Source: Candidatus Lindowbacteria bacterium RIFCSPLOWO2_12_FULL_62_27 (GTDB taxonomy: Bacteria; Lindowbacteria; 2-12-FULL-62-27). Taken from it: 64,000 nucleotides of DNA. Positions 1 to 64,000 of this stretch are shown piece after piece. The notes under the pieces were generated by a model that was not told the DNA's origin, ran no database searches, and worked only from the letters and a program-made list of their open reading frames with translations. The stretch covers positions 62,573 through 126,572 of the forward strand of contig MFPR01000033.1 in assembly GCA_001784175.1 (NCBI GenBank), given 5' to 3'. Every line of letters starts with the position of its first letter. Within the stretch, counting starts at the first letter, position 1. The translations under genes and the position numbers were made by a program.

Positions 1-567
1 GACGTGGTGTCGCTCCTGAACCGCCATTTTTCGATGGCGGTCACGAACCTCTTCAAGGAGGGCGGGACGCTGGACAAATTTCTGGGGGACGGCCTCATGG
101 CGATTTTCGGCGCGCCGGTCCCTCTCAAAAATCCGGCGGAGGGCGCGGTCAAGGCGGCGACGAACATCATCACGGCGACGGAGATTCTGAACGGCCTGAT
201 CGCGGCGGACGGGTTGCCGCCGCTCAAAGTGGGAATCGGGATCGCCACGGGATTCGCCATCGTCGGCACCATCGGATCGCCCGAGCGGCTCGAATACACG
301 GCCATCGGCTCGCCCGTCAATCTCGCGGCACGCCTCACGGCGGTCGCCGAGGCCGGACAGATCCTCATCGACGAGGCTACGGCCGAGGCGCTGTCGCGCA
401 AGGCCCCGCTCAAGGATCTGGGACAAATCGCCGTCAAGGGCTTCAGCGGCCCCATCCGGCATTATCAGGTCACGGTGACGCCGGCCGGGTCAGCCGCTCC
501 GCGGCCCCAAGTGCCGGCGTCTCCGACGCCGGCCGGGTCAGCGCCTCCGGCGCCGGCCGGTCAATAA
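1..567 (+). CDS. Class III adenylate/guanylate cyclase, C-terminal part (5' truncated by window)
   Basis: The reading frame is open from base 1, so the N-terminus lies outside the window. What remains is the C-terminal two thirds of a class III cyclase homology domain: DKFLGDGLMAIFGAP carries the second metal-binding Asp, and the GSPVNLAARL stretch matches the conserved helix near the active site. The family makes cAMP or cGMP from ATP or GTP. The last 30 residues are a Pro/Ala-rich tail encoded by the two-hairpin repeat element, which also supplies the end of the gene. It converges with the minus-strand small gene and overlaps its 3' end by 7 bp. The window also holds a second cyclase and two cNMP-binding proteins that could respond to its product. 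The nucleotide specificity is not clear from the visible part. Confidence 0.85.
   Translation, partial: DVVSLLNRHFSMAVTNLFKEGGTLDKFLGDGLMAIFGAPVPLKNPAEGAVKAATNIITATEILNGLIAADGLPPLKVGIGIATGFAIVGTIGSPERLEYTAIGSPVNLAARLTAVAEAGQILIDEATAEALSRKAPLKDLGQIAVKGFSGPIRHYQVTVTPAGSAAPRPQVPASPTPAGSAPPAPAGQ
478..562 (+). repeat. Two-hairpin GC-rich element, copy A, inside the cyclase 3' end
   Basis: The core GCCGGCGTC-TCC-GACGCCGGC is a perfect 9-bp stem with a TCC loop. It is flanked by a second hairpin of the type GGCGC-TCC-GCGCC, with CCCCAAGT between them. This copy is read in the CAA-GTG-CCG frame (Q-V-P-A-S-P-T-P). Related copies lie at 7450, 8833, 27381 and, more weakly, 24412. Confidence 0.75.
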
Positions 568-956
568 AGAGGGGAGTGGACGTCCGTTTTCAGCACGTAG
601 GTAGGCTGGCCGCCCACCGTGTCAGTTTGCTGGATGACGTAAAGCTGCTTGTTGTGGCAGACGAGGTCGAATTGGGCGAAGCCGAGATTCTTGTACGCAT
701 GGATCCGGAATTCGTTGTCTTTGGCTTTCAAAATATCCTTGACCTCGTCGGGCGGGAAATCTTCATTCAGTTCCTCGCCTTTCATGAGACGCATGATTTT
801 GAGAACATTGTTCGGTGACAGTCCCTCCTGCTGAAGCTCCTTTCGAATCGCATCCGGCGGCGCGCCCCCCGCGAGCTTCTGCTTCATTCGGTCGACGGTC
901 TTCAAGAGGTGCTTTTTCATCATGACGAAGATGGTCGTGCGGTCGCCCGGGCTCAA
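561..956 (-). CDS. Small kinase-associated protein, paralogue 1
   Basis: This 131-residue soluble protein has no family that I recognise. It is paralogous to the products at 4193-4585 and 13863-14249. All three have an N-terminal helical half (xGDxT near the start, then a segment ending in GLSP/GFSP/GFSA-x-N/H) and a beta-rich C-terminal half. The TTG start at 956 is chosen because it restores the xGDxT motif shared with the paralogues; an ATG at 923 is the alternative. It is the last gene of the operon small-kinase-PP2C-kinase-small and overlaps no stop codon of the kinase (4-nt gap). The C-terminal half resembles the juxtamembrane module of the membrane kinases, which hints at a shared binding partner; this is inference. 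Confidence 0.7.
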   Translation of the reverse strand: MSPGDRTTIFVMMKKHLLKTVDRMKQKLAGGAPPDAIRKELQQEGLSPNNVLKIMRLMKGEELNEDFPPDEVKDILKAKDNEFRIHAYKNLGFAQFDLVCHNKQLYVIQQTDTVGGQPTYVLKTDVHSPLY

Positions 957-960
957 GGCG

Positions 961-2226
961 CTATTTCACCGTGATGTGGGGTTTGAGTTTTTCGAATTTC
1001 TTTTCTCCGATGCCCGGGATGGTCCTCAGATCCTCGACGCTCGCGAATTTCCCGCCGCGCGCCTCCCGCGCCTTCAGAATTTTCTCGGCCATGGACGCGC
1101 CCACACCCGGCAGGCGGTCCAAGTCGGCGGCGGTCGCCGTGTTAAGGTTGATCAGCTCGCCCTCGGCCATGGGTGGCGTGGGCGAGGTCGAGTGGCTGCT
1201 CGATTTCGGGCGGGGAGCCGAAGCCCTCGAAGCGCCGGCGGGCGCGTCATCCGCAGTGCGTGACCCGCCCGGTCTCAGGACCAGAACAAGCCCCACCGTC
1301 AGGACCAGCGCCGCGGCCGCGCCACCCCATATGATCGAGGGTTTGTGGTACCACGGCCGAAGTTCCAGATTCGCGCGGCTGTAAACGCCGGACATCGTGC
1401 CTTCCATCAGCTTCAGCGCGTTTTCCAGCTCGACGTACAGCTCACCGATCGACGCCCGGCGCTCGTTTTTGTCCTTCGCGAGGCACCGCATGATGACCTC
1501 GTCCAGGTACGGCGGTATTTTGGGATTGATTTCGATCACGCGTTTGGGCATCTCGTTGTTGATGCGTTCGACGACCTGCCAGAGCGTCGCGTCCGGGGAC
1601 TGCGGCGGGAACGGCACCTGGCCGGTCAGGGATTCGTAGAGGACGACGCCGAAGGAATAGATGTCGGTGCGCTGGTCCAGATTGGCCTCGCCGGCGAGCT
1701 GTTCGGGCGACATGTATTCGACCGTGCCGAGGACGGAGCCGGTGGTGGTCATTTCGGATTTTTTCTCCCGCGCGATCCCGAAGTCGAGGAGCTTGGCGGT
1801 GTCGCCGTCGCCCACGATGATGTTGTGGGGCTTGATGTCGCGGTGAATGAGGTTCATGTCATGGATGTACCGCAGGGCGCCGGCAATCTGAAGGCCGATC
1901 ACGAGCCCCCGCCGGGCTTTGAGGGGCCCGCCATCGGTGATGATTTTTTTGAGAGACTGGCCTTTGAGAAGTTCCATCACGAAATAGTGCTGCTCGATTT
2001 CCGTCGCGTAAATCTGAACGATGTTGGGATGCTTGAGCTTGCCGAGGGCCTTGGCGTCGTTGAAAAACCGGCTCACCGATTTTTCGTCGGTCCAGAGGTG
2101 CTCGTGCAGGATCTTGATGGCCACCTCCATGTCGATGGTTGTATCGATGGCGCGGTAGACGGTCCCCATGCCGCCGATGCCGATTTCCTCGTGAACCTTG
2201 TATTTTCCCAGTTTCTCGGGGGGCAC
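961..2226 (-). CDS. Transmembrane Ser/Thr kinase with extracytoplasmic ComEA-type HhH domain
   Basis: The 421-residue protein has a Hanks-type kinase domain at about 8-270: glycine loop GIGGMG, VAIK Lys38, HRDIKPHN with Asp130, DFG 148-150 and SPE. A single membrane helix at about 298-317 follows a basic stretch, so the kinase should be cytoplasmic. A Ser/Pro/Ala linker leads to an HhH pair at about 359-421 (INLNTATAADLDRLPGVG, then IPGIGEKK), the fold used by ComEA to bind DNA outside the membrane. Receptor kinases usually carry PASTA, TPR or propeller sensors, so an HhH sensor is unusual. The GTG start overlaps the PP2C stop in TAGTG, which implies translational coupling. It is one of only two kinases here with the canonical catalytic-loop Lys. 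Confidence 0.92.
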   Translation of the reverse strand: MPPEKLGKYKVHEEIGIGGMGTVYRAIDTTIDMEVAIKILHEHLWTDEKSVSRFFNDAKALGKLKHPNIVQIYATEIEQHYFVMELLKGQSLKKIITDGGPLKARRGLVIGLQIAGALRYIHDMNLIHRDIKPHNIIVGDGDTAKLLDFGIAREKKSEMTTTGSVLGTVEYMSPEQLAGEANLDQRTDIYSFGVVLYESLTGQVPFPPQSPDATLWQVVERINNEMPKRVIEINPKIPPYLDEVIMRCLAKDKNERRASIGELYVELENALKLMEGTMSGVYSRANLELRPWYHKPSIIWGGAAAALVLTVGLVLVLRPGGSRTADDAPAGASRASAPRPKSSSHSTSPTPPMAEGELINLNTATAADLDRLPGVGASMAEKILKAREARGGKFASVEDLRTIPGIGEKKFEKLKPHITVK

Positions 2227-3173
2227 TAGAGTACTCCTTTTTTGAGGTACGTGCAGGTTCGGCCCGAATGACAGGTCGTAAACGCCGCCACTGGAGCGGC
2301 TGACGGCTCGGCGGAAACGCGCGCCAGCACGACGGTCACGTTGTCCCGCCCGCCGGCTTGCAGGGCGGCTTTGATCAGCGCGGCGGCCTGGTCGGTCGCC
2401 GTTCCACGCTCCAGAAGGATTTTTTCAATCGCAGTGTCGTCGATCATATCTGTGAGACCATCTGTGCAAAGCAGTATAAGATCATCCGGCGACAAACTCA
2501 AGGTCGAATATTCGGGATCGAGGACGGGTTCCTTGCCGATCACCTTCGTCACCATGTGCCGCATGGGATGCACCCTCGCGTCTTCGCGCGTGATCCGGTT
2601 CAGACGGATCAGTTCCGACATCAGCGAATGATCGCGCGTGACCTGCTTGAGCCGACCCCCGCCGAGTACATAGGCACGGCTGTCGCCGGCGTGCGCGAGG
2701 TGGAGCGTCGTGCCCTGGAGGACGGCGGCCACGGCCGTGGTCGCCATGCGGTCAAAAATTCCGCGCCGGCCGCCCTCGCTGCGAACGAGATCGTGCGAGA
2801 CGGAGAGGCTGTTCGCAACATGCTCGGCAGCCGGCGCCGATCCCAGAGCGAGGACCGTGCGGATCATGTCGGCCGCGACGGTTTTGACGGTGAGATTGGA
2901 AGCGACCTCGCCCAGCTCCTCGCCGCCCACACCATCCGCGATCAACAGCACCGTCACCGGCTGCGATGCGGGGCCCCGCGAGAACCGCAGGGCCGCGTGC
3001 GCATCCTCGTTGTTCGTCCGCACGTTTCCCATGTCCGTCTGGGCGGTGAGGTCCGGCAGCGGGTCCGTGGAGATGGTCCACTCCTTCCAGCCGTGCTGGA
3101 CAAGGATGGGGTTCAAGAGCCCCCACAGTTTGACGATATCGAGAAGATCTTCGTCTTTTTTCACGGCGTCCAT
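2226..3173 (-). CDS. PP2C-family Ser/Thr protein phosphatase
   Basis: This 315-residue soluble PPM/PP2C phosphatase would remove phosphates placed by the flanking kinases. Its motifs appear in order: NNEDAH (about 54-59), IADGVGGEE with metal-binding Asp80, HAGDSRAYV, DHSLM, CTDGLTDM and GGRDNVTVVL. An N-terminal segment of about 40 residues (ending KEWTIST) and a C-terminal tail (AFTTCHSGRTCTYL) lie outside the catalytic domain. Both are recognisably shared with the second PP2C at 24490-25536, so they may be docking elements. It sits between two kinases in one operon: 9 nt after the upstream kinase and overlapping the downstream kinase start by 1 nt. Confidence 0.93.
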   Translation of the reverse strand: MDAVKKDEDLLDIVKLWGLLNPILVQHGWKEWTISTDPLPDLTAQTDMGNVRTNNEDAHAALRFSRGPASQPVTVLLIADGVGGEELGEVASNLTVKTVAADMIRTVLALGSAPAAEHVANSLSVSHDLVRSEGGRRGIFDRMATTAVAAVLQGTTLHLAHAGDSRAYVLGGGRLKQVTRDHSLMSELIRLNRITREDARVHPMRHMVTKVIGKEPVLDPEYSTLSLSPDDLILLCTDGLTDMIDDTAIEKILLERGTATDQAAALIKAALQAGGRDNVTVVLARVSAEPSAAPVAAFTTCHSGRTCTYLKKGVL

Positions 3174-3182
3174 TCCGCCCGC

Positions 3183-4196
3183 CTACGCCTGCGCCACAGT
3201 CTGCCGCGCGACCAGCCGAAGCCGGCCCTTGGAGGGAAATTCGGCGACGATGTAATCCAACCCTTCCGGCGTCTGTCCCAGGTCAACGATGAGACCGCGC
3301 TCGCCGAAAACGGCATGGTCCACGAATGTGGAGAGCGGAAACCGGCCGTCAAACGCGTACGGCGCCGTCCGCGGCTCGTGCGGCGCGCCGGCCAGCGCGT
3401 CCAAAAATTCCCGGGCGGTCTGGAACCGCTTCGCCGGATCTTTCTGCATCGCCACTTGAACGATGTTCGCCGTCGTCTCGGAGACGTCCGGCCGCAGGGA
3501 CCGGATCGGGGCGAATGTGAATTTCGGATCGTTCCATTTCCGGAGAATCGACAGGGACGTGTCGTCTTTGAAGGGCGCGGACCCCGACAGCGCGCTGTAG
3601 AGCGTGAGCCCGACGGCCCACAGGTCCGCGCGATGATCGACGGTTTTGGCGTCGACAAACTGTTCCGGCGCCATGTAGGCGGGCGAACCGAAATGGGAGC
3701 CGGTCACGGTGAGCGTCGCGTCCACGACCATCTTCGACAGACCGTAGTCGATCAGTTTGGCCGCCCCAGAAGCCAGATAAATGTTTTCCGGTTTGATGTC
3801 CCGGTGGATCGCGCCGCCGTCGGGCAGCGTGTGGGCGTAATCGAGGGCGGACAGGACCTGCCGCGCGATGTCGACCGCCTCGGTTTCCGGAACGGCCGAC
3901 CGGTACATCCGCTCAAGGAGCGTCTCGCCCTCCAGAAGCTCCATCGCATAGTAGTGGACGTCCTTTTCGACGCCGGCGCCGAGCAGGCGGATGATGTTGG
4001 GATGATCGAGCCGCCGGAGGATGGAGGCCTCGCGATCGAACCGCGCGCGGAAATGCTCGTCCCGCGACAGAAACGCCGGCAGAACCTTGAGCGCCGCCCA
4101 CTGGCCGGTTTCGACATGCCGGGCCTTGTAGACCACGCCCATGCCGCCGTGCCCGAGGCTCGTAACCGCCTCGAACGGTCCGAAACGCTCGTTCAC
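3183..4196 (-). CDS. Soluble Ser/Thr protein kinase with C-terminal beta module
   Basis: The 337-residue kinase has GHGGMG, an ALK Lys, canonical HRDIKPEN, a DYG in place of DFG, and APEQF. No transmembrane segment is seen, unlike most kinases in this window. After the kinase domain (about 1-270) a segment of about 65 residues, with a hydrophobic patch and GLIVDLGQTPEGLDYIVAEF, aligns loosely with the RYxL..VYLP..RWAVV module of the membrane kinases. The GTG start overlaps the stop of the upstream small gene in GTGA. The pairing of a soluble kinase with the small protein and a PP2C suggests a cytoplasmic branch of the system. Confidence 0.92.
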   Translation of the reverse strand: MNERFGPFEAVTSLGHGGMGVVYKARHVETGQWAALKVLPAFLSRDEHFRARFDREASILRRLDHPNIIRLLGAGVEKDVHYYAMELLEGETLLERMYRSAVPETEAVDIARQVLSALDYAHTLPDGGAIHRDIKPENIYLASGAAKLIDYGLSKMVVDATLTVTGSHFGSPAYMAPEQFVDAKTVDHRADLWAVGLTLYSALSGSAPFKDDTSLSILRKWNDPKFTFAPIRSLRPDVSETTANIVQVAMQKDPAKRFQTAREFLDALAGAPHEPRTAPYAFDGRFPLSTFVDHAVFGERGLIVDLGQTPEGLDYIVAEFPSKGRLRLVARQTVAQA

Positions 4197-4585
4197 GGTT
4201 TGGACACCGAAAATTCCTTCAAGGTATAGACAAACCCATCGCCGGCCGGTTTGACCATCTGCGCCTGAAAGTCCCTGGCCCTGAACCGGACAATGTCGTG
4301 GATGTCGACGCCAAGGTCGCGCCGGACCGTCACGCGCACGGTGTTGCTTTTGATTTCCTGAGTGTCCACGATGTCGGCGGGAGCAATTTCATCTTCGAGC
4401 GGCTCGCCCATCGTATCCTTCACGATGCGCCGCGCGTTGTGGGGCGAGAATCCCTTGGCGCGCATGATCTTTTCAATTTCCGCGCGCGCCGTGTTTTTTT
4501 CTCTGAGTTTTTTTCCGTCCTGAACCGCCTGCTGAACAAGCTTCAGAACGGTGCCGGCCAACAGCGTCTGATCGCCGTACGCCAT
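4193..4585 (-). CDS. Small kinase-associated protein, paralogue 2
   Basis: This 130-residue protein of unknown function is the first gene of the kinase-PP2C operon. Its N-terminal half is helical and charged (MAYGDQT start, then GFSPHNARRIVKD). Its C-terminal half is beta-rich (NTVRVTVRRDLGVDIHDIV, then VYTLKEF). It is close in sequence to the product of 13863-14249, which also lies directly upstream of a kinase, and more distant from 561-956. An AGGAGG site lies about 7 nt before the ATG, with a good promoter upstream. The gene overlaps the kinase start by 4 nt. An adaptor or substrate role is a guess from context. Confidence 0.75.
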   Translation of the reverse strand: MAYGDQTLLAGTVLKLVQQAVQDGKKLREKNTARAEIEKIMRAKGFSPHNARRIVKDTMGEPLEDEIAPADIVDTQEIKSNTVRVTVRRDLGVDIHDIVRFRARDFQAQMVKPAGDGFVYTLKEFSVSKP

Positions 4586-4623
4586 CGAGAATGCCTCCTT
4601 TGGTCCGTCAAAGCCCGGCGCAC

Positions 4624-4651
4624 ACTATAAATGACGCCGGGACGTTGTCAA
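4624..4651 (-). promoter_or_regulatory. Sigma-70-type promoter of the small-kinase-PP2C-kinase-small operon
   Basis: On the minus strand TTGACA (4651-4646) is followed by a 16-nt spacer and TATAGT (4629-4624). Transcription would start near 4617, leaving a leader of about 30 nt with an AGGAGG ribosome site before the ATG at 4585. It lies in the short divergent gap with the plus-strand kinase. Confidence 0.65.
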
Positions 4652-4702
4652 CCTCGGAATTTAAACTTGCGCAACCCTCCGGCCTATGTTCCAATTTTAT
4701 CT

Positions 4703-6463
4703 GTGATACCCGCGTACGTCGGCAAATACAGGATCCTTGAAGAAATCGGCCGGGGTGGAATGGGCGAGGTCTATCTTGCCGAGGACGCCATCCACAAGAA
4801 CCGGGTCGCGCTGAAACTCCTGCCGGAATTTCTGTCCAAAAACGAATCCTTTCAGGAACGGTTCGCGCGCGAGTGCAGGGCGCTTCGAGGCCTCGATCAT
4901 CCCGGAATCCCGAAGCACTTGGAGGATGGCGAGGTCGACGGCCGCCGCTATTTCACGATGGAATACGTGGAAGGCCGCATGCTGTCGACCCTCCTGGAAT
5001 CTCATCCGGACAGGGTGAATGAAAAGTTGATTCAGGACGTGCTGTACACGGTGGCGAAGGCGCTGGCCTACGCGCACGGCCGCGGCATTCTCCACCGGGA
5101 CGTGTCTCCGAGAAACATCCTCGTCGCCAAGTCAGGCGAGGTCAAATTGATTGATTTCGGCATCTCGAAACTGGCGGACGAGATAACGTTGACCGCGACC
5201 GGCCAGCATCTCGGCACACCGGCCTTCATGGCGCCAGAACAATTCTCGGCCCCCGGCGCGGGGGATGTGGACGGGAGAGCCGACGTCTGGTCGCTGGGGG
5301 TCGTGGGATTTCAGATGCTGACCGGCCGGTTGCCGTTTCCCGGCGAAACCCAGATTACCTTGATGCGGAAGATTCTGGACCCGGCGGTGCCGGTGCCCGC
5401 CGTTCTGGAGGTCCATCCCTCCGCGCCGGCTTCTCCTGCGCGAATCGTGGACCGCGCCCTTCAAAAAAACCGCGCCCATCGGTACGAATCGGCCGAAGCG
5501 ATGGCCCGCGCCCTCGAACAGCCGAACGAGCTTCCGGACGAAACATTCAGCCCGTCCCAGCGATATTGGCCGAATCAAATCGTCTACCTGCTTCACGCGA
5601 AGCGCTGGGCGCTGGTCGAGGAGGAAGGCGCCTTCGGCGAGTGGACCTATTTTGGGTTCGCCCGTCAGGGAGGGGATGTGAGCCGCAGGGTTTGTGGGTC
5701 CGGGTCCGCCGTTCAGTTGGCGCCCGAAGCGAAGTGCACCGAATGCAGGGGCCGAATGACGACCGCCCGGTTTTGTTCGGCCTGCGGGCTGATTGCGAAA
5801 GATGCCGTCTCGCTGTGCTTGCCTGTGATCGCGCGGGGCCGGGCAGCGCAAACTTCCGGACCCGGCCGGTCGAACAAGAAGAGGATACTGGCCGCGGCGG
5901 GCGCCATTGCCGCAGTGGGGGTGGGCCTGTTCTTTTGGCTGAGGCAGCGTCCGACCGCCAAAGATCCGACGGTGTATGCCGGCACGACGGGCCGAACGCC
6001 GGTCCAGTCAAGCATCATAGTTCCGGTCGACCCTTCCAAAATCAACATCAACGCCGCGCCGCTGAAGGAGCTGGGGCGCATCCCCGGACTTGGGAAGAAG
6101 GACGCCCAGCAGATCATCCTCCTGCGGGAGATCGCCGGGCCCTTTCAATCCCTCGATGATCTCTTCATGATGCCGGGAATCTCAGGAAAAGATATGCAGG
6201 CACTCAAGCCGCTCGCCTACGCAGGCGCGGCGGCCGAAAAACTGCCGATGCGACCCAAAGTGAATTTGAATACCGCAACGCTCGACGAATTGAAGAAAAT
6301 TTTCCCCAAACTGGACGTGCATGATTCGCTGGAACCTCTTCTTGAATACCGTAATACACGCAAACATTTCCGCGCGCTGGAGGAGATCGCCAACGTGCCC
6401 GGATTCGAGACGTTCGAGAAGCGCTACTGGCTGGTCAGCCGGCTGGCCACCGTGACCCCATGA
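4703..6463 (+). CDS. Transmembrane Ser/Thr kinase: kinase, beta module, zinc ribbon, TM, two HhH units
   Basis: The GTG at 4703 is taken as start (586 residues) because it places GKYRILEEIGRGGMG near the N-terminus as in the paralogues, and because the frame's upstream ATG at 4631 lies inside the divergent promoter. No clear ribosome site supports either. In the new numbering the order is: kinase (about 5-270) with HRDVSPRN, where Ser replaces the usual catalytic-loop Lys; RYWPNQIVYL..KRWALVEEEG module (about 286-325); zinc ribbon CTEC..CSAC (345-361); membrane helix about 395-413 after KKR; HhH units at about 445-506 and 519-582. The protein ends in KRYWLVSRLATV, a tail shared with two other kinases here. 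Its stop overlaps the next kinase start in ATGA. Confidence 0.9.
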   Translation: MIPAYVGKYRILEEIGRGGMGEVYLAEDAIHKNRVALKLLPEFLSKNESFQERFARECRALRGLDHPGIPKHLEDGEVDGRRYFTMEYVEGRMLSTLLESHPDRVNEKLIQDVLYTVAKALAYAHGRGILHRDVSPRNILVAKSGEVKLIDFGISKLADEITLTATGQHLGTPAFMAPEQFSAPGAGDVDGRADVWSLGVVGFQMLTGRLPFPGETQITLMRKILDPAVPVPAVLEVHPSAPASPARIVDRALQKNRAHRYESAEAMARALEQPNELPDETFSPSQRYWPNQIVYLLHAKRWALVEEEGAFGEWTYFGFARQGGDVSRRVCGSGSAVQLAPEAKCTECRGRMTTARFCSACGLIAKDAVSLCLPVIARGRAAQTSGPGRSNKKRILAAAGAIAAVGVGLFFWLRQRPTAKDPTVYAGTTGRTPVQSSIIVPVDPSKININAAPLKELGRIPGLGKKDAQQIILLREIAGPFQSLDDLFMMPGISGKDMQALKPLAYAGAAAEKLPMRPKVNLNTATLDELKKIFPKLDVHDSLEPLLEYRNTRKHFRALEEIANVPGFETFEKRYWLVSRLATVTP

Positions 6464-8319
6464 CGCAAGCGGAACGGTATTTCGGGAAATACAAGCTCAT
6501 CGAGCCGCTCGAACTTGGAGGCATGGGGGAGACGTATCTGGCCGAAGACGTCGTCCAGGGAGCGCGACTGGTCGTGAAAATCATGCCGGCGCCATTGTCA
6601 AAAAATGCGGCCTTTCGGGACCGGTTCATGCGCGAGTGCAAGGTGCTGCGAAAAATGGATCATCCCGGGATTCCCCGGCACCTTGAGGAAGGAGAAATCG
6701 ACGGTCGACGCTATCTCGCGATGGAATTCATCCGGGGCCAGTCCCTGGCAAGAATCATGGGGCAAGCGCCGGCCCGGATCAACGAGAAACTGACCGAGAC
6801 CGTTTTGCGTGGGGTGGCGCGGATTTTGGCGTATGCGCACAGCCTGGGCATCCTTCACAGGGATGTCTCTCCCCAGAACATCCTGATCACCGAAGGCGGG
6901 GAGGTCAAGCTGATCGATTTCGGCATCTCGAAACTGGCGGACGAGATCACGCTCAGCATGACCGGCGAGTACCTCGGAACGCCGGCGTACATGGCGCCGG
7001 AGCAAATCATGGCGTTTGGGACGAAGGCGCCGGACGCGAGGTCCGATGTCTGGTCCCTGGGCGCGGTCGGGTTCCGGCTGTTGACCGGCCGGCGCCTCTA
7101 TGATGAAGATTCGCCCGTCGAAGTGGTGCGGCGCATCACCGATCTCGTGGTCCCGGCGCCGTCTGTTCTGGATGTCAAGCCCGATGCGTCACCGCGTCTG
7201 GCTCGGATCGTCGATCGGGCGCTGCAAAAAATTCCGAAATACCGTTATGAATCGGCCGAGGCCATCGCACGCGAGCTGGAACGATCTGACCGGGCCACGC
7301 CGGATTTCTTCAGTCCGGCGCGAAGATATTGGCTGGATCAAATGGTCTATCTTCCTTTTGCGAAACGCTGGGCGGTGGTGGACGAAGAAGGCCGTTTCGG
7401 AAACCGGTTCTACTTCGGACTCGTGCGCCAGGATGGTTCCCGGAGCCGGCGGGTCAGCGGCTCCGCCGCCCCAAGTGCCGGCGTCTCCGACGCCGGCCGC
7501 AGCAGCGGCTGTTTCGCCGATGACGTACGGTCCCGTGCGGATTCCGAGGGAGGCCATGGGTCAAAGGCCTGCACCGAATGCGGCGGTGGCCTGCATCCCG
7601 ATGAGTTCTGCCCGGCCTGCGGGCTGATCGCCGCAGGCGCGGCCTCGTCCTGTACCGTCGTTGCCCGCCACGCCGATATCACGCCGCCCGGGCCGTCCCG
7701 ACCCGGCCGGATCAAAAAATGGGCGTTCGGAGCCGCGGGCGTCGTTGCGGCGGCCTTGGGCGTGTTTCTCTGGATGAAACTCACCCCGGACCGGCCCGCG
7801 GCCGTCGGTCAACCGAAGGCGGTTCAGCCGGCGGAGGCGCCGGGTGGAGAAGTTCCGGTCGACCCTTCCAAAATCAATATCAACGCGGCGTCCCTTGCCG
7901 AGCTCGCGCAAATCAAGGGAATCGGTCTCCAGACCGCTTCGCAGATTGTCATCCTTCGCGAAATCGCCGGACCCTTCAAGCACATCAACGAGGTCGGCAT
8001 GATCCCCGGCGTCACGGAGGAGACGATGGAGGAACTGAAACCCCTGGCCTACGCCGGTCCCGCCGCTGAAAAATTGCCGAGCCGGCCCAAAGTCAATATC
8101 AATACCGCGTCACCGGAGGAACTGAAAAAAACATTACCCCGCATGAAGAATAAAATCGTCCGGCAGGAACCATGGGCCGCGCTCAATCATCTCATCGAAT
8201 ACCGGCAAGAAAACGGCCCCTTCAAAAATATGGAGGAGATTCGCGAAGTCCCCGGATACGGCCGCAGCGGGGTCGGCAAGAATTACTGGCTGGTGTCCAA
8301 ATTGTGCACGGTGCAATGA
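6460..8319 (+). CDS. Transmembrane Ser/Thr kinase: kinase, beta module, zinc ribbon, TM, two HhH units
   Basis: The 619-residue paralogue of the preceding kinase is translationally coupled to it by ATGA. Its layout is: kinase about 8-275 (HRDVSPQN 133-140, DFG 153-155), RRYWLDQMVYLP..KRWAVVDEEG module 288-311, a long linker containing the repeat-encoded [13 protein letters not shown] (334-346), zinc ribbon CTEC..CPAC (371-387), membrane helix about 421-439, and HhH units about 470-531 and 544-615 ending in KNYWLVSKL. The glycine loop is LGGMGE rather than GxGGMG. The repeat element sits exactly between the beta module and the zinc ribbon, where the paralogue has only a short linker, so it looks like a tolerated in-frame insertion. 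Confidence 0.92.
   Translation: MTQAERYFGKYKLIEPLELGGMGETYLAEDVVQGARLVVKIMPAPLSKNAAFRDRFMRECKVLRKMDHPGIPRHLEEGEIDGRRYLAMEFIRGQSLARIMGQAPARINEKLTETVLRGVARILAYAHSLGILHRDVSPQNILITEGGEVKLIDFGISKLADEITLSMTGEYLGTPAYMAPEQIMAFGTKAPDARSDVWSLGAVGFRLLTGRRLYDEDSPVEVVRRITDLVVPAPSVLDVKPDASPRLARIVDRALQKIPKYRYESAEAIARELERSDRATPDFFSPARRYWLDQMVYLPFAKRWAVVDEEGRFGNRFYFGLVRQDGSRSRRVSGSAAPSAGVSDAGRSSGCFADDVRSRADSEGGHGSKACTECGGGLHPDEFCPACGLIAAGAASSCTVVARHADITPPGPSRPGRIKKWAFGAAGVVAAALGVFLWMKLTPDRPAAVGQPKAVQPAEAPGGEVPVDPSKININAASLAELAQIKGIGLQTASQIVILREIAGPFKHINEVGMIPGVTEETMEELKPLAYAGPAAEKLPSRPKVNINTASPEELKKTLPRMKNKIVRQEPWAALNHLIEYRQENGPFKNMEEIREVPGYGRSGVGKNYWLVSKLCTVQ
7450..7499 (+). repeat. Two-hairpin GC-rich element, copy B, in a kinase linker
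   Basis: The core CCCCAAGTGCCGGCGTCTCC is identical to copy A but is read in a different frame ([10 protein letters not shown]). It contains the same 9-bp stem with a TCC loop. Confidence 0.75.
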
Positions 8320-8352
8320 CGCGGGCGACGGGGCCCTTCCGGGCGCGCGCGA

Positions 8353-9921
8353 TCATTCCACCGTCGCCAGTTTGGAGACCAGCCAGTACCGCTTTCCGGT
8401 TGTTGGAAATCCCCGGACGTTGGCGACGTCTTCGATGGTCTTGAAGGGACCGTTCTTCTGCCGGTGGTCGAGCAGCTCGGCCAGTTCCTTCCACGGATTG
8501 TTCGTAGCGTGAACATTGTATAGTTGAACAAAGACGGCCTTGAGTTCCGCTTCCGTGGCCGTGTTGATGTTGATCTTCTTTCTCTTCGGCAGCGCCTCCT
8601 TGGGCGGCCCGGCGCGGGCGATGGATCTTAGGGCCTCCAGATTCTCGGGTCTCATGCCCGGCATCATGAAGAGTTCGTCGACGCGGGCGAAGGGGCCGGC
8701 CATTTCACGGAGGATGACGATCTGCCGGGCAGTATAGGGATTGAGAGGCTCAAGGTCCGCCAGGGCTTTTTCGGAGGCCTCGTTGATGTTCACAAGCGAG
8801 GTGTCGCCTGACTCGATCCATCGGGGCTCAACGGGGCCGGCCGGCGTTGGGTCGGCGTCGGAGACGCCGACACTTGGGGCGCCGGAGGCGCTGATCCGTG
8901 ACGCCGGCACTTGGGGCCTCGGAGAGGCTGATCCAGAGACGCCGGCATCACGCGCCGATACGAGCCGCCATCCACCCCACACCAGGGCCGCAAGGACGAC
9001 GACGACGGCCAATCCGGCCGCCATGACAGGGATGCCGCGCGGGGTGAGCGCGCGCGCGGGCGACGGCGTCTGCGAGACGGCCACGGGTTGGCCCGGTGGT
9101 CCCGCACTATCCTCCAGGATTTCCGCGACCTGCCGGTACCTGGCGCCGATCCGCCGCTGGAGACATTTGCGGATGATGCTCACCGACCGCGGGGACAGGC
9201 TGGGATTCAGGGCGCCGACATCGGGCGGATCGAACCGCGGGTCCAGGATTTTCCGGATGACGGCGGGATTCGTTTCTCCCTCAAACGGAAGTTGTCCTGA
9301 CGCCAGTTGATACCCGAGAACGCCGAGCGACCAGATGTCGGCGGATTCGGTCACGTTCTTGGACGAGTCGATCTGTTCCGGCGCCGAATAATGGGGCGTG
9401 CCGAGAATCTGGCCGGTCAGGGTAAAGTGCGCCTCCTGAACCATTTTCGAAAGGCCGAAATCCGTGATGCGGATTTGACCGTCGGCCAGCACGATGATGT
9501 TTCCCGCCGTCAGGTCCCGGTGCAGGACACCCTGTCGATGCGCGGCGGCGACGCCCTCGCATATCTTCGCGAACAGGCCCCGCCACTCGTCGTCGCCGGG
9601 CAGGCCGGCCCGACGGGCCAGCCAAGTCCGCATATCCGCGCCTTCGATCCATTCCATCGCGAGAAAATACCGGCCGGCGTCCATGCCGAAATGGTAGGCG
9701 CGCGGGATCATCTCATGCGAAAGGGTCAGATAGACGCGCGCCTCGCGCCGGAATCGCTCGACAAATTCCTGCCGGTCGCTGAACGACTCCGGAAGAACCT
9801 TCACAGCCACCACCTTGCCGTCCTCCGGGTCCTCCGCGCGGTAGACCGTGCCCATGCCGCCGCTGGCGACGACCGACTGAATCTTGAACCGGCCGATCCA
9901 TTTGGGGGTGCCGGCGGTCAT
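8353..9921 (-). CDS. Transmembrane Ser/Thr kinase with two extracytoplasmic HhH units, no zinc ribbon
   Basis: The 522-residue protein has a kinase domain at about 9-270 (VAVK Lys41, HRDLTAGN 135-141 with Thr in place of the catalytic-loop Lys, DFG 154-156, SAPEQ) and a membrane helix at about 297-315. A low-complexity linker at about 322-366 is almost wholly encoded by two tandem copies of the two-hairpin repeat. HhH-like units follow at about 376-437 and 448-518, ending in KRYWLVSKLATVE. It lacks the RYxL module and zinc ribbon, so together with 9918-11759 it forms a second kinase subtype (PEDG..VAVKVLPE, CLQRR). It overlaps the upstream kinase by 4 nt (ATGA) and converges with the plus-strand kinase ending at 8319. 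Confidence 0.92.
   Translation of the reverse strand: MTAGTPKWIGRFKIQSVVASGGMGTVYRAEDPEDGKVVAVKVLPESFSDRQEFVERFRREARVYLTLSHEMIPRAYHFGMDAGRYFLAMEWIEGADMRTWLARRAGLPGDDEWRGLFAKICEGVAAAHRQGVLHRDLTAGNIIVLADGQIRITDFGLSKMVQEAHFTLTGQILGTPHYSAPEQIDSSKNVTESADIWSLGVLGYQLASGQLPFEGETNPAVIRKILDPRFDPPDVGALNPSLSPRSVSIIRKCLQRRIGARYRQVAEILEDSAGPPGQPVAVSQTPSPARALTPRGIPVMAAGLAVVVVLAALVWGGWRLVSARDAGVSGSASPRPQVPASRISASGAPSVGVSDADPTPAGPVEPRWIESGDTSLVNINEASEKALADLEPLNPYTARQIVILREMAGPFARVDELFMMPGMRPENLEALRSIARAGPPKEALPKRKKININTATEAELKAVFVQLYNVHATNNPWKELAELLDHRQKNGPFKTIEDVANVRGFPTTGKRYWLVSKLATVE
8833..8946 (-). repeat. Tandem pair of two-hairpin GC-rich elements, copies C1 and C2
   Basis: Two copies lie head to tail on the minus strand inside the kinase linker. 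C1 is read A-P-S-V-G-V-S-D-A-D, while C2 is read R-P-Q-V-P-A-S, so the two neighbours are translated in different frames. Confidence 0.7.
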
Positions 9922-11759
9922 TTCGAGAACACCTGGATCTGCCGCTCGAATTCCTCGCCGGACATGCGGGGGATGCCCATCTCCATGGCTTTTTGCAATC
10001 GCGGAGATCCATCGTCCACGCCGGCGCCGACAACAACCAATTTCACATTTTTTGAAATAGCCCCGCCGCCGCCCTTTGAGTATAAAGCGCCGAGGGCCTT
10101 CAATCGCTCGCCGGCCTGCTCCTGAGTCAGCCTTGGGAGCTGTCCCACAATCACGACGCGCTTCTCCTTGAACGGATTCTCGCCCTTGAGCGCCTGAACG
10201 ATGAATTTCGCAGTCGCCTCGAATTCGTCGTCCGAAAGGACCGGCGCGGCGCCCATCAGCGGGATCTCCTCGTCCAGGCGGATCCAGTTCGGACGATGGC
10301 GCTTCTTTGCGGGAATTTCCACCACTTTGGGCAACCGAAAGACGCGGAGAACGATCGCGTGGAGAGGATTACTCACTTCTTTGGCGTGCTTCAACGCGTA
10401 ATCGAGATCGTGCGCCATCCAAGGATCCATCCGCCGGATTTCGGCCTCGCCGATCTTGACGTTGAGGACGGAAAGCGCAACGTATTGGATGGGTACGATG
10501 TCTTTGCCGTAGGCCGCCACCGGCGGGACTTTTCCGGGTTTGAGTTCGAATCCCTCAATCGGCGACACTGCCGGATACAGGAACAAAACTTTCCCGGGCT
10601 TCACGCCTCCCGTCATGCCGCGGAGCGCGAGGACCGTTCGGCCGGCCCCCAGCGCCGCGGCATGGCGCGGGTCGAAGAGAAGGGCGCTCGATGAGGAGGC
10701 GGGGAGTTTGTAGGATCGGAAATCTGACGGGGGAGCCCATACCGGATTGTCCGTGGCCGAAGTGACTCCGTCCTCGGCGGCAGGCGCGTCTTCAAGGTCG
10801 ACGGCGGGGCCTCGGCCCTGCCACCACCAGCCGAGACCGGCAAGGATCACCAAGCCGGTGGCCGCCGCAATGATCCGCGAAACCAGCCGGCGCCGCCCGG
10901 CCGCGGAGGCGCGCCGGGCCACCGGCTCGGAGGGGTCGCCCTTCAAATCCTCCGCGATCTCCCAAGCCTGCGCGTATCGCCGGTCCGGATCGCGTTCGAG
11001 ACATTTTCGAATGACGCTTTCCGCCAGGACCGACAGTTTCGGATTCAGGCTCCGGGGCGGCGGCGCCTGACAGGCCGGATCCAGAATTTTCTTGATCACC
11101 TCGGCGCTCGTGGCGCCGTCGAAGGGCCGGCGGAGCGTCGCCATCTGGTATCCGAGCACGCCGAGAGACCAGAGGTCCGCCTGCGCGGTCACGTCTTTCG
11201 TCGATTCGATCTGTTCCGGCGCCATATAGTGCGGCGTGCCGAGAATCTCGCCGGTCACCGTGAAATGCTCCTCACGGACCATGGTCGAGAGACCAAAATC
11301 GGTGATCCGGACGTTGCCGTCCGGCATCAGGATCACGTTGCCGTCCGTCAGGTCGCGGTGCAAAATCCCCTGGGCGTGCGCCGCCGCCAGGCCGTGGGCG
11401 ATCTTTGCGAAAATCGAAAGCCACGGCCCGTTGTCCGGAAGGTCGGTCTGCTGGGGCAGCCAGGCGCGCAGACTCTTGCCGTCGATCCATTCCATCGCCA
11501 TGTAATACCGGCTGCCTTCCATCCCAAAGTCATATATTTTCGGGATCGCCTCGTGCGACAGGCTCATCCCGATCCGCGCCTCACGCTTGAACCGCTCCAC
11601 AAACGACTCCTGCCGCCCGAAGGCCTCCGGTAAAACCTTGATCGCCACCACTGTCCCGTCCTCCGGATCCTCCCCGCGGTAGACCGTCGCCATCCCACCG
11701 GTCGCGGCGACGGACAGCACGCGGAACTTGCCGATCTTTTCAGGCGATGGCGCGGTCAT
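9918..11759 (-). CDS. Transmembrane Ser/Thr kinase with a novel extracytoplasmic domain and C-terminal BRCT domain
   Basis: The 613-residue protein has a kinase domain at about 9-272 (VAIK Lys41, HRDLTDGN, DFG 154-156), a membrane helix about 294-313, and then two extracytoplasmic domains. Residues about 365-525 form a domain also found in the kinase at 17302-18840, marked by KPGK..LYP, RRMDPW, RVFRLP, VEIPA and PVLSDDEF. Residues about 532-611 look like a DNA-ligase-type BRCT domain: KRVVIVGQLPRLTQEQA, the GA..S..VKLVVVG core, then KAMEMGIPRMSGEEF. BRCT domains bind DNA ends or phosphopeptides and are normally cytoplasmic, so this placement is odd. The gene overlaps both neighbours by 4 nt. 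Confidence 0.9.
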   Translation of the reverse strand: MTAPSPEKIGKFRVLSVAATGGMATVYRGEDPEDGTVVAIKVLPEAFGRQESFVERFKREARIGMSLSHEAIPKIYDFGMEGSRYYMAMEWIDGKSLRAWLPQQTDLPDNGPWLSIFAKIAHGLAAAHAQGILHRDLTDGNVILMPDGNVRITDFGLSTMVREEHFTVTGEILGTPHYMAPEQIESTKDVTAQADLWSLGVLGYQMATLRRPFDGATSAEVIKKILDPACQAPPPRSLNPKLSVLAESVIRKCLERDPDRRYAQAWEIAEDLKGDPSEPVARRASAAGRRRLVSRIIAAATGLVILAGLGWWWQGRGPAVDLEDAPAAEDGVTSATDNPVWAPPSDFRSYKLPASSSSALLFDPRHAAALGAGRTVLALRGMTGGVKPGKVLFLYPAVSPIEGFELKPGKVPPVAAYGKDIVPIQYVALSVLNVKIGEAEIRRMDPWMAHDLDYALKHAKEVSNPLHAIVLRVFRLPKVVEIPAKKRHRPNWIRLDEEIPLMGAAPVLSDDEFEATAKFIVQALKGENPFKEKRVVIVGQLPRLTQEQAGERLKALGALYSKGGGGAISKNVKLVVVGAGVDDGSPRLQKAMEMGIPRMSGEEFERQIQVFSK

Positions 11760-12553
11760 TGGAGGAGGTGAAAGGCGTTTTTATAGGGCGTGATGTCCAA
11801 CGACCAGTCGCTGGTGCGCAGGAACACGCGGGTTCCATCCGGTCTGAAGGCTGCAGCCCGTGTGGAACCTGTGCCGGATCCCTTTGGCAAGCCTTCGATG
11901 ACCTCCGGCGACAAGATTTTTCCTGGAACCACGAACAGGTCGCCGGACTCTTCATGGTCGATGACTACAAAGTAGGGTCCGAAGGCCGCGAGCGCATGAG
12001 AGATGCCCGTACTTAAACTGACAAAGTTTCGATTCTTCGCCCGGACCGTCGTACGATAGACATAACATTTACCATCCCCGACCTCATACGTTCTTGCATT
12101 TCCGCCGATTCGCCCTTCCACAAGAATCCGGTCAATCCTGACATCGAATTTTGCCGCGAAACGCAGATCGTCGTCGGACATCTCTTTCCTGCGGTACGTC
12201 GGCTTCTCCGACGGATGCGCGACCGGCGCGTCATCGCCGGACCCCCCTTCATCCCCCCTTGTAAAGGGGGGAACGAGGGGGGTTGACCCATTTTCCTGCA
12301 CCGGGTTTCCGCCTCCTCCGGCGTCAGGACGCGCGGCCCAGCCGATGACGGCGCCGGCCGCGAAAAAGCCAGCGAGGAGCGCCGCCGCCGTAGATGCCCG
12401 GATTTTTCGCCGCCGAACTCCAATCTGGACGCTGCTGCTGATTCCCTCCCACACGGCGCCCGCCAGTTCCGCCGCGCTCCACGCGCCGCAGGCGGGACAC
12501 GCGTGGCCGGGTTGGACATCGCCGTGACCGCAGGTGTTGCAGGATGAACTCAT
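11756..12553 (-). CDS. Zinc-ribbon membrane protein of unknown function
   Basis: The ATG at 12553 is chosen (265 residues). The upstream frame extension would be encoded by a dispersed repeat. An N-terminal zinc ribbon (C5xxC8 ... C19xxC22) is followed by a membrane helix at about 53-73 and an extracytoplasmic domain of about 190 residues that I do not recognise. The first part of that linker (about 89-104) is encoded by a C-rich/G-rich dispersed repeat, so the repeat has entered the coding region in frame. It lies between two kinases, with an ATGA overlap to the downstream one. Its topology matches the kinase-less proteins at 23607, 25641 and 26400, so it may be a partner of the kinase ending at 12642. 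Confidence 0.75.
   Translation of the reverse strand: MSSSCNTCGHGDVQPGHACPACGAWSAAELAGAVWEGISSSVQIGVRRRKIRASTAAALLAGFFAAGAVIGWAARPDAGGGGNPVQENGSTPLVPPFTRGDEGGSGDDAPVAHPSEKPTYRRKEMSDDDLRFAAKFDVRIDRILVEGRIGGNARTYEVGDGKCYVYRTTVRAKNRNFVSLSTGISHALAAFGPYFVVIDHEESGDLFVVPGKILSPEVIEGLPKGSGTGSTRAAAFRPDGTRVFLRTSDWSLDITPYKNAFHLLQ
12239..12286. repeat. Dispersed C-run/G-run inverted repeat inside a coding region
   Basis: CCCCCCTT and AAGGGGGG arms around a GTA centre, followed by a GAGGGGGGTT arm, form a nested inverted repeat of a type usually found between genes. Here it is translated in frame (GSTPLVPPFTRGDEGG). Confidence 0.6.
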
Positions 12554-12571
12554 GGGATTAAACCAACGGCA

Positions 12572-12603
12572 TCTGGACCCCCGCTTTCGCGGGGGTGACG
12601 GGC
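12572..12603. repeat. CCCGCGAAAGCGGG-type dispersed inverted repeat
   Basis: The palindrome CCCCCGCTTTCGCGGGGG, flanked by TCTGGA and TGACG, is the same family as the copy at 44026 in reverse orientation. It lies between the kinase stop at 12642 and the zinc-ribbon gene start at 12553. Confidence 0.7.
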
Positions 12604-12641
12604 TTTGCATATGTAAAGAAGCGTTGGATACACTGGACACC

Positions 12642-13853
12642 TCATTCCCCTTCACCGCCCGGTTCCTCTCTCACCTCAGGCGGCAGCCGGCTTTCATCCG
12701 TCGTCTGCACAGGCCCAACCGCCTGGAGATTTGAAACGGGGTGCGCAATCCAACCACTGCCAACTCCTGCGGCGAGGGCGGCCGCCCACGCCATCATCCA
12801 TTTCGCCGGGACCCGCCGCCGCCCGGCCGCCGGATACGGCGATTTCTCATCCGCCGAGCAGGAAAGGCTGAGATTTCGCCCGTCGATCTCGGCCTCCATC
12901 ACGCCGGATCGGCCCAGCCGGCCGCGCCGTACGACCCGGCCCATCTTGCCTCCGAGATGTTCGTGCACAAAGACTTCGCCCCGAACATACTCTCGATTCG
13001 GATCGTAGACGAACGAGCGGGGGATTGGATCGGGCGAATCGAAATCGGCCACGAGTTCATCGCACGACGAATACCGGCCCGCCGGATCTCTGCAGAGACA
13101 CCGGAGGACCAGCAGATTCCATTTCAGATGCGGGCCGGCACCGCCCTCCAGCGGGGCTTTGAGGGCGTGCCGGGGATTGAGGATCGACGAAACGATCGTG
13201 GCGATGTTTTTGGAGGGAAACGGCAATGTTCCCGTCAGCGTTTCGTACAGGACGGCGCCCAAAGACCAGATGTCCGTCCGCGCGTCGATCGGGCTGCCCG
13301 TTTCGAACTGCTCGGGCGCCATGTAGGCCGGCGTGCCGAAATGCTGGCCGGTCATGGCGAGGGTCATTTCGTCGACCAGCCGGGATATCCCGAAGTCGAT
13401 GACTTTCACGTGGCCCGCGTCTGTCACGATGATGTTTTTCGACGAGATGTCCCTGTGAATGATCCCGAGGCCGTGCGCATGTCCGAGCACCCCCGCGACG
13501 CCCCGCAGAACCTTTTCCGCAAGTTCCACGCCAAGGCTCGATGTGCCGTTGGCCAGGACCCATTCGAGCGGGCGGCCTTCAAAATACTCCATCGTCACGT
13601 ATCGCTTGCCGTCGATCTCGCCGTCTCCGTAAATCGTCGGCACGCCCTCGTGCGACAGCCGGCCAAGCGACGCGCATTCGCGCTTGAACCGCTCCCGCCA
13701 CTGCTTGTTCCTGGAGATGTGCTCCGGCAGGATTTTCAGCGCGACTTGCCGGCCGCCGCGCGACGGGTCCTCCGCCAGATAGACCTTGCCCGTCCCCCCG
13801 TGCCCGATCTCGCGAATGAGCTTGAACGTGCCGAAGAATTCGGTGCTCAACAT
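12642..13853 (-). CDS. Transmembrane Ser/Thr kinase with a short extracytoplasmic tail
   Basis: The 403-residue protein has a kinase domain at about 8-275 with an altered glycine loop (GHGGTG), VALK Lys, HRDISSKN (Ser for the usual Lys), DFG and APEQF. A variant of the juxtamembrane module follows (NREYVRGEVFVHEHLG..GRVVRRGRLG). A membrane helix lies at about 352-370, and only about 30 polar residues remain outside. The missing sensor may be supplied by the zinc-ribbon membrane protein encoded next, or it may have been lost, since a dispersed repeat lies 39 bp past the stop. It follows the small gene by 9 nt. Confidence 0.9.
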   Translation of the reverse strand: MLSTEFFGTFKLIREIGHGGTGKVYLAEDPSRGGRQVALKILPEHISRNKQWRERFKRECASLGRLSHEGVPTIYGDGEIDGKRYVTMEYFEGRPLEWVLANGTSSLGVELAEKVLRGVAGVLGHAHGLGIIHRDISSKNIIVTDAGHVKVIDFGISRLVDEMTLAMTGQHFGTPAYMAPEQFETGSPIDARTDIWSLGAVLYETLTGTLPFPSKNIATIVSSILNPRHALKAPLEGGAGPHLKWNLLVLRCLCRDPAGRYSSCDELVADFDSPDPIPRSFVYDPNREYVRGEVFVHEHLGGKMGRVVRRGRLGRSGVMEAEIDGRNLSLSCSADEKSPYPAAGRRRVPAKWMMAWAAALAAGVGSGWIAHPVSNLQAVGPVQTTDESRLPPEVREEPGGEGE

Positions 13854-13862
13854 GGATGGGTC

Positions 13863-14249
13863 CTACACCCGCGCGAATTCCTTGAGGAGGACGACGAAAT
13901 TTTCGCCGACCTTGGACATTTTCTGCACCTGGTAGTCTTTCGCCCGGTACCGCACGATGTCGTAGAGATCGACGCCGGCGTCCTTGCGGAGGGTGAGTCG
14001 GACGGTGTTGGTTTTGAGGTCCTCGATTTTGACGGTGTCGGCCGTGGAAATCTCATCTGTGAGCGGCTGGCCCATGATTTCCCTCCGGATGCGCTTGGCA
14101 ACGTGCGCGCTGAATCCGCGGTCCCTCATTATTTTTTCAATGTCTTCGGGAGGCGTCTGTTTCTCGCGCAGCGCCTTGCCGTCCGCCACGGCCTTCTGCA
14201 TCAACTTCAGAATGGCACCCGCCATCATCGTTTCGTCACCGTACGGCAT
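13863..14249 (-). CDS. Small kinase-associated protein, paralogue 3
   Basis: This 128-residue protein is clearly paralogous to 4193-4585: MPYGDETMMAGAILKLM against MAYGDQTLLAGTVLKLV, then GFSAHVAKRI, and NTVRLTLRKDAGVDLYDIVRY in the C-terminal half. The ATG at 14249 matches the paralogue start; the frame extends upstream by 12 codons, but that part lies in the promoter. A -10 box ends 7 nt before the ATG, so the mRNA is probably leaderless. As at 4585, it is the first gene of a kinase operon, which argues for a conserved functional pairing. Confidence 0.75.
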   Translation of the reverse strand: MPYGDETMMAGAILKLMQKAVADGKALREKQTPPEDIEKIMRDRGFSAHVAKRIRREIMGQPLTDEISTADTVKIEDLKTNTVRLTLRKDAGVDLYDIVRYRAKDYQVQKMSKVGENFVVLLKEFARV

Positions 14250-14256
14250 GCATCCG

Positions 14257-14285
14257 ACAATAGATGTGCGGCGCCGGTTTTGCAA
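14257..14285 (-). promoter_or_regulatory. Promoter of the small-kinase operon, probably giving a leaderless mRNA
   Basis: On the minus strand TTGCAA (14285-14280), a 17-nt spacer and TATTGT (14262-14257) lie 7 nt before the ATG at 14249. Confidence 0.5.
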
Positions 14286-14320
14286 TGGATTTTTTCGTGG
14301 CGCAAAGATATATAGGAGCG

Positions 14321-17293
14321 GTGGCCACAGGACAGGTGAAGCAAGAGACGTCGAGTTCGGCCGGACCGGTCGTGATGTTCGACGCCGAGTTCCGGCTCGG
14401 TCTTCAGCGCCTCCTGGCTCTGCTTGGCGACCGGGAGTCTTTTTCCATCGTCCAGGCGGATCTGGGGGACGAGGACCCTCAGATCCGGGCCGGCGCGATC
14501 CGGCTGATCGGCGAGCTGGGGCTGTCGGAGTACCTGCCCAACATCCTCGACCGGCTTCAGAAAATCTACGGAAAACAGCAAAGCCAGAAAGAGCTGCCGT
14601 TCACCGTCGCGGTCTTCAGCGCCCTTAAAAAGATCGGCACCACGGAAATCGCGGAGGAGTTGTCACGCCGGTTCGAGCAGTTGCCGGAGTATTTGAGATT
14701 GCCGGCGCTCTACGTGATCGCCGCGCACGGCGCCGGCAGCGAGCCGATCGACCGATTTTTTCAGGGACTCCTTCGGCCGGACACGCCGCATCCCGATCTT
14801 CGACCCGACGCCATCGAGCTGTACGGCGCGCTGGTCGCCAGAGAGCCTGGCCCGGCCCTCGCGATGTTCCGTTCGGCGCTGACGGAAGGGAATCCCGATG
14901 TGTCGCGCGCGGCCGCAGCCGCCCTCGCCGGCCTCTTGGCCGAACGCGTTTTCGAAATTTCCGACTGGCCGCGACTTCCGTCCGGCCTCCAGGCGCAGAT
15001 CCTTCGGATCGCGCCCTCCGTGCCGGCGGCGGCGCTGGGGGAGGCGATGAAGTCCGAACACATAGAGGTGAAGCAGGAGGCGGTGACCCGGATCCTGAGC
15101 GCGGCGGAACCGCCCCACGCCATCCTCGACGTCATCCGCATCTTCAGCGCCGAATCCGAGTGGGACACGGTCGGCGCGGACGCCCTGGCCTCGACGCTCG
15201 CGCGATGGTACTCGACGGGCCAGGGACGGCTGGCGCTGGTTCAGATGTTTTCCTACATCCTGCGGCGCCAGACGGGCGTATTGGAGAAATTCCTGCCGAC
15301 CCCCGGCGCCATCCTGGCCGACATCGACCGCCTCATCGCACGCCTGCGGCGCGCCCTTTTGCGCACCGGATCGCCCCGGATGGCGAACGCCCTCGCGGAT
15401 GCGCTGATCGGGAAAGCGGCGCCGGCCGGCGTCATCGACCTCGTGGACGGCTTGCTGTCGCTGTATCCCAGGGAAAAAGAGCTTCGCGCGACGGTCGAAG
15501 AGCTTCTCGGCATCCCGGACGAGCGGACACGAAAACGAATTGCGTCGGAAGTGAGGCAGATTCCGGCCGGGGCGTTCATCCCGCTCAAGAAGATTTTGAA
15601 AATCCTCCCGCCCCTCAAGGAACCGTCGCTGAATCCCACGCTGAAAATCATCCGCGACCTGTCCCGCGCCCACTCCGACGCCGAACTCGAATGGCTGGCC
15701 GTCACGCACCTCGCGGGCTGTGGCGATCCGTCCGCGGCCGGCGCCGTCTGCGACGCGGCGCTCAGGGGCGTCGCCGAATCCGGCGACGGCGAGTCGCACC
15801 GCGGCCTTGACGTTTCGGTGTGGCTCCGGACCCTGTCGATGGATACGGCGCCCGCACGGATTCGAGAGACGTTGCTGGCCATCATCCGCCGGACATCCCA
15901 GCCGGATACGTTTCGGGCCGCGGTGGAACTCTTGAGCGTCAAAAACGATCCGCAGGTGTCCAGCGCCCTCATGGAACGTCTGCCGGACTTGGTGGGCACG
16001 CTGCGATTCACGGCCATCCAAGCCATCGGCCGCATGGGCGACCGGGTCCATCTGCCTGTCTTTTTGGCGGAACTTTCGGCGGACCGGCAGGAGCGGCAAC
16101 TGGCAGGCCTGTTGGGGCTGGAGAAACTTCTTGACGCCAATCCCGATCTTCCGCCGAACACCGTGAGCACGCCGCTCTATGAGTTGAATCGTTGCCCCGA
16201 TCTGACCATCCGGACAGCGGCGGTGGGACTCCTGGTCCGCCTGAACGATCCCAATCGCATGGACCTCGTGGCCGACATCGTGGCGGCGCCTCAGCCCGTC
16301 CCTGCGAGCGCCTACCGGCTCGTCTCCGCGCTCGCGCAAGAGAATATTTCGGAGGAGGACCGCACAAAATTATTCCGCGCCCTCCTCAGCCGGATCGGAA
16401 GAATGTCGGACGAGGATTCGGAGCCGATCGCCGACGCCTTCCGGGCCGTTCTGGCCGGCCGGCCCTTCGCGTCCCTCCTGCAGACGGAGCGGCAACGCGC
16501 GGACGAGGTGCAGGATTTGAGCGACCTGCTCCGGCGCCGGTCGGGCGCCCAAGCGGCGACCGATTTCAAAATATCCAAGTCCATCCAGCGCCGGTCAATC
16601 GCCTTCATCGACATCACCGGGTTTACGCCGCGCGCGTCCCGGCTCACGGCGATCGAGCTCGGCGTGTTCCTCGTTCAGGTCGAAGACGAGATTCTCCCCT
16701 ACATCAAGAAACACGAAGGCGCGCTGATCAAACGCCTGGGCGACGGATTCCTCGTTTCCTACCCGGGTTCGGTCCGGGCCCTGACCTCCGGCCTCGAGAT
16801 GCTGCAGTTTCTTGCCAGGAAAAATCAGCTCCTTCAGGAGGAGGACCGCGTCCGGCTGCGGATCGGCATCCACACCGGGGACGTGCTGGTCGCGCGGGAC
16901 GACGTTTTCGGCGACACCGTCAACGTGGCCGCGCGGGTGGAGGCGCTGGGCAAGCCCATGTGCGTCACGTTTACGGAGGACGTGTTCAGGGATCTGCCCG
17001 GCCGCAACCGTGTGATCGAGCCGCTGGGACCGACGAAGCTGAAAGGGAGGGACGAGCCGATCGAGATTTACCGGATCCGGCTCGACGTCATCTACGAGGC
17101 CCAGACCGACGCGATCCGCAAGGTCATGGCCATGCCGGACTGGATGCCGAAAATCAAAAAATTCAAGACCGACCTGGAGGAACGGTACCGGCGGCTGTCC
17201 GAAAAAATCGAGGAGGCCGAGCACATGGCCGAGCGCGGCGACTTCGCCCACGCCGAATCCCTCGTCATCGAGATCGAAAAGCAGATGCTGTAG
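14321..17293 (+). CDS. Alpha-solenoid (HEAT-like) protein with C-terminal class III nucleotide cyclase
   Basis: About 990 residues. The first 720 or so are helical repeats of HEAT type (for example DEDPQIRAGAIRLIGEL, NPDVSRAAAAALAGLL), probably a protein-interaction scaffold. A class III cyclase domain follows at about 760-920: FIDITGF with the first metal-binding Asp, KRLGDGFLVSY with the second, IGIHTGDVLVA and FGDTVNVAARVEA. The last 50 residues are a charged coiled coil. No membrane segment is seen. The start is uncertain: GTG 14321 is 6 nt after a TATATA box, but ATG 14264 or 14285 are also in frame. The next kinase starts 8 nt after the stop, so the two are probably co-transcribed. Confidence 0.88.
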   Translation: MATGQVKQETSSSAGPVVMFDAEFRLGLQRLLALLGDRESFSIVQADLGDEDPQIRAGAIRLIGELGLSEYLPNILDRLQKIYGKQQSQKELPFTVAVFSALKKIGTTEIAEELSRRFEQLPEYLRLPALYVIAAHGAGSEPIDRFFQGLLRPDTPHPDLRPDAIELYGALVAREPGPALAMFRSALTEGNPDVSRAAAAALAGLLAERVFEISDWPRLPSGLQAQILRIAPSVPAAALGEAMKSEHIEVKQEAVTRILSAAEPPHAILDVIRIFSAESEWDTVGADALASTLARWYSTGQGRLALVQMFSYILRRQTGVLEKFLPTPGAILADIDRLIARLRRALLRTGSPRMANALADALIGKAAPAGVIDLVDGLLSLYPREKELRATVEELLGIPDERTRKRIASEVRQIPAGAFIPLKKILKILPPLKEPSLNPTLKIIRDLSRAHSDAELEWLAVTHLAGCGDPSAAGAVCDAALRGVAESGDGESHRGLDVSVWLRTLSMDTAPARIRETLLAIIRRTSQPDTFRAAVELLSVKNDPQVSSALMERLPDLVGTLRFTAIQAIGRMGDRVHLPVFLAELSADRQERQLAGLLGLEKLLDANPDLPPNTVSTPLYELNRCPDLTIRTAAVGLLVRLNDPNRMDLVADIVAAPQPVPASAYRLVSALAQENISEEDRTKLFRALLSRIGRMSDEDSEPIADAFRAVLAGRPFASLLQTERQRADEVQDLSDLLRRRSGAQAATDFKISKSIQRRSIAFIDITGFTPRASRLTAIELGVFLVQVEDEILPYIKKHEGALIKRLGDGFLVSYPGSVRALTSGLEMLQFLARKNQLLQEEDRVRLRIGIHTGDVLVARDDVFGDTVNVAARVEALGKPMCVTFTEDVFRDLPGRNRVIEPLGPTKLKGRDEPIEIYRIRLDVIYEAQTDAIRKVMAMPDWMPKIKKFKTDLEERYRRLSEKIEEAEHMAERGDFAHAESLVIEIEKQML

Positions 17294-17301
17294 AGCGTTC
17301 C

Positions 17302-18840
17302 ATGCAGGACATCGGCCGGTATCACATTCTTTCCCTGATCGGCGCCGGCGGGATGGGGACCATCTACAAGGCGCAGGACACCCGGGACGGGCGGATCGTG
17401 GCGTTGAAGACCCTGCACAAGATGTTTCTCGAGAAGGAGGACATCGTGCGGCGGTTTCAGACCGAGGCCCGGGCCTGCCTGAAACTCGTTCATCCGAACA
17501 TCCTCCGGGTCCTCGATTGCGACCGCACGCCCGATACGTTCTATCTGGCCATGGAGTACGTCGAGGGGAAAAGCCTGAAGGAGTATATCAAGGCTCTCGA
17601 CGCGGATTTACCGGAGCAGGTCCTGCTCAGGATTTTTTCGCAGATCTGCGACGCCATGGGCTTCGCGCATCAGCAGGGCGTGCTTCACCGCGACCTGTCC
17701 GCGTCCAACGTCGTCGTGCGGGACACGCTCGACGTGACCATCATCGATTTCGGCCTGTCGAAACTCGCCACCGAGATGACGATGACCCTCACCGGCACCA
17801 TCGTCGGCACGCCCGAATACATGGCGCCGGAACAGTTCACGTCCCTGAAGGAGGTGGACGAACGCGCCGACATCTGGTCCATGGGGATCCTCCTGTACGA
17901 ACTGATCGCGCGGCGGTCGCCGTATGGGGAGACGATCCAGCCCGTGCATCTGACCCGCAAGATCGTCGACGCGCAGTTCGTTCCGCCGCCGCCGGTCCAA
18001 TTCAACAGAAACCTCCCGGCCAAATACGACTGGATCGTCCAGAGGGCCCTTGAGCGGGACCTCGACGGCCGGTATCGGCGCGTGGAAGACATGCTCCGGG
18101 ATATGAAAGCCCATCCCGATGATGTGAAACCGCCCGGAAAAATCGCGCCCGAGCGGCGCGTTGTCTCCCGACTGCGGTATGCGGCAGCGATCGCGATTGG
18201 GGTCTGTGCGATCGTCCTTTTGACATTCTTTATCCTTCATCGGCGTAAGGCGGAACCGCCGCTGGATCGTGCGACATCAACAGCAGCGACGGCCGCGGAG
18301 ACCGCAGTGTCCGTCGCTCTCAAGGAAATGGCGCCGAACGCGGAGGCCCTGGCCCGGGGGATGACCATCTTCGGATATCGGAAGCAGGTGTTCAAACCCG
18401 GAAAACGGTTTGTTCTTTATCCGACGTACAGAAATGTCCGGCCGGAAAAATTCAAGGAAAAGTATCGGCCGCTGGTCGAAGAATCACTGGCCGCCAAAAA
18501 ATCCGGCGTATCCATCAAAGCCTATGCGATCCTTGAAGACTCCGTCAAAGTCACCGGCGCGGACATGGAGCGGCTGGATCCCTATTATGTCTGGACCCAA
18601 GCCGACATGCTGGACTATTGTGGAAACGCGCAAAACGTTTATGTGGTGTTCATGCGGGTCTATCGGCTTCCGCAGGAAATCGAGATCCCTTCGCTTCCAA
18701 GCGGCGCCGTCATCTTCGCCAATCTGGACACGCCGGTGTCCGTGTCCGGCAGCACGCCCGTTCTGGACGACGACGCCTATGGGTCGAGAAAGAGGGAGAT
18801 TCTGACGGCGCTGGGCCGCGGCCTCCCGGAAGGACCGTAG
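17302..18840 (+). CDS. Transmembrane Ser/Thr kinase with the same novel extracytoplasmic domain as the BRCT kinase
   Basis: The ATG at 17302 gives 512 residues and starts directly before GRYHILSLIGAGGMG; the frame is open far upstream, but that is only a shadow of the cyclase gene. Kinase domain about 5-270: VALK Lys36, HRDLSASN 129-136 (Ser for Lys), DFG 149-151, APEQF. Membrane helix about 292-312. The extracytoplasmic part (about 345-505) is one domain with FKPGKRFVLYP, ERLDPYY, MRVYRLPQEIEIPS and TPVLDDDAY, shared with residues 365-525 of the kinase at 9918-11759 but without the BRCT domain. It probably lies in one operon with the solenoid cyclase upstream. Confidence 0.9.
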   Translation: MQDIGRYHILSLIGAGGMGTIYKAQDTRDGRIVALKTLHKMFLEKEDIVRRFQTEARACLKLVHPNILRVLDCDRTPDTFYLAMEYVEGKSLKEYIKALDADLPEQVLLRIFSQICDAMGFAHQQGVLHRDLSASNVVVRDTLDVTIIDFGLSKLATEMTMTLTGTIVGTPEYMAPEQFTSLKEVDERADIWSMGILLYELIARRSPYGETIQPVHLTRKIVDAQFVPPPPVQFNRNLPAKYDWIVQRALERDLDGRYRRVEDMLRDMKAHPDDVKPPGKIAPERRVVSRLRYAAAIAIGVCAIVLLTFFILHRRKAEPPLDRATSTAATAAETAVSVALKEMAPNAEALARGMTIFGYRKQVFKPGKRFVLYPTYRNVRPEKFKEKYRPLVEESLAAKKSGVSIKAYAILEDSVKVTGADMERLDPYYVWTQADMLDYCGNAQNVYVVFMRVYRLPQEIEIPSLPSGAVIFANLDTPVSVSGSTPVLDDDAYGSRKREILTALGRGLPEGP

Positions 18841-18891
18841 TATCTTATCAGAAACCAATAAGACCCGACCGCCCCTCAGAACGTGTGAATG

Positions 18892-18920
18892 TTGTCCGGG
18901 GGCCGCCCTCCAGTTATGAT
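18892..18920 (+). promoter_or_regulatory. Promoter of the HhH kinase operon 18928-24488, leaderless
   Basis: TTGTCC (18892-18897), a 17-nt spacer and TATGAT (18915-18920) are followed after 7 nt by the ATG at 18928. This strongly favours that start over the in-frame ATGs at 18889 and 18916. Confidence 0.65.
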
Positions 18921-18927
18921 CGCGTGG

Positions 18928-21285
18928 ATGCCTGCAGACGCGCGATTCGGCGACTACCAATTGATCCGGGAAATCGGACATGGCGGGATGGGGGCGGTCC
19001 ATCTGGCCGCGCGGCCGGGCGATCCACGGCCCGTGGCGTTGAAAATCGTGCCGGACTATCTCTCCAGAAATCAGACGTTCCGCGACCGGTTCGCCCGCGA
19101 GTGCCAGTCGCTCCGGCGGCTCGAGCATCCCGGGATCCCGCGCATTTATGAGGACGGCGAAATCGACGGCCGCCGGTACCTGGCCATGGAATACGCGGAG
19201 GGCCAAACGATCGAGTCGCTCCTCGAATCGCCGGACAGTCGGGTTTCGGGGGAATTTGTCCGAACCCTCCTGACTGGCGCGGCCCGCATTCTCGACTACG
19301 CCCACGGACGCGGCGTGATCCATCGCGACATCTCCGCGCGCAATATCATCGTCACGCCGTCGGCCGGCATCAAGCTGATCGATTTCGGCATCTCCAAACT
19401 GGCGGACGAAGTCACGCTGACGATGACCGGCCAGCACCTCGGCACGCCCCTCTACATGGCGCCGGAGCAATTTGCCTCGGGCGGCGCCAAATCCATCGAC
19501 GCGAGGGCCGATTTGTGGTCCCTCGGGATTGTGGGATTCTGCCTGCTCACCGGGAAAGCGCCTTATGTGTACGACAATCATCTTACGCTGATGCGGCAGA
19601 TCATCGACCCCGAGATGGTCCTTCCGCCGGCGCTCGATGCGAAGCCGGACGCCGACACCGGCGTCGCCGCCGTGGTGGATCGCCTCCTGCAGCGGAACCC
19701 CGAGCACCGGTTTCAGACGGCGGCGGCGCTTCTCGAGGCGCTCCTGCATCCCGATCAGCCGCTGCAGGAAACCTTCACGTCCGGCCGCAAGTACGCCCTC
19801 AACGAGATCGTGTATCTTCCGCACGTCAAGCGATGGGCGGTGGTGAACGAGCGGGGACGGCTGGGGCGCGCTCCTTACGTGGGGCTGATCCATCACGGCG
19901 GGACCGCGAGCGGCCGGGTATGCGGGATCAAAAAGTCCGTCGCGGAAACAGCCGCGGAACCCTGTCCGGAATGCGGCGGAAAAACAGCAAAGGCGGCCCC
20001 TCAACAGACGGATGTCGGTGGGTTCTGCCTGTCGTGCGGGTTGATTTCCGATTCGTTGATGCCGCTGGGCCGGAAAACCGAAACGAGGGCGTCGGCCGCG
20101 CGCCGGCGGATACTCAAACGCCGTCTGTCCCGCGCCGGGATATGGACAGCCGGTCTCGTATCCGCGGCCGTTCTGATCCATGCAGGGTGGGACCGGTTCC
20201 GCCCGGCGCCTCCGGAGGATAGGGCGGCGGTCGGTTTGATCGAAAGGGAATTTTCCGAAGTCTCCACCAAGTACAACAAGGATGAAGGACTGGTCATGGA
20301 CGTCAATACCGCAGGATTCGAGGATCTGGTGAAGATCAAATTCATGAGCGACAACCGCGCGCTGTTTCTCATCGCCTACCGCCACAATCACGGCGCGTTC
20401 AAAAATATGGCAGACGTCCAAAGCGCCTTGAGCCTGACGGGGCAATACCAGACGGTCCTGGCCCAGTTGAAGGTTGCCTCGCAGTCAGCCGCGCCGCCCG
20501 ACCCCGAATTTCTTCGGAGGTACAGACGCGTCAATATCAACAGCGCCGCTCATGACGAGCTGGTGACGATACCGTTCGTTTCCGAGAAAACGGCCGAGGG
20601 AATCCACGCGTACCGCAAATCCCATGGCAACATGCGGACCATCGACGACGTGCTCAATTCCGGCAAGAGCGAATACGCCTCGCAAATCAAACGCCACCGC
20701 ATGGCATGGTTTGATTTTGTGTCGCTGGGCGACGCCTCTCTCGATCGGACATTTCAGCAGGCCGTGGACGTCTATTATGCCGGCCTTCGGGCGGCGTCCC
20801 AAAAAATTCCGGAATTCACGCGGATTGATCTGAACCACGCGACCGTTCTGGAAATGTCCAAGACCCTGAGAAGCAGTTGGGACGCGCTGGCCATCATGAT
20901 GCACCGACACAAGTACGGCGCCTACCGGAGCGTGGAGGAGTATGTGAAGACCACGAGAATGGAGCGGGCGTTCACCAAGAACGAACGGATGCGCGACATG
21001 AGCCGTCTGACCCTGGAAGCCGCATACGTCACCCCCGGCGACCGGACGGTCACCCTCGACCCGGAGTTCTTGCGCGACTGGGGCGCGCCGTTGAATCTGA
21101 ACACGGCGCCGGACGAGCGAATCGTCCGGATGCCGTTGTTGCTGAAGAAAGAGAAAGAGACGCTTTTGGCGGCCCGGCACGCGCGGAGGCTCCGGTCGGT
21201 GGACGAGCTCTGGCCATTGATGGAGCAAGACGGCCGCGCCCAAAAACGGTTCGATCTCTTGAGGGACTTCGTGACGGTGAAATAA
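18928..21285 (+). CDS. Large transmembrane Ser/Thr kinase with zinc ribbon and four HhH-like units
   Basis: 785 residues from the leaderless ATG at 18928. Order: kinase about 7-272 (HRDISARN 132-139, Ser for Lys; DFG 152-154), GRKYALNEIVYLP..KRWAVVNERG module 286-310, zinc ribbon CPEC..CLSC (346-370), strongly basic stretch, membrane helix about 404-421, then an extracytoplasmic region of about 360 residues. That region has HhH-like units near 455-515, 534-600, 632-700 and 720-785, each opening with (V/I/L)N(I/L)N(T/S)A or a variant (DVNTAG, NINSAA, DLNHAT, NLNTAP). It ends in LLRDFVTVK, as does the next kinase, with which it is clearly a tandem duplicate. The next ATG follows one base after the stop. 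Confidence 0.92.
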   Translation: MPADARFGDYQLIREIGHGGMGAVHLAARPGDPRPVALKIVPDYLSRNQTFRDRFARECQSLRRLEHPGIPRIYEDGEIDGRRYLAMEYAEGQTIESLLESPDSRVSGEFVRTLLTGAARILDYAHGRGVIHRDISARNIIVTPSAGIKLIDFGISKLADEVTLTMTGQHLGTPLYMAPEQFASGGAKSIDARADLWSLGIVGFCLLTGKAPYVYDNHLTLMRQIIDPEMVLPPALDAKPDADTGVAAVVDRLLQRNPEHRFQTAAALLEALLHPDQPLQETFTSGRKYALNEIVYLPHVKRWAVVNERGRLGRAPYVGLIHHGGTASGRVCGIKKSVAETAAEPCPECGGKTAKAAPQQTDVGGFCLSCGLISDSLMPLGRKTETRASAARRRILKRRLSRAGIWTAGLVSAAVLIHAGWDRFRPAPPEDRAAVGLIEREFSEVSTKYNKDEGLVMDVNTAGFEDLVKIKFMSDNRALFLIAYRHNHGAFKNMADVQSALSLTGQYQTVLAQLKVASQSAAPPDPEFLRRYRRVNINSAAHDELVTIPFVSEKTAEGIHAYRKSHGNMRTIDDVLNSGKSEYASQIKRHRMAWFDFVSLGDASLDRTFQQAVDVYYAGLRAASQKIPEFTRIDLNHATVLEMSKTLRSSWDALAIMMHRHKYGAYRSVEEYVKTTRMERAFTKNERMRDMSRLTLEAAYVTPGDRTVTLDPEFLRDWGAPLNLNTAPDERIVRMPLLLKKEKETLLAARHARRLRSVDELWPLMEQDGRAQKRFDLLRDFVTVK

Positions 21286-21286
21286 G

Positions 21287-23605
21287 ATGGAGTTCGGTAA
21301 TTTCAAGCTGATCCGTGAGCTGGGGCATGGCGGGATGGGCGCGGTATACCTGGCGGAACGGCCGGGCGGCGGAAACGCGGTTGCTTTGAAAATCCTGCCG
21401 GAACACTTCACCAAAAACGAAACTTTTATCATGCGGTTCCGGCGCGAGTGCGACCTCATGCGCCGGCTGGACCACCCGGGAATCCCCCGCCTGTGTGACG
21501 AAGGCGAAGCCGGCGGCCGGCGATATCTGGCGATGGAATATGTGCCCGGCCTTTCACTCGAACAGTATCTGGCGGACGCGCAAGGCCGCGTCAGCCCTGA
21601 AAAGGCGCTGGAGGTGCTTGGCGGCGTCGCGCGAATTCTGTCTTACGCCCACCGGCAGGGCGTGATCCACCGCGACGTTTCGGCCAAAAATATTCTGCTC
21701 GGAGACGGCGGCGAGATGAAACTGATCGATTTCGGGATCGCCAAACTTGCCGATGACATCACCCTCACGGTGACGGGACAGCATCTGGGCACGCCGTCGT
21801 ATATGGCGCCGGAACAATTCTCAGGCGCCGGAACAAAAGCGGTCGGGGCGCAGGCGGACCTCTGGTCGCTCGGCGTGATAGGGTTTCAACTGCTCACCGG
21901 CAGGCTCCCGTTTGAAGGCGAGACGCCCATGACCGTCATCCGCCACATCATCGATCCGGCCGTATGGACGCCACCCGTGCTGGACGTCAATCCTTCGGCC
22001 CCGCCGGCGCTGGCGGCGGTGGTCGACCGGCTGCTGCAAAAAGATCCGTTGCACCGGTATCCGACCGCGGACGACCTCGTGCAGGCGCTCGCGCTGAGCG
22101 CGTCGGAACAGCAGCCTCGCGAGACTTACGATCCCAAGCGGCGTTATGGGCTGGACGATATCGTGTATCTGCCGCGCCTCCAGCGATGGGCTGTCGTGGA
22201 CGAGGAGGGCACGTTGAAGAAATCGACCTATGTGGGTCTGATACACCACGGGGGCCAAAGGAGCCGCCGGGCGTGCAGAATTAAAAAATATGAAAAAAGC
22301 GATTCGCCATGCGCGGAATGCGGCGGCAGCGCTGCGACGGAGGGGTTCTGCCCGGCCTGCGGTCTGATTGCGCCTCAAAACGAGTCCCTCTGCCGGCCGG
22401 GAATGACCCGTCATCTGCGCGGCCGCCGCCGAACCCGGATTCGAACGCTCTCCATGGCTGTCGCTTCGGCAAGCGTTCTTCTGCTGGCCGGATGGTCCGT
22501 CTTGTCGTGGAGCCGGCGCCAGACTTCGACGGAGGACCCAGCGACTGGGTTATTTAAAAAAGCGGATTCAGGCCGATTCGGGAAAGTGGACGGGCTCGTG
22601 CTGGACGTGAACGCGGCGACGTTCGAAGATCTCGTCAAAATAAAAAATATGGGAGCAGACCGGGCGCTCTTCCTTCTGGCGTATCGGCATCGGCACGGCG
22701 CTTACAAAGACCTCACGGACGTCGAATGGGCCCTCAAGCTTTCGAGGGATTATGGCAGAGAGGAAACAATTTCTCATCTCACCGTCCAGTCTCCAACCAG
22801 CGCCCCACCCGACTCGGAATTTCTCAAACGATACAAGCGGGTGAACATCAACCAGGCGGGCATGGACGAACTTATGTCCATTCCGTTTGTCGGGGATAAA
22901 CTGGCGCAAAAGTTCCTGGAAAGACGCGGCACATCCGGCCCGTTTCGAAGCCTCGAAGATGTTCTCGGATCGAGAACGGCCCTCGTCCGGAATGCCAAGC
23001 TCACCGCGTGGCTGGATTTCATCTCGCTCGGAGACCCTGCGCTGGACCGCGCATTAGAGCAGGAGGTCGACGAATATTACGCGGGTACGTGGCAGACCGG
23101 CCGGCAGACCTCCAATCGGGACATAAGGGACGTTCGGGGTCAACTGGATCTGAACCACGCCCCGCTGCAGGACCTGAAGAGACAGATCGACAGCTCCTGG
23201 TGGGCGATGTATGTCCTGATGAGCCGTCACAAGCGCGGTTCGTTCCAATCGGTCGATTCGCTCATGGACCGGATGAACAAGTATTATGTTTCATCGGGGA
23301 GTAAAACCTGGGAAAAAATGGCCGTCAAATACCGCCGTGTCCTGTATGTCACTCCGGGTGATCGGACGGTAACCGTCGACTCCGGATTCTTGAAGGATTG
23401 GGGGCAGCCGCTGAACCTCAAATCGGCCGCAGAGGAACGAATTCAGGCCATCCCGTTTTTGAAGAAGCCGGAAAAGGAGGCCGTTCTCGCAGCGCGAAAA
23501 ATTGGCTCTTTGCGATCGCCTGACGACCTTCGAAAGTTGATGACGCAGGAGAACAGCGCCGAAATGCGATTTCAAATATTGAGAGACTTCGTGACGGTGA
23601 AATAG
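21287..23605 (+). CDS. Large transmembrane Ser/Thr kinase with zinc ribbon and four HhH-like units (tandem paralogue)
   Basis: 772 residues, colinear with the preceding kinase: kinase about 5-268 (VALK Lys35, HRDVSAKN 128-135, DFG 148-150), KRRYGLDDIVYLP..QRWAVVDEEG module 284-308, zinc ribbon CAEC..CPAC (342-358), membrane helix about 388-406, and four HhH-like units near 438-500, 517-580, 619-690 and 708-770. The motif VTPGDRTVT joins the third and fourth units in both paralogues. In the last unit the HhH signature is degenerate (NLKSAAEERI), so not all units need bind DNA. The ATG follows the previous stop after one base, and the next gene starts one base after its own stop. Confidence 0.92.
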   Translation: MEFGNFKLIRELGHGGMGAVYLAERPGGGNAVALKILPEHFTKNETFIMRFRRECDLMRRLDHPGIPRLCDEGEAGGRRYLAMEYVPGLSLEQYLADAQGRVSPEKALEVLGGVARILSYAHRQGVIHRDVSAKNILLGDGGEMKLIDFGIAKLADDITLTVTGQHLGTPSYMAPEQFSGAGTKAVGAQADLWSLGVIGFQLLTGRLPFEGETPMTVIRHIIDPAVWTPPVLDVNPSAPPALAAVVDRLLQKDPLHRYPTADDLVQALALSASEQQPRETYDPKRRYGLDDIVYLPRLQRWAVVDEEGTLKKSTYVGLIHHGGQRSRRACRIKKYEKSDSPCAECGGSAATEGFCPACGLIAPQNESLCRPGMTRHLRGRRRTRIRTLSMAVASASVLLLAGWSVLSWSRRQTSTEDPATGLFKKADSGRFGKVDGLVLDVNAATFEDLVKIKNMGADRALFLLAYRHRHGAYKDLTDVEWALKLSRDYGREETISHLTVQSPTSAPPDSEFLKRYKRVNINQAGMDELMSIPFVGDKLAQKFLERRGTSGPFRSLEDVLGSRTALVRNAKLTAWLDFISLGDPALDRALEQEVDEYYAGTWQTGRQTSNRDIRDVRGQLDLNHAPLQDLKRQIDSSWWAMYVLMSRHKRGSFQSVDSLMDRMNKYYVSSGSKTWEKMAVKYRRVLYVTPGDRTVTVDSGFLKDWGQPLNLKSAAEERIQAIPFLKKPEKEAVLAARKIGSLRSPDDLRKLMTQENSAEMRFQILRDFVTVK

Positions 23606-23606
23606 G

Positions 23607-24488
23607 ATGTCGTTCTGGAGCCGATCCGCCTGCCCCGCCTGCGGCGCCCGGCGCGGTCCGGCGGCGTTCTGCCGGACCTGTGGCGTTCTCGCCGACGCGC
23701 CGGCGCCTCGAACAGCCCCGGCACGACGGAGAATCGCAGCGGCCGTCGGCGGAGCGCTCCTGGTTCTCGCATCGTCGGTGGGATTGGGTCTTTGGCTTCG
23801 GAAGCCCGATCAGGCGCCGGTCGAGGTCATCAAGCGCGCGAGATCAGCCCCGAAAAAATCCGCCGGCCGGCTGGCGACCGGAGAAAAAGTCAATATCAAT
23901 CTGGCAGGTCTGGCGGAGCTTCAGCGCCTGCATGGCGTTGGCCCGATGCTGGCGGACTGCATGATGGCGTTCCGCCTGACGTATGGCGCCTTCCAGTCCG
24001 AATCCGACTTCCGGTTTCTGCTCGGATCCACGCGGTCGACGATGGACGAGCGCCGCGAGCAGATTGAATATGGAGACGGCCGCACAGGCCCGATCGATCC
24101 GGAATTCTTGAGTAAATACCCGACCCGGTACGACATGAACGCGATGTCGGAATCGGACATGATCCGGATTCCCTATTTGAAGGAAGCCATCGCGCATTAC
24201 ATCGTGGACTATCGCGGCGCCCATGGCGGATACCGGTCGATGACGGAACTCATGGACGCCTTCAAAGACCTGAACATTCGCGGCGGATTTGAGGGGGAAG
24301 TGCGCAAGCGGTACACGCTGACATTCGCGATGTTTTTTTACGTCGACGATAAGGAAATGAACTGGACGCGCCGGAACCGCGACGAGTGGATGCGGCTGGT
24401 GTCCGGGCCGAAGGCGCCGCCGGCGCCGGCCGGGTCCGCGCCGCAGGCGCCGGCCGAGCCCGCGCGCGATCCGGCCGAGGGATATTAG
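23607..24488 (+). CDS. Kinase-less zinc-ribbon membrane protein with extracytoplasmic HhH-like units
   Basis: 293 residues. A zinc ribbon (C9xxC12 ... C22xxC25) starts the protein, followed by a basic stretch, a membrane helix at about 43-64 and two HhH-like units (about 95-155 with KVNINLAGLAELQRLHGVG, and about 172-225 with DMNAMSESDMIRIPY). It looks like the second half of the upstream kinases without the kinase domain, so it may be a co-receptor or decoy. The Ala/Pro-rich C-terminal tail contains a GC-rich segment related to the two-hairpin repeat. It is in the same operon (1-nt gap to the upstream stop) and converges with the PP2C gene. Confidence 0.85.
   Translation: MSFWSRSACPACGARRGPAAFCRTCGVLADAPAPRTAPARRRIAAAVGGALLVLASSVGLGLWLRKPDQAPVEVIKRARSAPKKSAGRLATGEKVNINLAGLAELQRLHGVGPMLADCMMAFRLTYGAFQSESDFRFLLGSTRSTMDERREQIEYGDGRTGPIDPEFLSKYPTRYDMNAMSESDMIRIPYLKEAIAHYIVDYRGAHGGYRSMTELMDAFKDLNIRGGFEGEVRKRYTLTFAMFFYVDDKEMNWTRRNRDEWMRLVSGPKAPPAPAGSAPQAPAEPARDPAEGY
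24412..24475 (+). repeat. Degenerate relative of the two-hairpin GC-rich element, copy E
   Basis: GCGCCGGCCGGGTCCGCGCC and a following GCAGGCGCCGGCC resemble the flanking half of copy A but lack the CCCCAAGT core. It encodes the Ala/Pro tail of the zinc-ribbon HhH protein. Confidence 0.4.
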
Positions 24489-24489
24489 G

Positions 24490-25536
24490 CTAGACTTTGA
24501 TCCGGTACGTGATCGCGCGGCCGAACTGGCAGATCGTGAAAGCCGCCTCATCGGAAGGCGGGGGTGGAACGGACGGGCGGCAGACCGCTCTGGCCAGCGC
24601 GATGGTGGTGTTGTCCCGGCCGCCGGCCTGAAGCGTTTCTTGGATCAGTTCGCGGACCTGGTCGGACACGAGCGGCGTTTTTCGCAGCACTTGCTCGATG
24701 GCCCGGTCGTCGAGCATGTCGGTCAGGCCGTCCGTGCACAGCATGACGACATCGCTCGGCGAGACCTTCGCCGTTGATGACTCTGGCTCGACGCCGTCCG
24801 ATTTGCCCACCGTTCGCGTGATGACATGGCGCAGGCGGTGACGGCGCGCCTCCTCCGGCGTGATCTTCTTCTGCCGCATCAGGTCCATGACGACCGAGTG
24901 GTCCAGCGTCACCGGCCGCAGGCCCTCCTTTCCGAAAACATACCCACGGCTGTCACCGGCGTGCGCAACGTGCAGGGTCTGGCCCGACAGGACGGCCACC
25001 ACCACCGTGGTGGCGATGCCGTCCGGCATGCCGCGCCGCCCGGCCTCCCGCAGGATGCGATCATGGCCGGTCAGGATGCTCTCCGTGAGATCGCGAGCCG
25101 AAATCGCCGGGGCGTAGTCGACCACGAGGTCGTCGGTGTTCATCGTGGCCGCGCGAAATCCTATATCGTCCGAAGCCGTCGCGACGGCGACGCGCCGAAA
25201 GGCCCGGCAGAACAGGTCGACCGCGATAGATTTCACCAGCATGTTCGACGCGACTTCTCCCGACTCCTCGCCGCCGACGCCATCCGCGACGATCAGGACG
25301 GTCACGGGCTGCGCCCCGCGGGGCGGTCGGAAACGCCACGCGACATGGGCATCCTCGTTGTTGGACCGGGAATTGCCGACGTCGCTCCCGCCGGCCATAT
25401 CGTCCGTCCGGGATTCCATGCCGGACCATTCCCGGAACGACCGGGCTGCCTCCTGGTCACAGATGGTGTTCCACAGTTCGCTGATGTCGATAGGACCGGT
25501 GTAGGAGTCCAAGTCTCTCTTCCGTTCGGTTGTCAT
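24490..25536 (-). CDS. PP2C-family Ser/Thr protein phosphatase (second copy)
   Basis: 348 residues from ATG 25536 (a TTG at 25548 is also in frame). The motifs NNEDAH, VADGVGGEESGEVAS, HAGDSRGYV, DHSVVMDL, CTDGLTDML and GGRDNTTIAL define an active PPM phosphatase. Compared with the first PP2C it has an extra stretch of about 25 residues after the second motif. Both share an N-terminal segment (IDISELW...REWSGMES here) and the C-terminal tail AFTICQFGRAITY. It is transcribed alone, divergent from the gene at 25641 and convergent with the HhH kinase operon, so it is well placed to reset that branch. Confidence 0.92.
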   Translation of the reverse strand: MTTERKRDLDSYTGPIDISELWNTICDQEAARSFREWSGMESRTDDMAGGSDVGNSRSNNEDAHVAWRFRPPRGAQPVTVLIVADGVGGEESGEVASNMLVKSIAVDLFCRAFRRVAVATASDDIGFRAATMNTDDLVVDYAPAISARDLTESILTGHDRILREAGRRGMPDGIATTVVVAVLSGQTLHVAHAGDSRGYVFGKEGLRPVTLDHSVVMDLMRQKKITPEEARRHRLRHVITRTVGKSDGVEPESSTAKVSPSDVVMLCTDGLTDMLDDRAIEQVLRKTPLVSDQVRELIQETLQAGGRDNTTIALARAVCRPSVPPPPSDEAAFTICQFGRAITYRIKV

Positions 25537-25598
25537 CGCTCGTCCCAACGTAGCAAAGCCGTCTGCATTCGGAAAGCCTTATTGTGTTTTTGTCCATA

Positions 25599-25627
25599 TT
25601 GCCCGGCCCGGCGGACAGAGGTAGACT
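25599..25627 (+). promoter_or_regulatory. Promoter of the zinc-ribbon HhH gene pair 25641-27509
   Basis: TTGCCC (25599-25604), a 17-nt spacer and TAGACT (25622-25627). Transcription would start about 6 nt before the ATG at 25641, leaving almost no leader. Confidence 0.45.
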
Positions 25628-25640
25628 GCGAGGCGCGCGA

Positions 25641-26399
25641 ATGAAAAAGGTCATCTGTGTCTGCGGGCAACGGATTTCTCCGAGAATCGCATACTGTCCG
25701 TCGTGCGGCGTCCTGACACAGGACCTCGCCCGACAAAGCGTCGCACGGACGCGATGGTGGATGTGGCTTTCGCTGGCATTCATCGGCGCTGCCGTCCCCG
25801 CCGCGATCTTCATCCGGACCGGCAGGTCCAACACGAACGCGGTACCCGCCGGGCCGTCGGGGGAATTGTTGTTCAAGAAAAACATTCGACTGCAGCCGGG
25901 CGAAATGCTCAATATCAATACGGCCACCCTGGATGAACTGAAGCGGGTGCCGCATGTCAACCGGCAGATGGCCGTCATCATCATGGCCCACCGGGCCGGG
26001 CGGGGAGCGTTTGTGGAAAAGGAAGACCTGAAAAAACTCAGCGGGATCACCAACACCGCCTACGACGCGATGGAACCCTTCATCGAAGCCGGCAACGGAC
26101 GGTCCGTCACGGTGGACGGTGAATTTTTCCGGATGTTCCCCCGCAGGATCAACCTGAACACCGCAGTGGAGTCGGACTTGACCCGCGTTCCCTATGTCCA
26201 GAAATATTTCGCCGGTCTTATTCTGGAGTATCGCCAGTCCCACGAATCATTCCGCTCGACCGGCGAACTCGTCGAGGCCTTCAAGAAAATGAGGGAACTC
26301 GGCAACTATAATCAAATGCAGTATTCATCGCCGAAAGAACGTGCCTTCACCATCGAACCTTTCTTCTGCGTGCAGGTCGACGACTGCGGGTGGAAATAG
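25641..26399 (+). CDS. Kinase-less zinc-ribbon membrane protein with two HhH-like units
   Basis: 252 residues from ATG 25641. A zinc ribbon (CVCG..CPSCGVL, residues 6-22) precedes a membrane helix at about 41-58. The extracytoplasmic part has two HhH-like units at about 88-147 (MLNINTATLDELKRVPHV) and 168-225 (INLNTAVESDLTRVPYV). It is close to the product of 23607-24488 but shorter. The next gene begins immediately after its stop codon, so the two are translated as a pair. It presumably belongs to the kinase system as a signalling-incompetent partner; that is inferred from domain sharing. Confidence 0.87.
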   Translation: MKKVICVCGQRISPRIAYCPSCGVLTQDLARQSVARTRWWMWLSLAFIGAAVPAAIFIRTGRSNTNAVPAGPSGELLFKKNIRLQPGEMLNINTATLDELKRVPHVNRQMAVIIMAHRAGRGAFVEKEDLKKLSGITNTAYDAMEPFIEAGNGRSVTVDGEFFRMFPRRINLNTAVESDLTRVPYVQKYFAGLILEYRQSHESFRSTGELVEAFKKMRELGNYNQMQYSSPKERAFTIEPFFCVQVDDCGWK

Positions 26400-27509
26400 A
26401 TGATCAAGGCCTACTCGTGCCGCGTCTGCGAATCGGCCTGGCCCTACGGCGGCGCCTATTGCCGGCGCTGCGGCGTCCTCGGGCCGCCGCTCGGCCGCAC
26501 GCAACCCTGGCGCGTCGCGCTCCTCTCGGTTTTGGCACTCGGGTTGATCGTGGCGGCCGCGATCGGAGTTTGGCGATGGTGGCCGAAATCCGCGCCGGGC
26601 GGCGTTGCGCTGGAAACGATGAGTTTCGTCGTGACGCCCCAGGGCAAAGTCCACCGGTTCAATTGCTGGCTGGTCCGGAGAACCGCGGCCGAAAAGCTGT
26701 CGAACTTTCCGACGATCCATTCGGTGCGAGCCGCCGGGCATCAAAATGACTGCGGGTTCTGCCGCCCCGGCACGCCGCTCCCAACGGCGCTCGAAGGCTT
26801 CACGTTCGGCGCCGTCCCCTCGACCGGGAACGTCCATACCGTCCTGTGCTACTGGATCTATCGGTCGAGCGAAGCGCCGAAAGGCTATACCTCGCTGGAC
26901 GCCGCCGTCCGGGACGGATTCCGGCCCTGCACGCTCTGCATGCCGGGCGGGGTAGCGCCTACGGCGCCCGGCGACGGCGCAGACGATTCTCAGAAATGGG
27001 CCGAGATCATCGGCCCCACGTGGGACTCCGAACTCTGGTACGCCTACGTCTTGAAGGAGGTCGAATTCCCAAACACGCCCGTGGACGAATTTTTCAAATC
27101 GCTCGGCGTTGAAGGATGGAATCCCCGCTGGACGCCGATCCTCCGCGACAAGGACGGCCGGCCCCGGGCGCTCATCCTCTCGCTGCCGCGCACGAAAATC
27201 GACCGGGCGATCCAGAGCAGGTTTTATGCCGGCGTCATCAAGAAGAAATATACAGACGAAAATTTGCGGCCCGGCATGTGGGTCTACCTCATCGAGATCA
27301 AACGCGACGTGCCCGGCAAGCCCGACGTGACAGACCCGCGGGTCCGCGTCAAAGGGAAACTGCTCCGCGTGGCCGAATTCGACGCCGGCCGGATCAGCGC
27401 CTCCGGCGCCCCAAGTGCCGGCGTCTCCGACGCCGGCCAATTCCGGACCCGGTGGCCCGAATCGGAAGCAGGGCGGACGTTGAGCTTGGAACAACTTTAT
27501 AATGAGTGA
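26400..27509 (+). CDS. Zinc-ribbon membrane protein with two extracytoplasmic Ada-like Cys/His motifs
   Basis: 369 residues. N-terminal zinc ribbon (C7xxC10 ... C21xxC24), membrane helix about 38-56, then two related motifs: VHRFNC (H85, C89) with C118xxC121, and VHTVLC (H146, C150) with GFRPCTLC (C177, C180). This VH...C...GFxPCxxC pattern resembles the Ada-type metal-binding motif found in Ada and appended to some secreted nucleases. The C-terminal 180 residues are unrecognised (possibly another beta domain). Near the end, residues about 329-347 are encoded by the two-hairpin repeat. It abuts the upstream HhH gene with no gap and shares its topology. Confidence 0.8.
27381..27439 (+). repeat. 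Two-hairpin GC-rich element, copy D
   Basis: This is the clearest full copy: GCGCC-TCC-GGCGC hairpin, CCAAGT spacer, then GCCGGCGTC-TCC-GACGCCGGC hairpin. It is read as [15 protein letters not shown] in the protein tail. Confidence 0.78.
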
Positions 27510-27532
27510 AAGGACTGATAAACTTGCGGTCT

Positions 27533-28135
27533 ATGCCGAATAAGAGAACCAAGAAACATCGGGATCATTCTGAAAAACACAATCACCCGCACGCGCACGG
27601 CGCAACGCACGACGAGTTCGTGCCGGTGCGCGTCGCGGTCCTCGCGGTGAGCGACACGCGCGATTTCGATTCGGACAAGTCCGGCGCGCTGATTTGCGAG
27701 CGACTGACGGCGGCAGGACACACGGTGGCGGACCGCAAGATATGCAAGGACGAGCAGGCGGCCATCCGGCGGATCGTCCGAGGATGGGCGAGTGACCCGC
27801 GCGTGGATTTTGCGATCGTGACCGGCGGCACCGGCGTGACCGGCCGGGACGTGACGCCGGACGCCGTCCGGCCGCTCTTCACGAAGCACATCCCGGGATT
27901 CGGCGAATTGTTCCGCTTCCTCTCCTACAGCGAAATCGGCTCGTCCACGATCCAGTCCCGGGCGGACGCCGGGCTTGTGCGCGACACGCTCGTCTTCATC
28001 CTCCCCGGCTCCACCGGCGCCTGCCGGCTCGCGATGGACAAAATCATCCTCGACCAACTTGACATCCGCCACCGGCCCTGCAACTTCGCGGAACTCTTGC
28101 CCCGCATCAAACACGATCCGGCGCCCGGTTCCTGA
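27533..28135 (+). CDS. moaB: MoaB/MogA-type molybdenum cofactor biosynthesis protein with His-rich N-terminus
   Basis: 200 residues from ATG 27533. The body is a MoaB/MogA fold: [10 protein letters not shown] near the start, [15 protein letters not shown] as the molybdopterin-binding motif, and [14 protein letters not shown]. The family adenylylates molybdopterin before metal insertion. The first 30 residues are Lys/His-rich ([14 protein letters not shown]), which is not part of the family and could bind metal. A weak -10 box (TAAACT, 27519-27524) lies 8 nt before the ATG. No other molybdenum cofactor gene is nearby, so the context adds nothing. Confidence 0.9.
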
Positions 28136-28156
28136 AATTTCACGCACTTCTCAGGT

Positions 28157-28204
28157 ATCCCCTTCTCCCGCCTATGGCGGGAAAGGGTCAGGGTGAGGGT
28201 GGCC
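28157..28204. repeat. CCCGCC-TAT/ATA-GGCGGG dispersed inverted repeat, copy 1
   Basis: CTCCCGCCTATGGCGGGAAA followed by GGGTCAGGGTGAGGGTGGCC. The same family is at 45644. Its right half is read through by nagZ and forms that gene's C-terminus. Confidence 0.7.
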
Positions 28205-29083
28205 CCTCCCGGCCAGCGCCCGCCACGCACGGTCCTGAAGGTCCGGCTCTTTGCAGACGAGCAGGATCGAGCACCCGGCGTCGCGGGCGCGCGTCACCGC
28301 CTCCTCGATTCCGTACGCTTCCTGAATCGCGCCCATTTCGAGATCGTCGGAGAGAATTTCACGGTCAAATCCCATCTCGGCCTTCAACAAATCCGTGATG
28401 ATTTTTTTTGACAGCGTCGCCGGCCCCGACGGGTCCAGGTTCGTGTACACGATGTGCGAGATCATCACCGTGTCGACGCCGGCCGAAATCGCGCGGCGAA
28501 ACGGCAGCAGGAATTTCTCCTGCTCCTGACGCGTCACTGTGACTTTCGGTCCGGTTTCGTGCGGATCAAGCTCCGCCGGGCCGACGCCCGGAAAATGTTT
28601 GGCGCACGTCTGGATGCCGCCTTCGCGCATTCCCCGAATGAACGCCTCGGCCATCTCGGATACCAGGTCCGGGTCCGGGCCGAAACAGCGGTCCACCATG
28701 CGCGGGTGGCTCGTCGGCGTCAGCACGTCCACCACGGGCGCGAGATTCAGATCAAAGCCCCAGTCTTTCAGAGCGCACGCCGCCGTCTTCGCAGCCTGCC
28801 GCATTTTCTCCGGGTCGCGCGCTTCGCCGAAAAGGCGCGGCGCCGGAAACGGCGGTAGCGCGTCCGGAAACCGCACGACCCGGCCACCCTCATGGTCGAT
28901 CGCCAGCCGGCACTGCGGCCCGGCGATTTCCTTCGTGCGGCGGATGAGCGATTTGATCTGCGCGACCGATCTGAAATTTCTTGTAAAGAGAATGACCGAC
29001 GCCGGACGGATCCGGTCCAGTCGCGCCTCATCGTCACGAGTAAGCTCCGGCCCCGGCAGCCCGATCATGAGAGGAGTCGTCAC
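28172..29083 (-). CDS. nagZ: Beta-N-acetylhexosaminidase, glycoside hydrolase family 3 (NagZ-like)
   Basis: 303 residues from GTG 29083, whose GTGA overlaps the mltB stop. NagZ removes GlcNAc from anhydro-muropeptides during cell-wall recycling. GH3 motifs: LAIDHEGGRVVRF, CAKHFPGVGPAELDPHE (KHFPG plus the D-x-H pair used for acid/base chemistry) and ILSDDLEMGAI with the nucleophile Asp. No signal peptide is seen, so it should be cytoplasmic, as NagZ is. The last ten residues (GHPHPDPFPP) and the stop codon come from a dispersed repeat, so the original C-terminus has been altered. The divergent AmpG-like permease supplies its substrate. Confidence 0.88.
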   Translation of the reverse strand: MTTPLMIGLPGPELTRDDEARLDRIRPASVILFTRNFRSVAQIKSLIRRTKEIAGPQCRLAIDHEGGRVVRFPDALPPFPAPRLFGEARDPEKMRQAAKTAACALKDWGFDLNLAPVVDVLTPTSHPRMVDRCFGPDPDLVSEMAEAFIRGMREGGIQTCAKHFPGVGPAELDPHETGPKVTVTRQEQEKFLLPFRRAISAGVDTVMISHIVYTNLDPSGPATLSKKIITDLLKAEMGFDREILSDDLEMGAIQEAYGIEEAVTRARDAGCSILLVCKEPDLQDRAWRALAGRGHPHPDPFPP

Positions 29084-29943
29084 GGGTTGGAAATCCTTTC
29101 CGATATTTTGAGCACCGTGTCCACATACAGCGGGCTGTGATTGTACCGCCAGATCACACGGCGCTGGGCGCGCGCCGCACGCCCCGGCCTCCAGCCGTTC
29201 TCCCGCAGATATCGGCAGACGCTTGCGACCGAGTCCGTGTCGCTCGACAGATCCACCCGGCCGTCCCCGTCGCCGTCCGCGCCATAGGCGGCCAGCGCGG
29301 TCGGCATGAATTGCGGCAGGCCCAGCGCGCCCGCCCAGGATCCGCGGATCGCGAAGGCATCCTGCGCGGGCTGTCGAAGAATCCATTCGAGAAACGCCTT
29401 GAGTTCCTTGTAGGCCCACCGCCCGCGCGACTGCGCCCGGCGCCGGACCTCCGACGGCGTCAAATCCGGATACTGAGGTCGCAACGCCTCATAGCTTTTT
29501 TCAACCGCCGCATCATCCGCGCAGCTCGCGATCGTCGACAGCACATTCAGCACCGGCGCCTTGTCGCGCTCGCGGCCGCACTTGGTTTCCACGAGAAGAA
29601 TCGCCACTACGATCTCCGCCGGAACCCCTGTGCGCGCCTCAAACCGCCGGAGCATCCCCCGGTGGAGTGCGAAATACGCTTGCGCGATCGCTAGGTTCTT
29701 CTCTGCGAGAAACGACCGGTACGCCGCCGTGTCCTCCACGTGCTTCAGATTGATCTGCGCGATCGCCGGCAGAAACTCACAGCGGGGATCGGAATACAGC
29801 GCGCCGACTTTTGCGCCGTCCAATCCGTCCGCCACCAGCCGCGCCGCGAGATCCCCAAACGGCGACTCGGCAGCGGTCGGGCTTCCGCACAAGAGACATA
29901 CGACAGACGCCATCACCGCCGTCCGGCAACCGATCACAATCAT
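29080..29943 (-). CDS. mltB: Exported lytic murein transglycosylase, MltB/SLT family
   Basis: 287 residues from ATG 29943 (ATG 29961 is also in frame). A signal peptide of about 25 residues ends near PTAAES. The MltB-type catalytic region has ILLVETKCGRERDKAPVLN with the catalytic Glu and SWAGALGLPQFMPTALAAYG with the AGALGLPQFMP motif, followed by DGDGDGRVDL and an aromatic C-terminal part. The enzyme cuts peptidoglycan glycan strands to anhydro-muropeptides in the periplasm. It is coupled to nagZ by GTGA and divergent from the ampG-like gene, making a compact recycling module. No lipobox is evident, so it may be soluble periplasmic. Confidence 0.88.
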   Translation of the reverse strand: MIVIGCRTAVMASVVCLLCGSPTAAESPFGDLAARLVADGLDGAKVGALYSDPRCEFLPAIAQINLKHVEDTAAYRSFLAEKNLAIAQAYFALHRGMLRRFEARTGVPAEIVVAILLVETKCGRERDKAPVLNVLSTIASCADDAAVEKSYEALRPQYPDLTPSEVRRRAQSRGRWAYKELKAFLEWILRQPAQDAFAIRGSWAGALGLPQFMPTALAAYGADGDGDGRVDLSSDTDSVASVCRYLRENGWRPGRAARAQRRVIWRYNHSPLYVDTVLKISERISNP

Positions 29944-29968
29944 GGGCGTGGAATGTAGCATAATTTTC

Positions 29969-29997
29969 TTGACCGCGCGCGGCGGCCAACGTACAAG
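29969..29997 (+). promoter_or_regulatory. Promoter of the ampG-like gene, leaderless
   Basis: TTGACC (29969-29974), a 17-nt spacer and TACAAG (29992-29997), then 6 nt to the ATG at 30004. Confidence 0.55.
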
Positions 29998-30003
29998 CCC
30001 TTC

Positions 30004-31275
30004 ATGAAACGGGTGGCTTGGATTTACATTCCGACGCTCTATTTCGCCGAGAGCCTCCCATACCAGATGGTCAACTTCGTCTCGACCGTCGTGTACAAGA
30101 GCATGGGCGTGGACAACGTCACGATCGGATACACGTCCTACCTCTACCTGCCATGGGTCATCAAAATGTTCTGGGGGCCGGCGGTCGACCTCTATGCGAC
30201 CAAACGCAACTGGATCCTCTCGATGCAGGGCCTCATGGCGGCGGCCTTCGCGGTCGCGGCGGTCGGAATTTTCTCGCCCGAGTATCTGACGATTACCCTG
30301 GTCGTCTTCACGATCGCGGCCTTCCTCTCGGCCACCAACGACATTGCGACCGACGGGTTTTACATGCTCGCGCTGTCGGCGGCGGACCAGGCGTTCTACG
30401 TCGGGATCCGGTCGCTCTTCTACCGCATCGGTGCGATCTTCGCGACCGGGGCGCTCGTGGTCTGGGGCGGGAACCTGGAAAAATCAGCCGGAAACGTCCC
30501 GCAGGCCTGGTCGGTCATTTTCTGGACGGTCGCCGGAATCTTCCTCCTCCTGGCGATCGTTCATTTCCTGTATCTGCCCCGGCCCGTCACCGATGTGCGC
30601 GGCCGGCGAGAGGAAAGCCGCACGCCGCCGTTTCTCGACGTGTTCAAAAGTTACTTCCAGCGGCCGAGGATCGTCGCGATCGTGATGTTTATCCTCCTCT
30701 ACCGCCTCGCCGAGGCCATGGTGGTGAAAATGCTCGTGCCGTTCATGAAGGACCCTCGGACCGCCGGCGGGCTCGGCCTCGAAACCGCAACCGTCGGGTA
30801 CGCCTATGGGACCGTCGGCATCCTGAGCCTGGTCCTCGGCGGGCTGCTCGGCGGCTGGCTGATTTCCAGGTTCGGGCTTCGACGCTGCATCTGGCCCATG
30901 GCACTCGCACTCAACGCGCCGGACGTTGGATACATCTATCTGGCCAAAGCCGCCGAGCCGACGCTCACGGCGGTCTATTCGGTCGTCGCGATCGAACAAT
31001 TCGGATATGGGCTTGGATTCACGGCATTCATGGTCTTTCTCATGTACACGAGCCGCGGCGCATACCAGACGGCGCACTACGCGATTTCAACGGGTCTCAT
31101 GGCCCTCGGCATGATGGGGCCGGGCATCATCAGCGGCAAGCTTCAGCAGGCGCTGGGCTATGAACAGTTCTTCGTGATGATCCTGATCGTATCCATCCCC
31201 GGAATGCTCGTCATTCCCTTTCTGCCGCTGGAGGACCGTCCGCAGGAGGTTCCAAAGGACATCGATCTGAATTAG
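30004..31275 (+). CDS. ampG: AmpG-like MFS muropeptide permease
   Basis: 423 residues with about 12 membrane helices, of the MFS/AmpG type: the N-terminal IYIPTLYFAESLPYQMV, NDIATDGFYMLAL in the fourth helix region (compare DIATDG in AmpG) and a C-terminal TSRGAYQTAHYAIS segment. AmpG imports GlcNAc-anhMurNAc peptides from the periplasm. The divergent mltB and nagZ genes make and process exactly this substrate, which supports the assignment. The -10 box lies only 6 nt before the ATG. The 3' end overlaps the Fur-family gene by 4 nt in convergent orientation. Confidence 0.85.
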   Translation: MKRVAWIYIPTLYFAESLPYQMVNFVSTVVYKSMGVDNVTIGYTSYLYLPWVIKMFWGPAVDLYATKRNWILSMQGLMAAAFAVAAVGIFSPEYLTITLVVFTIAAFLSATNDIATDGFYMLALSAADQAFYVGIRSLFYRIGAIFATGALVVWGGNLEKSAGNVPQAWSVIFWTVAGIFLLLAIVHFLYLPRPVTDVRGRREESRTPPFLDVFKSYFQRPRIVAIVMFILLYRLAEAMVVKMLVPFMKDPRTAGGLGLETATVGYAYGTVGILSLVLGGLLGGWLISRFGLRRCIWPMALALNAPDVGYIYLAKAAEPTLTAVYSVVAIEQFGYGLGFTAFMVFLMYTSRGAYQTAHYAISTGLMALGMMGPGIISGKLQQALGYEQFFVMILIVSIPGMLVIPFLPLEDRPQEVPKDIDLN

Positions 31276-31745
31276 AGGCTTGGTTTGTTCCGGCTCACCG
31301 GACCGCACGTCATGCACACGCCTTCGAATTCCAGCTTGTGGTCCGCCACGACGAATTTGTACTTTCGCCGAAAGAGCTTCTCGAGCTTCGACAGCTCCGA
31401 TTCGAGAAGATCGAATTCGTCGAAGTTGATCACCTTCCCGCAATGCTTGCAGATCAGGTGGTGGTGGTGCACCATGAATCGCTCGGACAGTTCATACTGC
31501 GCGGGACCGTTGTCCACCACAATTTTTCGGCAGATCCGCAGCTTGCAAAAAAGGTTCAGGACACGGTACACCGTCGACGCGTCGATTCGCACCTTGCCCA
31601 AGAGCTGATGGATCTCATCGGCGTCAAGATGTGTGGGCGTCTCCGCCAGCGCCTTCGCGACATCGTAGCGGGGACCGGTCAGAAAATAGCCTTTCGCCTT
31701 GATGAAGCCCCGGATGTTTTTCAGCATTTCCTCGACGGGTTGCAT
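31272..31745 (-). CDS. Fur-family metal-dependent transcriptional regulator
   Basis: 157 residues from ATG 31745. N-terminal winged helix (TGPRYDVAKAL, then ASTVYRVLNLF as recognition helix), followed by the dimerisation domain with HHHHLICKHCGKVINF and a final CMTCG, giving two CxxC pairs for structural zinc. The family represses metal-uptake or stress genes when loaded with Fe, Zn, Mn or peroxide-sensing metal. The sequence does not decide which. A promoter with a -10 box 7 nt before the ATG overlaps the TATAAT of the divergent decarboxylase gene, so binding here could control both. Confidence 0.9.
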   Translation of the reverse strand: MQPVEEMLKNIRGFIKAKGYFLTGPRYDVAKALAETPTHLDADEIHQLLGKVRIDASTVYRVLNLFCKLRICRKIVVDNGPAQYELSERFMVHHHHLICKHCGKVINFDEFDLLESELSKLEKLFRRKYKFVVADHKLEFEGVCMTCGPVSRNKPSL

Positions 31746-31749
31746 GCGG

Positions 31750-31781
31750 TATAATGTAAATAAGGGCGTAATCCATGTAAA
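31750..31781. promoter_or_regulatory. Overlapping divergent promoters of the Fur-family gene and the decarboxylase
   Basis: Minus strand: TTTACA (31781-31776), 17-nt spacer, TACATT (31758-31753), 7 nt to the Fur-family ATG. Plus strand: TATAAT (31750-31755) about 38 nt before the decarboxylase start, with no good -35. The two -10 boxes overlap, so the promoters should compete. Confidence 0.5.
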
Positions 31782-31793
31782 GAGAGGATGGGA

Positions 31794-33431
31794 ATGAAAA
31801 AAAGGATATCGATCGGACAATATCTCATCCACCGGCTGGTCCAGCATGACGTCGGGCACATGTTCGGCATTCCGGGCGACTACATTCTCAAGTTCTATGA
31901 CCTGCTCGAACACAGCCCGATCCGGACGGTCGTCACGACCCGCGAGGATTCCGCCGGCTTCGCCGCCGATGCCTACGCGCGCGTCCGCGGCATCGGCGCG
32001 GTCTGCGTCACCTACTGCGTCGGCGGATTCAACGTGTCCAACCCCGTGGCCGGCGCATTTGCGGAAAAATCGCCGGTCATTGTGGTCTCGGGGTCGCCCG
32101 GCATGAAAGAGCGCGTCCACAATCCCCTCCTCCATCACAAGGTCCGCGATTTCAACACCCAGAAGGAGGTTTTTGACAAACTCACGATCGACTCGGCCGT
32201 GCTCGACGATCCCCGCACGGCCGGCGCTGAGATCGACCGCGTTCTGGACTCGGCCACACGGCATAAACGCCCGGTCTACATCGAAATTCCTCGGGACATG
32301 ATCGATGTGCCCATCCCGGCGCCCGGCCGGCTCGAGATCCGGCGGGAACGGAGCGATCCCGATTCATTGAAAGAGGCGGTCTCGGAGGCGGTCCGCATGA
32401 TCAACGGCGCCAAACGGCCCGTAATCCTCGCCGATGTCGAGCTCCACCGGTTCGGCCTCCAGCCCCTCCTCGTCCGGCTGGCCGACAAGACCCGCATCCC
32501 CGTCGCGGCCACGCTGCTCGGGAAATCGGTCATCAGCGAAAAAAATCCCAACTACATCGGCATCTACGAAGGCGCCATGGGCCGCGAGGAGGTCCGGCTC
32601 TTCGTCGAATCCTCCGACTGCGTCATCATGCTCGGGACGGTCCTCACCGACATCAACCTCGGGATCTTCACCGCCAAACTCGACCGCGGCGTCTGCATCG
32701 AGGCGACATCGGAGAAAATCGCGATCCGCCACCACGCATTCGAGAATGTGCAGTTCCGCGAATTCCTCCTCGCGCTCCTCCGCGCGCCGCTCCACCGCCG
32801 CCCGCAGCACGGCCACCCGAATCCTACCGAAGGCATGAACGAGTATCGAATCCGGCCCGAGGCGCCCATCACGGTCAACCGCTGTTTTCAGCGGCTGAAC
32901 GCCTTCCTGAAGGACGACATGGTCGTGATCGCCGACATCGGAGACGCGCTCTTCGGCGCGTCGGACCTCGTGATCCACCGCCGCACCGAGTTTTTGTCGC
33001 CGGCCTATTACACGTCCATGGGATTCGCCGTGCCGGCCGCGCTCGGCGCGCAGCTTGCCAATCCGCATCTTCGGCCGCTCGTCCTCGTCGGAGACGGCGC
33101 GTTTCAGATGACCGGCATGGAACTCTCCACCATCCAGCGGCTCGGCCTTTCGCCGATCGTCATCGTCCTGAACAACCACGGATACGCGACCGAACGCCAG
33201 ATTCACGACGGACCGTACAACGACATCACCGAATGGGCCTACCACCGCCTGCCGGAGATCATTCCGGGAGGGAGAGGCTTCAAAGTCAAAACGGAGGGCG
33301 CGTTCGATCACGCCCTCAAAGCGGCGCTGGCCAACCGCCGGTCCTTCACGCTCATCAACGTCATCCTCGATAAATTCGACCGCTCCATCGCGATGGAACG
33401 TATCGCCAAACGGCTCGCAAAAAAAGTGTGA
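31794..33431 (+). CDS. ThDP-dependent 2-keto acid decarboxylase (pyruvate/indolepyruvate decarboxylase family)
   Basis: 545 residues. ATG 31794 is preferred over 31788 because AGAGAGG then lies at normal distance. All three domains of the ThDP family are present: the N-terminal PYR domain (FGIPGDYILKFYDLLE, TTREDSAGFAADAYARV with the catalytic Glu), the central domain, and the C-terminal PP domain with the GDGAFQMTGMEL...NNHGYATERQIHDG motif that binds Mg-ThDP. The HH pair in LLHHKV (PYR domain) is typical of decarboxylases rather than acetolactate synthases. The likely reaction is decarboxylation of pyruvate, indolepyruvate or branched 2-keto acids to the aldehyde. The neighbours do not define the substrate. 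Confidence 0.88.
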   Translation: MKKRISIGQYLIHRLVQHDVGHMFGIPGDYILKFYDLLEHSPIRTVVTTREDSAGFAADAYARVRGIGAVCVTYCVGGFNVSNPVAGAFAEKSPVIVVSGSPGMKERVHNPLLHHKVRDFNTQKEVFDKLTIDSAVLDDPRTAGAEIDRVLDSATRHKRPVYIEIPRDMIDVPIPAPGRLEIRRERSDPDSLKEAVSEAVRMINGAKRPVILADVELHRFGLQPLLVRLADKTRIPVAATLLGKSVISEKNPNYIGIYEGAMGREEVRLFVESSDCVIMLGTVLTDINLGIFTAKLDRGVCIEATSEKIAIRHHAFENVQFREFLLALLRAPLHRRPQHGHPNPTEGMNEYRIRPEAPITVNRCFQRLNAFLKDDMVVIADIGDALFGASDLVIHRRTEFLSPAYYTSMGFAVPAALGAQLANPHLRPLVLVGDGAFQMTGMELSTIQRLGLSPIVIVLNNHGYATERQIHDGPYNDITEWAYHRLPEIIPGGRGFKVKTEGAFDHALKAALANRRSFTLINVILDKFDRSIAMERIAKRLAKKV

Positions 33432-33486
33432 CACGGGCGGCCTACGAAAATGCGCTCGATGATTTACAGGAGTCGCCCGGCCTTCG

Positions 33487-33516
33487 TTGACAACACGATT
33501 TCGTTCAGGATAAAAC
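33487..33516 (+). promoter_or_regulatory. Promoter of the PilZ-like/cNMP-binding gene, leaderless
   Basis: TTGACA (33487-33492), an 18-nt spacer and TAAAAC (33511-33516), then 6 nt to the ATG at 33523. Confidence 0.5.
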
Positions 33517-33522
33517 GCTCTC

Positions 33523-34176
33523 ATGGCCAAGGAAACCACCGGGGAACTGCCGGCAGTTCTCCTTTCTCCGAAAAACCTCTCCATCACCATCGTCCGCCTG
33601 TCCGCCGAGGACCTGACCTTCGAGTCGCCGGAACCGTTCGCGCCTCGTAGCCGCGTCCGCGTGCAGGTCCGGCTGGGCGAGGACCGCACGCTGATGGAAT
33701 TTGACGCGGAAATTGTATCGAGCGAGGACACGGAAGGCGCGGTCTTTTGCGATGCGCGCCTCTCCGACCCGCCGCCCGCAGTCCGGCGCAGGCTCGTCAC
33801 GTTTATCGACGACATCGTCCGCGAGGAATACTTGAAGGAAGTCCAGGCCGGCGACGAGATTTTTAAGGAGGGCGAAACGTCCACTCACATTTATTATATC
33901 GCCCTCGGACGGTTTGTCGTGGACAAGGGCGGCGAAAAAATCGCGGAGATTTCCGAGGAAGACCAGTTCGTCGGCGAAATGTCGTTCCTCCTCGGCTTGC
34001 CGCGCACCGCCACCGTGACGGCGCTCACCGATTCGCTCATCATGGCGGTCCCGGCGGACGTCTTTCAGAAAAGCCTCTCCGAAAATCCAAGGATGGGAAT
34101 CGAACTTGCCAAACTCCTCGCCAAACGGCTCGCCAGCACCAGCCAGCACCTCGCCCAGTCGTTGCACCACACTTAA
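33523..34176 (+). CDS. PilZ-like plus cyclic-nucleotide-binding domain protein
   Basis: 217 residues. The first 90 or so are beta-rich and look like a PilZ-type barrel ([28 protein letters not shown]), though the RxxxR / DxSxxG c-di-GMP motif is not clear. Residues about 100-200 are a cNMP-binding domain: [22 protein letters not shown] and [19 protein letters not shown], with the phosphate-binding cassette Glu and Arg. There is no DNA-binding domain, so it is not a Crp-type regulator. It could be an effector of cAMP made by the two class III cyclases in the window; that link is inferred. Confidence 0.85.
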
Positions 34177-34197
34177 AAGCGTCGCGCATCCTTCCGA

Positions 34198-34941
34198 ATG
34201 ACGCCCGCCGACCATCTCATCCTGTTTGTGACGGGCCTCACCGCCGCATCTTTCAGCACGCTGATCGGCGGCGGAACACTGCTCACGGTCCCGGTCCTGA
34301 TCCTCCTCCAGGTCCCGGCCCACACGGCCGTGGCGACGAACCGGATCGGCGTGTTCGGGCTCGCCATTACCGGCTGGGTCGCCTTCCAGCAACAGGGCCT
34401 CATCCGCCATTCCCTCTCGTGGGCCCTCGGTCTGGCCTGCGGAGTCGGCGCGATCTTCGGCACGATGATCCTCCTGTCGATCTCCGAGGCGGCGCTGAAA
34501 GGCTTCATCGCGGCGGTCAGCGTGCTTCTTCTGATCTTTACGGCCTTGCAAAAAGAAATCGGCGTCGCGGCCCCGCCGAAGCGCGGGGCGGTCCGCTGGG
34601 CCGTGGGCCTGCCGCTCGCCGTCGTGCTGGGCGCGTACGGCAGCGTGTACGGCGCGGGGCTTGGGACGTTTCTCACGTATCTGCTCGTCATTCTGTTCGG
34701 CCAGACGTTTCTGCAAAGCGCCGGCACCCGCAAAGTCGCCATCGGTATGCAGGCCATCGTCTCCTCCATATTATATTATCGCGCCAACCTCATTCACTGG
34801 CCGTCCGCAGCCAACCTCTTTGTCAGCATGGGGATCGGCTCCTATCTGGGCGCTCGCTACGGCACGAGACTCGGCAACGTCTGGATTCGGCGCGCCTTCA
34901 TGACGCTCGCCGCCGTCCTCAGTCTGAAAATCCTGCTGTGA
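34198..34941 (+). CDS. TauE/SafE-family membrane permease
   Basis: 247 residues with about eight hydrophobic helices. The N-terminal [19 protein letters not shown] and the [15 protein letters not shown] stretch fit the TauE/SafE family (export or uptake of sulfite, sulfoacetate and other small anions), as does the mirrored second half ([21 protein letters not shown]). The stop overlaps the GTG start of the thiS-thiG fusion in GTGA, so the two are coupled. A sulfur-related permease next to thiazole synthesis is suggestive, but the substrate is unknown. Confidence 0.82.
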
Positions 34942-35960
34942 GCGCCGCCCGCATCCGCCTCAACGGAAAGGACCATACGGTCGCAGACGGCGCCACCATC
35001 GCCGAGTTGCTCGATGAATTGAAATTGCCGCCGGAAGGTGTCGCGGTCGCGGTCAACGAAACAGTCGTCGCCCGCGCCGATCATGCGCGCGCCCGGATCA
35101 GGGAGGGCGACACCGTCGAAATCATACACGCCGTCGGCGGTGGCGCCCCAGCGCCCGAAATGGTATTGTCCCGCATCATGGAAGAGGAACCGTTGAAAAT
35201 CGGGGAGAGGACCTTCAAGTCACGGCTGATCCTCGGAACAGGCAAGTATCCCTCCAATGAGGTCATGGTTCAGGCGCTCGAGGCCGCAGGGACCGAGATC
35301 GTCACGGTCGCCATACGGCGCGTCGACCTCAAGGACACGTCCGGCAAATCTTTTCTGAACCACATCGACCGCCGCCGATACGCGATCCTTCCGAACACCG
35401 CCGGTTGTTTCACCGCCAAGGACGCGATCCTCACCTGCCAGTTGGCGCGCGAGGCCCTCAATACTTCGATGGTCAAACTCGAAGTCATCGGGGACGAGAA
35501 AACGCTGTTCCCGAATAATGAGGCCACGCTCGAAGCGGCCCGGGTCTTGGTCAAGGAAGGATTCACCGTCCTCCCCTACTCCATCGACGACCCGGTCGTG
35601 TGCCGGAAACTCCAGGACATCGGGTGCGCCGCCGTGATGCCGCTCGCCGCGCCCATCGGATCAGGGCTCGGGATCAGAAATCCTTTTAACCTGCAGATTA
35701 TCCTCGAACAGGCCGCCGTCCCGGTCATCGTCGACGCCGGCGTCGGCACCGCATCCGACGCCGCCGTCGCCATGGAACTCGGGTGCGACGGCGTCCTCAT
35801 GAACACCGCCATCGCCGGCGCCAAAGATCCGGTCGCCATGGCCGCCGCCATGCGAATGGCAATCGAAGCCGGCCGACTCGCCCACCGGGCCGGCCGCATC
35901 CCGCGAAAATTGTATGCGTCCGCGTCCAGCCCCATCGAGGGCGTCGTCCACGCGAATTAA
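34938..35960 (+). CDS. thiG: ThiS-ThiG fusion: sulfur carrier and thiazole synthase
   Basis: 340 residues from GTG 34938. Residues 1-68 are ThiS ([20 protein letters not shown], ending IIHAVGGG); residues about 75-335 are ThiG ([18 protein letters not shown], the Schiff-base Lys in MVKLEVIGD, and [22 protein letters not shown]). ThiS normally ends in a free Gly-Gly that is activated as a thiocarboxylate, but here the glycines continue into ThiG. Either the fusion is cleaved, or an internal ATG (35161 or 35179) makes free ThiG, or the chemistry differs. ThiG joins DXP, dehydroglycine and sulfide into thiazole phosphate. thiE lies 7 kb downstream. Confidence 0.9.
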
Positions 35961-35964
35961 TTCA

Positions 35965-36001
35965 ACCCCTCCCCCCTTGTGGGGGAGGCTGGGTGGGGGG
36001 T
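35965..36001. repeat. CCCCCCTTGTGGGGGAGG dispersed repeat, copy 1
   Basis: CCTCCCCCCTTGTGGGGGAGG followed by CTGGGTGGGGGGT. Other copies are at 43467 and 58430. This copy overlaps the N-terminus of the following exported protein. Confidence 0.72.
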
Positions 36002-36486
36002 CATTTTTTCCAGCAGTTCGCCTGGCATTGCTCACCGTCTTGTCCTTCGTCTTTCTGGCGCCTTCGGCCTTCGCCGGCCATCCCTTCGACGCGCGCCGGT
36101 ACGCGCACGAGATTTTCGCCGAAGACGAAATCGCGCTCTCTAAATATGCGGCGGACATCGATGAGGAAACGGTTCTCCGCCTCCTCGAAAAATCATGGGC
36201 CGATCTCGACCGCGCCGCGGACCGCGCCGCCGGCCTGCCGCCCGATCAGGCGCGCGCGGCCCTTCAAGCGGCGGTCCGGGGCGAGGGCGGCATCTCCGAG
36301 TCCTTCGACCGGCGACTCCGCGATGAGGCGAAAACAGCGGCGCAGCCCGTCACGGCCGCCGCGCGGATCGCGCGGGCCGCGCGCCATCCGATGATCTGGG
36401 CCCTCGCAGGTGGTTTTCTGATTCTGATGGTTTGGGTGAATTTCAGAGAAAGGCAGAAGCCATCTCAAAAATCCCCTCCCGCCTGA
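35977..36486 (+). CDS. Small exported membrane protein of unknown function, N-terminus inside a repeat
   Basis: 169 residues if the TTG at 35977, inside the dispersed repeat, is the start. No ATG or GTG exists between the thiG stop and the signal sequence. The repeat would supply MWGRLGGG as the positively charged n-region, followed by the hydrophobic core (LALLTVLSFVFLAPSAFA). The mature part is acidic and helical, with a C-terminal membrane helix (MIWALAGGFLILMVWV) and a short basic tail. I do not recognise a family. A TTG at 36028 would leave almost no n-region. It ends 142 bp before the convergent TPR gene. Confidence 0.6.
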   Translation: MWGRLGGGSFFPAVRLALLTVLSFVFLAPSAFAGHPFDARRYAHEIFAEDEIALSKYAADIDEETVLRLLEKSWADLDRAADRAAGLPPDQARAALQAAVRGEGGISESFDRRLRDEAKTAAQPVTAAARIARAARHPMIWALAGGFLILMVWVNFRERQKPSQKSPPA

Positions 36487-36501
36487 AGGACGGGCGGGTG
36501 G

Positions 36502-36570
36502 CGACGTGTCGACGCCCGAACCGCCCCGCAGCCCGAAGGGCGAGGAGCGGAAGCGGACGGCGACACGTCG
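36502..36570. repeat. Inverted repeat in the convergent intergenic region
   Basis: CGACGTGTCG (36502-36511) and its exact complement CGACACGTCG (36561-36570) flank 49 bp of GC-rich DNA between two convergent genes. It has no T-run, so it is not a classical terminator. Confidence 0.4.
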
Positions 36571-36628
36571 ACAGGACCCGCGTGTCAGGGATTATTGAGA
36601 TGGCTTCGATGCAGTTGAGGAGGCCGGT

Positions 36629-39600
36629 CTACCCGTCCTTCATCCCCTTGAGCGCGCAGTACAGGAGAATCTCGCGTTTCGCGAACTGGATGTCAATGTT
36701 GATCTTCACCTCGTTCGACCAGTAGGACCTCGGAATCGACAAGACCACGGGTCGGGTCTGGTTGTGCCGCAGCAGGAATTCCTCCCCGAGCTGCGCGCCC
36801 GTGATGAACGCGCCGGGCATCTCCCTCAGATTTTCGCCCGAACACGAAACGTGTTTGATCCGGACCTTGGACGCGTCCGTGAGAAACCCCACCGCGCGGG
36901 CCTCGATGAACAGTATCACGCGGGTCGGCGTGAAGAGGATGCGCTTTAAACTGCAATTCAGCGTGTGCTCTTCGTCGACTCCCTTGCTCCCTCGATCATA
37001 AAAACGCTCGTCCAGCGAAAAACTCTTCGGACGGTCCCCCCCGCCCGCCGCGCCGACGTATGCATCTTCGAAAATCTTGTGAACGGCCGCAATCTCCGTC
37101 CGCGCGCCGATCCCGAACGCGTCATACGGGATTTCCGCCAGCGTCGCCGACACCGCCGCATCCTGCGCAACCTCCAGATTGAATCCGTACGCCTCTCGGT
37201 GCGACCGGGATAGGCTCACGATCCGGTCATGCTGGCCGCGGCGCTTCGCCATCGCGATCCGCATCCGGACCGCCTCCTCCATCAGGTTCGCGGGCCCTTT
37301 CTTCTCAAAATAATTCAGCATCCGCTCAGCCGCATCCAGGTCCTCCGCCTGAACGTACAGCTTCGCGGCTTCGAACGCCACGGTCGGCGCCTGCGGCGCA
37401 TCCGGATGCTGCTCCAGGAACCGCTCGTACCCGCCCAGCGCGTCCGCAGTCTGGCCCAGCTTGATCTTGCAAAGCTGCGCCGCATAGTAGCTCTCCTGCG
37501 CCCACCGGGACTGCGGATACTGCCTGACGACGCGTGTGTAGCCCGACAGCGCCTCTTCGTATCGTTGCCCAAGGTAGTCGCAGTCCGCGGTGCGCGTCGC
37601 CGCTTCGACGACGGCGTCCGATCCCGGCGGATCCTGCACGCCCGCAAGATACGCGTGCGCCTCCGGAAACCGGCCGGACCGAAAATGCCACAGGCCCAGC
37701 GCATGCTTCGCGCGCGAATGGATCGCACGGCCCCGGATGCGGCCCGACAGCCGGCGATAGTCCGACTCCAGCGTCGAATACTGCTGCAGCCGGTTCAGCG
37801 TCGAAATCAGCGCATCGGCGGCGCTGTCCCGCAGATCCGCCGGCGACTCGGGATGCTCGATCACGCTGCGCAAGTGCGGCAATCCCTCCTGCGTCTTTCC
37901 GGCCGCCACGTTCGCCCGGCCCAGATCATACAGGCGCGCAGGTTCGGTTTTCGGGCCTCTGGCATCGCTCAAGGTTCCCATAAGATCCGCTTCCTTCGGC
38001 CGGCGCGCCTCCGTGTGAAGCAAGCCGAGCTGATGCAAAGCGCGATTCGAGTAAGCCCCGGATGGATGACGACTCAGATAGGTTTCGTAAGCTGACCGGG
38101 CGGTTGCGGTATCTCCCGAGGCCGCTGCCACCACAGCCCACAGATACTCGAGTTCTTCGTCCATGTTCGCAGGCAGTCGGCCCCCCGAAGCCGTCCACTC
38201 ATCCAGTCGCTTCAGCGCGCGGGCGCTGCCCGCATGGTTCCCCGTCTGCTCGTGCGATTTCAATTCATAAAAAACTGCGCGGCCGTAAATCTCGTCATCC
38301 TTCGAAACTCGACGCACAACGTCCTTCGCGTACCGCGGCAGAACGCCATACTGACCCTTCGCATACAGGCGATCCATCGTGAACAGGTACAGCCGCGGGT
38401 GGGGATACTGCGACAGGCGCTCGTCAAGCTGCCGGCCCAGCGCTTCCTCTTCGCCCGGCGCCGCAAAATCGATCGCCCGATCCAGTTGCATCGCCGCCTC
38501 GAGAAATGCGGCCGGGTCAGCGTCATCCGCCCCTGGTACGCCGCCCACCGACTCCAGTTGCGTCATCAGTTTCTCCGCCCACGAAAAGTTCCGCTCTTTG
38601 AAGTCCGATAAAACGCTCCAGTATCTGTACTCTTTCGCCTGCTGCGCGTCGGACGACGCCTTCGACATGTCCGAAAAGGACCGCGCCGCGTCGCCAAAAC
38701 GGCCCAGCTCATACTGGCACCGCGCGCGCATCGGCAGAATCCGCGACACCATCGCATCCGACGGGCGCTGGATACGATCTAGATGCGTCAGCGTTTCGGA
38801 ATATCGCTTCGCTTCAAAATAATGCCGGGCGAGTTCATAAAAACTTTCGTTTCGCGCCTCTTCGGTCGGCGCCTGGTTCGCGGCCTGCTCGAGCAGCCGC
38901 GTGCCCTCCTCCGTCTGGCCCGATCCCAGCAGGCTGCGGCCTTGAAGCAGGTTCACGCGATAACTCGATTCATCCATCTTCGCCAGTCGCCTCGCCGCCT
39001 CTTCGTACCGGTTGCCTTGGTACGCCGATTCCGCTCGGAAAAACTGGAGATCCTCCTTGAGGCGCGGAAGACTCGCGCCCTCGGCAAGTCGCTCACCGGC
39101 CGACGCAAGCGCCTCCGCGTCGCCGGTACGGCCCTGAACACGGTACAGATACGCGAGCTGCAGCGCCGCGCCGCCCCGAGCGTCCGGCAGTGCGTCCCGC
39201 TCGTCGTAAACCTGCCGGAGAAGCGGCAACGCCCGGTCCGCGTCGCCCAGCGCCATGGAGGACCGCGCGCTGTTGTACATCGCCTGCGCGCGAAATTCCG
39301 GCGGGACGCTGCTTCGGCGGCGATGGACCTGATCATACGACGCGCGGCTCTCCCCGTATCGGCCCTCCGCAAACGCCGCATCTCCTCGACGCATCGATTC
39401 CTCCGCCTGCACAAGGTCCGGATTCTTGGACATGCGCGCCAGCATCGTCTGCGCCTCGGACGGACGGCCGGCGCGGATCAGCAGTTGCCGAAGACGGAAC
39501 TCCGCAACCTGCCGACGCTCCCCGCCAAGGCCCGGCTGTGCGAGTAGCGCCCGCAACAACGTTTCCGCCCGCCGGTCGTCTCCGCTCTTCAGAAATGTCT

Positions 39601-40042
39601 CGCACAGGCGCACTCGGCTGTTCAGCACGGTCTTGGGTTCCGCGGACGGATCGTCGATGACTTTGGAAAAATATCCGGCTGCGTCGTCGTACGCAAACAG
39701 ATGCGATGACGTGACGCCGGCCGCGTACAACGCATCGTGTCGGTAGGTCGATGCCGGAAATTCGGCCGGCACCCGCTTGTAAAAATCGAGGGCTTTCGAA
39801 AACTCACCCGTCTGATCGTGCGACTGCCCGGCCCAGTACAGGGCGGCGTCGAGTTGCGGGTCTCGCGGGTAGAGCGCCACGATCTTTGCAAACGTCTGCG
39901 CCGCCAGCTCATATTCGGCGCGCTTGTAAAAAAAAACGCCGTTGTTGTACTCGTGCGCGAAATCGGCGCGGGCCGCGGCAAGAGGCCAGACGGCGGTCAT
40001 GAGAACGGCCAGAACATAAATTCCAGACAGCTTCGATGCCAT
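36629..40042 (-). CDS. Very large exported TPR-repeat protein
   Basis: 1,137 residues from ATG 40042 with a signal peptide (about 1-27, ending ARADF). The mature protein is nearly all TPR-type helical pairs (for example YNNGVFFYKRAEYELAAQTFAKI). The last 200 residues or so are different: a charged region followed by a beta-rich domain of about 110 residues (RVILFIEARAVGFLTD, QTRPVVLSIPRSYW) that I do not recognise. Such periplasmic TPR proteins usually scaffold envelope or export complexes. Its start overlaps the stop of the PLD gene by one base (TAATG), so these three minus-strand genes form one operon. Confidence 0.85.
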   Translation of the reverse strand: MASKLSGIYVLAVLMTAVWPLAAARADFAHEYNNGVFFYKRAEYELAAQTFAKIVALYPRDPQLDAALYWAGQSHDQTGEFSKALDFYKRVPAEFPASTYRHDALYAAGVTSSHLFAYDDAAGYFSKVIDDPSAEPKTVLNSRVRLCETFLKSGDDRRAETLLRALLAQPGLGGERRQVAEFRLRQLLIRAGRPSEAQTMLARMSKNPDLVQAEESMRRGDAAFAEGRYGESRASYDQVHRRRSSVPPEFRAQAMYNSARSSMALGDADRALPLLRQVYDERDALPDARGGAALQLAYLYRVQGRTGDAEALASAGERLAEGASLPRLKEDLQFFRAESAYQGNRYEEAARRLAKMDESSYRVNLLQGRSLLGSGQTEEGTRLLEQAANQAPTEEARNESFYELARHYFEAKRYSETLTHLDRIQRPSDAMVSRILPMRARCQYELGRFGDAARSFSDMSKASSDAQQAKEYRYWSVLSDFKERNFSWAEKLMTQLESVGGVPGADDADPAAFLEAAMQLDRAIDFAAPGEEEALGRQLDERLSQYPHPRLYLFTMDRLYAKGQYGVLPRYAKDVVRRVSKDDEIYGRAVFYELKSHEQTGNHAGSARALKRLDEWTASGGRLPANMDEELEYLWAVVAAASGDTATARSAYETYLSRHPSGAYSNRALHQLGLLHTEARRPKEADLMGTLSDARGPKTEPARLYDLGRANVAAGKTQEGLPHLRSVIEHPESPADLRDSAADALISTLNRLQQYSTLESDYRRLSGRIRGRAIHSRAKHALGLWHFRSGRFPEAHAYLAGVQDPPGSDAVVEAATRTADCDYLGQRYEEALSGYTRVVRQYPQSRWAQESYYAAQLCKIKLGQTADALGGYERFLEQHPDAPQAPTVAFEAAKLYVQAEDLDAAERMLNYFEKKGPANLMEEAVRMRIAMAKRRGQHDRIVSLSRSHREAYGFNLEVAQDAAVSATLAEIPYDAFGIGARTEIAAVHKIFEDAYVGAAGGGDRPKSFSLDERFYDRGSKGVDEEHTLNCSLKRILFTPTRVILFIEARAVGFLTDASKVRIKHVSCSGENLREMPGAFITGAQLGEEFLLRHNQTRPVVLSIPRSYWSNEVKINIDIQFAKREILLYCALKGMKDG

Positions 40043-40581
40043 TATCTCGCTCCCTCCGATGCGACACCTCGGCGTTCTTTCTCTCTCTGCCTCAATTCCT
40101 CCACCACCGCGCGGCTCCGGACCACGACGGCCGATTCGGTCGACGCGGCCAGCGCGGCCAGCGTCCAGTTCTGGCTGCCAACGATCAGCGTCTCCTCGTC
40201 TATGACCACCGCCTTTGTGTGGTTGGTCACTTCCTCGGACTCCCAACGCACATCCTCAATCCCGCTCGACCGCAGCCGCTCCGCCGCCTTCTCGTTGTCT
40301 GACGCGAAATGCCGGTCCAACAGTACCTCGACCCGCACTCCGCGCTTCCGGGCGGCGGTCAGCGCCGCCAAAATCTTGGTCACCGGATGGCCTTCAGACG
40401 GGCCGGGCCGGATCAAATACATCTCGACCCGGATGCTCGACCGCGCGTCCCCGATCGACTCCAACAGCACCGGCAGATACTCTTCGTTCGAAAGAAACAC
40501 AACGTCCGTCACATCCTGCGCACACAGTCCGCTGGACGCGATCGCCAAACCGCAAACTAGGAGCGCCACATGTCTTCTCAC
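40042..40581 (-). CDS. Exported single-HKD phospholipase D-type protein
   Basis: 179 residues with a signal peptide (about 1-21). One PLD catalytic motif is present: H121xK123xxxxD128 followed by GSQNW, within a compact PLD fold (SSIRVEMYLIRPG, RVEVLLDRHF). Single-HKD enzymes of this size (Nuc type) act as dimers and cut DNA or phosphodiesters, so a periplasmic nuclease is the leading idea; a lipid substrate is also possible. It overlaps the preceding PLD gene by 4 nt and the TPR gene by 1 nt. Confidence 0.85.
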   Translation of the reverse strand: MRRHVALLVCGLAIASSGLCAQDVTDVVFLSNEEYLPVLLESIGDARSSIRVEMYLIRPGPSEGHPVTKILAALTAARKRGVRVEVLLDRHFASDNEKAAERLRSSGIEDVRWESEEVTNHTKAVVIDEETLIVGSQNWTLAALAASTESAVVVRSRAVVEELRQREKERRGVASEGAR

Positions 40582-41279
40582 CCGCTCACCGATCCCATCC
40601 GCGCTTTCTGCAGGCTCCGGTCAAACCGCTCGAAGTATCTCCGCATCGTGCTCACCGGAATGGGCGCCGAGATCCGAAGACTGATCTCCTTGTTCGTCTC
40701 GAGCGCCGACTCCGACCAGTTGTGATTGCCGACGTAGAGGATCCGGTCATCGATCAGGACGACCTTCGCGTGCGTCTCAACGTCCGGAAGGTCGAACTCC
40801 GCGAAAATGTCGTTGGCCTTCAGCGCGTCCGCGGTCTTCCGGTTCGACCGCGTCAGGGCCTTGTCCAGATTCGATTGCTCCATCCTCACCCGCACCGACA
40901 CGCCCCGGCGCCGCGCGTCGATCAGGCCCGCCACCAGCCGGTTCGCGGGATTGTCCGCCAGTTTCCCCATCTTGATCTCGAACATCAGTACCTCGATGCT
41001 CCGACGGGCTTGCGCCAGATCCTCCTGCAATCGGACGGCATACTCGCCGTCGACCAGCGGCGTCACTTCAAACCCGGCCGCCGGTCCCGCTTGGCCGGAC
41101 TGCTGCTCCTCCTTCAATTCCTTCAGAAGGCGCGTCCGCCCCATCTCCTTCTCCGGCTCGCCCGACGTCAGCCAGTAGATCGCACCGGTCAGCGCAAAAA
41201 GAAAAACGGCAACCAGGAAAAGGTTCACAAGAACCCTCCGCAAAATCAGCGGCCTTCCCGCAGTTCTTTTACTTGACAT
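40578..41279 (-). CDS. Membrane-anchored single-HKD phospholipase D-type protein
   Basis: 233 residues from ATG 41279. A basic N-terminus and one membrane helix (VLVNLFLVAVFLFALTGAIYW) act as signal anchor, so the rest lies outside the membrane. The PLD fold has one catalytic motif (HAKVVLIDD..VGNHNW). It is the first gene of the PLD-PLD-TPR operon and is divergent from the PLD-HhH-PLD gene, sharing an AT-rich 32-bp promoter region with it. Confidence 0.85.
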   Translation of the reverse strand: MSSKRTAGRPLILRRVLVNLFLVAVFLFALTGAIYWLTSGEPEKEMGRTRLLKELKEEQQSGQAGPAAGFEVTPLVDGEYAVRLQEDLAQARRSIEVLMFEIKMGKLADNPANRLVAGLIDARRRGVSVRVRMEQSNLDKALTRSNRKTADALKANDIFAEFDLPDVETHAKVVLIDDRILYVGNHNWSESALETNKEISLRISAPIPVSTMRRYFERFDRSLQKARMGSVSG

Positions 41280-41302
41280 TATCAAGTACAAATATATATT
41301 AA
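41271..41302. promoter_or_regulatory. AT-rich divergent promoter/operator between PLD genes
   Basis: Plus strand: TTGACA (41274-41279), 17-nt spacer, TATTAA (41297-41302), then 9 nt to ATG 41312. An inverted repeat ACTTGA-CATTA-TCAAGT (41271-41287) covers the minus-strand start codon and the plus -35, and a further CTTGA lies at 41306. This could be a repressor site controlling both PLD operons. Confidence 0.5.
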
Positions 41303-41311
41303 TTGCTTGAT

Positions 41312-42817
41312 ATGAACAAACGTTTCTTCTTCCTCACCGCTTGGCTCTTCCTCTTGGCCTCTCCCGCAATCTGCCCCGCGGTCTACCAGGGAGGCTACGC
41401 GGTGGTCATCGAAGGACCCACCACGGTCGACCTCAACTCGACGGAACAGTTTGTCGCGCGCGCCTATGACCCGCAGGGCAACCCCGTCAGCGAAGTGACG
41501 TTTACACGCACATTCTCCTCGCTGGGACTGACAACGGTCAACCGGCAGATGACCGTTTATGCGCCCGATGGCACGAAACACGTCCTCAACGGGTCGCTCG
41601 ACGTCGCCGTGCAGAATCCCGAGGCCGCAGGCGGTGACACGGAGGCCGCGCCGCCGCCCGAAGGCGTGTTTTTCACCGACCCGGCCAAATCCTCTTCCGG
41701 CGTCACCAACGCCACGGTCGACGTGATCCGATCGGCCAAGTCCGAAATCCTGATCGCGGCTTACACGATCGAATCGCAGGACGTCGTCGATGCGCTGGTC
41801 GAGGCCGCCAATCGGCTCGGCGCCGGAAATGTCAAGGTCGTCATCGAGGAAAAGTATTTTTCGGACCCCGACAACCAGGCGGTCCTCGATGCGCTGACAG
41901 CCGCCGGCGTGCAGATCGTCTCCGATGGGACACGCAGCGGGTCGCTCATGCACAACAAATTCGTCGTCGTTGACGATAAAACGGTTCTCACGGGGTCCAC
42001 CAATTTTACGACGACTCAGCTCACGAGCGACGCCAACAACACGGTCATCTTTCGTGACCCCGATATGGCGGCGGCTTACGCCACCGAATTCAACGAAATG
42101 TTCTCCGGTAACTTCGATGGAGGCAAACAGGACAACACGCAACACGAGTTTACGGTCGAGATGGGCGGCGGTGGGGGCCTGAACATCAATACGGCGTCGG
42201 CGCAGGAACTCGCCGGACTCCCCGGCATCGGGTCATCCATGGCGCAGAAAATCGTCTCGTTTCGTGAAACCAACGGGCCCTTTCAGTCCGTCCAGGACTT
42301 GGACCGCGTCCCGGGCATCGGGTCGTCGACCGTCGCCAAAGTTTCGCCCTACGTGACCACCGAGGGCGGCGAGGCGAGGCAGGTGCAGGTCGAAGTCTAT
42401 TTCACGCCAAGCGACCAGACGAAGGACCAGCTCATCAAGGCCATCGACGGCGCGCGGCAATCGATCGATTTCTCGATCTTTACCTTCACCGACCCCGACG
42501 TCGCCGATGCGCTCCAGGCGGCAAAAGAGCGCGGCGTCCAGGTCCGCGGTGTCTTTGACGCGTGGCAGGCCAACGGCGCCGCCAGCCAGTTCGATGACCT
42601 GCAGTCCGCCGGACTCGAGGTCAAAAAAGACGGATTCTCCGCGCTCAATCACTCCAAATACCTCGTCGCCGACGGATCGGTCGTCGTCACCGGGTCTTAC
42701 AACTGGACGGGTGCGGCCAACGGCGAAAACGACGAAAACCTCCTCATCATCCGCGACGCGCAAATCGCTTCTCAATACCTCGCCAATTTCAGTTCCGCTT
42801 TCGCCGCCGGCAAGTAA
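41312..42817 (+). CDS. Exported PLD-HhH-PLD fusion, putative secreted nuclease
   Basis: 501 residues from ATG 41312 with a signal peptide (about 1-23). A beta-rich segment (about 28-105) is followed by PLD domain 1 (H214xK216xxxxD221, GSTNF), an HhH pair of ComEA type (about 289-349: LNINTASAQELAGLPGIG and VPGIGSSTVAKV), and PLD domain 2 (H447xK449xxxxD454, GSYNW). Both HKD motifs are intact, so the active site should form within one chain. HhH in an exported PLD protein strongly suggests DNA as substrate. The HhH unit is of the same type as in the kinase sensors at the left of the window. Confidence 0.9.
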   Translation: MNKRFFFLTAWLFLLASPAICPAVYQGGYAVVIEGPTTVDLNSTEQFVARAYDPQGNPVSEVTFTRTFSSLGLTTVNRQMTVYAPDGTKHVLNGSLDVAVQNPEAAGGDTEAAPPPEGVFFTDPAKSSSGVTNATVDVIRSAKSEILIAAYTIESQDVVDALVEAANRLGAGNVKVVIEEKYFSDPDNQAVLDALTAAGVQIVSDGTRSGSLMHNKFVVVDDKTVLTGSTNFTTTQLTSDANNTVIFRDPDMAAAYATEFNEMFSGNFDGGKQDNTQHEFTVEMGGGGGLNINTASAQELAGLPGIGSSMAQKIVSFRETNGPFQSVQDLDRVPGIGSSTVAKVSPYVTTEGGEARQVQVEVYFTPSDQTKDQLIKAIDGARQSIDFSIFTFTDPDVADALQAAKERGVQVRGVFDAWQANGAASQFDDLQSAGLEVKKDGFSALNHSKYLVADGSVVVTGSYNWTGAANGENDENLLIIRDAQIASQYLANFSSAFAAGK

Positions 42818-42824
42818 CCCGCGC

Positions 42825-43445
42825 TTGAAACTGGGGTTTCGCCTCCTCTGCGTCACCGATCGGCGCGCCACGAAGGGCCGCGAACTTGTTGAAGTGATGT
42901 CCGAACTGATCACCGCCGGACTGCGCGCGGTCCAGATACGCGATAAGGGCCTCGCCGCTCCTCACTTCCAAAAACTTGCGGCGGATTTCCGACAACTCTC
43001 CCAACAGATGCCCGTGCGCATATTCGTCAATTCCCGTATCGACGCCGCCAAAGAATTCGGCTGGAACCTCCATCTGCCCGAAGGCTCCGACATCGCGGCG
43101 GCGCGGCGCGAGCTGGGCGACGCGGCCGTCATCAGCGCATCCTGCCATTCGCTCGACAGCGCGCTCGCCGCGCACGACGCGGGAGCCAATTGCATCGTGT
43201 TCGGCCCGATTTTCTCCACGCTCTCCAAGACGTTGGAACGCCCGCCGCTCGGTCTCAAGGCCCTCACCGAAGTTTGCGCCGCCTGCGCCACGCCCGTCGT
43301 CGCAATCGGCGGCATCACCCCACAGAACGCCCGCTCCTGCCTCGACGCCGGCGCCCAGGCGGTCGCCTCCATCGGCGCGCTCTTGGGCGCCGACGCCCCA
43401 GACCGCGCCCTCCTCGACTTCATGCGCTCCCTCGGACGCCTGTAG
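42825..43445 (+). CDS. thiE: Thiamine phosphate synthase
   Basis: 206 residues from TTG 42825 (no ATG or GTG fits better). ThiE joins the thiazole and pyrimidine halves of thiamine. The TIM-barrel motifs are present: LCVTDRRATKGREL at the N-terminus, AVQIRDKGL, VFVNSRID-like IFVNSRIDAA, LHLPEGSD, ISASCHS, VFGPIFSTLSK and AIGGITPQNA. It starts 7 nt after the PLD fusion stop. The thiS-thiG fusion lies 7 kb upstream, with unrelated genes between, so the thiamine genes are not one operon. Confidence 0.9.
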   Translation: MKLGFRLLCVTDRRATKGRELVEVMSELITAGLRAVQIRDKGLAAPHFQKLAADFRQLSQQMPVRIFVNSRIDAAKEFGWNLHLPEGSDIAAARRELGDAAVISASCHSLDSALAAHDAGANCIVFGPIFSTLSKTLERPPLGLKALTEVCAACATPVVAIGGITPQNARSCLDAGAQAVASIGALLGADAPDRALLDFMRSLGRL

Positions 43446-43466
43446 ACGACTCTTCCTTTCTGAGTT

Positions 43467-43503
43467 CCTCCTCCCCCCTTGTGGGGGAGGCTGGGTGGGG
43501 GGT
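43467..43503. repeat. CCCCCCTTGTGGGGGAGG dispersed repeat, copy 2
   Basis: Same sequence and orientation as the copy at 35965, here in the 126-bp gap after thiE. No gene is seen in this gap. Confidence 0.72.
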
Positions 43504-43571
43504 CCATTCTCGACCGGCCTTCACGGGTTGACCTTGTTTTCACCGTTCGAATTTGTCACTCTATTACCGCC

Positions 43572-43997
43572 ATGCCATGCCCCGATCAGACGGCGTTACT
43601 GAAAATCAAAATCTCCGACGACGACCGCATCCTCGACTGCACCTTCGCCAAATATTCCTGCGGTAAACCGGTCGGCATCGGATCGGAACTGAAACGCCTC
43701 ATCGTCGGTATGCCCGCCCGGCAGGTCCTCGATCTCTCTCTGCCCGATGCCGCCGGAAGGCTCGGACTCCATTCCGAGGACGACCGATTCCTGCTCCTGG
43801 TTGAACTCGAAGCGCTGACGGCCGGCATCGCGCTTTTCTTGGGCGTCGAATCCGGCGCAACGCCAAGATACTCCCTCAACGGCCTTCGCCGGGAAGACGG
43901 CTATTTCGAGATACTCCTCGACGCCGCCCCCGTCCCCACCGCGCCTGCCGTCCCTCTGCCCTGTTCGTCCTATGTCGAGGACCGGCCAACTTCCTAG
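43572..43997 (+). CDS. Small IscU/NifU-like protein
   Basis: 141 residues from ATG 43572. The N-terminal half (DRILDCTFAKYSCGKPVGIGSELKRLIVG) resembles the IscU/NifU scaffold domain, in which such a Cys sits after a beta hairpin and before the helix. Only one of the usual three cluster Cys is visible at the expected position, so Fe-S assembly is doubtful. The C-terminal half is hydrophobic then Pro-rich. It may be a degenerate scaffold or an unrelated fold. The downstream pcm frame may overlap its 3' end. Confidence 0.55.
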   Translation: MPCPDQTALLKIKISDDDRILDCTFAKYSCGKPVGIGSELKRLIVGMPARQVLDLSLPDAAGRLGLHSEDDRFLLLVELEALTAGIALFLGVESGATPRYSLNGLRREDGYFEILLDAAPVPTAPAVPLPCSSYVEDRPTS

Positions 43998-44001
43998 TGT
44001 A

Positions 44002-44784
44002 GTGTTTCAGAAGTCTCTTTACATTCGTCATTCCCGCGAAAGCGGGAATCCATGCAGTAGCCGAGTCGGATACTATCTCTTGCTGCTCATCCTCCTCGCC
44101 CTCCCCGCTTGCGCCTCCGACGACCTCACCGACACCGAACGCTTCGCACGGCAACGCCGCTCGCTGGTCGCGGAACTCCGCGCCGAGGGAATCCGCAACG
44201 AGGCGGTCCTCCGGGTCGTCGCCGAAACGCCGCGCCATCTGTTTGTCCCCGAAGGCCTCTCGTCCGTGGCTTACGGCAACCACCCCCTGCCGATCGGTCA
44301 GGGGCAGACCATCAGCCAGCCCTATATCGTCGCCATCATGACCGAACTGGCCATCGGCCCGCGGAAAGCAGCCAGACTCCGGACCCTCGAGATCGGCACC
44401 GGGTCCGGCTATCAGGCTGCGGTTCTCGCGAAACTTGTGAAGGAGGTCTATACGATTGAAATTATTCCGGAACTCGCAGACTCCGCGCGGCAACGGCTGA
44501 AAAAAATGGGTTGCCGAAATGTCTTTGTCCGCACCGGCGACGGATACAAGGGATGGCCCGACAAGGCGCCCTTCGACGCCATCGTCGTCACTGCGGCGCC
44601 GCCTTACATCCCTCAGGATCTTGTCCGTCAGCTCGCACGCGGCGGGCGCATGATCGTCCCGCTGGGCGAATCGCCTGACGATCAGAACCTGACGCTCGTC
44701 GCAAAATCCGATACGGGCGCGGTCTCAGTCCTCCCGCTTCTCCCCGTTCGATTCGTCCCCATGGTCCACGGCGATACTGAGTAG
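44002..44784 (+). CDS. pcm: Protein-L-isoaspartate O-methyltransferase, apparently a lipoprotein
   Basis: 260 residues if GTG 44002 is the start (an ATG at 43972 in the preceding gene is also in frame). The methyltransferase body is clear: RHLFVPEG, YGNHPLPIGQGQTISQPYIVA, LEIGTGSGYQAAVLA (SAM-binding), DAIVVTAAPPYIP and VRFVPM at the end. It repairs isoaspartyl residues using SAM. Unusually, it is preceded by a signal sequence with lipobox (YYLLLLILLALPAC), so it should be exported, where SAM supply is unclear. The n-region is encoded by a dispersed repeat (RHSRESGNP). Its last 60 bp overlap the convergent gene. Confidence 0.87.
   Translation: MFQKSLYIRHSRESGNPCSSRVGYYLLLLILLALPACASDDLTDTERFARQRRSLVAELRAEGIRNEAVLRVVAETPRHLFVPEGLSSVAYGNHPLPIGQGQTISQPYIVAIMTELAIGPRKAARLRTLEIGTGSGYQAAVLAKLVKEVYTIEIIPELADSARQRLKKMGCRNVFVRTGDGYKGWPDKAPFDAIVVTAAPPYIPQDLVRQLARGGRMIVPLGESPDDQNLTLVAKSDTGAVSVLPLLPVRFVPMVHGDTE
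44026..44057. repeat. CCCGCGAAAGCGGG dispersed inverted repeat at the start of pcm
   Basis: GTCATTCCCGCGAAAGCGGG AATCCATGC, a palindrome of 14 bp with flanks, same family as 12572. It is translated as the N-terminal RHSRESGNPCS of the exported Pcm. Confidence 0.75.
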
Positions 44785-45894
44785 ATCGTTCGCTTCCTTG
44801 TAATCCGACACGTGCACCCGCACGTCGATCTGCCCGAGATGGCCGACGGTCAGAGGAATCGCGCGGCCCTTCTCGCCCGTCAGCACGCACGGAATGTCGG
44901 CGGCAACCAGACGGCTTTGGATCATCTCGGCCTCCCAGTCCAAATGCGTGCTCTTCACGATCGGCCAGTCCGTGCCGCTTGCCACGGACACCTTGATGTC
45001 GTCTGGCAGGCAATGAATGCACAGTTGCGCCTCTTTGATCATCGTCTTCCCGCACACCCCGCACGCGGCCTGCGTCCGCCGCAGATCCGCGTGACACCGC
45101 GGGCACGCAAGATCAATGAGAAAACACGAACCGCCGCACCGCGGGCACGTATCCGTGTCCTTCACGATCTGATGCGCCCGCCACCGCTGCGCCTCGCGCA
45201 ACGCCTCCGCCGCCAGCGGTCCCGATGGGTCGTCCATGTAACACGCCATCCACTCGTCTATGGCGTCGCACAGATACCCGAGCCGCTGCAGACTGTGCGC
45301 AAGAAAATAATGACATTCGGGATTCTTCGCCCCATGATCCATTTGTAAAACTTGCTCAAAACACTTGGCGGCCCGCCCATACTCCAGCCGGTCATAATAC
45401 CGCCGCCCCAACTCCAGCGCCACGCGGCGCGCCATCGGATGTTCGGTATGACGCTTGAGAAAACTCGAAAGCGCAAACGTCGACTGCGACAGCAGCTCCT
45501 CATCAGGAAGGCCCGGCAGCTTCTCCGCCCACTGCGCTCCCATACGGCGCCGATACAAGACCCAGAACAGCAATATCGCGACGATCGACAAAACCAGCCA
45601 AGTAGCCACAGTCGTATTCACCTCCGCAACCCGCGCCTCATATACCCCCCCTCTCCCGCCATAGGCGGGAGAGGGTCGGGGTGAGGGTGGCCACGACGCC
45701 GTTGTCCCCCTAACCTCAATCCACACGCCCCTCGCCGCGGCGCTCGTTGTCACCCGCACATATACCGTGTCGGTCATGCGCATCTGGTCGCTCAGAACTA
45801 CGCCGCTCGTCTCGCTGCTCTCCGTCAACACCAGCGTCTCCGTGTCCAGCCAGAACGTGTCGCCCTTCGCCGTATCGGCCGCCAACGCTCTCAC
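44725..45894 (-). CDS. Membrane protein with TPR, two zinc ribbons and a DUF2007-like domain
   Basis: 389 residues from a GTG that overlaps the Nudix gene stop (GTGA). Order: N-terminal beta-rich segment, a repeat-encoded stretch (SWPPSPRPSPAYGGRGG), membrane helix (ATWLVLSIVAILLFWVLY), TPR-like helices (about 150-235), zinc ribbons CPRC..CPRC and CGVC..CIHC, and a C-terminal ferredoxin-like domain (AEMIQSRLVAADIPCVL..IDVRVHVSDYKEANDLL) matching DUF2007. DUF2007 domains are thought to be signal-related. The dispersed repeat has inserted without breaking the frame. Confidence 0.75.
   Translation of the reverse strand: MRALAADTAKGDTFWLDTETLVLTESSETSGVVLSDQMRMTDTVYVRVTTSAAARGVWIEVRGTTASWPPSPRPSPAYGGRGGVYEARVAEVNTTVATWLVLSIVAILLFWVLYRRRMGAQWAEKLPGLPDEELLSQSTFALSSFLKRHTEHPMARRVALELGRRYYDRLEYGRAAKCFEQVLQMDHGAKNPECHYFLAHSLQRLGYLCDAIDEWMACYMDDPSGPLAAEALREAQRWRAHQIVKDTDTCPRCGGSCFLIDLACPRCHADLRRTQAACGVCGKTMIKEAQLCIHCLPDDIKVSVASGTDWPIVKSTHLDWEAEMIQSRLVAADIPCVLTGEKGRAIPLTVGHLGQIDVRVHVSDYKEANDLLSIAVDHGDESNGEKRED
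45644..45692. repeat. CCCGCC-ATA-GGCGGG dispersed inverted repeat, copy 2
   Basis: CTCTCCCGCCATAGGCGGGA with a GGGTCGGGGTGAGGGTGGCC flank, same family as 28157. It lies in frame within the 44725-45894 gene. Confidence 0.7.
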
Positions 45895-46427
45895 CCCCGC
45901 CTCCGATAATCCCCCAACACCCGCCGGTGCGTCGCCAGCCCCAGCCGCGGCATCCTATCGAGCGGAAAATACGCGACGTCCTCTGCGTCATCCCCGGCCT
46001 TGACCCCCTGCGTCATCGGCGTGATTCGAAACGCGGCCACCACCAGCGTGTCGTACCGGTGACTCGCCTCATAATAAACGCCGTGCACGCCCACCACGCG
46101 CCCTCGTACGCCCGTCTCCTCGTACAACTCTCTCAGCGCTGCCGCGCTCGGCGTCTCCCCAAGCTCCATGAATCCGCATGGCAGACTCCACGCGCCTTTC
46201 GCCGGCTCCACGCCGCGCTTTACCAAAAGGATCCGGTCACGCCGGTCAATCACCAGACACGCAGCCACCGGAACGGGATTCCGATAATAAACATACTCGC
46301 ACCCCCCGCATACTTTCCGCCGCCGCCCATCCACCGCCGCCATGCTCAGCTTCCCGCGGCACAACGTGCAATATCGCAACGGATCGCTCGGATACCGATA
46401 CGGATCGTAACTGTATCTTCCCTTCAC
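45891..46427 (-). CDS. Nudix hydrolase with N-terminal zinc ribbon
   Basis: 178 residues. A zinc ribbon (CTLC..CGGC, about 20-42) precedes a Nudix domain with the full box GFMELGETPSAAALRELYEE TGV (GX5EX7REUXEEXGU). This layout resembles NudC-like and other ribbon-bearing Nudix enzymes that hydrolyse nucleoside diphosphate derivatives. The substrate cannot be told from the sequence. It overlaps both neighbours by 4 nt, so it is co-translated with the TPR lipoprotein gene upstream and the DUF2007-like membrane protein downstream. Confidence 0.9.
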   Translation of the reverse strand: MKGRYSYDPYRYPSDPLRYCTLCRGKLSMAAVDGRRRKVCGGCEYVYYRNPVPVAACLVIDRRDRILLVKRGVEPAKGAWSLPCGFMELGETPSAAALRELYEETGVRGRVVGVHGVYYEASHRYDTLVVAAFRITPMTQGVKAGDDAEDVAYFPLDRMPRLGLATHRRVLGDYRRRG

Positions 46428-49400
46428 TCCTCCTCTGCCTCCTCAATGCTCTTCACCAAACTCGCGATCTCCGGTTGCTCCGGCCGCAGCCTCAGACTCT
46501 CCCGAAATGCCGTCAACGATTCCTTCGCCCAGCCGGCCTCATAATAAATCAGCCCGAGCAGCTTGTATCCCTCCGGACTGTTCGGCTGCACTCCGATGGC
46601 CTTCCGCGCATGGTCGACCGCTGAAAGAAAATCTTTTTGCGCGCGGTACAGGAGTGCCAAATTCAAAAACGCGGCCGGCCGCCCCGGATCCAGCCGCGAC
46701 GCCTCCTTGAACAGCCGCTCGGCCGAACTGCGGTCGCCCTGATCCGAAAACGCCAGGCCCATCGCGTTCATCACCTCATACCGCAGATCCGCATCGTCCG
46801 TACCCGCAAGCGCGTCTTTGAACATCTGCACGCTCTTCGGGTATTCCCCATTCCGCCGCGCCATCTCCCCCAGCCGGAACAATACGTTCGGCGGCGACCC
46901 CGACCGGGCGGCCGCCAATTCCAGCACCGCTCGCGCCCTCGCCACGTCGCCGTGCGACGCCAGGATCTCCGACAAGAGCACCGACGCCTCCGCGCCGGCC
47001 TCCGCCGGGTCCAGCTCCTGCGTCGTCAACAGCTCCTTCAGCGCCGCTTCGCCGAATCCCAGCTTGTGAAGCGCGATCGCGTTCCGAAGATGCGCCTGCG
47101 CGTTCTTCGGATCCACCGACAGCGCCTGCCGGTACTGCTCCAGCGCCACGTTGTATTTGCCGTGCTGCAAAAACAAATCGCCCATCCGAACATGCGCCAT
47201 CGACCGGTTCTTCGAGTGCAACAGCACCTGCTTGAAGGACTCGTACGCGTTCGTCACGTCGCCCTGCCGCTGATACGCCAGACCCATCAGCGTGTGCGCC
47301 TCCGGAAGCGTCGGATCCAGCGCCAGCGCCTTTCGCGCGTAATCGATCGCCGCCACCGGACGCATCGCCCGAAGCTCCACCTCGGCCAGGCCCAGAATCG
47401 GGCGCGCATCCGACGGAGACAACGCGGCAGCCCGCGAAAAACTTTCTACCGCCGCGCCCGCGCGACCCTCCAGCAGTTTCGCTCGGCCCATCAGTAAAAA
47501 TGCCGCCGGGTCCCGGTCGTTCAGCGCCAGCAGTCGCTCCGCCGTACGCGTTGCCTCAACCACGTTCCCTCGCTGCGCCGCCTGCGCGCCCAGCCTGCGC
47601 AGGAGCGCCGAAAGATCCGCGCGGTCTTTCTCTGTCCCGCCCGCGCGCAGAAGACCAAGGATGATCTCCTCCGCATCCACCACGTTGCCCTGGCCCTGCT
47701 CGAGTTCCGCCTGTCGCCGGAGATGTCCTGCTTGCGCCGCGCCCATGCGGCGCAGCAGCCGGTATTGGTCCAGCGCGCTCCGGTAGTTGCCCGATTCGTA
47801 CAGCGCGTCCGCATGCCGCCCGATGTATTTGGGATGGCCCGTCCGGGTCGCCAGCGACTCCCACAGCGGCGCAGCCTCCGCCGGACGGCCGCTCGCGGCG
47901 TACGCCGTCCCCAGCGCGTCCATCACGCCCGTGTCCGGCGGCGACGCACGGCGCAGCGCCTCCAGCGCGCGGATCGCCTCCGCTCGGTCACCCTGCTCCG
48001 CCGCGCGCCGCGCAAGTTGCAAATTCGCGTCCCGGTCATACGGCGAGTCCTTCAGGATCACTCGATACAGCCCCGCCGCCTTGTCCGCATCGCCCATCTT
48101 CGACAGAAGCCGGGCGTACGAACGCAGAAAACTCGCGCCGCTGTTGCCAAGCGCGTGCGACTGGTCGTACATCTCCCGCGCCAGACTGAGCTGGCCGTCT
48201 TCCAGATACCACTGGCCCAGCGTCTCCGTCAGTTGCTGGCGTTTCCGGCCTTCCTTCGTCAGCCGAAGCTCCCGCTGAAACGCATCGTACGATTGGCTCC
48301 TCGTCCGCGCGTCGCGAATCAGGAGCTTGCCGAAAACTTCATACAGATCTTTGTGCTTCTCCTCTGATCCAAGAAGCTCCGTCACCTCGCCGTAGAGCGT
48401 GCCCGCGTTCGGCAGCGCCCCGCCGCTCGCAACGGCGGATAGCGCCTGGTCGTAGATATGCTGCACCAGCCACTTCCTCGACGACTCGTCTCGCCGGAGC
48501 TTCAACAGCGCACGCGTCGTCGCCGCCGCCTGCTCGGCCTGGCCCTGACGAAGATAAATCTCCGCCTGCAGCGCCAGCCCGTCCGGATCGTCACGGCGGC
48601 CCGCCAGATAATCCCGAACGATCACTTGGGCGCCTCCGAAGTTCCGGTCTTCCAAAAACTGCCGCGCGCGGATCAGTTGGATCGGGTCCGTCGGCGACCG
48701 GATGCCGGACAGACGCGCCAATATCGTTTGCGCTGACGGCGTCCCCTTCCGCAGGTTCCATGCGATCGTCAGAAGCTGCGGATCGTTTGGATATCGCTCG
48801 AACAGCACCGTCAAAAGCTCGTTCGCCTCCGTCTTCCGGCCCATCTGAAGTTTCACGTCCAGCAGTCGCCGCTGAAACTTCGCTCGTTGGTCCGCGTCCT
48901 GTTCTTGTGCGGTCAGAAGTTCCAGACTCCGCACGAGCAAACCGGAATCCGTCGCGAAATCGAAAACGTCGCTCGCCACCTCCAGGATCCGTTTCGACGT
49001 CGGATACGTCGCCACCAGCGTCCTCGCCTGGCCCAGCGCCTTCGCGCGCTGGCCGGACTTGAGATACGCCTCCAGAAGCTCCGCCGACAGGCGCTCCTCC
49101 GGGCCGCCGGACAGACGGCGCTCGTACCACCGCACGGCGTCCGCTAGTTGGCCCGACACCATCGCCGACCGCGCCAGAAGTTCCTGCACGTCGGGCGAAA
49201 TGTCGTTCGAGCGCGCCTCCGCGTACTCCTTCAGAAGCGGATACGCCATCGCCGGGTTCTGTTCTTGGATGTGAATTCGCGCCAAGAAAAGTGGAAGGTC
49301 CCCCTCCGCATGCCGGCCCGCATAGGCCGCTTGAAGATGGCTCTTCGACTCCGGCCAGCGCGCATGATGATACAAAATCTTTCCCATGAGAAAATGCCCC

Positions 49401-50833
49401 TCGGCGTCGGACGGCGCCAGCTTCAACGCGGTCGACAGAGATGCCAGCGCGCTCGACGTGTCCCCTTCCTGCAGGCTGATGCGCGCCAGAAGTTTCTGGC
49501 CCTTCGCATCCGGCCACAAGCGGTCCGCGCGCTGCGCCGACGACTTGGCTTGGACCGCCTCCCCGCTCGACAAATGCCGCGTCGCCTCCACCCACAAAAT
49601 CTCGGCCAAACGCCGGCGGGTCACCGCGCTTAGCGCGCCGGACGGCGCCGGCTCGCCCACGCGCAGCGCTTCCGACGGCTCGCCCGCCGACAACGCCAGC
49701 GTCACGTAGGTCTCGATCTGCCGCTCCGGTATCTCTCGCGGGTGACGCGACCGCAGCGCACTCAGCGCGGCGCGGGCGTTGCCCAGCGCGCTCTGCAAAT
49801 CCGCCAGACGATCCAAAAACGCCGGGTCGCCCAGCGTCTTCGCCTCCTCCAGAAATTTTAGCTCCGCGGGGGTGTCCGGCGCGTCGCGGAAAAATTGCGA
49901 CATCGCGCGCGCGACCGTCAGTCGACCGCGCAAATCCGGCACGCCCCCGCGCCATAACTTCTCCGCAACCTGTCGCGCGGGCGGCGACCGGCCCAGGGCC
50001 GCTAGAAGCGTCAGGAGTTCCTGCGGATCCGCGCCGCCCGTATAGTAGTACTTCATCCGCTGCGCCAGTGCTTCCGGAGCGTCCTCTAGTCGGTCCGCAA
50101 TCTTGGCGCGCACCAGATGGGCCGCGCCCGGATAGTTCTTCAGAACCTCCTTCGCGCCCGCGGCGTCCCCCGCCGCCAGAAACGTCAGCGCCACTGTCTC
50201 CGCCAAGTGCGTCGGCAGCGGCGCAAAGGACGCCGCCCGCCGCAGCGCGGTCATCGCCTCCACCGATTTCGTCGGCTCGCGCTGCGCCTCCCTTAGACAC
50301 AAATCTCGCAAATATTCCTGATCCGGTCGATCCGCCGGCGCGGCCAACTGCGCCGTCAGACGGTACGCCTTCTCGGACTCGTTGCGCTGCGCATGATATT
50401 TCACCAGCCACAGCCGCAACCGGTCGTCGACGCCACCCTGCTCGAAAAATTTTGACGCATGTCCCGACGCCGTCGCGGGATTCGTCGCCTGTTGAAGTTC
50501 CGCCAGCTTCCGAAGATACTCCGTCTCCTGCGTCACTTTCTGCAGCCGCTCGTAATACTGGATCGCCTTCGGGATCTGCCCCAGATGTTCCGCGGCCAGC
50601 GCGGCGGCCAGAAGCGCGTCGCGATCCCCCGGAGAAATTTTTAATATCATCTCCGCCCCTTCGATCGCCTGCACGAGCGACTCCTGCAATCGCCCCCGCG
50701 TCTCCGCCGGCCCTCCGCCCCCGGCCTCCCTCGCCTTCTCCGGCGCCGCCTTCCCGCATCCGGCCACGGCGGTCATGACCAGAATTATTCGTCCTATGAG
50801 TCCTATCCGTCCTATCTGCCCCGGTCTACTCAC
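46424..50833 (-). CDS. Giant TPR-repeat lipoprotein
   Basis: 1,469 residues from GTG 50833. The signal sequence is partly encoded by the GTCCTATNN nonamer repeat (GQIGRIGLIGRI) and ends in a lipobox (MTAVAGC). Behind it are dozens of TPR units filling the whole protein, the last ones matching canonical TPR closely (AHVRMGDLFLQHGKYNVALEQYRQAL). The overall layout is like the PrsT/EpsT-type TPR lipoproteins that accompany exopolysaccharide or PEP-CTERM systems, but no such genes are visible here. It starts the run of envelope genes read toward lower coordinates and overlaps the upstream gene by 8 nt. Confidence 0.87.
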   Translation of the reverse strand: MSRPGQIGRIGLIGRIILVMTAVAGCGKAAPEKAREAGGGGPAETRGRLQESLVQAIEGAEMILKISPGDRDALLAAALAAEHLGQIPKAIQYYERLQKVTQETEYLRKLAELQQATNPATASGHASKFFEQGGVDDRLRLWLVKYHAQRNESEKAYRLTAQLAAPADRPDQEYLRDLCLREAQREPTKSVEAMTALRRAASFAPLPTHLAETVALTFLAAGDAAGAKEVLKNYPGAAHLVRAKIADRLEDAPEALAQRMKYYYTGGADPQELLTLLAALGRSPPARQVAEKLWRGGVPDLRGRLTVARAMSQFFRDAPDTPAELKFLEEAKTLGDPAFLDRLADLQSALGNARAALSALRSRHPREIPERQIETYVTLALSAGEPSEALRVGEPAPSGALSAVTRRRLAEILWVEATRHLSSGEAVQAKSSAQRADRLWPDAKGQKLLARISLQEGDTSSALASLSTALKLAPSDAEGHFLMGKILYHHARWPESKSHLQAAYAGRHAEGDLPLFLARIHIQEQNPAMAYPLLKEYAEARSNDISPDVQELLARSAMVSGQLADAVRWYERRLSGGPEERLSAELLEAYLKSGQRAKALGQARTLVATYPTSKRILEVASDVFDFATDSGLLVRSLELLTAQEQDADQRAKFQRRLLDVKLQMGRKTEANELLTVLFERYPNDPQLLTIAWNLRKGTPSAQTILARLSGIRSPTDPIQLIRARQFLEDRNFGGAQVIVRDYLAGRRDDPDGLALQAEIYLRQGQAEQAAATTRALLKLRRDESSRKWLVQHIYDQALSAVASGGALPNAGTLYGEVTELLGSEEKHKDLYEVFGKLLIRDARTRSQSYDAFQRELRLTKEGRKRQQLTETLGQWYLEDGQLSLAREMYDQSHALGNSGASFLRSYARLLSKMGDADKAAGLYRVILKDSPYDRDANLQLARRAAEQGDRAEAIRALEALRRASPPDTGVMDALGTAYAASGRPAEAAPLWESLATRTGHPKYIGRHADALYESGNYRSALDQYRLLRRMGAAQAGHLRRQAELEQGQGNVVDAEEIILGLLRAGGTEKDRADLSALLRRLGAQAAQRGNVVEATRTAERLLALNDRDPAAFLLMGRAKLLEGRAGAAVESFSRAAALSPSDARPILGLAEVELRAMRPVAAIDYARKALALDPTLPEAHTLMGLAYQRQGDVTNAYESFKQVLLHSKNRSMAHVRMGDLFLQHGKYNVALEQYRQALSVDPKNAQAHLRNAIALHKLGFGEAALKELLTTQELDPAEAGAEASVLLSEILASHGDVARARAVLELAAARSGSPPNVLFRLGEMARRNGEYPKSVQMFKDALAGTDDADLRYEVMNAMGLAFSDQGDRSSAERLFKEASRLDPGRPAAFLNLALLYRAQKDFLSAVDHARKAIGVQPNSPEGYKLLGLIYYEAGWAKESLTAFRESLRLRPEQPEIASLVKSIEEAEEE
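50791..50817. repeat. GTCCTATNN nonamer repeat, three units
   Basis: Units GTCCTATGA, GTCCTATCC and GTCCTATCT in tandem; on the minus strand each reads I-G-x. They form part of the signal peptide of the TPR lipoprotein. Confidence 0.75.
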
Positions 50834-52394
50834 GCCGCCCTCCCGCCGGCGCGCCCAGCGCCGATTCGATCTCGCGCGCCAGCCGCAAAAATTGCCGCTC
50901 CCACCCATGCGCCTGCGTTCTCAAAAAGCGGCCCATGAGCGCCTCTCCCGCAGGCGACGCAAAACGCTCGGAACGGATACGCTCCGCCTCCACGCGCGTC
51001 GCGGCCGCAAGTCGCCGCAGGTCGGCCAGAAGTTGCGTCTCGTTCTCGGCCAGCACATGCTGCCGCTCCTCGATCTGCGCCCGCATCGTTTCGTCCGCCA
51101 TATGCGCCGCATCCGGCGCCGGCTTCATTCGCCCAAGTTCCTGCTCCGTCCGGCGGAACGAATGCAGCAGCATCGCCTGGTCTCGCTGAAATTTCGTCAG
51201 CCGCTCATGATACGCCTCGGACTGCGGGTGCATCCGGTACAATCCCGGGAAACCGAACATCAACGCCCACACACACGCCGCCACTACCCCCGCAACCAAT
51301 CCCCCCCACGTCGCCGCCGATTGAAATAAAACCCATACGCCTCGATCCGAAATCAGTGGCGCCGCCAGTCCCGCGCGCACCAGGAGCTCACCCGTTCGCG
51401 TCCGCACAAAATTCAGCTTCGTCGGCGCGCTCGCCTGCGACGGATCGGCCAACAACACGTGGTTCCCGCGGGTTGGATACAGCACGGCACGGCCCCCCGG
51501 CAAAAGACAAAATCGGTACGGCTCCGCAAGGTCCGGCCAGCGCGAGATCCGGCGTAGCGGCTGGCCCACGCTCAATTGATATAATTGCGCGCTCGAATTC
51601 ATCACGTGAATCCCGCCGCCCTCCGACGAATAATCCGTCCACCCCTCTGGAAATCCTCGCTCCGAATGCGCCGCATCCGGATCGGGCGCCGCCAAAGCAG
51701 GCGGAAAACGACGGTCGAGCGGGGACAATATGTACACGCCCGTCCGGCGGAACACCGCGACCAGCGAGCGGCCCACGTACGCCGCCCCGAGCGCAACGTC
51801 CGCGCGCGCTTCGGCCGGAAGCGGAATATCGGCAAGGCGGGTCGCGTACGGACTCGAAAGCGAAACTCGATGAAGCGACCAGAATCCGATCACCGCCGCT
51901 TCTCCGCCTTCAACACCGGGACGCCCGAATAGGCCGGTCGTGTCGCTCAACAGATTCGTCACCTGGTCCGATTTCAATAACCATAAATCGTTCCCCGTCG
52001 TCGCCAGAACGCCGCCCTCGTACGGTTCGCACTGCATCCCCGATTCGTCGGCGCTGCCCGCGGCCGGGCGATCATATCCGGCGGGATAAAACCACCCTAG
52101 ATCTTCACGCCAGATACCTCGCGGGCCCACCGCCACTCGCCGGCCGCTGGACGCGTCCCACGCCGCCGACATCACGGGCTCCCGCGCCAATACCGTGGCC
52201 GCCTTTGAGACGATGTCCAGTTGAATCAGGCCCTCGCTGGTCGACAATAGAACCTCGCCGCCACCGGTCGTCCCGGTGGCCGAATAGATCCTCATCTCCA
52301 GCGCACGCCGGTCCAGCGTCTTCAGAATGTCCGTCTCGCTCAGCGACCACGGCTCCGCCGAGGCGGTCGCGAGTGAAAAAAAATAAATTAACAC
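50826..52394 (-). CDS. Exported propeller-like protein with membrane helix and cytoplasmic coiled coil
   Basis: 522 residues from GTG 52394. A short signal-like start (LIYFFSLATASAEPW) is followed by about 330 residues of beta-rich repeats (VLLSTSEGLIQLD, VAVGPRGIWRED, GVLATTGNDLWLL), probably a propeller outside the membrane. A membrane helix (GGLVAGVVAACVWALMFGF) leads to a helical, charged C-terminal region of about 150 residues that should be cytoplasmic. No family is recognised. It lies between the FxLYD-like and the TPR lipoprotein genes in the same operon. Confidence 0.7.
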   Translation of the reverse strand: MLIYFFSLATASAEPWSLSETDILKTLDRRALEMRIYSATGTTGGGEVLLSTSEGLIQLDIVSKAATVLAREPVMSAAWDASSGRRVAVGPRGIWREDLGWFYPAGYDRPAAGSADESGMQCEPYEGGVLATTGNDLWLLKSDQVTNLLSDTTGLFGRPGVEGGEAAVIGFWSLHRVSLSSPYATRLADIPLPAEARADVALGAAYVGRSLVAVFRRTGVYILSPLDRRFPPALAAPDPDAAHSERGFPEGWTDYSSEGGGIHVMNSSAQLYQLSVGQPLRRISRWPDLAEPYRFCLLPGGRAVLYPTRGNHVLLADPSQASAPTKLNFVRTRTGELLVRAGLAAPLISDRGVWVLFQSAATWGGLVAGVVAACVWALMFGFPGLYRMHPQSEAYHERLTKFQRDQAMLLHSFRRTEQELGRMKPAPDAAHMADETMRAQIEERQHVLAENETQLLADLRRLAAATRVEAERIRSERFASPAGEALMGRFLRTQAHGWERQFLRLAREIESALGAPAGGRRE

Positions 52395-52405
52395 CAGTTG
52401 GCTGC

Positions 52406-53056
52406 TCAGAACGGACTGCTCTCTACTCGGATTTTGTATTTCGTCACGCCCTGCGGCGGATGAAGAAAACTTACTTTGAAGGCTTTTCGTTGCCCCACTT
52501 CAAGATGCGGCGGGTCAGGATGAACGTAGGAAAAATTCTGGTCGACGACGGACCCGCTCCGGTCCATCAGAACGACCGTGATCTTTACGTACCGCGCCGG
52601 CGTCCTCAACCGGTTCTCCACTTCGCCCACGATCTGGAAGATGCCGCTGTTCAGAAGCGCCTCATAACTCACGATCGCCAGCGCTTCGCGCGCGGTCGTG
52701 TCGGCGCTGTCGATCGCGCCGCTCTCGGACGCGATCGCCCGGAGAGCGGCGGTCGCGGTCTGCACCATCCCCGTTACACCGCCGCCCCCGGACGCGCCCT
52801 TCCCCGGTCGCGCCCCCCTGGAACGCGGCGCCACCACGGTCGTTTCGTGCGGCCCCGCAAACGGTTGAAATACGATCTTCAGGATTTCTTCCGGCTTCAG
52901 GATGTACGTCCGGCGGCCGTCCTTCACCCAGAACGCGCCGTCGCTGTACCGCTCCACTTCTGTGCGTAGCACCTCGCCGGTCTTTAAATAGATCGTGTCG
53001 CCAAACGCGGGGGGAAGAATCGTCAGGCAAAATAACAGAACGGCAGGAAACCTCAT
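52406..53056 (-). CDS. Exported protein with C-terminal FxLYD-like domain
   Basis: 216 residues with a signal peptide (about 1-19, ending AFGD). The segment DTIYLKTGEVLRTEVERYSDGAFWV looks like a small beta barrel often found at the start of periplasmic proteins. The C-terminal 90 residues (FQIVGEVENRLRTPARYVKI, VLMDRSGSVVDQNF, LEVGQRKAFKVSF) fit the FxLYD-type immunoglobulin-like fold. The role is unknown. Its start lies 4 nt after the stop of the upstream propeller gene. Confidence 0.75.
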   Translation of the reverse strand: MRFPAVLLFCLTILPPAFGDTIYLKTGEVLRTEVERYSDGAFWVKDGRRTYILKPEEILKIVFQPFAGPHETTVVAPRSRGARPGKGASGGGGVTGMVQTATAALRAIASESGAIDSADTTAREALAIVSYEALLNSGIFQIVGEVENRLRTPARYVKITVVLMDRSGSVVDQNFSYVHPDPPHLEVGQRKAFKVSFLHPPQGVTKYKIRVESSPF

Positions 53057-53060
53057 CCGC

Positions 53061-55241
53061 CTACTTCAGAATCAGCGACTGGATTCGCACGTTCTCTCGT
53101 TCGTCATAACATCGCACGTCAACGACGGTCACGGCGCGGCCCTTGAGGTCGATCCGGCCGGTCTCCTCCATCGAGTCGAACAATCGGTCGTCCGGATCCG
53201 CCGTCTCCCACGCGCCGCCGTCGACTCGATACTCCGCGCGCGACACGCGCGAGTGCGCGTCCGTCGCGCGCCACTGCACACGGTCGCCCTCCGGTTTTAC
53301 GTCCACCGACGGCGGCGTCCGGTCCAGCAGAATCAGCGGAAACTCCTGCTCGTGCGCCAACGCGTCGCCGGCGCCGTTCGAGGGCTTGTCGCTCACTTCC
53401 AGCTTGAACCGGTACGTGCCGTCCGGATAGGGTTCCGACGGAACATTCACGCTCTTGACGTTTTTCGGTTGCGTCGAGGGATCGTAGATCGGAATGAACT
53501 TCTTCGAGCCGGGGGGCTGGTAGGAGAGCTGGTATTGGAGCTGATCGTTGTCAAGGTTCGTCACGTCCCATTGAAAACGGATGTCTCGGCCGTCCGGCGC
53601 GCCGTCCTGTGAACGCACAACCTCCGCGCTCAGATTGATCAGCTTCGGATACAAATTCTGTACCCGGTACGGCAGCCGCAGCCGCCGGATCGCGCCGTCC
53701 GGCGATTTCAGCCGGAGTTTCGCTTGGAAAAATCGGCCCGTCGTCGTTGGCGCGCCGCTCAGCAACTCAAAGTCTGTCCAGCCCGAGTCGATCTCCGACG
53801 TCGCGCCCGACCGGATCCACACCTCTGTCTGATCCCGGCCCGCGCCATACGCCTCCGGCTGGCCGAGGCGCGCGGGAAATCCGGCGTCGAACGCCTTCGT
53901 CGTGTATTCTCCGCGGCGCGATGGCTCCAGCTCCAGCACCGCGGCTGGGTTCGAGGCGGCGGCAATCAGCTTCTTGCCCGATGGGCAGATGACCGAAAGA
54001 TCCTTCGACGCGCTCTCATAATAAAGTCGCTCCGATCCTTGCGCCGTGATCCGGTATAAACGACCCGGGTTCGACGTCGCTACCCACACGCCGCTCCCTT
54101 CCGGCCACAGCGACAGCGCAATCGACGACTGCGAATACCACAGCTTGTGAACCCGCGATCCGTCCAGGGACATCCAGAACAGATTCCCCTCGCCCTTCCC
54201 GAACGGGTCCTGGTACGGGGGCAACGTGCTCGGCGGCTGCGCGGCCGGAGATTCCGGTTTCGCCGGCGCAGGAGGCGGCGGCGCAGGGGACTTCAGCTTC
54301 TCGCCCACAGTCTCCGCCATCGCCTCGATCGCTTTCTTTAAATCGGCGCCCAGGCCCATCTCGCCCTCTTCGCCGCCGCCTTCGCCCGGCGGGCGCGGCT
54401 CCTCCTTCGGGCCGCCCGGCGCCATCGGCGGGGGAGGAACAAAACGCCGGTTGTTCACCGCTACGGCCAGTCCCCCGTTGAACATCGCCAGCGCCTTGAT
54501 CTCCGCGTCCGAAAACGAATACAACACCGTCGCGCGCGCGCCCGCGCCGCCCGCGGTCGCCTGACGGTACACCCGGCCGAGGTCGTCGCCAAAGTAGATC
54601 GCGTCGTCGCCTACCAGGAGCGCCGTTATGTTTTTCGCCTTGCCGTCCGCCTTGTGCAGCAGCTCCTTCTTCGCGGTCTTTAGATCAATCTTATAGACGG
54701 ATGGAAAATGGCCGCCCAGCGCGGCATACAGTTGATTCTTGTGCGCTGCCAGGGACCATACGTAGTTCGGCGTCACGGCGCCGGTCGAAAAATCAATGAA
54801 TACCGACGTCTCTCCGCGCTCTGTCACCTTGTAGATCGTCGCGGACGGCAGCGTCGCCGCATACAGGGACCGGCCGTCCGACGCCAGCGCGCTCACCGCA
54901 AAATCGCTCCCAAACCGGCTCGACATCCGCTTCGCCGCCTGCCCGTCATACACGATCAGCGCCGCCGGATACCCGGCGCCAAAATATAGTTGCTCCCGAT
55001 GCGTCGCGTAGCACATCATGTACGCGGCGTCCTCCACAGCGCTTGTCCGCGTCGCTTCGTGCCCGGTCACCAGCTCCCCCAGATCGTTCAGGCCGGACCC
55101 GGAAAATTTTCCCTCCAAAAACGACGCGCTCCCCTCTACGCGCATGTCCTGCGTCGACGACCCCCACGCCACACCCGCACACAACACTATTTGTCCTATG
55201 AGTCCTATCCGTCCTATCTGTCCTGTCCTCGCCTCACTCAT
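53061..55241 (-). CDS. Exported beta-propeller protein
   Basis: 726 residues from ATG 55241, coupled to the upstream protease gene by ATGA. The signal peptide contains the nonamer-repeat sequence GQIGRIGLIGQI. The first half is a propeller built of repeats such as SLYAATLPSATIYKV, QLYAALGGHFPSVYKI and AIYFGDDLGRVYR. A Pro/Gly-rich linker follows, then more propeller blades, and C-terminal Ig-like segments (PPSVDVKPEGDRVQWRATD). No catalytic motif is seen. Proteins of this make-up usually bind other envelope components. Confidence 0.78.
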   Translation of the reverse strand: MSEARTGQIGRIGLIGQIVLCAGVAWGSSTQDMRVEGSASFLEGKFSGSGLNDLGELVTGHEATRTSAVEDAAYMMCYATHREQLYFGAGYPAALIVYDGQAAKRMSSRFGSDFAVSALASDGRSLYAATLPSATIYKVTERGETSVFIDFSTGAVTPNYVWSLAAHKNQLYAALGGHFPSVYKIDLKTAKKELLHKADGKAKNITALLVGDDAIYFGDDLGRVYRQATAGGAGARATVLYSFSDAEIKALAMFNGGLAVAVNNRRFVPPPPMAPGGPKEEPRPPGEGGGEEGEMGLGADLKKAIEAMAETVGEKLKSPAPPPPAPAKPESPAAQPPSTLPPYQDPFGKGEGNLFWMSLDGSRVHKLWYSQSSIALSLWPEGSGVWVATSNPGRLYRITAQGSERLYYESASKDLSVICPSGKKLIAAASNPAAVLELEPSRRGEYTTKAFDAGFPARLGQPEAYGAGRDQTEVWIRSGATSEIDSGWTDFELLSGAPTTTGRFFQAKLRLKSPDGAIRRLRLPYRVQNLYPKLINLSAEVVRSQDGAPDGRDIRFQWDVTNLDNDQLQYQLSYQPPGSKKFIPIYDPSTQPKNVKSVNVPSEPYPDGTYRFKLEVSDKPSNGAGDALAHEQEFPLILLDRTPPSVDVKPEGDRVQWRATDAHSRVSRAEYRVDGGAWETADPDDRLFDSMEETGRIDLKGRAVTVVDVRCYDERENVRIQSLILK
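55193..55228. repeat. GTCCTATNN nonamer repeat, four units
   Basis: GTCCTATGA, GTCCTATCC, GTCCTATCT and a variant GTCCTGTCC; the first three are identical to those at 50791. They encode part of the signal peptide of the propeller protein. Confidence 0.75.
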
Positions 55242-56983
55242 CGCGCCTTCCCCTCCGATTCGATCTCCACTTGCAGCCGCTGCGCGCCGTAGACGATCCA
55301 CTCCGTCCCGAACGTCTCATACGCGGGCTGCATCACCATCGGCGACATGCCCTGCACGCCGCCCTGCGTCAGCCGCTGGAAAAAATTCGGCAGGTTCGGC
55401 AGCGCCTCGCCATCCTGCGTCTGGGACGGCGGCGTCTGCAGAAGCCGGATCACCAGATCGTTCCCCTTCGGACGCCGCTCCAGAATTCGCACCACTTGGT
55501 CCAGCGTCCGCGGCGGCGCCTCCGGCTGCTGAAATCCGAATCCGCCACGGATCTCAAAGTCCGCCACGCGGCCCTGAAGGCTCGGTGGAAGCGTAAACCC
55601 CGCCGTCAGGCGGCGCTCTTCTCCCTGCTGCGTCCGCAGCCGCACCGTCACCGGCACGCGCGCGCCGGGTTGAAATTTCTTCGATGTCGTCCGCACCGAT
55701 GTGATCCACGCGATTCGCGATGCGTTCGCCACCTTCACGCTGAAATCAAAACTCCGAGGCACCGCTTCCTCGATCCGGTTGTCCAGCAGCATCAGGATCT
55801 CAAATAACGTCTTGTACGGGCTCGGCGTCAGATCCTCCAGCGTCACCGCCTTCTCTCGGCCCGCCACACGCATCTCGCTCCGCACCGTAAACGCCCGGTC
55901 CCCCGGCGGGCCCGCCTCCGCCGCATCCAGCGCCTCCATGAGGCCTATGAACGCAAGTAGTGGCGTCAACCGCTGCTCGCGGATCACTTCATACCGGTAC
56001 GTCTCCTCGCGGCCCGTCACTTCGTTCGATACCTCCACCCTCACCGGAACCATCTGCGCGGTGCGGTTCGAATCGATCAGAATCGCTGGCTGGCGGTCCT
56101 GCACCATGCTCCCCAGCGTGCGGATCGGCGACGCCAGCTTGTACGAGATGTACGTGCTCGGCACAAACATGTGTACGTGCGCGGTCGTCGCCGGCATCGC
56201 TGTCTGCCCGATATTAAAAAATGGATGCCCGAACGCCAGCACCCGGCCGCCCGGCGATACATGCGTGACCGTCCCGATCGCCGTCATCGACAGATCCCCG
56301 CTCATGAGCTGAACCCCGATCGCACCGCCCGGAACGTACGCGCTCGGGCCGGCGCCCCGGCTTGGATCGGCGCCGCCCGAGGCCACCGGAATCAGACCGT
56401 ACGGCGAAAACCACTCCTCCAGCAGATTCAATCGCCCCGGCGAAAACCCCGACACCGAAAGAATCGACGACACCGGCTTCACACCGCTCGCACCCGGACC
56501 TGCGCGACTCGGAACGCCCGACGACTCGTCCATGCCGCGCCCCGCCGCGTCCCTGCCCATGAAATCCCTCAGTGCGGAAACTCGCTGCCACGTCCGCTCC
56601 GGCTCCGCCGGCCGGTCGAGTTCCTTCAGCATGTTCTCGATCGGCGTCACGTACGCGATCGGCTTCTTGGAAAAAACCGGCCCGTACGCCAGCGCGCCCA
56701 GGAGCCGCCCGCCGAAATAAATCGGACTCCCGCTCATCCCCGCCACGATGTTCGACTCCAGCAGCTTCGGGTCCTCCATCAGGATGACCACCAGATCCTG
56801 CTTCGGAAGCCGGTTCTTCAATACCCCGACCGCCTCCACCACAAACGTCTCCGGCTCCGTCCCGCGAAACACCGTCAACCCATACCCCTGCATCCCCGCC
56901 TCGATCTCGCCCGGCGATATAAATTCGCCGGCGTGCGAGACGATCAGAAACGCCGTCAGCACCAGACAGACAGCCAGACCCAT
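55238..56983 (-). CDS. Exported SpoIVB/S55-like serine protease-type protein
   Basis: 581 residues from ATG 56983 with a signal peptide (MGLAVCLVLTAFLIVSHA). The region IEAGMQGYGLTVFRGTEPETF and the motif IVAGMSGSPIYFGGRLLGALAYG match the S55 (SpoIVB-type) peptidase domain, with the Ser in GMSGSP as probable nucleophile; RVLAFGHPFFN is another family signature. Members are often found in the envelope of acidobacteria and related groups, and some may be inactive. The frame extends upstream through an ATTGAATATTG repeat, but that part is unlikely to be translated. It heads an operon with the propeller, FxLYD and TPR genes. Confidence 0.82.
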   Translation of the reverse strand: MGLAVCLVLTAFLIVSHAGEFISPGEIEAGMQGYGLTVFRGTEPETFVVEAVGVLKNRLPKQDLVVILMEDPKLLESNIVAGMSGSPIYFGGRLLGALAYGPVFSKKPIAYVTPIENMLKELDRPAEPERTWQRVSALRDFMGRDAAGRGMDESSGVPSRAGPGASGVKPVSSILSVSGFSPGRLNLLEEWFSPYGLIPVASGGADPSRGAGPSAYVPGGAIGVQLMSGDLSMTAIGTVTHVSPGGRVLAFGHPFFNIGQTAMPATTAHVHMFVPSTYISYKLASPIRTLGSMVQDRQPAILIDSNRTAQMVPVRVEVSNEVTGREETYRYEVIREQRLTPLLAFIGLMEALDAAEAGPPGDRAFTVRSEMRVAGREKAVTLEDLTPSPYKTLFEILMLLDNRIEEAVPRSFDFSVKVANASRIAWITSVRTTSKKFQPGARVPVTVRLRTQQGEERRLTAGFTLPPSLQGRVADFEIRGGFGFQQPEAPPRTLDQVVRILERRPKGNDLVIRLLQTPPSQTQDGEALPNLPNFFQRLTQGGVQGMSPMVMQPAYETFGTEWIVYGAQRLQVEIESEGKAR

Positions 56984-56999
56984 TTTTTCCACAACCCTT

Positions 57000-57042
57000 G
57001 AAAATTGAGAATTGAACATTGAATATTGTATATTGAATGTCC
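57000..57042. repeat. ATTGAATATTG-type AT-rich repeat
   Basis: AAAATTGAGAATTGAACATT continuing with GAATATTGTATATTGAATG: near-tandem units of ATTGAxxATT in otherwise GC-rich DNA. It lies directly upstream of the S55-like gene and before the end of the phosphomannomutase gene. Confidence 0.65.
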
Positions 57043-57044
57043 TG

Positions 57045-58388
57045 TTATCCACGCAACGCACCTTCCAGCTTCCCGAGCTTCTCCTGCAACTGGTCCGCTG
57101 TCTTCGCCTCCACGTTCAACCGCAACACGGGCTCGGTGTTCGAGGGGCGCGCGTTGAACCACCAGTCGTCAAATTCGATCGACAGCCCGTCCAGCTTCTC
57201 CACCTTCTTCGCGCCCGTCGAAAACTCCGTCTCCAGTCGCGTCAGCGATGCATTCGAATTCGCTACTCGGAAGTTCCGCTCGCCCGACCTCGAATATTTC
57301 AGGTACGGGCTTGCCAGCTTCGATAACGGATTCCCGGTCCGCTCCATGATGTTCATCACCAGTATCGTCGTGATGATGGCGCTGTCGGTGTAAAAATTGT
57401 CTCGGTAGTAATAATGGCCCGATAGTTCCCCCGCAAAAATCGCGCTCAGCTCGCGCATCCGCGCCTTGATGTAGGAATGGCCCACCCGGTGGATCACCGG
57501 CACGCCGCCCGCCGTTTGCACCGCCTCTCGCACCGCCCACGACGACCGCAGGTCAATCACGACCTTCCCGCCCTTCTCCTTGCGCAAAAATTCCGTCGCC
57601 AGGAGCGCCGTCACGGCGTCCGCCGCAACGGGCCGGCACTCCTCGTCCACAAACGCCACGCGGTCCGCGTCTCCGTCAAACGCCACCCCTAGGTCCGCCT
57701 TCTGCTCCTTCATCTTCCCGATCAGCGCCTGCAGGTTCTCCGCTTTCATCGGGTCCGCCGTATGGTTCGGAAACTTCGCGTCGGGCTCAAAATATAGTTT
57801 CGTCACCTCATGCCGCATCCGGTCCCACACGGGGCCGCTGTCCACGCCGCCCATCCCGTTGCCGGCGTCCACCACGATCTTCAGCTTCCGGCCCGGGGCC
57901 TTCGGCTCCTCTTTCCACGAATAGACGTAGTCGTGGTACTCCTTCGTGATGTTCCGCCGGTGCCGCTCCCCGGTCTCGTCCGACGTCGGTAGCTCCCCGC
58001 GCGCGATCATCGCCTCGATCTGCCCGAGCCCGGTGTCGTAACTGATGGGCTTGGCGTCCTCCTGCGATATCTTCAATCCATTATACTCCGATGTATTGTG
58101 AGACGCGGTCACCTGCACGCCGGCGTCGTAACCGTAATTCGCAATCCCAAAATAATTCATGGGCGTCGAACATAACCCGATCTCGATCGTGTCGCACCCG
58201 CCCTTCCGCAATCCCTCCCCGACGGCCGCCGCCAGCGCCACGCTCCCCTCGCGCATGTCTCGGCCCACCACGCACGTCGTCGGTGACAGAAAATTCGCCA
58301 GCGCCAGCCCGACCCGCTCCGCAATCTCCGGCGTGATCTCCTTCGGATAGATCCCTCGTATGTCATAAGCATGAAATATCCCAGCCAC
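57045..58388 (-). CDS. manB: Phosphomannomutase/phosphoglucomutase
   Basis: 447 residues from GTG 58388, with GAGGAGG about 9 nt upstream. Alpha-D-phosphohexomutase motifs: AYDIRGIYP at the start, VTASHNTSEYNGLK with the phosphorylated Ser (the usual Pro after SHN is Thr), FDGDADRVAF for the metal, GELSGHYYYRDNF for sugar binding and RPSNTEPVLRL at the C-terminus for phosphate. It interconverts mannose- or glucose-6-phosphate and the 1-phosphate, feeding nucleotide-sugar synthesis for envelope polysaccharide. Confidence 0.93.
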   Translation of the reverse strand: MAGIFHAYDIRGIYPKEITPEIAERVGLALANFLSPTTCVVGRDMREGSVALAAAVGEGLRKGGCDTIEIGLCSTPMNYFGIANYGYDAGVQVTASHNTSEYNGLKISQEDAKPISYDTGLGQIEAMIARGELPTSDETGERHRRNITKEYHDYVYSWKEEPKAPGRKLKIVVDAGNGMGGVDSGPVWDRMRHEVTKLYFEPDAKFPNHTADPMKAENLQALIGKMKEQKADLGVAFDGDADRVAFVDEECRPVAADAVTALLATEFLRKEKGGKVVIDLRSSWAVREAVQTAGGVPVIHRVGHSYIKARMRELSAIFAGELSGHYYYRDNFYTDSAIITTILVMNIMERTGNPLSKLASPYLKYSRSGERNFRVANSNASLTRLETEFSTGAKKVEKLDGLSIEFDDWWFNARPSNTEPVLRLNVEAKTADQLQEKLGKLEGALRG

Positions 58389-58429
58389 GCTCTATTACCT
58401 CCTCTTATTTCTCCCTTGCCCTCCCTCAC

Positions 58430-58464
58430 CCCTCCCCCCTTGTGGGGGAGGCTGGGTGGGGGGT
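58430..58464. repeat. CCCCCCTTGTGGGGGAGG dispersed repeat, copy 3
   Basis: Same sequence and orientation as at 35965 and 43467, in the 100-bp gap between ruvB and manB. Confidence 0.72.
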
Positions 58465-58488
58465 TTCTCTTTTCTCTACTTCCTTTCT

Positions 58489-59550
58489 CTATCTCCCCTC
58501 CGTCGTCCCGAACAGTTCCGGCGCCTTCTCAGGCGTCTCTCGACCCAGATACCGGTACGCCGTCGCGGTCGCCACGCGCCCTCGTTGCGTGCGCTCCAGT
58601 AGTCCGCTCTGGATCAAAAACGGCTCGTACACGTCGCTCAACGTGTCCGATTCCTCTCCCACCGCCACGGACAACGTATCCAATCCCACCGGACCGCCGT
58701 GAAATTTGTCCACCAGGGCTTGCAGAATGTTCCGGTCCATCGGATCAAGTCCCAGCCCGTCCACCTCAAGCGCCGTCAGCGCCAGCTCCGACATCGCCTT
58801 CGTGATCCGGCCGTCGCCCTTCACTTGCGCAAAATCACGCACCCGCCGAAGCAGCCGGTTCGCCACGCGCGGCGTGCCGCGCGCTCGACGCCCGATCTCG
58901 TCCGCTCCAGCGTCGTCGATCACTACGCCCAACAGCTTCGCCGATCGCTTCACGATCTGCACCATTTCAGATACTTGATAATAATTTAAGTGCGCGTCCA
59001 CGCCAAACCGCGACCGCAGCGGCGCCGTGATCAGGCCGGTCCGCGTCGTTGCGCCGATCAGGGTGAATCGAGGCAGCGTCAGCTTCAGCGTCTGCGCCCC
59101 GGCCCCCTGGCCGATCACAATGTCCAGCTTGTAATCCTCCATCGCCGGATACAGGATCTCTTCCACCACCGGCGGCATCCGGTGAATTTCGTCGATGAAC
59201 AACACGTCACGGTCCGCAAGCTGCGTCAGAATCGCAGCCAGATCCCCGGGGCGCTCCATCACCGGGCCCGACGTCGTTCGAATCGTCACCCCTAGCTCCC
59301 CGGCTAGAATGTACGCCAGCGTCGTCTTGCCCAGACCGGGCGGCCCGTACAACAACACGTGATCCAGCGCATCGCCGCGACGCCGCGACGCCTCCACAAA
59401 AATCTTCAGGTTCGACTTCAACTTCTCCTGCCCCACAAACTCCTCAAACCGCACCGGACGCAGCGCACGGTCCTCCGTCACATCCTCCTCACGCCCGGGC
59501 GACAACACGCTCGACGCACGCACATCCCTCTTCGACGTGTTCATCTTCAA
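58489..59550 (-). CDS. ruvB: Holliday junction branch migration ATPase RuvB
   Basis: 353 residues. RuvB hexamers drive branch migration with RuvA. Features: N-terminal [14 protein letters not shown], Walker [15 protein letters not shown], Walker B FIDEIHRM, sensor [13 protein letters not shown] with the arginine finger in PLRSRFG, and the winged-helix C-terminus with [10 protein letters not shown]. Length is normal. No ruvA or ruvC is next to it. The start overlaps the stop of the cNMP-binding gene by 4 nt. Confidence 0.97.
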
Positions 59551-60020
59551 AAATAGTACAACCGCTTCGTCAACTGCGTGATCTCGTCGTCCGCCGACCG
59601 AAGACGCCTTGCGAGAGATTGCGAGATGCCCAGAAATATCTTCGCGGCGATCTTCGGATGCGTCGCCACCAGCGCGTCCACCTGCTGGCGGCCCATCACC
59701 GCCAGCTCCGTGTCCACATACGCCGTCGCCGTCGCCGTGCGCGGGCTTTTGTCCAGGACAGAGATCTCCCCCATCAGCTCCCCACGGCCCAGGCGCGCCA
59801 GTCGGGTGGCGTTCGCTTCGTCCACGCCCTTCTCGATCTGCACCACGCCCCTTAATACAAAATAGACTTTGTTCCCGGGATCTCCCTCTCTGAAGATGAC
59901 CTTACCCGCTGGATAGCTCTCCACCTTGAATTGCGGCGCCAACGCCCCGCGCTCCTCGGGCGTCAACCCACGCAATACCTCAAATAATTCTAGCTGCTCT
60001 GCGGTGATCTGCGCCGCCAC
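59547..60020 (-). CDS. Small cyclic-nucleotide-binding domain protein
   Basis: 157 residues from GTG 60020 with a GGGAGGTGA ribosome site. It is a stand-alone cNMP domain: [39 protein letters not shown] with the phosphate-binding Glu and Arg, and a C-terminal helix. There is no DNA-binding or enzyme domain. It is coupled to ruvB, which may be accidental or may put branch migration under second-messenger control. It is related to the C-terminal half of the protein at 33523-34176. Confidence 0.88.
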
Positions 60021-60083
60021 GTCTCACCTCCCGACCCCTTCTACCAATTCCCTCACCGGCGTGCAAGCTCTCCAACCTGCCGC

Positions 60084-61994
60084 TCATCCCTTCCGTTCCG
60101 CCGCCACCACTCGCACGACACCCCCGCCAATCTCCAACGCCTCGATTCGGCCCCCACGCCGGCTCATCGATTCCAGAAGCTCCTTGATCTTCACCGCCGC
60201 GGTACGCTCCGGCCACTTGATCCGGCGACGCTGATAGGTCGGCGCCATGAATCGCCGATGTTCCTTGTGACCGCGCGCGAATATTCTTCGCAACCTCTCT
60301 ATCTCACCTCGACGCAAATAATCTAGGGCCTTCGTCAGATCCCCCACGTACGCCTCCAGCGCCGTCGCCACGCACGCGGCGTTCATCTCGCATATCCGCG
60401 CCCACGAATCCGGCGACGCCCCCGAAACTCGCACCAGGTCCCGGAACGATCCCGCCGCCAGATCCTCCAATACCGCACGGCCCGCGCGCGCCGACGTCCC
60501 GGCCGTCAGCGTGTAGGACAATACATGCGGAAGATGGCTGATCATCGATACCGCCGCGTCATGCGATTCCGCGCTCAGCGGGGCCACGCGCATCTCCAGG
60601 CGCGACAGGAGCTCCATCAAACGTAAATACGCCTCCCCGGGCATGTCCTCCGTCACCGTCATCACCCACGGCGTGCCTCGAAAGAGGTCCGCCCGCGACG
60701 ACGCAAATCCCGATCGCTCCGACCCCGCCATCGGATGGCCACCGATGAAATGCGCTCGGCTCCCGAGATGCCGTCGCGCCGATTCCAGAATCGGCCCCTT
60801 CACCGAACTCACATCCGTCACGATCGGCCGCCGCTCGAGGTGCGCCGACAGATCTCGAAACACACCTTCGCATCTCTCAATCGGAACCGCCACCACTACC
60901 AGTTCGCACGCGCCCATCCCCGAAATCGGAACGCATCGGATACCCGCCGCACTCGCCATCCTCTCGGCACGCGCATCTCTATCGTACCCCACCACCTCTA
61001 TCCCATCCAGCCCCTTCAACGCCCGCGCCATCGACCCCCCAATCAATCCCAGCCCGATGACCCCCACGCTTCGGATCGCCCGGATCCGCCGGCGCCCAAC
61101 TCCGCCCTTCCCACGCACGACCGCCCCCGCGCTCACATCCGCATACGACCCCAAAAACTTCACCTCAACCTCTTTCCTCGACAGCGCGCGCACCGCCTCC
61201 CCCAGCGTCGCGTCCTTGATGTGCCCGCTCGCGTCGATGAAAAAACAGTACCGCCCCAGCCGCGTCTTCAACGGCCGGCTCTCGATTCGGCTCAGATTGA
61301 TCCCTCGCGACGAAAACTCCTGCAATAACTCCACCAAACTCCCGGGTAGGTCACGCTTCGGCGTCAATACCAGGCTCGTCTTGTCCGCGCCCGTCGGCGC
61401 TCCCTCCAATGCCTGTCTCGGCGCGCGCGCCAAATAAACAAACCGCGTCACCGCGTCCTTCACGTCTTCTATCCCGCGCGCCACCGCAACGAGACCGTAC
61501 AGATCGCCCGCCTTCCTCGACGCGATCGCGCCCACGCCGGCCTGCGGACTCGACCGCAACCGCTCGCACGCCTCGGCCGTCGACAACGTCACCCGCGTCC
61601 CCAATCGGCGCCGCCCAATGAATCGCCGGCACTGCGCCAGCGCGTGCGGATGGCTCATCACCTCCTTCAACCGCGATCCGCTCAAACTCGCGGGCATGAA
61701 AACGTCAAAATGGATCGGCAACAAAACTTCCGCCGCAATCCGGATCCCTCGCCGCCCGAACGCCAGCCCGTCCAGTGTCGCGGTCACCGCACCCTCAATG
61801 GAATTCTCGATGGGAACTACCCCGGCCTCCACTTCCCCCGTCTCCAGCCCATGAAACACGTCCGCCACAGACGAATAGGCCTTCGCCTCCATCCCCCGGA
61901 CCGCCGCCAGCCGGTCCACCGCCTCATGCGTAAACGTCCCCGCAGGCCCCAGATACCCGACGCGCCCCCTCACGACTGCCTCCCGACTGCCCAT
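60084..61994 (-). CDS. pheA: Prephenate dehydratase-ACT-prephenate dehydrogenase fusion
   Basis: 636 residues from ATG 61994. Residues about 12-190 are prephenate dehydratase (GYLGPAGTFTHEA, VPIENSIEGAV, DAVTRF with the catalytic Thr). An ACT domain (about 203-286) with the ESRP motif suggests Phe feedback control. From about 308 it is a TyrA-type dehydrogenase: VIGLGLIGGSMARAL (NAD(P)-binding), VTDVSSVKG and FIGGHPMAGSERSG. The fusion places both branches from prephenate, to phenylpyruvate and to 4-hydroxyphenylpyruvate, on one chain, with no chorismate mutase domain. The last 60 residues are basic and unassigned. Confidence 0.92.
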   Translation of the reverse strand: MGSREAVVRGRVGYLGPAGTFTHEAVDRLAAVRGMEAKAYSSVADVFHGLETGEVEAGVVPIENSIEGAVTATLDGLAFGRRGIRIAAEVLLPIHFDVFMPASLSGSRLKEVMSHPHALAQCRRFIGRRRLGTRVTLSTAEACERLRSSPQAGVGAIASRKAGDLYGLVAVARGIEDVKDAVTRFVYLARAPRQALEGAPTGADKTSLVLTPKRDLPGSLVELLQEFSSRGINLSRIESRPLKTRLGRYCFFIDASGHIKDATLGEAVRALSRKEVEVKFLGSYADVSAGAVVRGKGGVGRRRIRAIRSVGVIGLGLIGGSMARALKGLDGIEVVGYDRDARAERMASAAGIRCVPISGMGACELVVVAVPIERCEGVFRDLSAHLERRPIVTDVSSVKGPILESARRHLGSRAHFIGGHPMAGSERSGFASSRADLFRGTPWVMTVTEDMPGEAYLRLMELLSRLEMRVAPLSAESHDAAVSMISHLPHVLSYTLTAGTSARAGRAVLEDLAAGSFRDLVRVSGASPDSWARICEMNAACVATALEAYVGDLTKALDYLRRGEIERLRRIFARGHKEHRRFMAPTYQRRRIKWPERTAAVKIKELLESMSRRGGRIEALEIGGGVVRVVAAERKG

Positions 61995-62076
61995 GCCCCC
62001 GACCTTACTTTGAACTTTATCTCCTTTCAATTTTCATGCTGTAAATCTTTCCTCTGTCTTTTTTCCATACTCATGG

Positions 62077-62082
62077 TATACT
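62077..62082 (+). promoter_or_regulatory. -10 box of the recombinase gene, leaderless
   Basis: TATACT (62077-62082) followed by six C residues and the ATG at 62089. No good -35 is visible. Confidence 0.45.
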
Positions 62083-62088
62083 CCCCCC

Positions 62089-63252
62089 ATGGCTGTCTTC
62101 GTACTCACAGACAACGGTACCGACACCATTAAAGTCTCCTTCCCGTTCGACAAGGCGCTTCTGCCTCTCATCAAAAGTATCCCCGGCAGAATGTGGGACT
62201 CCGATGACAAATTCTGGTCCATCCCTAAAACTTCTGACGTCCTCCGGCAGTTCCTCCAAACCTTCTCCGGACATCAAATCCGTATCTCTCCTGCGCTCGA
62301 TCACCTCCTTCAGCCCGAACGGCCTCCTGCGCTCGCCGTCGCCACGGCCGTCGCAGAACCGACCGACCGGCGCCAGGGCCTCAAGGACCGCCGCATGTCT
62401 TCTGTGCGCTCTCCTTCAACCGACAGACGCCTCGCCGACCTCGCTGAACACGTCTCTCGTCAGCTCCGCATCCGTAAGTACAGCCCTCACACGGTCAAAC
62501 TCTACAAAAACATCATCGCTGACTTCTCTCGCGCCTTCTCTCGCCCCATCCGGGAATTGTCCAACGACGACCTGACTCAATATATCCTCCATCTCATCGA
62601 ACAAAGACACGTCTCCACTTCCAGAGTCTCCCAGGTCGTCAGCGCACTCAAATTCCTCTACGATAAAATATTCGACCGCAAAGATCTCGTGTTCAAACTC
62701 GACCATCCTCGCAAAGATAAAAAACTTCCCTCGGTCCTCGATCGCGACGACGTCATCGCCATCCTCGCCGCTACTCGCTCACCCAAACACCGCCTCCTCC
62801 TCGAAATCATGTACTCTTCGGGCCTCCGCGTCTCCGAAGTCGCACGCATCAAAATCATGGACATTAACCTCTCCGACCTCTCCCTCACGGTCAGAGCCGG
62901 CAAAGGCCGAAAAGACCGCCAGACGATGTTGTCTGATAAATCATTGAACCTCTTAAATGTCTTCATGGAGGGCAAAAACGCAGATGACTTCCTGTTCGAT
63001 GGCCTCCACCCGCACCACCCCATCTCCCCTAGAACCATCCAACACATCTTTAACCAGGCTCTCATCCGTTCTGGTATCAAAAAGAAAGCTTCTTGCCACA
63101 CCTTCCGCCACAGCTTCGCCTCACACCTGAACATGGGCGGCACCGCCATCAACTACCTAAAAGACCTCTTGGGTCACAAAGACATCAAAACCACCGAAAT
63201 CTACACCCATCTCAACATCTCCACAAAAAAACAAATCAAAAGCCCCTTCTAA
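62089..63252 (+). CDS. Tyrosine recombinase/integrase with HARP-like N-terminal domain
   Basis: 387 residues. The first 70 residues (IKVSFPFDKALLPLIKSIPG, then MWDSDDKFWSIPK) resemble the HARP-type DNA-annealing domain of SMARCAL1-like proteins. A SAM-like core-binding domain follows (about 115-205) and then the catalytic domain with R (SGLRVSEVARI), K (AGKGRKDR), HTFRHSFASH, LGHKDIKTTEIYTH and the Tyr nucleophile. It ends in IKSPF. The insertion typical of integron integrases is absent, so it is XerC/D-like. It lies at the edge of a sharp fall in GC content. Codon use is less GC-rich than in the neighbours. Confidence 0.9.
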   Translation: MAVFVLTDNGTDTIKVSFPFDKALLPLIKSIPGRMWDSDDKFWSIPKTSDVLRQFLQTFSGHQIRISPALDHLLQPERPPALAVATAVAEPTDRRQGLKDRRMSSVRSPSTDRRLADLAEHVSRQLRIRKYSPHTVKLYKNIIADFSRAFSRPIRELSNDDLTQYILHLIEQRHVSTSRVSQVVSALKFLYDKIFDRKDLVFKLDHPRKDKKLPSVLDRDDVIAILAATRSPKHRLLLEIMYSSGLRVSEVARIKIMDINLSDLSLTVRAGKGRKDRQTMLSDKSLNLLNVFMEGKNADDFLFDGLHPHHPISPRTIQHIFNQALIRSGIKKKASCHTFRHSFASHLNMGGTAINYLKDLLGHKDIKTTEIYTHLNISTKKQIKSPF

Positions 63253-63532
63253 TGCCCCACCCCCTTGCGGGAAAACCGCCCCAACCCAGACCCCTCCCGC
63301 AACCAAGCCCAAATCCCCACCCTTTCCCCAAACATATATGCCCTCCCTCCCCATCAACCCCCGGCCATAACCAACAGACTTTCCCGCCACCTCTTGCTGG
63401 AGTGAAGAAGTTATCCGCCATGTGCCGCCCCGAGAAGTTTCAAGAATCCAGTATTCTGATTCGGGAAATGAAAACGTTAGACGACATGCCAGACCTAATG
63501 GACGGCCGACATCGTGTCGGCCGTGAAACGCT
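63253..63532. other. Non-coding gap: C-rich, nearly G-free segment, then transition to AT-rich DNA
   Basis: From 63253 to about 63370 the plus strand is runs of C and A with very few G, so the minus strand has many G-runs and could form G-quadruplexes. From about 63390 the composition becomes mixed and then AT-rich. I see no gene in this stretch. GTTAGAC at 63476-63482 is noted but unsupported as a recombination site. Confidence 0.45.
63502..63524. repeat. Perfect 10-bp hairpin before the AT-rich gene
   Basis: ACGGCCGACA (63502-63511), loop TCG, TGTCGGCCGT (63515-63524). It lies 8 bp before the start codon of the AT-rich gene at 63533 and is GC-rich, unlike that gene. It might be a recombination core, a repeat or a translational control hairpin. 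Confidence 0.45.
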
Positions 63533-64000
63533 ATGAACAAAAAAGAGAAATTTGCCAAGTACGATAAAGATTCGATAATTATCCATAAATCATTCGTTGA
63601 TACAGATGGGGTACAAAAATATGAAATCAGCCATCGGATGAATTACCAAATAATCACACAAGAAGAAATGAACTTACTAAAGACCTATCCACTCGACGAT
63701 TATTCAAGCGAAGAATTAAAGATGATCTTTGAGGTCGTTTCTAGAACACACAGAAATAGAGGATTTGACCTCGCAGGCTACCATTTTAAAAACGCTAAGG
63801 ATTTTGGTTCGTATTTCGATAATCTAGTTCCTATTTCAAATGAAAAATATGGAGATATTATATTTGATTCACTCGATATGGAAAGTTTTTTTAGAAATCC
63901 CCTAAAGAATGAAAATGTTTTGCAAGATATCAAACTGATGAATCAAAAGGCCAACTATCCCTCAGAGACGATCCCGGGAACATCTATCGAAATAATCAAT
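63533..64000 (+). CDS. AT-rich gene of unknown function, 3' truncated by window
   Basis: An open frame of 156 codons runs from ATG 63533 to the window end with no stop, starting M-N-K-K-E-K-F-A-K-Y-D. It is strongly AT-rich with Lys, Asn, Ile, Asp and Phe in plenty, in contrast to every other gene in the window. No motif or signal peptide is recognised; the sequence looks like a soluble, charged protein. Its composition and its place just behind a tyrosine recombinase argue for recent acquisition. Confidence 0.6.
   Translation, partial: MNKKEKFAKYDKDSIIIHKSFVDTDGVQKYEISHRMNYQIITQEEMNLLKTYPLDDYSSEELKMIFEVVSRTHRNRGFDLAGYHFKNAKDFGSYFDNLVPISNEKYGDIIFDSLDMESFFRNPLKNENVLQDIKLMNQKANYPSETIPGTSIEIIN

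Follow-up and report, generated by a model that had tools for sequence, protein, structure and literature searches.

The window analysed here is a 64,000-nucleotide stretch of DNA (G000:C33:62573-126572) from a genome of 4.39 Mb that is 94% complete, and the comparison set consists of three genomes of one family, namely the window's own (G000), G001 and G002. Between positions 961 and 27509 lies an island of ten kinase genes (K1–K10), four kinase-less membrane partners (S1–S4), two PP2C phosphatases and one HEAT-repeat cyclase (Table 1). All ten Ser/Thr kinase frames are intact and together span 22.6 kb (961 to 23605), in agreement with the first-pass annotation, which had counted ten in about 22 kb, and they make up half of the 20 kinase matches of the genome (E ≤ 1e-10). 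Chance clustering was rejected, with 0.1 kinases expected per 22 kb against the ten found. The GC content of the island equals that of its surroundings. The coupling of kinase and PP2C genes, also proposed at first reading, was confirmed, and one of the two phosphatase genes overlaps K1. A small gene without a Pfam match follows K1 directly downstream on the same strand.

Table 1. Genes of the kinase island and its left border (positions in the window).
Feature	Position	Strand	Remarks
FHA-GAF-cyclase gene, 3' part	1..567	+	whole gene L010 11434-13140; convergent with K1; counterpart in sister kinase block
131-aa gene	561..956	-	no Pfam match
K1: Ser/Thr kinase - TM (aa 298-316) - ComEA-type HhH pair (aa 357-420)	961..2226	-	TIGR00426 61.1 bits
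PP2C phosphatase	2226..3173	-	1-bp overlap with K1
K2: soluble Ser/Thr kinase without TM	3183..4196	-	domain scan and hydropathy
K3: kinase - C4 zinc-ribbon motif - TM - two HhH units	4631..6463	+	
K4: kinase - C4 zinc-ribbon motif - TM - two HhH units	6460..8319	+	
K5: kinase - TM - two HhH units, hairpin glycines lost	8353..9921	-	
K6: kinase - TM - DUF1802 - BRCT	9918..11759	-	
S1: zinc-ribbon motif - TM - unnamed tail domain	11756..12655	-	
K7: kinase ending in marginal TM	12642..13853	-	14-bp overlap with S1
HEAT-repeat protein with class III nucleotide cyclase domain	14264..17293	+	
K8: kinase - TM - DUF1802	17302..18840	+	start within longer frame listed from 16192
K9: kinase - zinc-ribbon motif - TM (weak) - four degenerate HhH units	18889..21285	+	
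K10: kinase - zinc-ribbon motif - TM - four degenerate HhH units	21287..23605	+	
S2: zinc-ribbon motif - TM - two HhH units, without kinase	23607..24488	+	
Second PP2C phosphatase	24490..25548	-	
S3: zinc-ribbon motif - TM - two HhH units, without kinase	25584..26399	+	
S4: zinc-ribbon motif - TM - two Cys/His motifs, weakly Ada-like	26400..27509	+	

Kinase Domains and Membrane Topology

The VAIK-type lysine and the HRD, DxG and APE motifs are kept in all ten proteins, by inspection and by script (the DxG region of K5 and K6 reads ITDFG), and by these motifs K1–K10 are Hanks-type Ser/Thr protein kinases. Hydropathy gives one clear transmembrane helix (TM) in K1, K3–K6, K8, K10 and S1–S4, and in most of these basic residues are richer on the kinase side. 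K7 and K9 have marginal helices (KD 1.27 and 1.38) in a layout like that of the other island kinases, so that a TM follows the kinase domain in nine of the ten and is absent from K2 alone; the single helix with a basic cytoplasmic flank that had been noted earlier thus holds for most of the proteins, is marginal in K7 and K9, and fails for K2. No convincing further TM was found by hydropathy in the kinase tails. A kinase requires cytoplasmic ATP, and with one TM this places the tail outside; the tails are therefore predicted to be extracytoplasmic, and the membrane kinases are, as predicted by hydropathy alone, transmembrane receptor-type Ser/Thr kinases. A CxxC...CxxC motif stands directly before the TM in several kinases and in all four partners, by which S1–S4 resemble the kinases minus the kinase domain. 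A tree of kinase domains places K1 beside its G002 orthologue and one kinase of G001 (100/99). K2–K10 fall together with other kinases of the family (98/99), the pattern that a lineage-specific expansion in which tails were exchanged would leave.

Diversity of the Tail Domains

The HHH_3 family (PF12836) matches above the Pfam cut-off in K1, K3, K4, K5, K9, K10, S2 and S3, and by this match their tails are ComEA HhH domains; the island holds 14 of the 32 HHH_3 matches of the genome. TIGR00426 is above its cut-off of 53.1 bits in K1 (61.1 bits), and is likewise above cut-off in K3. ComEA-type HhH units thus end six of the nine membrane kinases, one more than the first-pass annotation had counted. 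Its kinase-less partners with HhH are found in S2 and S3, while the Ada-like motif that it read in S4 stays below cut-off (PF02805, E 0.052, 14 bits against a gathering score of 23), as does a match of S4 to DUF6233 (1.3e-5). The BRCT domain claimed for one kinase was recovered in K6, where the tail alone scores 22.0 bits with PF00533 (cut-off 21.3) and residues 522–606 match NCBIfam LigA at 1.5e-8; DUF1802, common to K6 and K8, had been missed. We also considered DUF1802 as a restriction-associated domain, but the case is weak, since the domain is standalone at most loci read and one fusion looks Mrr-type-nuclease-like by eye. Elsewhere in the genome, contigs C6 and C20 encode two more HhH kinases, both of the type of K9 and K10.

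Structure prediction had been proposed as a check on the fold. The AF2 model (two-row) of the K10 tail (pLDDT 72, pTM 0.46) is best matched by ComEA, with a Foldseek probability of 0.90 but an E of 0.32, and it aligns to VIA at Z 8.4 (rmsd 2.1 Å over 63 residues), a Z near 8 being the edge of noise, to 2DUY at Z 7.8, and then to Tex, the pseudopilin XcpK (Z 7.3) and PsbU (Z 6.3). From this model even the degenerate units probably keep the HhH fold, and an extracytoplasmic ComEA-like fold is supported by sequence matches and by prediction alike.

The tail domain of S1 recurs in a C20 kinase, where it is fused to the kinase, in a C20 partner, and in the second kinase of a G002 cluster described below. 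It has no sequence match in PDB and no meaningful match in Pfam, and its AF2 model is of low confidence (pLDDT 48); structural matches to Holliday-junction resolvases, splicing endonucleases and EEP nucleases all lie below noise (Z ≤ 6.5) and give only a hint of a restriction-endonuclease-like fold. A further match of the S1 profile (E 4e-8) falls in the N-terminal portion of a G054 protein of 310 aa. The C-terminal half of that protein is similar to an annotated type II restriction endonuclease, and its upstream same-strand neighbor matches a DNA methylase; a link of the S1 tail to restriction systems through this protein is suggestive only. Viral contigs yielded no relatives of the S1 or DUF1802 tails.

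Comparison with Known Systems

The island kinases share with PknB-type PASTA kinases a cytoplasmic Hanks-type kinase domain, one TM, a C-terminal extracytoplasmic sensor and a PP2C partner. They differ in the sensor, which is built of ComEA-type HhH units, DUF1802/BRCT or an unnamed domain, and in the zinc-ribbon motif that several of them add before the TM. Pfam scans of the island proteins found no PASTA domain, and the PASTA kinase model NF033483 (cut-off 450 bits) gives five of the island kinases 232–306 bits, from the kinase part only. PASTA kinases usually read cell-wall ligands, and it is conceivable, if improbable, that the island tails likewise bind a cell-wall component or another polyanion (peptidoglycan, anionic polysaccharide, RNA) through an old DNA-binding surface. 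The tails are diversified and mostly basic (pI 8.6–9.9 in all measured except S1), a charge that also counts in favor of DNA, and most are poor in Cys, S4 excepted, but no cell-wall-binding domain appears in any tail in the Pfam scans.

A second relative is E. coli YegI with its neighbors PphC (YegK) and YegL, which shares the set of a Ser/Thr kinase, HhH and an adjoining PP2C phosphatase. The HhH of YegI is of another type, an HHH_5 match after the kinase that is below cut-off, unlike the HHH_3 of the island, and it follows a hydrophobic hairpin (two helices by inspection) where the island kinases have one TM; it is therefore probably cytoplasmic. Of the YegI/TerY-P triad the island has kinase and PP2C, and a vWA (TerY-like) gene is absent among the island genes scanned, which do not include every small ORF. 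That the island kinases are YegI-like, with HhH on the cytoplasmic side, thus seems very improbable.

With ComEA itself, K1 shares an HhH pair outside the inner membrane, and differs in that the pair is joined to a kinase through the TM. In the surveys made, this kinase-TM-HhH architecture was found nowhere outside the G000–G002 family. A K1 profile found 36 named loci, of which that of G002 alone has kinase and HhH in one ORF; the wider search for HhH with protein kinase that had been suggested, a full-length K1 profile against 386 genomes (up to four candidates each), gave among the matches listed only G000 and G002 extending through the HhH; and no kinase was present in any of 20 stretches around HhH matches in long frames. 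On these surveys the architecture looks rare, if not necessarily unique. Among the open-access papers searched, none describes a receptor kinase for extracellular DNA.

Conservation of DNA-contact Residues

The K1 HhH pair matches the solved ComEA of B. subtilis at E 6e-15 and that of G. stearothermophilus at E 5e-12. In B. subtilis ComEA the loss of K164 or of K199 (K199A) costs over 2 logs of transformation, and that of K193 or K197 less (PMC9747964); V. cholerae K63 corresponds to K164 (PMC3879209, PMC9747964). We scored the GxG hairpins and these four lysines. K1 reads M,K,K,K at K164/K193/K197/K199 and keeps both GxG hairpins, so that three of four lysines remain and the key K164/K63 is missing, as it also is from T. 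thermophilus 2DUY. The G002 orthologue reads I,K,K,K with one GxG, its second hairpin being GIK instead of GIG, and the ComEA lipoprotein of G000 reads K,K,K,K. The first units of K3 (D,K,A,K) and K4 (T,E,E,K) keep the first GxG; K3 and S2 have lost the hairpins of their second units; and K5, K9, K10 and S3 have neither the lysine pattern nor a complete GxG at the ComEA positions. Between K1 and its G002 orthologue identity is 50% in the HhH, 48% in the kinase domain and 26% in juxtamembrane and linker, and an HhH as conserved as the kinase domain and twice as conserved as the linker argues for selection on the K1 HhH part.

From this, K1 is a plausible sensor of DNA and K3 and K4 are possible ones; the remaining HhH tails are unlikely to sense it in the ComEA mode. 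The first-pass annotation had proposed that such tails may sense DNA or a component with the same folds, a view to be given up if the contact residues were lost in all units; they are lost in most units, and K1 lacks the key lysine but keeps the other three and both hairpins. The genomic context of the sister genus, given below, also speaks for a part of K1 in DNA uptake.

The alternative of most weight is that the tails are protein-contact modules, which would touch envelope, pilus or secretion proteins (e.g., an HhH-bearing secretin or pseudopilins) or each other, with the kinases reporting envelope assembly. PsbU and GspK are examples of protein-contact use of the HhH fold outside membranes, and both PsbU and the pseudopilin XcpK match the K10 tail model in structure. 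G000 itself places HhH in a secretin of 2201 aa as well as in secreted proteins, TPR proteins among them. The HhH of Pasteurellaceae ComE1 binds fibronectin besides dsDNA (PMC2601033). Together with the lost hairpins of K5, K9, K10 and S3, this favors protein contacts for many of the paralogues, but the kept GxG and three lysines of K1 and the placement of its orthologue in a com cluster would go unexplained; we regard this reading as a real possibility that falls somewhat below an even chance.

Other HhH proteins were seen along the way. The secretin (L002 5229-11834, contig C26) has three HHH_3 units toward its C-terminal end, and G001 and G002 have long HHH_3 frames of similar size. Within the window, 41312-42817 encodes a ComEA-type HhH between two PLD-like domains, a possible secreted nuclease with a counterpart in G001 (L054 4715-6220), and 40042-41228, possibly a split or frameshifted gene, holds two adjacent PLD-like half proteins where G001 has one 399-aa protein (L054 6260-7459). 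In other genomes (L100, L103, L106, L108) ComEA-type HhH is fused to proteins that by eye resemble secreted MBL-fold (ComEC-like) ones.

The com Cluster of the Sister Genomes

A contig of the sister genus (G002 C17, JACQOF010000003.1, L051), from a groundwater MAG, carries on one strand ComEC, ComEA (two HhH), an MBL protein, PP2C, the K1 orthologue, two further kinases, an FHA-GAF-cyclase and a ComEA-like lipoprotein (two HhH). The second kinase of this cluster has the S1-type tail. ComEC/ComEA and PP2C/K1 each overlap by 4 bp, a gap of 292 bp separates MBL from PP2C, and one small gene lies opposite inside the run. In G000 (C26) and G001 (C112) the ComEC, ComEA, MBL and HhH lipoprotein genes are contiguous and without kinases, and the 8 kb read around the G000 locus hold none. 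The kinase block is thus placed in the com cluster in one of three genomes, and since two lack it there we see no ground to call this placement ancestral. FHA-GAF-cyclase and PP2C adjoin K1 in both genera, in G000 with the cyclase convergent and the PP2C overlapping. DprA was found in all three genomes. The G001 orthologue of the K1 kinase domain has no HhH tail and lies on a contig other than that of the com cluster; its tail looked OB-like by eye, a reading that found no support. The location of the G002 orthologue suggests that K1 may report incoming DNA to the cell, and speaks for a connection between K1 and DNA uptake.

A Model for K1

Com-cluster location and residue conservation favor DNA as the ligand of K1. 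By its predicted architecture K1 is a transmembrane Ser/Thr receptor kinase with a ComEA-type HhH as its periplasmic end, and we infer that this end most likely binds periplasmic double-stranded DNA, chiefly DNA entering via ComEA/ComEC. Several receptors would cluster on one DNA, so that the cytoplasmic kinase domains meet and autophosphorylation is favored; the adjoining PP2C would reverse it, and the adjoining FHA-GAF cyclase may read phosphothreonine and pass the signal onward as cyclic nucleotide. K3–K10 and S1–S4 would be a lineage-specific expansion with tails exchanged or multiplied (HhH, DUF1802, BRCT, S1 domain), many of which no longer have the ComEA contact residues; their partners are probably other ligands or one another. 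To this account as a whole we give a little less than an even chance. More tentative, and appreciably short of an even chance, is the broader proposal that periplasmic DNA (transforming or environmental) is the K1 ligand, with uptake coupled to Ser/Thr phosphorylation and an FHA-linked cyclase, and that the island is a set of diversified nucleic-acid receptors drawn from HhH, BRCT, DUF1802 and nuclease-associated domains.

If K1 reads periplasmic DNA, natural transformation would be tied to phosphosignalling, and K1 would offer a simple one-protein system for asking whether cells sense imported DNA. Even with a non-DNA ligand, a DNA-uptake domain would have been turned into a receptor head that has multiplied and diversified within a single lineage.

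A Dispersed Palindromic Repeat

A dispersed palindromic repeat with the core GCCCCAAGTGCCGGCGTCTCCGACGCCG has 59 copies in G000, 28 in G002 and 1 in G001 (reversed control 0). In the window it lies at 486-555, 7450-7519 and 27390-27459 and within K5, and it stands in frame within K4, K5, S4, the FHA-cyclase, a C20 partner and a PP2C gene of G002.

Follow-up and report, generated by a model that had tools for sequence, protein, structure and literature searches.

We found that the 613-aa protein encoded at positions 9918-11759 (minus strand) of the analysed window, the 64,000-nucleotide stretch of Candidatus Lindowbacteria bacterium RIFCSPLOWO2_12_FULL_62_27 DNA to which all unlabelled coordinates refer, joins a receptor-type Ser/Thr kinase to a DUF1802 domain and a BRCT domain resembling the C-terminal domain of the DNA ligase LigA. 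Our preferred reading, at a probability of roughly 0.4, is that this is a single-pass receptor kinase whose outer DUF1802-BRCT part would sense nucleic acid beyond the cytoplasm; here the ligand and the outside location are what we infer. The domain anatomy of the protein is well supported, with its domain order, kinase motifs, membrane helix, LigA-type BRCT, PUA/ASCH-like DUF1802, operon and swapping of outer domains all taken from the sequence or from prediction. The gene and its parts are as follows:

9918-11759, minus strand: receptor-type Ser/Thr kinase gene with C-terminal DUF1802 and BRCT, 613 aa (ATG start, single ORF)
10941-11738, minus strand: kinase domain, residues 8-273 (PF00069, E = 6e-45)
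10830-10886, minus strand: single membrane helix, residues 292-310 (KD 1.95; GRRR before it and an acidic stretch after it)
10212-10697, minus strand: DUF1802 domain, residues ~355-516 (PF08819, E = 3.5e-11; AlphaFold2 model)
9942-10196, minus strand: LigA-type BRCT, residues 522-606, with pocket positions V538, Q546 and R587 (profiles, predicted fold)

A preliminary description of this DNA had placed a DNA-ligase-type BRCT at residues ~532-611, preceded by a membrane helix and a further domain, and had proposed profile searches against BRCT families and structure prediction as checks. All of this was borne out: one helix lies ahead of the BRCT, the further domain is DUF1802, and profile searches place the C-terminal domain beside the last domain of LigA. 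The last 160 aa matched the Pfam BRCT family PF00533 above the cut-off (23.5 bits, cut-off 21.3, E = 6.9e-5), a match reported for the isolated C-terminus and not when the full-length protein was the query. The same 160 aa matched an NCBIfam LigA model (E = 1.2e-9) at positions 584-662 of 664 only, and a second LigA model also matched the C-terminus (E = 5.9e-7); with the full-length protein as query the NCBIfam LigA model matched residues 522-606 (E = 1.5e-8), and E. coli LigA (2owo) matched the BRCT at 4e-5. The adenylation domain with KxDG and the OB, Zn and HhH parts of an NAD-dependent ligase are absent, only the last ~80 model positions being matched. A displaced ligase end was ruled out, as the genome encodes a separate LigA which keeps its own BRCT (39-40% identical to the one described here). 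An assembly or ORF artefact was likewise rejected, as the whole ORF is covered by homology and its end overlaps the next gene by 4 bp.

Residues 317-613 were modelled with AlphaFold2 from eight aligned sequences (mean pLDDT 82.9, pTM 0.72), and fold comparison of the model gave two clean groups of matches, BRCT and ASCH. Model residues 210-297 superposed on the LigA BRCT (Z = 12.1, rmsd 1.6, 78 residues) and on the RFC1 BRCT (Z = 9.6-10.6), so that the predicted fold agrees with BRCT; three of the aligned rows were LigA BRCTs, which guided this part of the model. The solved LigA and RFC1 BRCTs in turn matched a 21-sequence BRCT profile strongly.

The DUF1802 domain (43.7 bits against PF08819, cut-off 25) was modelled with pLDDT mostly of 85-95, the alignment rows over this part being DUF1802 proteins only. 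For model residues 40-189 the top fold matches were ASCH proteins at Z of about 9-10.3, including ZmASCH (Z = 10.3, rmsd 2.9, 124 residues), EOLA1 (Z = 9.8) and the TRIP4 ASCH domain with and without dsDNA (Z ~8.9). The prediction for DUF1802 is therefore a fold of the PUA/ASCH-like kind, from a superfamily which has been described as nucleic-acid-binding (PMC7641849). The literature searched for DUF1802 gave one passing mention and nothing describing the family. In another genome (G048, L085 1462-2970) DUF1802 is followed C-terminally by a region containing the stretch GLDVYCES...ECK, which by eye has the look of a PD-(D/E)XK restriction endonuclease and has no Pfam match; this pairing would fit DUF1802 as a sensor of modified bases.

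The gene lies in a unidirectional four-gene operon encoding a kinase, a zinc-ribbon-like protein, the 613-aa kinase and an HhH kinase, with overlaps of 4-14 bases. The other genes of the operon and the related kinase genes around it are:

12642-13853, minus strand: kinase that opens the operon (56% identity across 355 aa with its positional counterpart in a second, paralogous operon on contig C20)
11756-12655, minus strand: zinc-ribbon-like membrane protein, preceding gene (4-bp overlap with the 613-aa gene; fold matches)
8353-9921, minus strand: sister kinase, next gene, with ComEA-type HhH repeats on the predicted outside (HHH_3, E = 1.1e-20; 4-bp overlap)
17302-18840, plus strand: second kinase-membrane helix-DUF1802 gene, no BRCT (PF08819, E = 2.4e-25)
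4631-8319, plus strand: two kinase-membrane helix-HhH genes (profile matches, hydropathy)
18889-23605, plus strand: two further kinases with HhH (helix by hydropathy in the second only)

A HEAT-repeat protein that ends in an adenylate/guanylate cyclase domain is also encoded between the two DUF1802 kinases (14264-17293).

Of 20 kinases detected genome-wide, half belong to this region, with ten Hanks-type kinase domains inside ~21 kb (1456-22084); the other two genomes of the phylum contain 6 and 4 kinases. The sister kinase at 8353-9921 is 60% identical to the 613-aa protein in the kinase, and the alignment covers residues 1-297 and ends in the helix. Judging from this alignment, the two proteins have a common kinase-plus-helix base and differing outer parts. 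The outer parts found in the cluster are ComEA-type helix-hairpin-helix, DUF1802 and DUF1802-BRCT, with ComEA-type HhH domains in at least six of the ten kinases. A common base with swapped outer parts argues that the outer parts are sensors, and what speaks most strongly for a nucleic-acid ligand is that every kind of outer part examined has a nucleic-acid-type fold. It is this wider context, the PUA/ASCH-like DUF1802 and the ComEA-type HhH sisters, which the preliminary description had missed and which makes nucleic-acid sensing plausible.

The genome as a whole gives 32 HHH_3 matches and has four loci with ComEC-type genes (contigs C2, C26, C28 and C33), an abundance which suggests an expanded apparatus for DNA uptake or DNA handling. 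In a relative (G002, L034 3205-15977) ComEC, ComEA-like HhH proteins, a PP2C phosphatase and three kinases are found together with an FHA-GAF-cyclase-like protein, and the kinase-helix-HhH genes there adjoin the ComEC, ComEA-like and PP2C genes; this ComEC neighbourhood fits a DNA-uptake reading. It should be noted, against a nucleic-acid ligand, that some extracellular proteins with HhH_3 are not known to bind DNA (the sister HhH kinases score with PsbU and GspK-type profiles as well) and that PUA-like domains have other jobs too.

Under the preferred reading, the kinase would sit in the cytoplasm while the PUA/ASCH-like DUF1802 and the LigA-derived BRCT would form an extracytoplasmic sensor. 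One kinase-plus-helix base would have been copied locally and fitted with varied outer domains, all of nucleic-acid-handling folds. The outer part would bind nucleic acid outside the cytoplasm, for example DNA in uptake or released from lysed cells, and binding might then gather the kinases, leading to cross-phosphorylation and to phosphorylation of cytoplasmic targets. Extending this to the whole cluster, as a set of receptor kinases for outside nucleic acid built from captured modules (HhH, DUF1802, BRCT) in an organism with a DNA-uptake-rich lifestyle, is a possibility which we put forward as rather doubtful.

In an alignment of this BRCT with 20 LigA-type BRCTs, the pocket residues Thr16, Arg24 and Lys65 were each conserved in ≥ 90%, and their columns correspond to residues 538, 546 and 587 of the 613-aa protein. 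The Thr, Arg and Lys of the ligase and RFC1 pocket are here V538, Q546 and R587, of which only the change from K to R is conservative, so that the Thr-Arg-Lys set of a BRCT binding 5′-phosphate DNA ends was not found at these positions; insertions of 4 and 3 residues also lie near them. The corresponding residues of RFC1, T415, R423 and K458, are those which we take to be the pocket equivalents required for 5′-phosphate DNA, the residue numbers reportedly coming from Kobayashi et al. 2006. The structural alignment starts at RFC1 403 and model residue 210, and ungapped, 415 would fall on V538. In prokaryotes, work on Deinococcus LigA describes the BRCT phosphate pocket as a binding site for phosphates at nicks in DNA or at its ends (PMC10504179).

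As read from these residues, the canonical pocket is degraded and not stripped, because V538 and Q546 are changed yet R587 is conservative. The BRCT is therefore probably not reading 5′-phosphate ends as LigA or RFC1 do, and may instead bind the backbone non-specifically or contact a partner protein. The hint in the preliminary description that the domain might bind DNA ends or phosphopeptides in the manner of usual BRCTs is weakened by V538, Q546 and the two insertions, R587 being the conservative change.

Since the pocket changes speak against a plain 5′-phosphate reader, the main rival to the preferred reading is that the outer BRCT serves protein-protein contacts, having lost nucleic-acid binding, and pairs this receptor with the sister HhH kinase or with the zinc-ribbon-like partner. 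The loss of the pocket Thr and Arg agrees with this, as do the co-encoded neighbours with their 4-bp overlaps and the fact that phosphate-independent protein contacts are common for BRCTs (PMC10386641). We nevertheless consider it unlikely, if still a serious contender, given that positive charge is kept at R587, that the domain has a net charge of +4, equal to that of the BRCT of LigA from the same genome, and that outer domains elsewhere in the cluster likewise have nucleic-acid-type folds.

The partner itself has a zinc-ribbon-like N-terminus, an apparent membrane segment and a C-terminal domain (11759-12208, minus strand) predicted with pLDDT 84, the same uncharacterised domain being present at L032 7599-8048 and 8351-8800. 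The top fold matches of this domain were all PD-(D/E)XK nucleases (Hjc, RecU, PvuII and I-Ssp6803I), with Hjc at Z = 7.8, a value below 8 and borderline by the fold tool's own note. No catalytic D...(D/E)xK was obvious by eye in the domain, so that the PD-(D/E)XK-like domain, if real, is probably a binding domain.

The second operon, on contig C20 of the same genome, has the same order of kinase, zinc-ribbon-like protein and kinase-DUF1802, and its kinase-DUF1802 protein is 64% identical to the 613-aa protein in the kinase and has DUF1802 but no BRCT. This paralogue ends at ALKGNVPK, where the 613-aa protein continues with ALKGENPFKEKRVV into the BRCT; in the same frame there is no BRCT remnant 3′ of the paralogue stop, and another gene starts immediately. 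As the paralogue stops cleanly at the BRCT border, the domain has probably been added to one copy or cleanly lost from the other. No second kinase-DUF1802-BRCT protein was found in two other genomes of the phylum, in sets of 145 and 386 whole genomes, or in genome contigs (two scans), viral contigs and plasmids (tblastn), with the reservation that distant relatives escape the pattern-based scans and that the scanned collections may omit records of this genome. The architecture searches returned only ligases, stand-alone DUF1802 proteins or frames with no sign of this architecture. In a tree of 25 BRCTs, the branch of the 613-aa protein's BRCT was 3.55 vs a median end branch of 0.93, a very long branch from which the function of the domain may have shifted; the tree gave no supported source for the domain, the genome's own LigA included.

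These observations would also suit an accidental fusion, in which a ligase C-terminus joined to a kinase-DUF1802 protein is tolerated and drifting without function: a single copy was found, the end of the C20 paralogue is the exact start of the BRCT, and the branch is very long. This explanation seems quite improbable to us, as the fold is confidently predicted with the core glycines and hydrophobic pattern retained, the ORF is intact at 35-40% identity to ligases where long neutral drift would be expected to break it, and the end of the gene overlaps the one that follows tidily, by 4 bp.

The kinase domain has all of its VAIK, HRD (134), DFG (154) and APE motifs, and from these intact motifs the kinase is probably active. 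Of the two 15-residue stretches that flank the helix, the one towards the kinase has a net charge of +4 and the other of −2; in nearly all related kinases having the helix, the kinase side is the more positive. Hydropathy and the positive-inside bias agree, as computed, on an outside C-terminus, and the natural reading of the topology, from the charge bias together with a cytoplasmic kinase, is that the BRCT-bearing C-terminus lies outside the membrane. A cytoplasmic C-terminus, with a hydrophobic segment that does not span the membrane and a BRCT acting on DNA or partners inside the cell, would accord with the normally intracellular location of BRCT and PUA/ASCH domains and with a DUF1802 protein without a kinase in the same genome, and is very improbable given one strong hydrophobic helix with RRR ahead and acidic residues behind, and given that most sister kinases, those with ComEA-type HhH domains among them, have a comparable helix behind their kinase domain.

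Among known systems, the PknB/Stk1 PASTA kinases share with the 613-aa protein a Hanks-type kinase, one membrane helix and an outside sensor (here predicted), and the best NCBIfam model for the kinase part is of PknB/Stk1 type (E = 8e-76), with a score of 256 which is below the family cut-off of 450. However, PknB/Stk1 has PASTA repeats outside, for which the 613-aa protein gave no Pfam match up to E = 1, and DUF1802 and BRCT are found in their place. The BRCT is like the C-terminal domain of LigA in sequence and predicted fold; unlike LigA, the protein has no ligase domains, the pocket Thr and Arg are changed, and the domain is on a membrane kinase and predicted outside. Its predicted fold is also like that of the RFC1 BRCT, which binds 5′-phosphorylated dsDNA, but the equivalents of T415 and R423 are V538 and Q546. 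The predicted DUF1802 fold is like that of the ASCH/PUA-like proteins ZmASCH, EOLA1 and TRIP4 (Z 9-10 over ~124-134 residues, at 10-13% identity), and the searches made gave no example of such a domain in the outer part of a receptor kinase. The sister kinases carry ComEA-type HhH repeats behind a membrane helix; ComEA itself has no kinase, and the 613-aa protein, unlike both, has no HhH.

To our knowledge, extracellular nucleic acid has no established receptor kinase in bacteria, and none was found in the literature searched. Together with its neighbours, the 613-aa protein points to receptor kinases of this kind. For the uncharacterised family DUF1802 the analysis supplies a predicted fold and a clue to function. 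According to a review, BRCT proteins number only one or two in most bacteria, these being DNA ligase and a subunit of DNA polymerase III (PMC10386641). A BRCT outside the cell on a signalling receptor would, if true, put the module to a new use.
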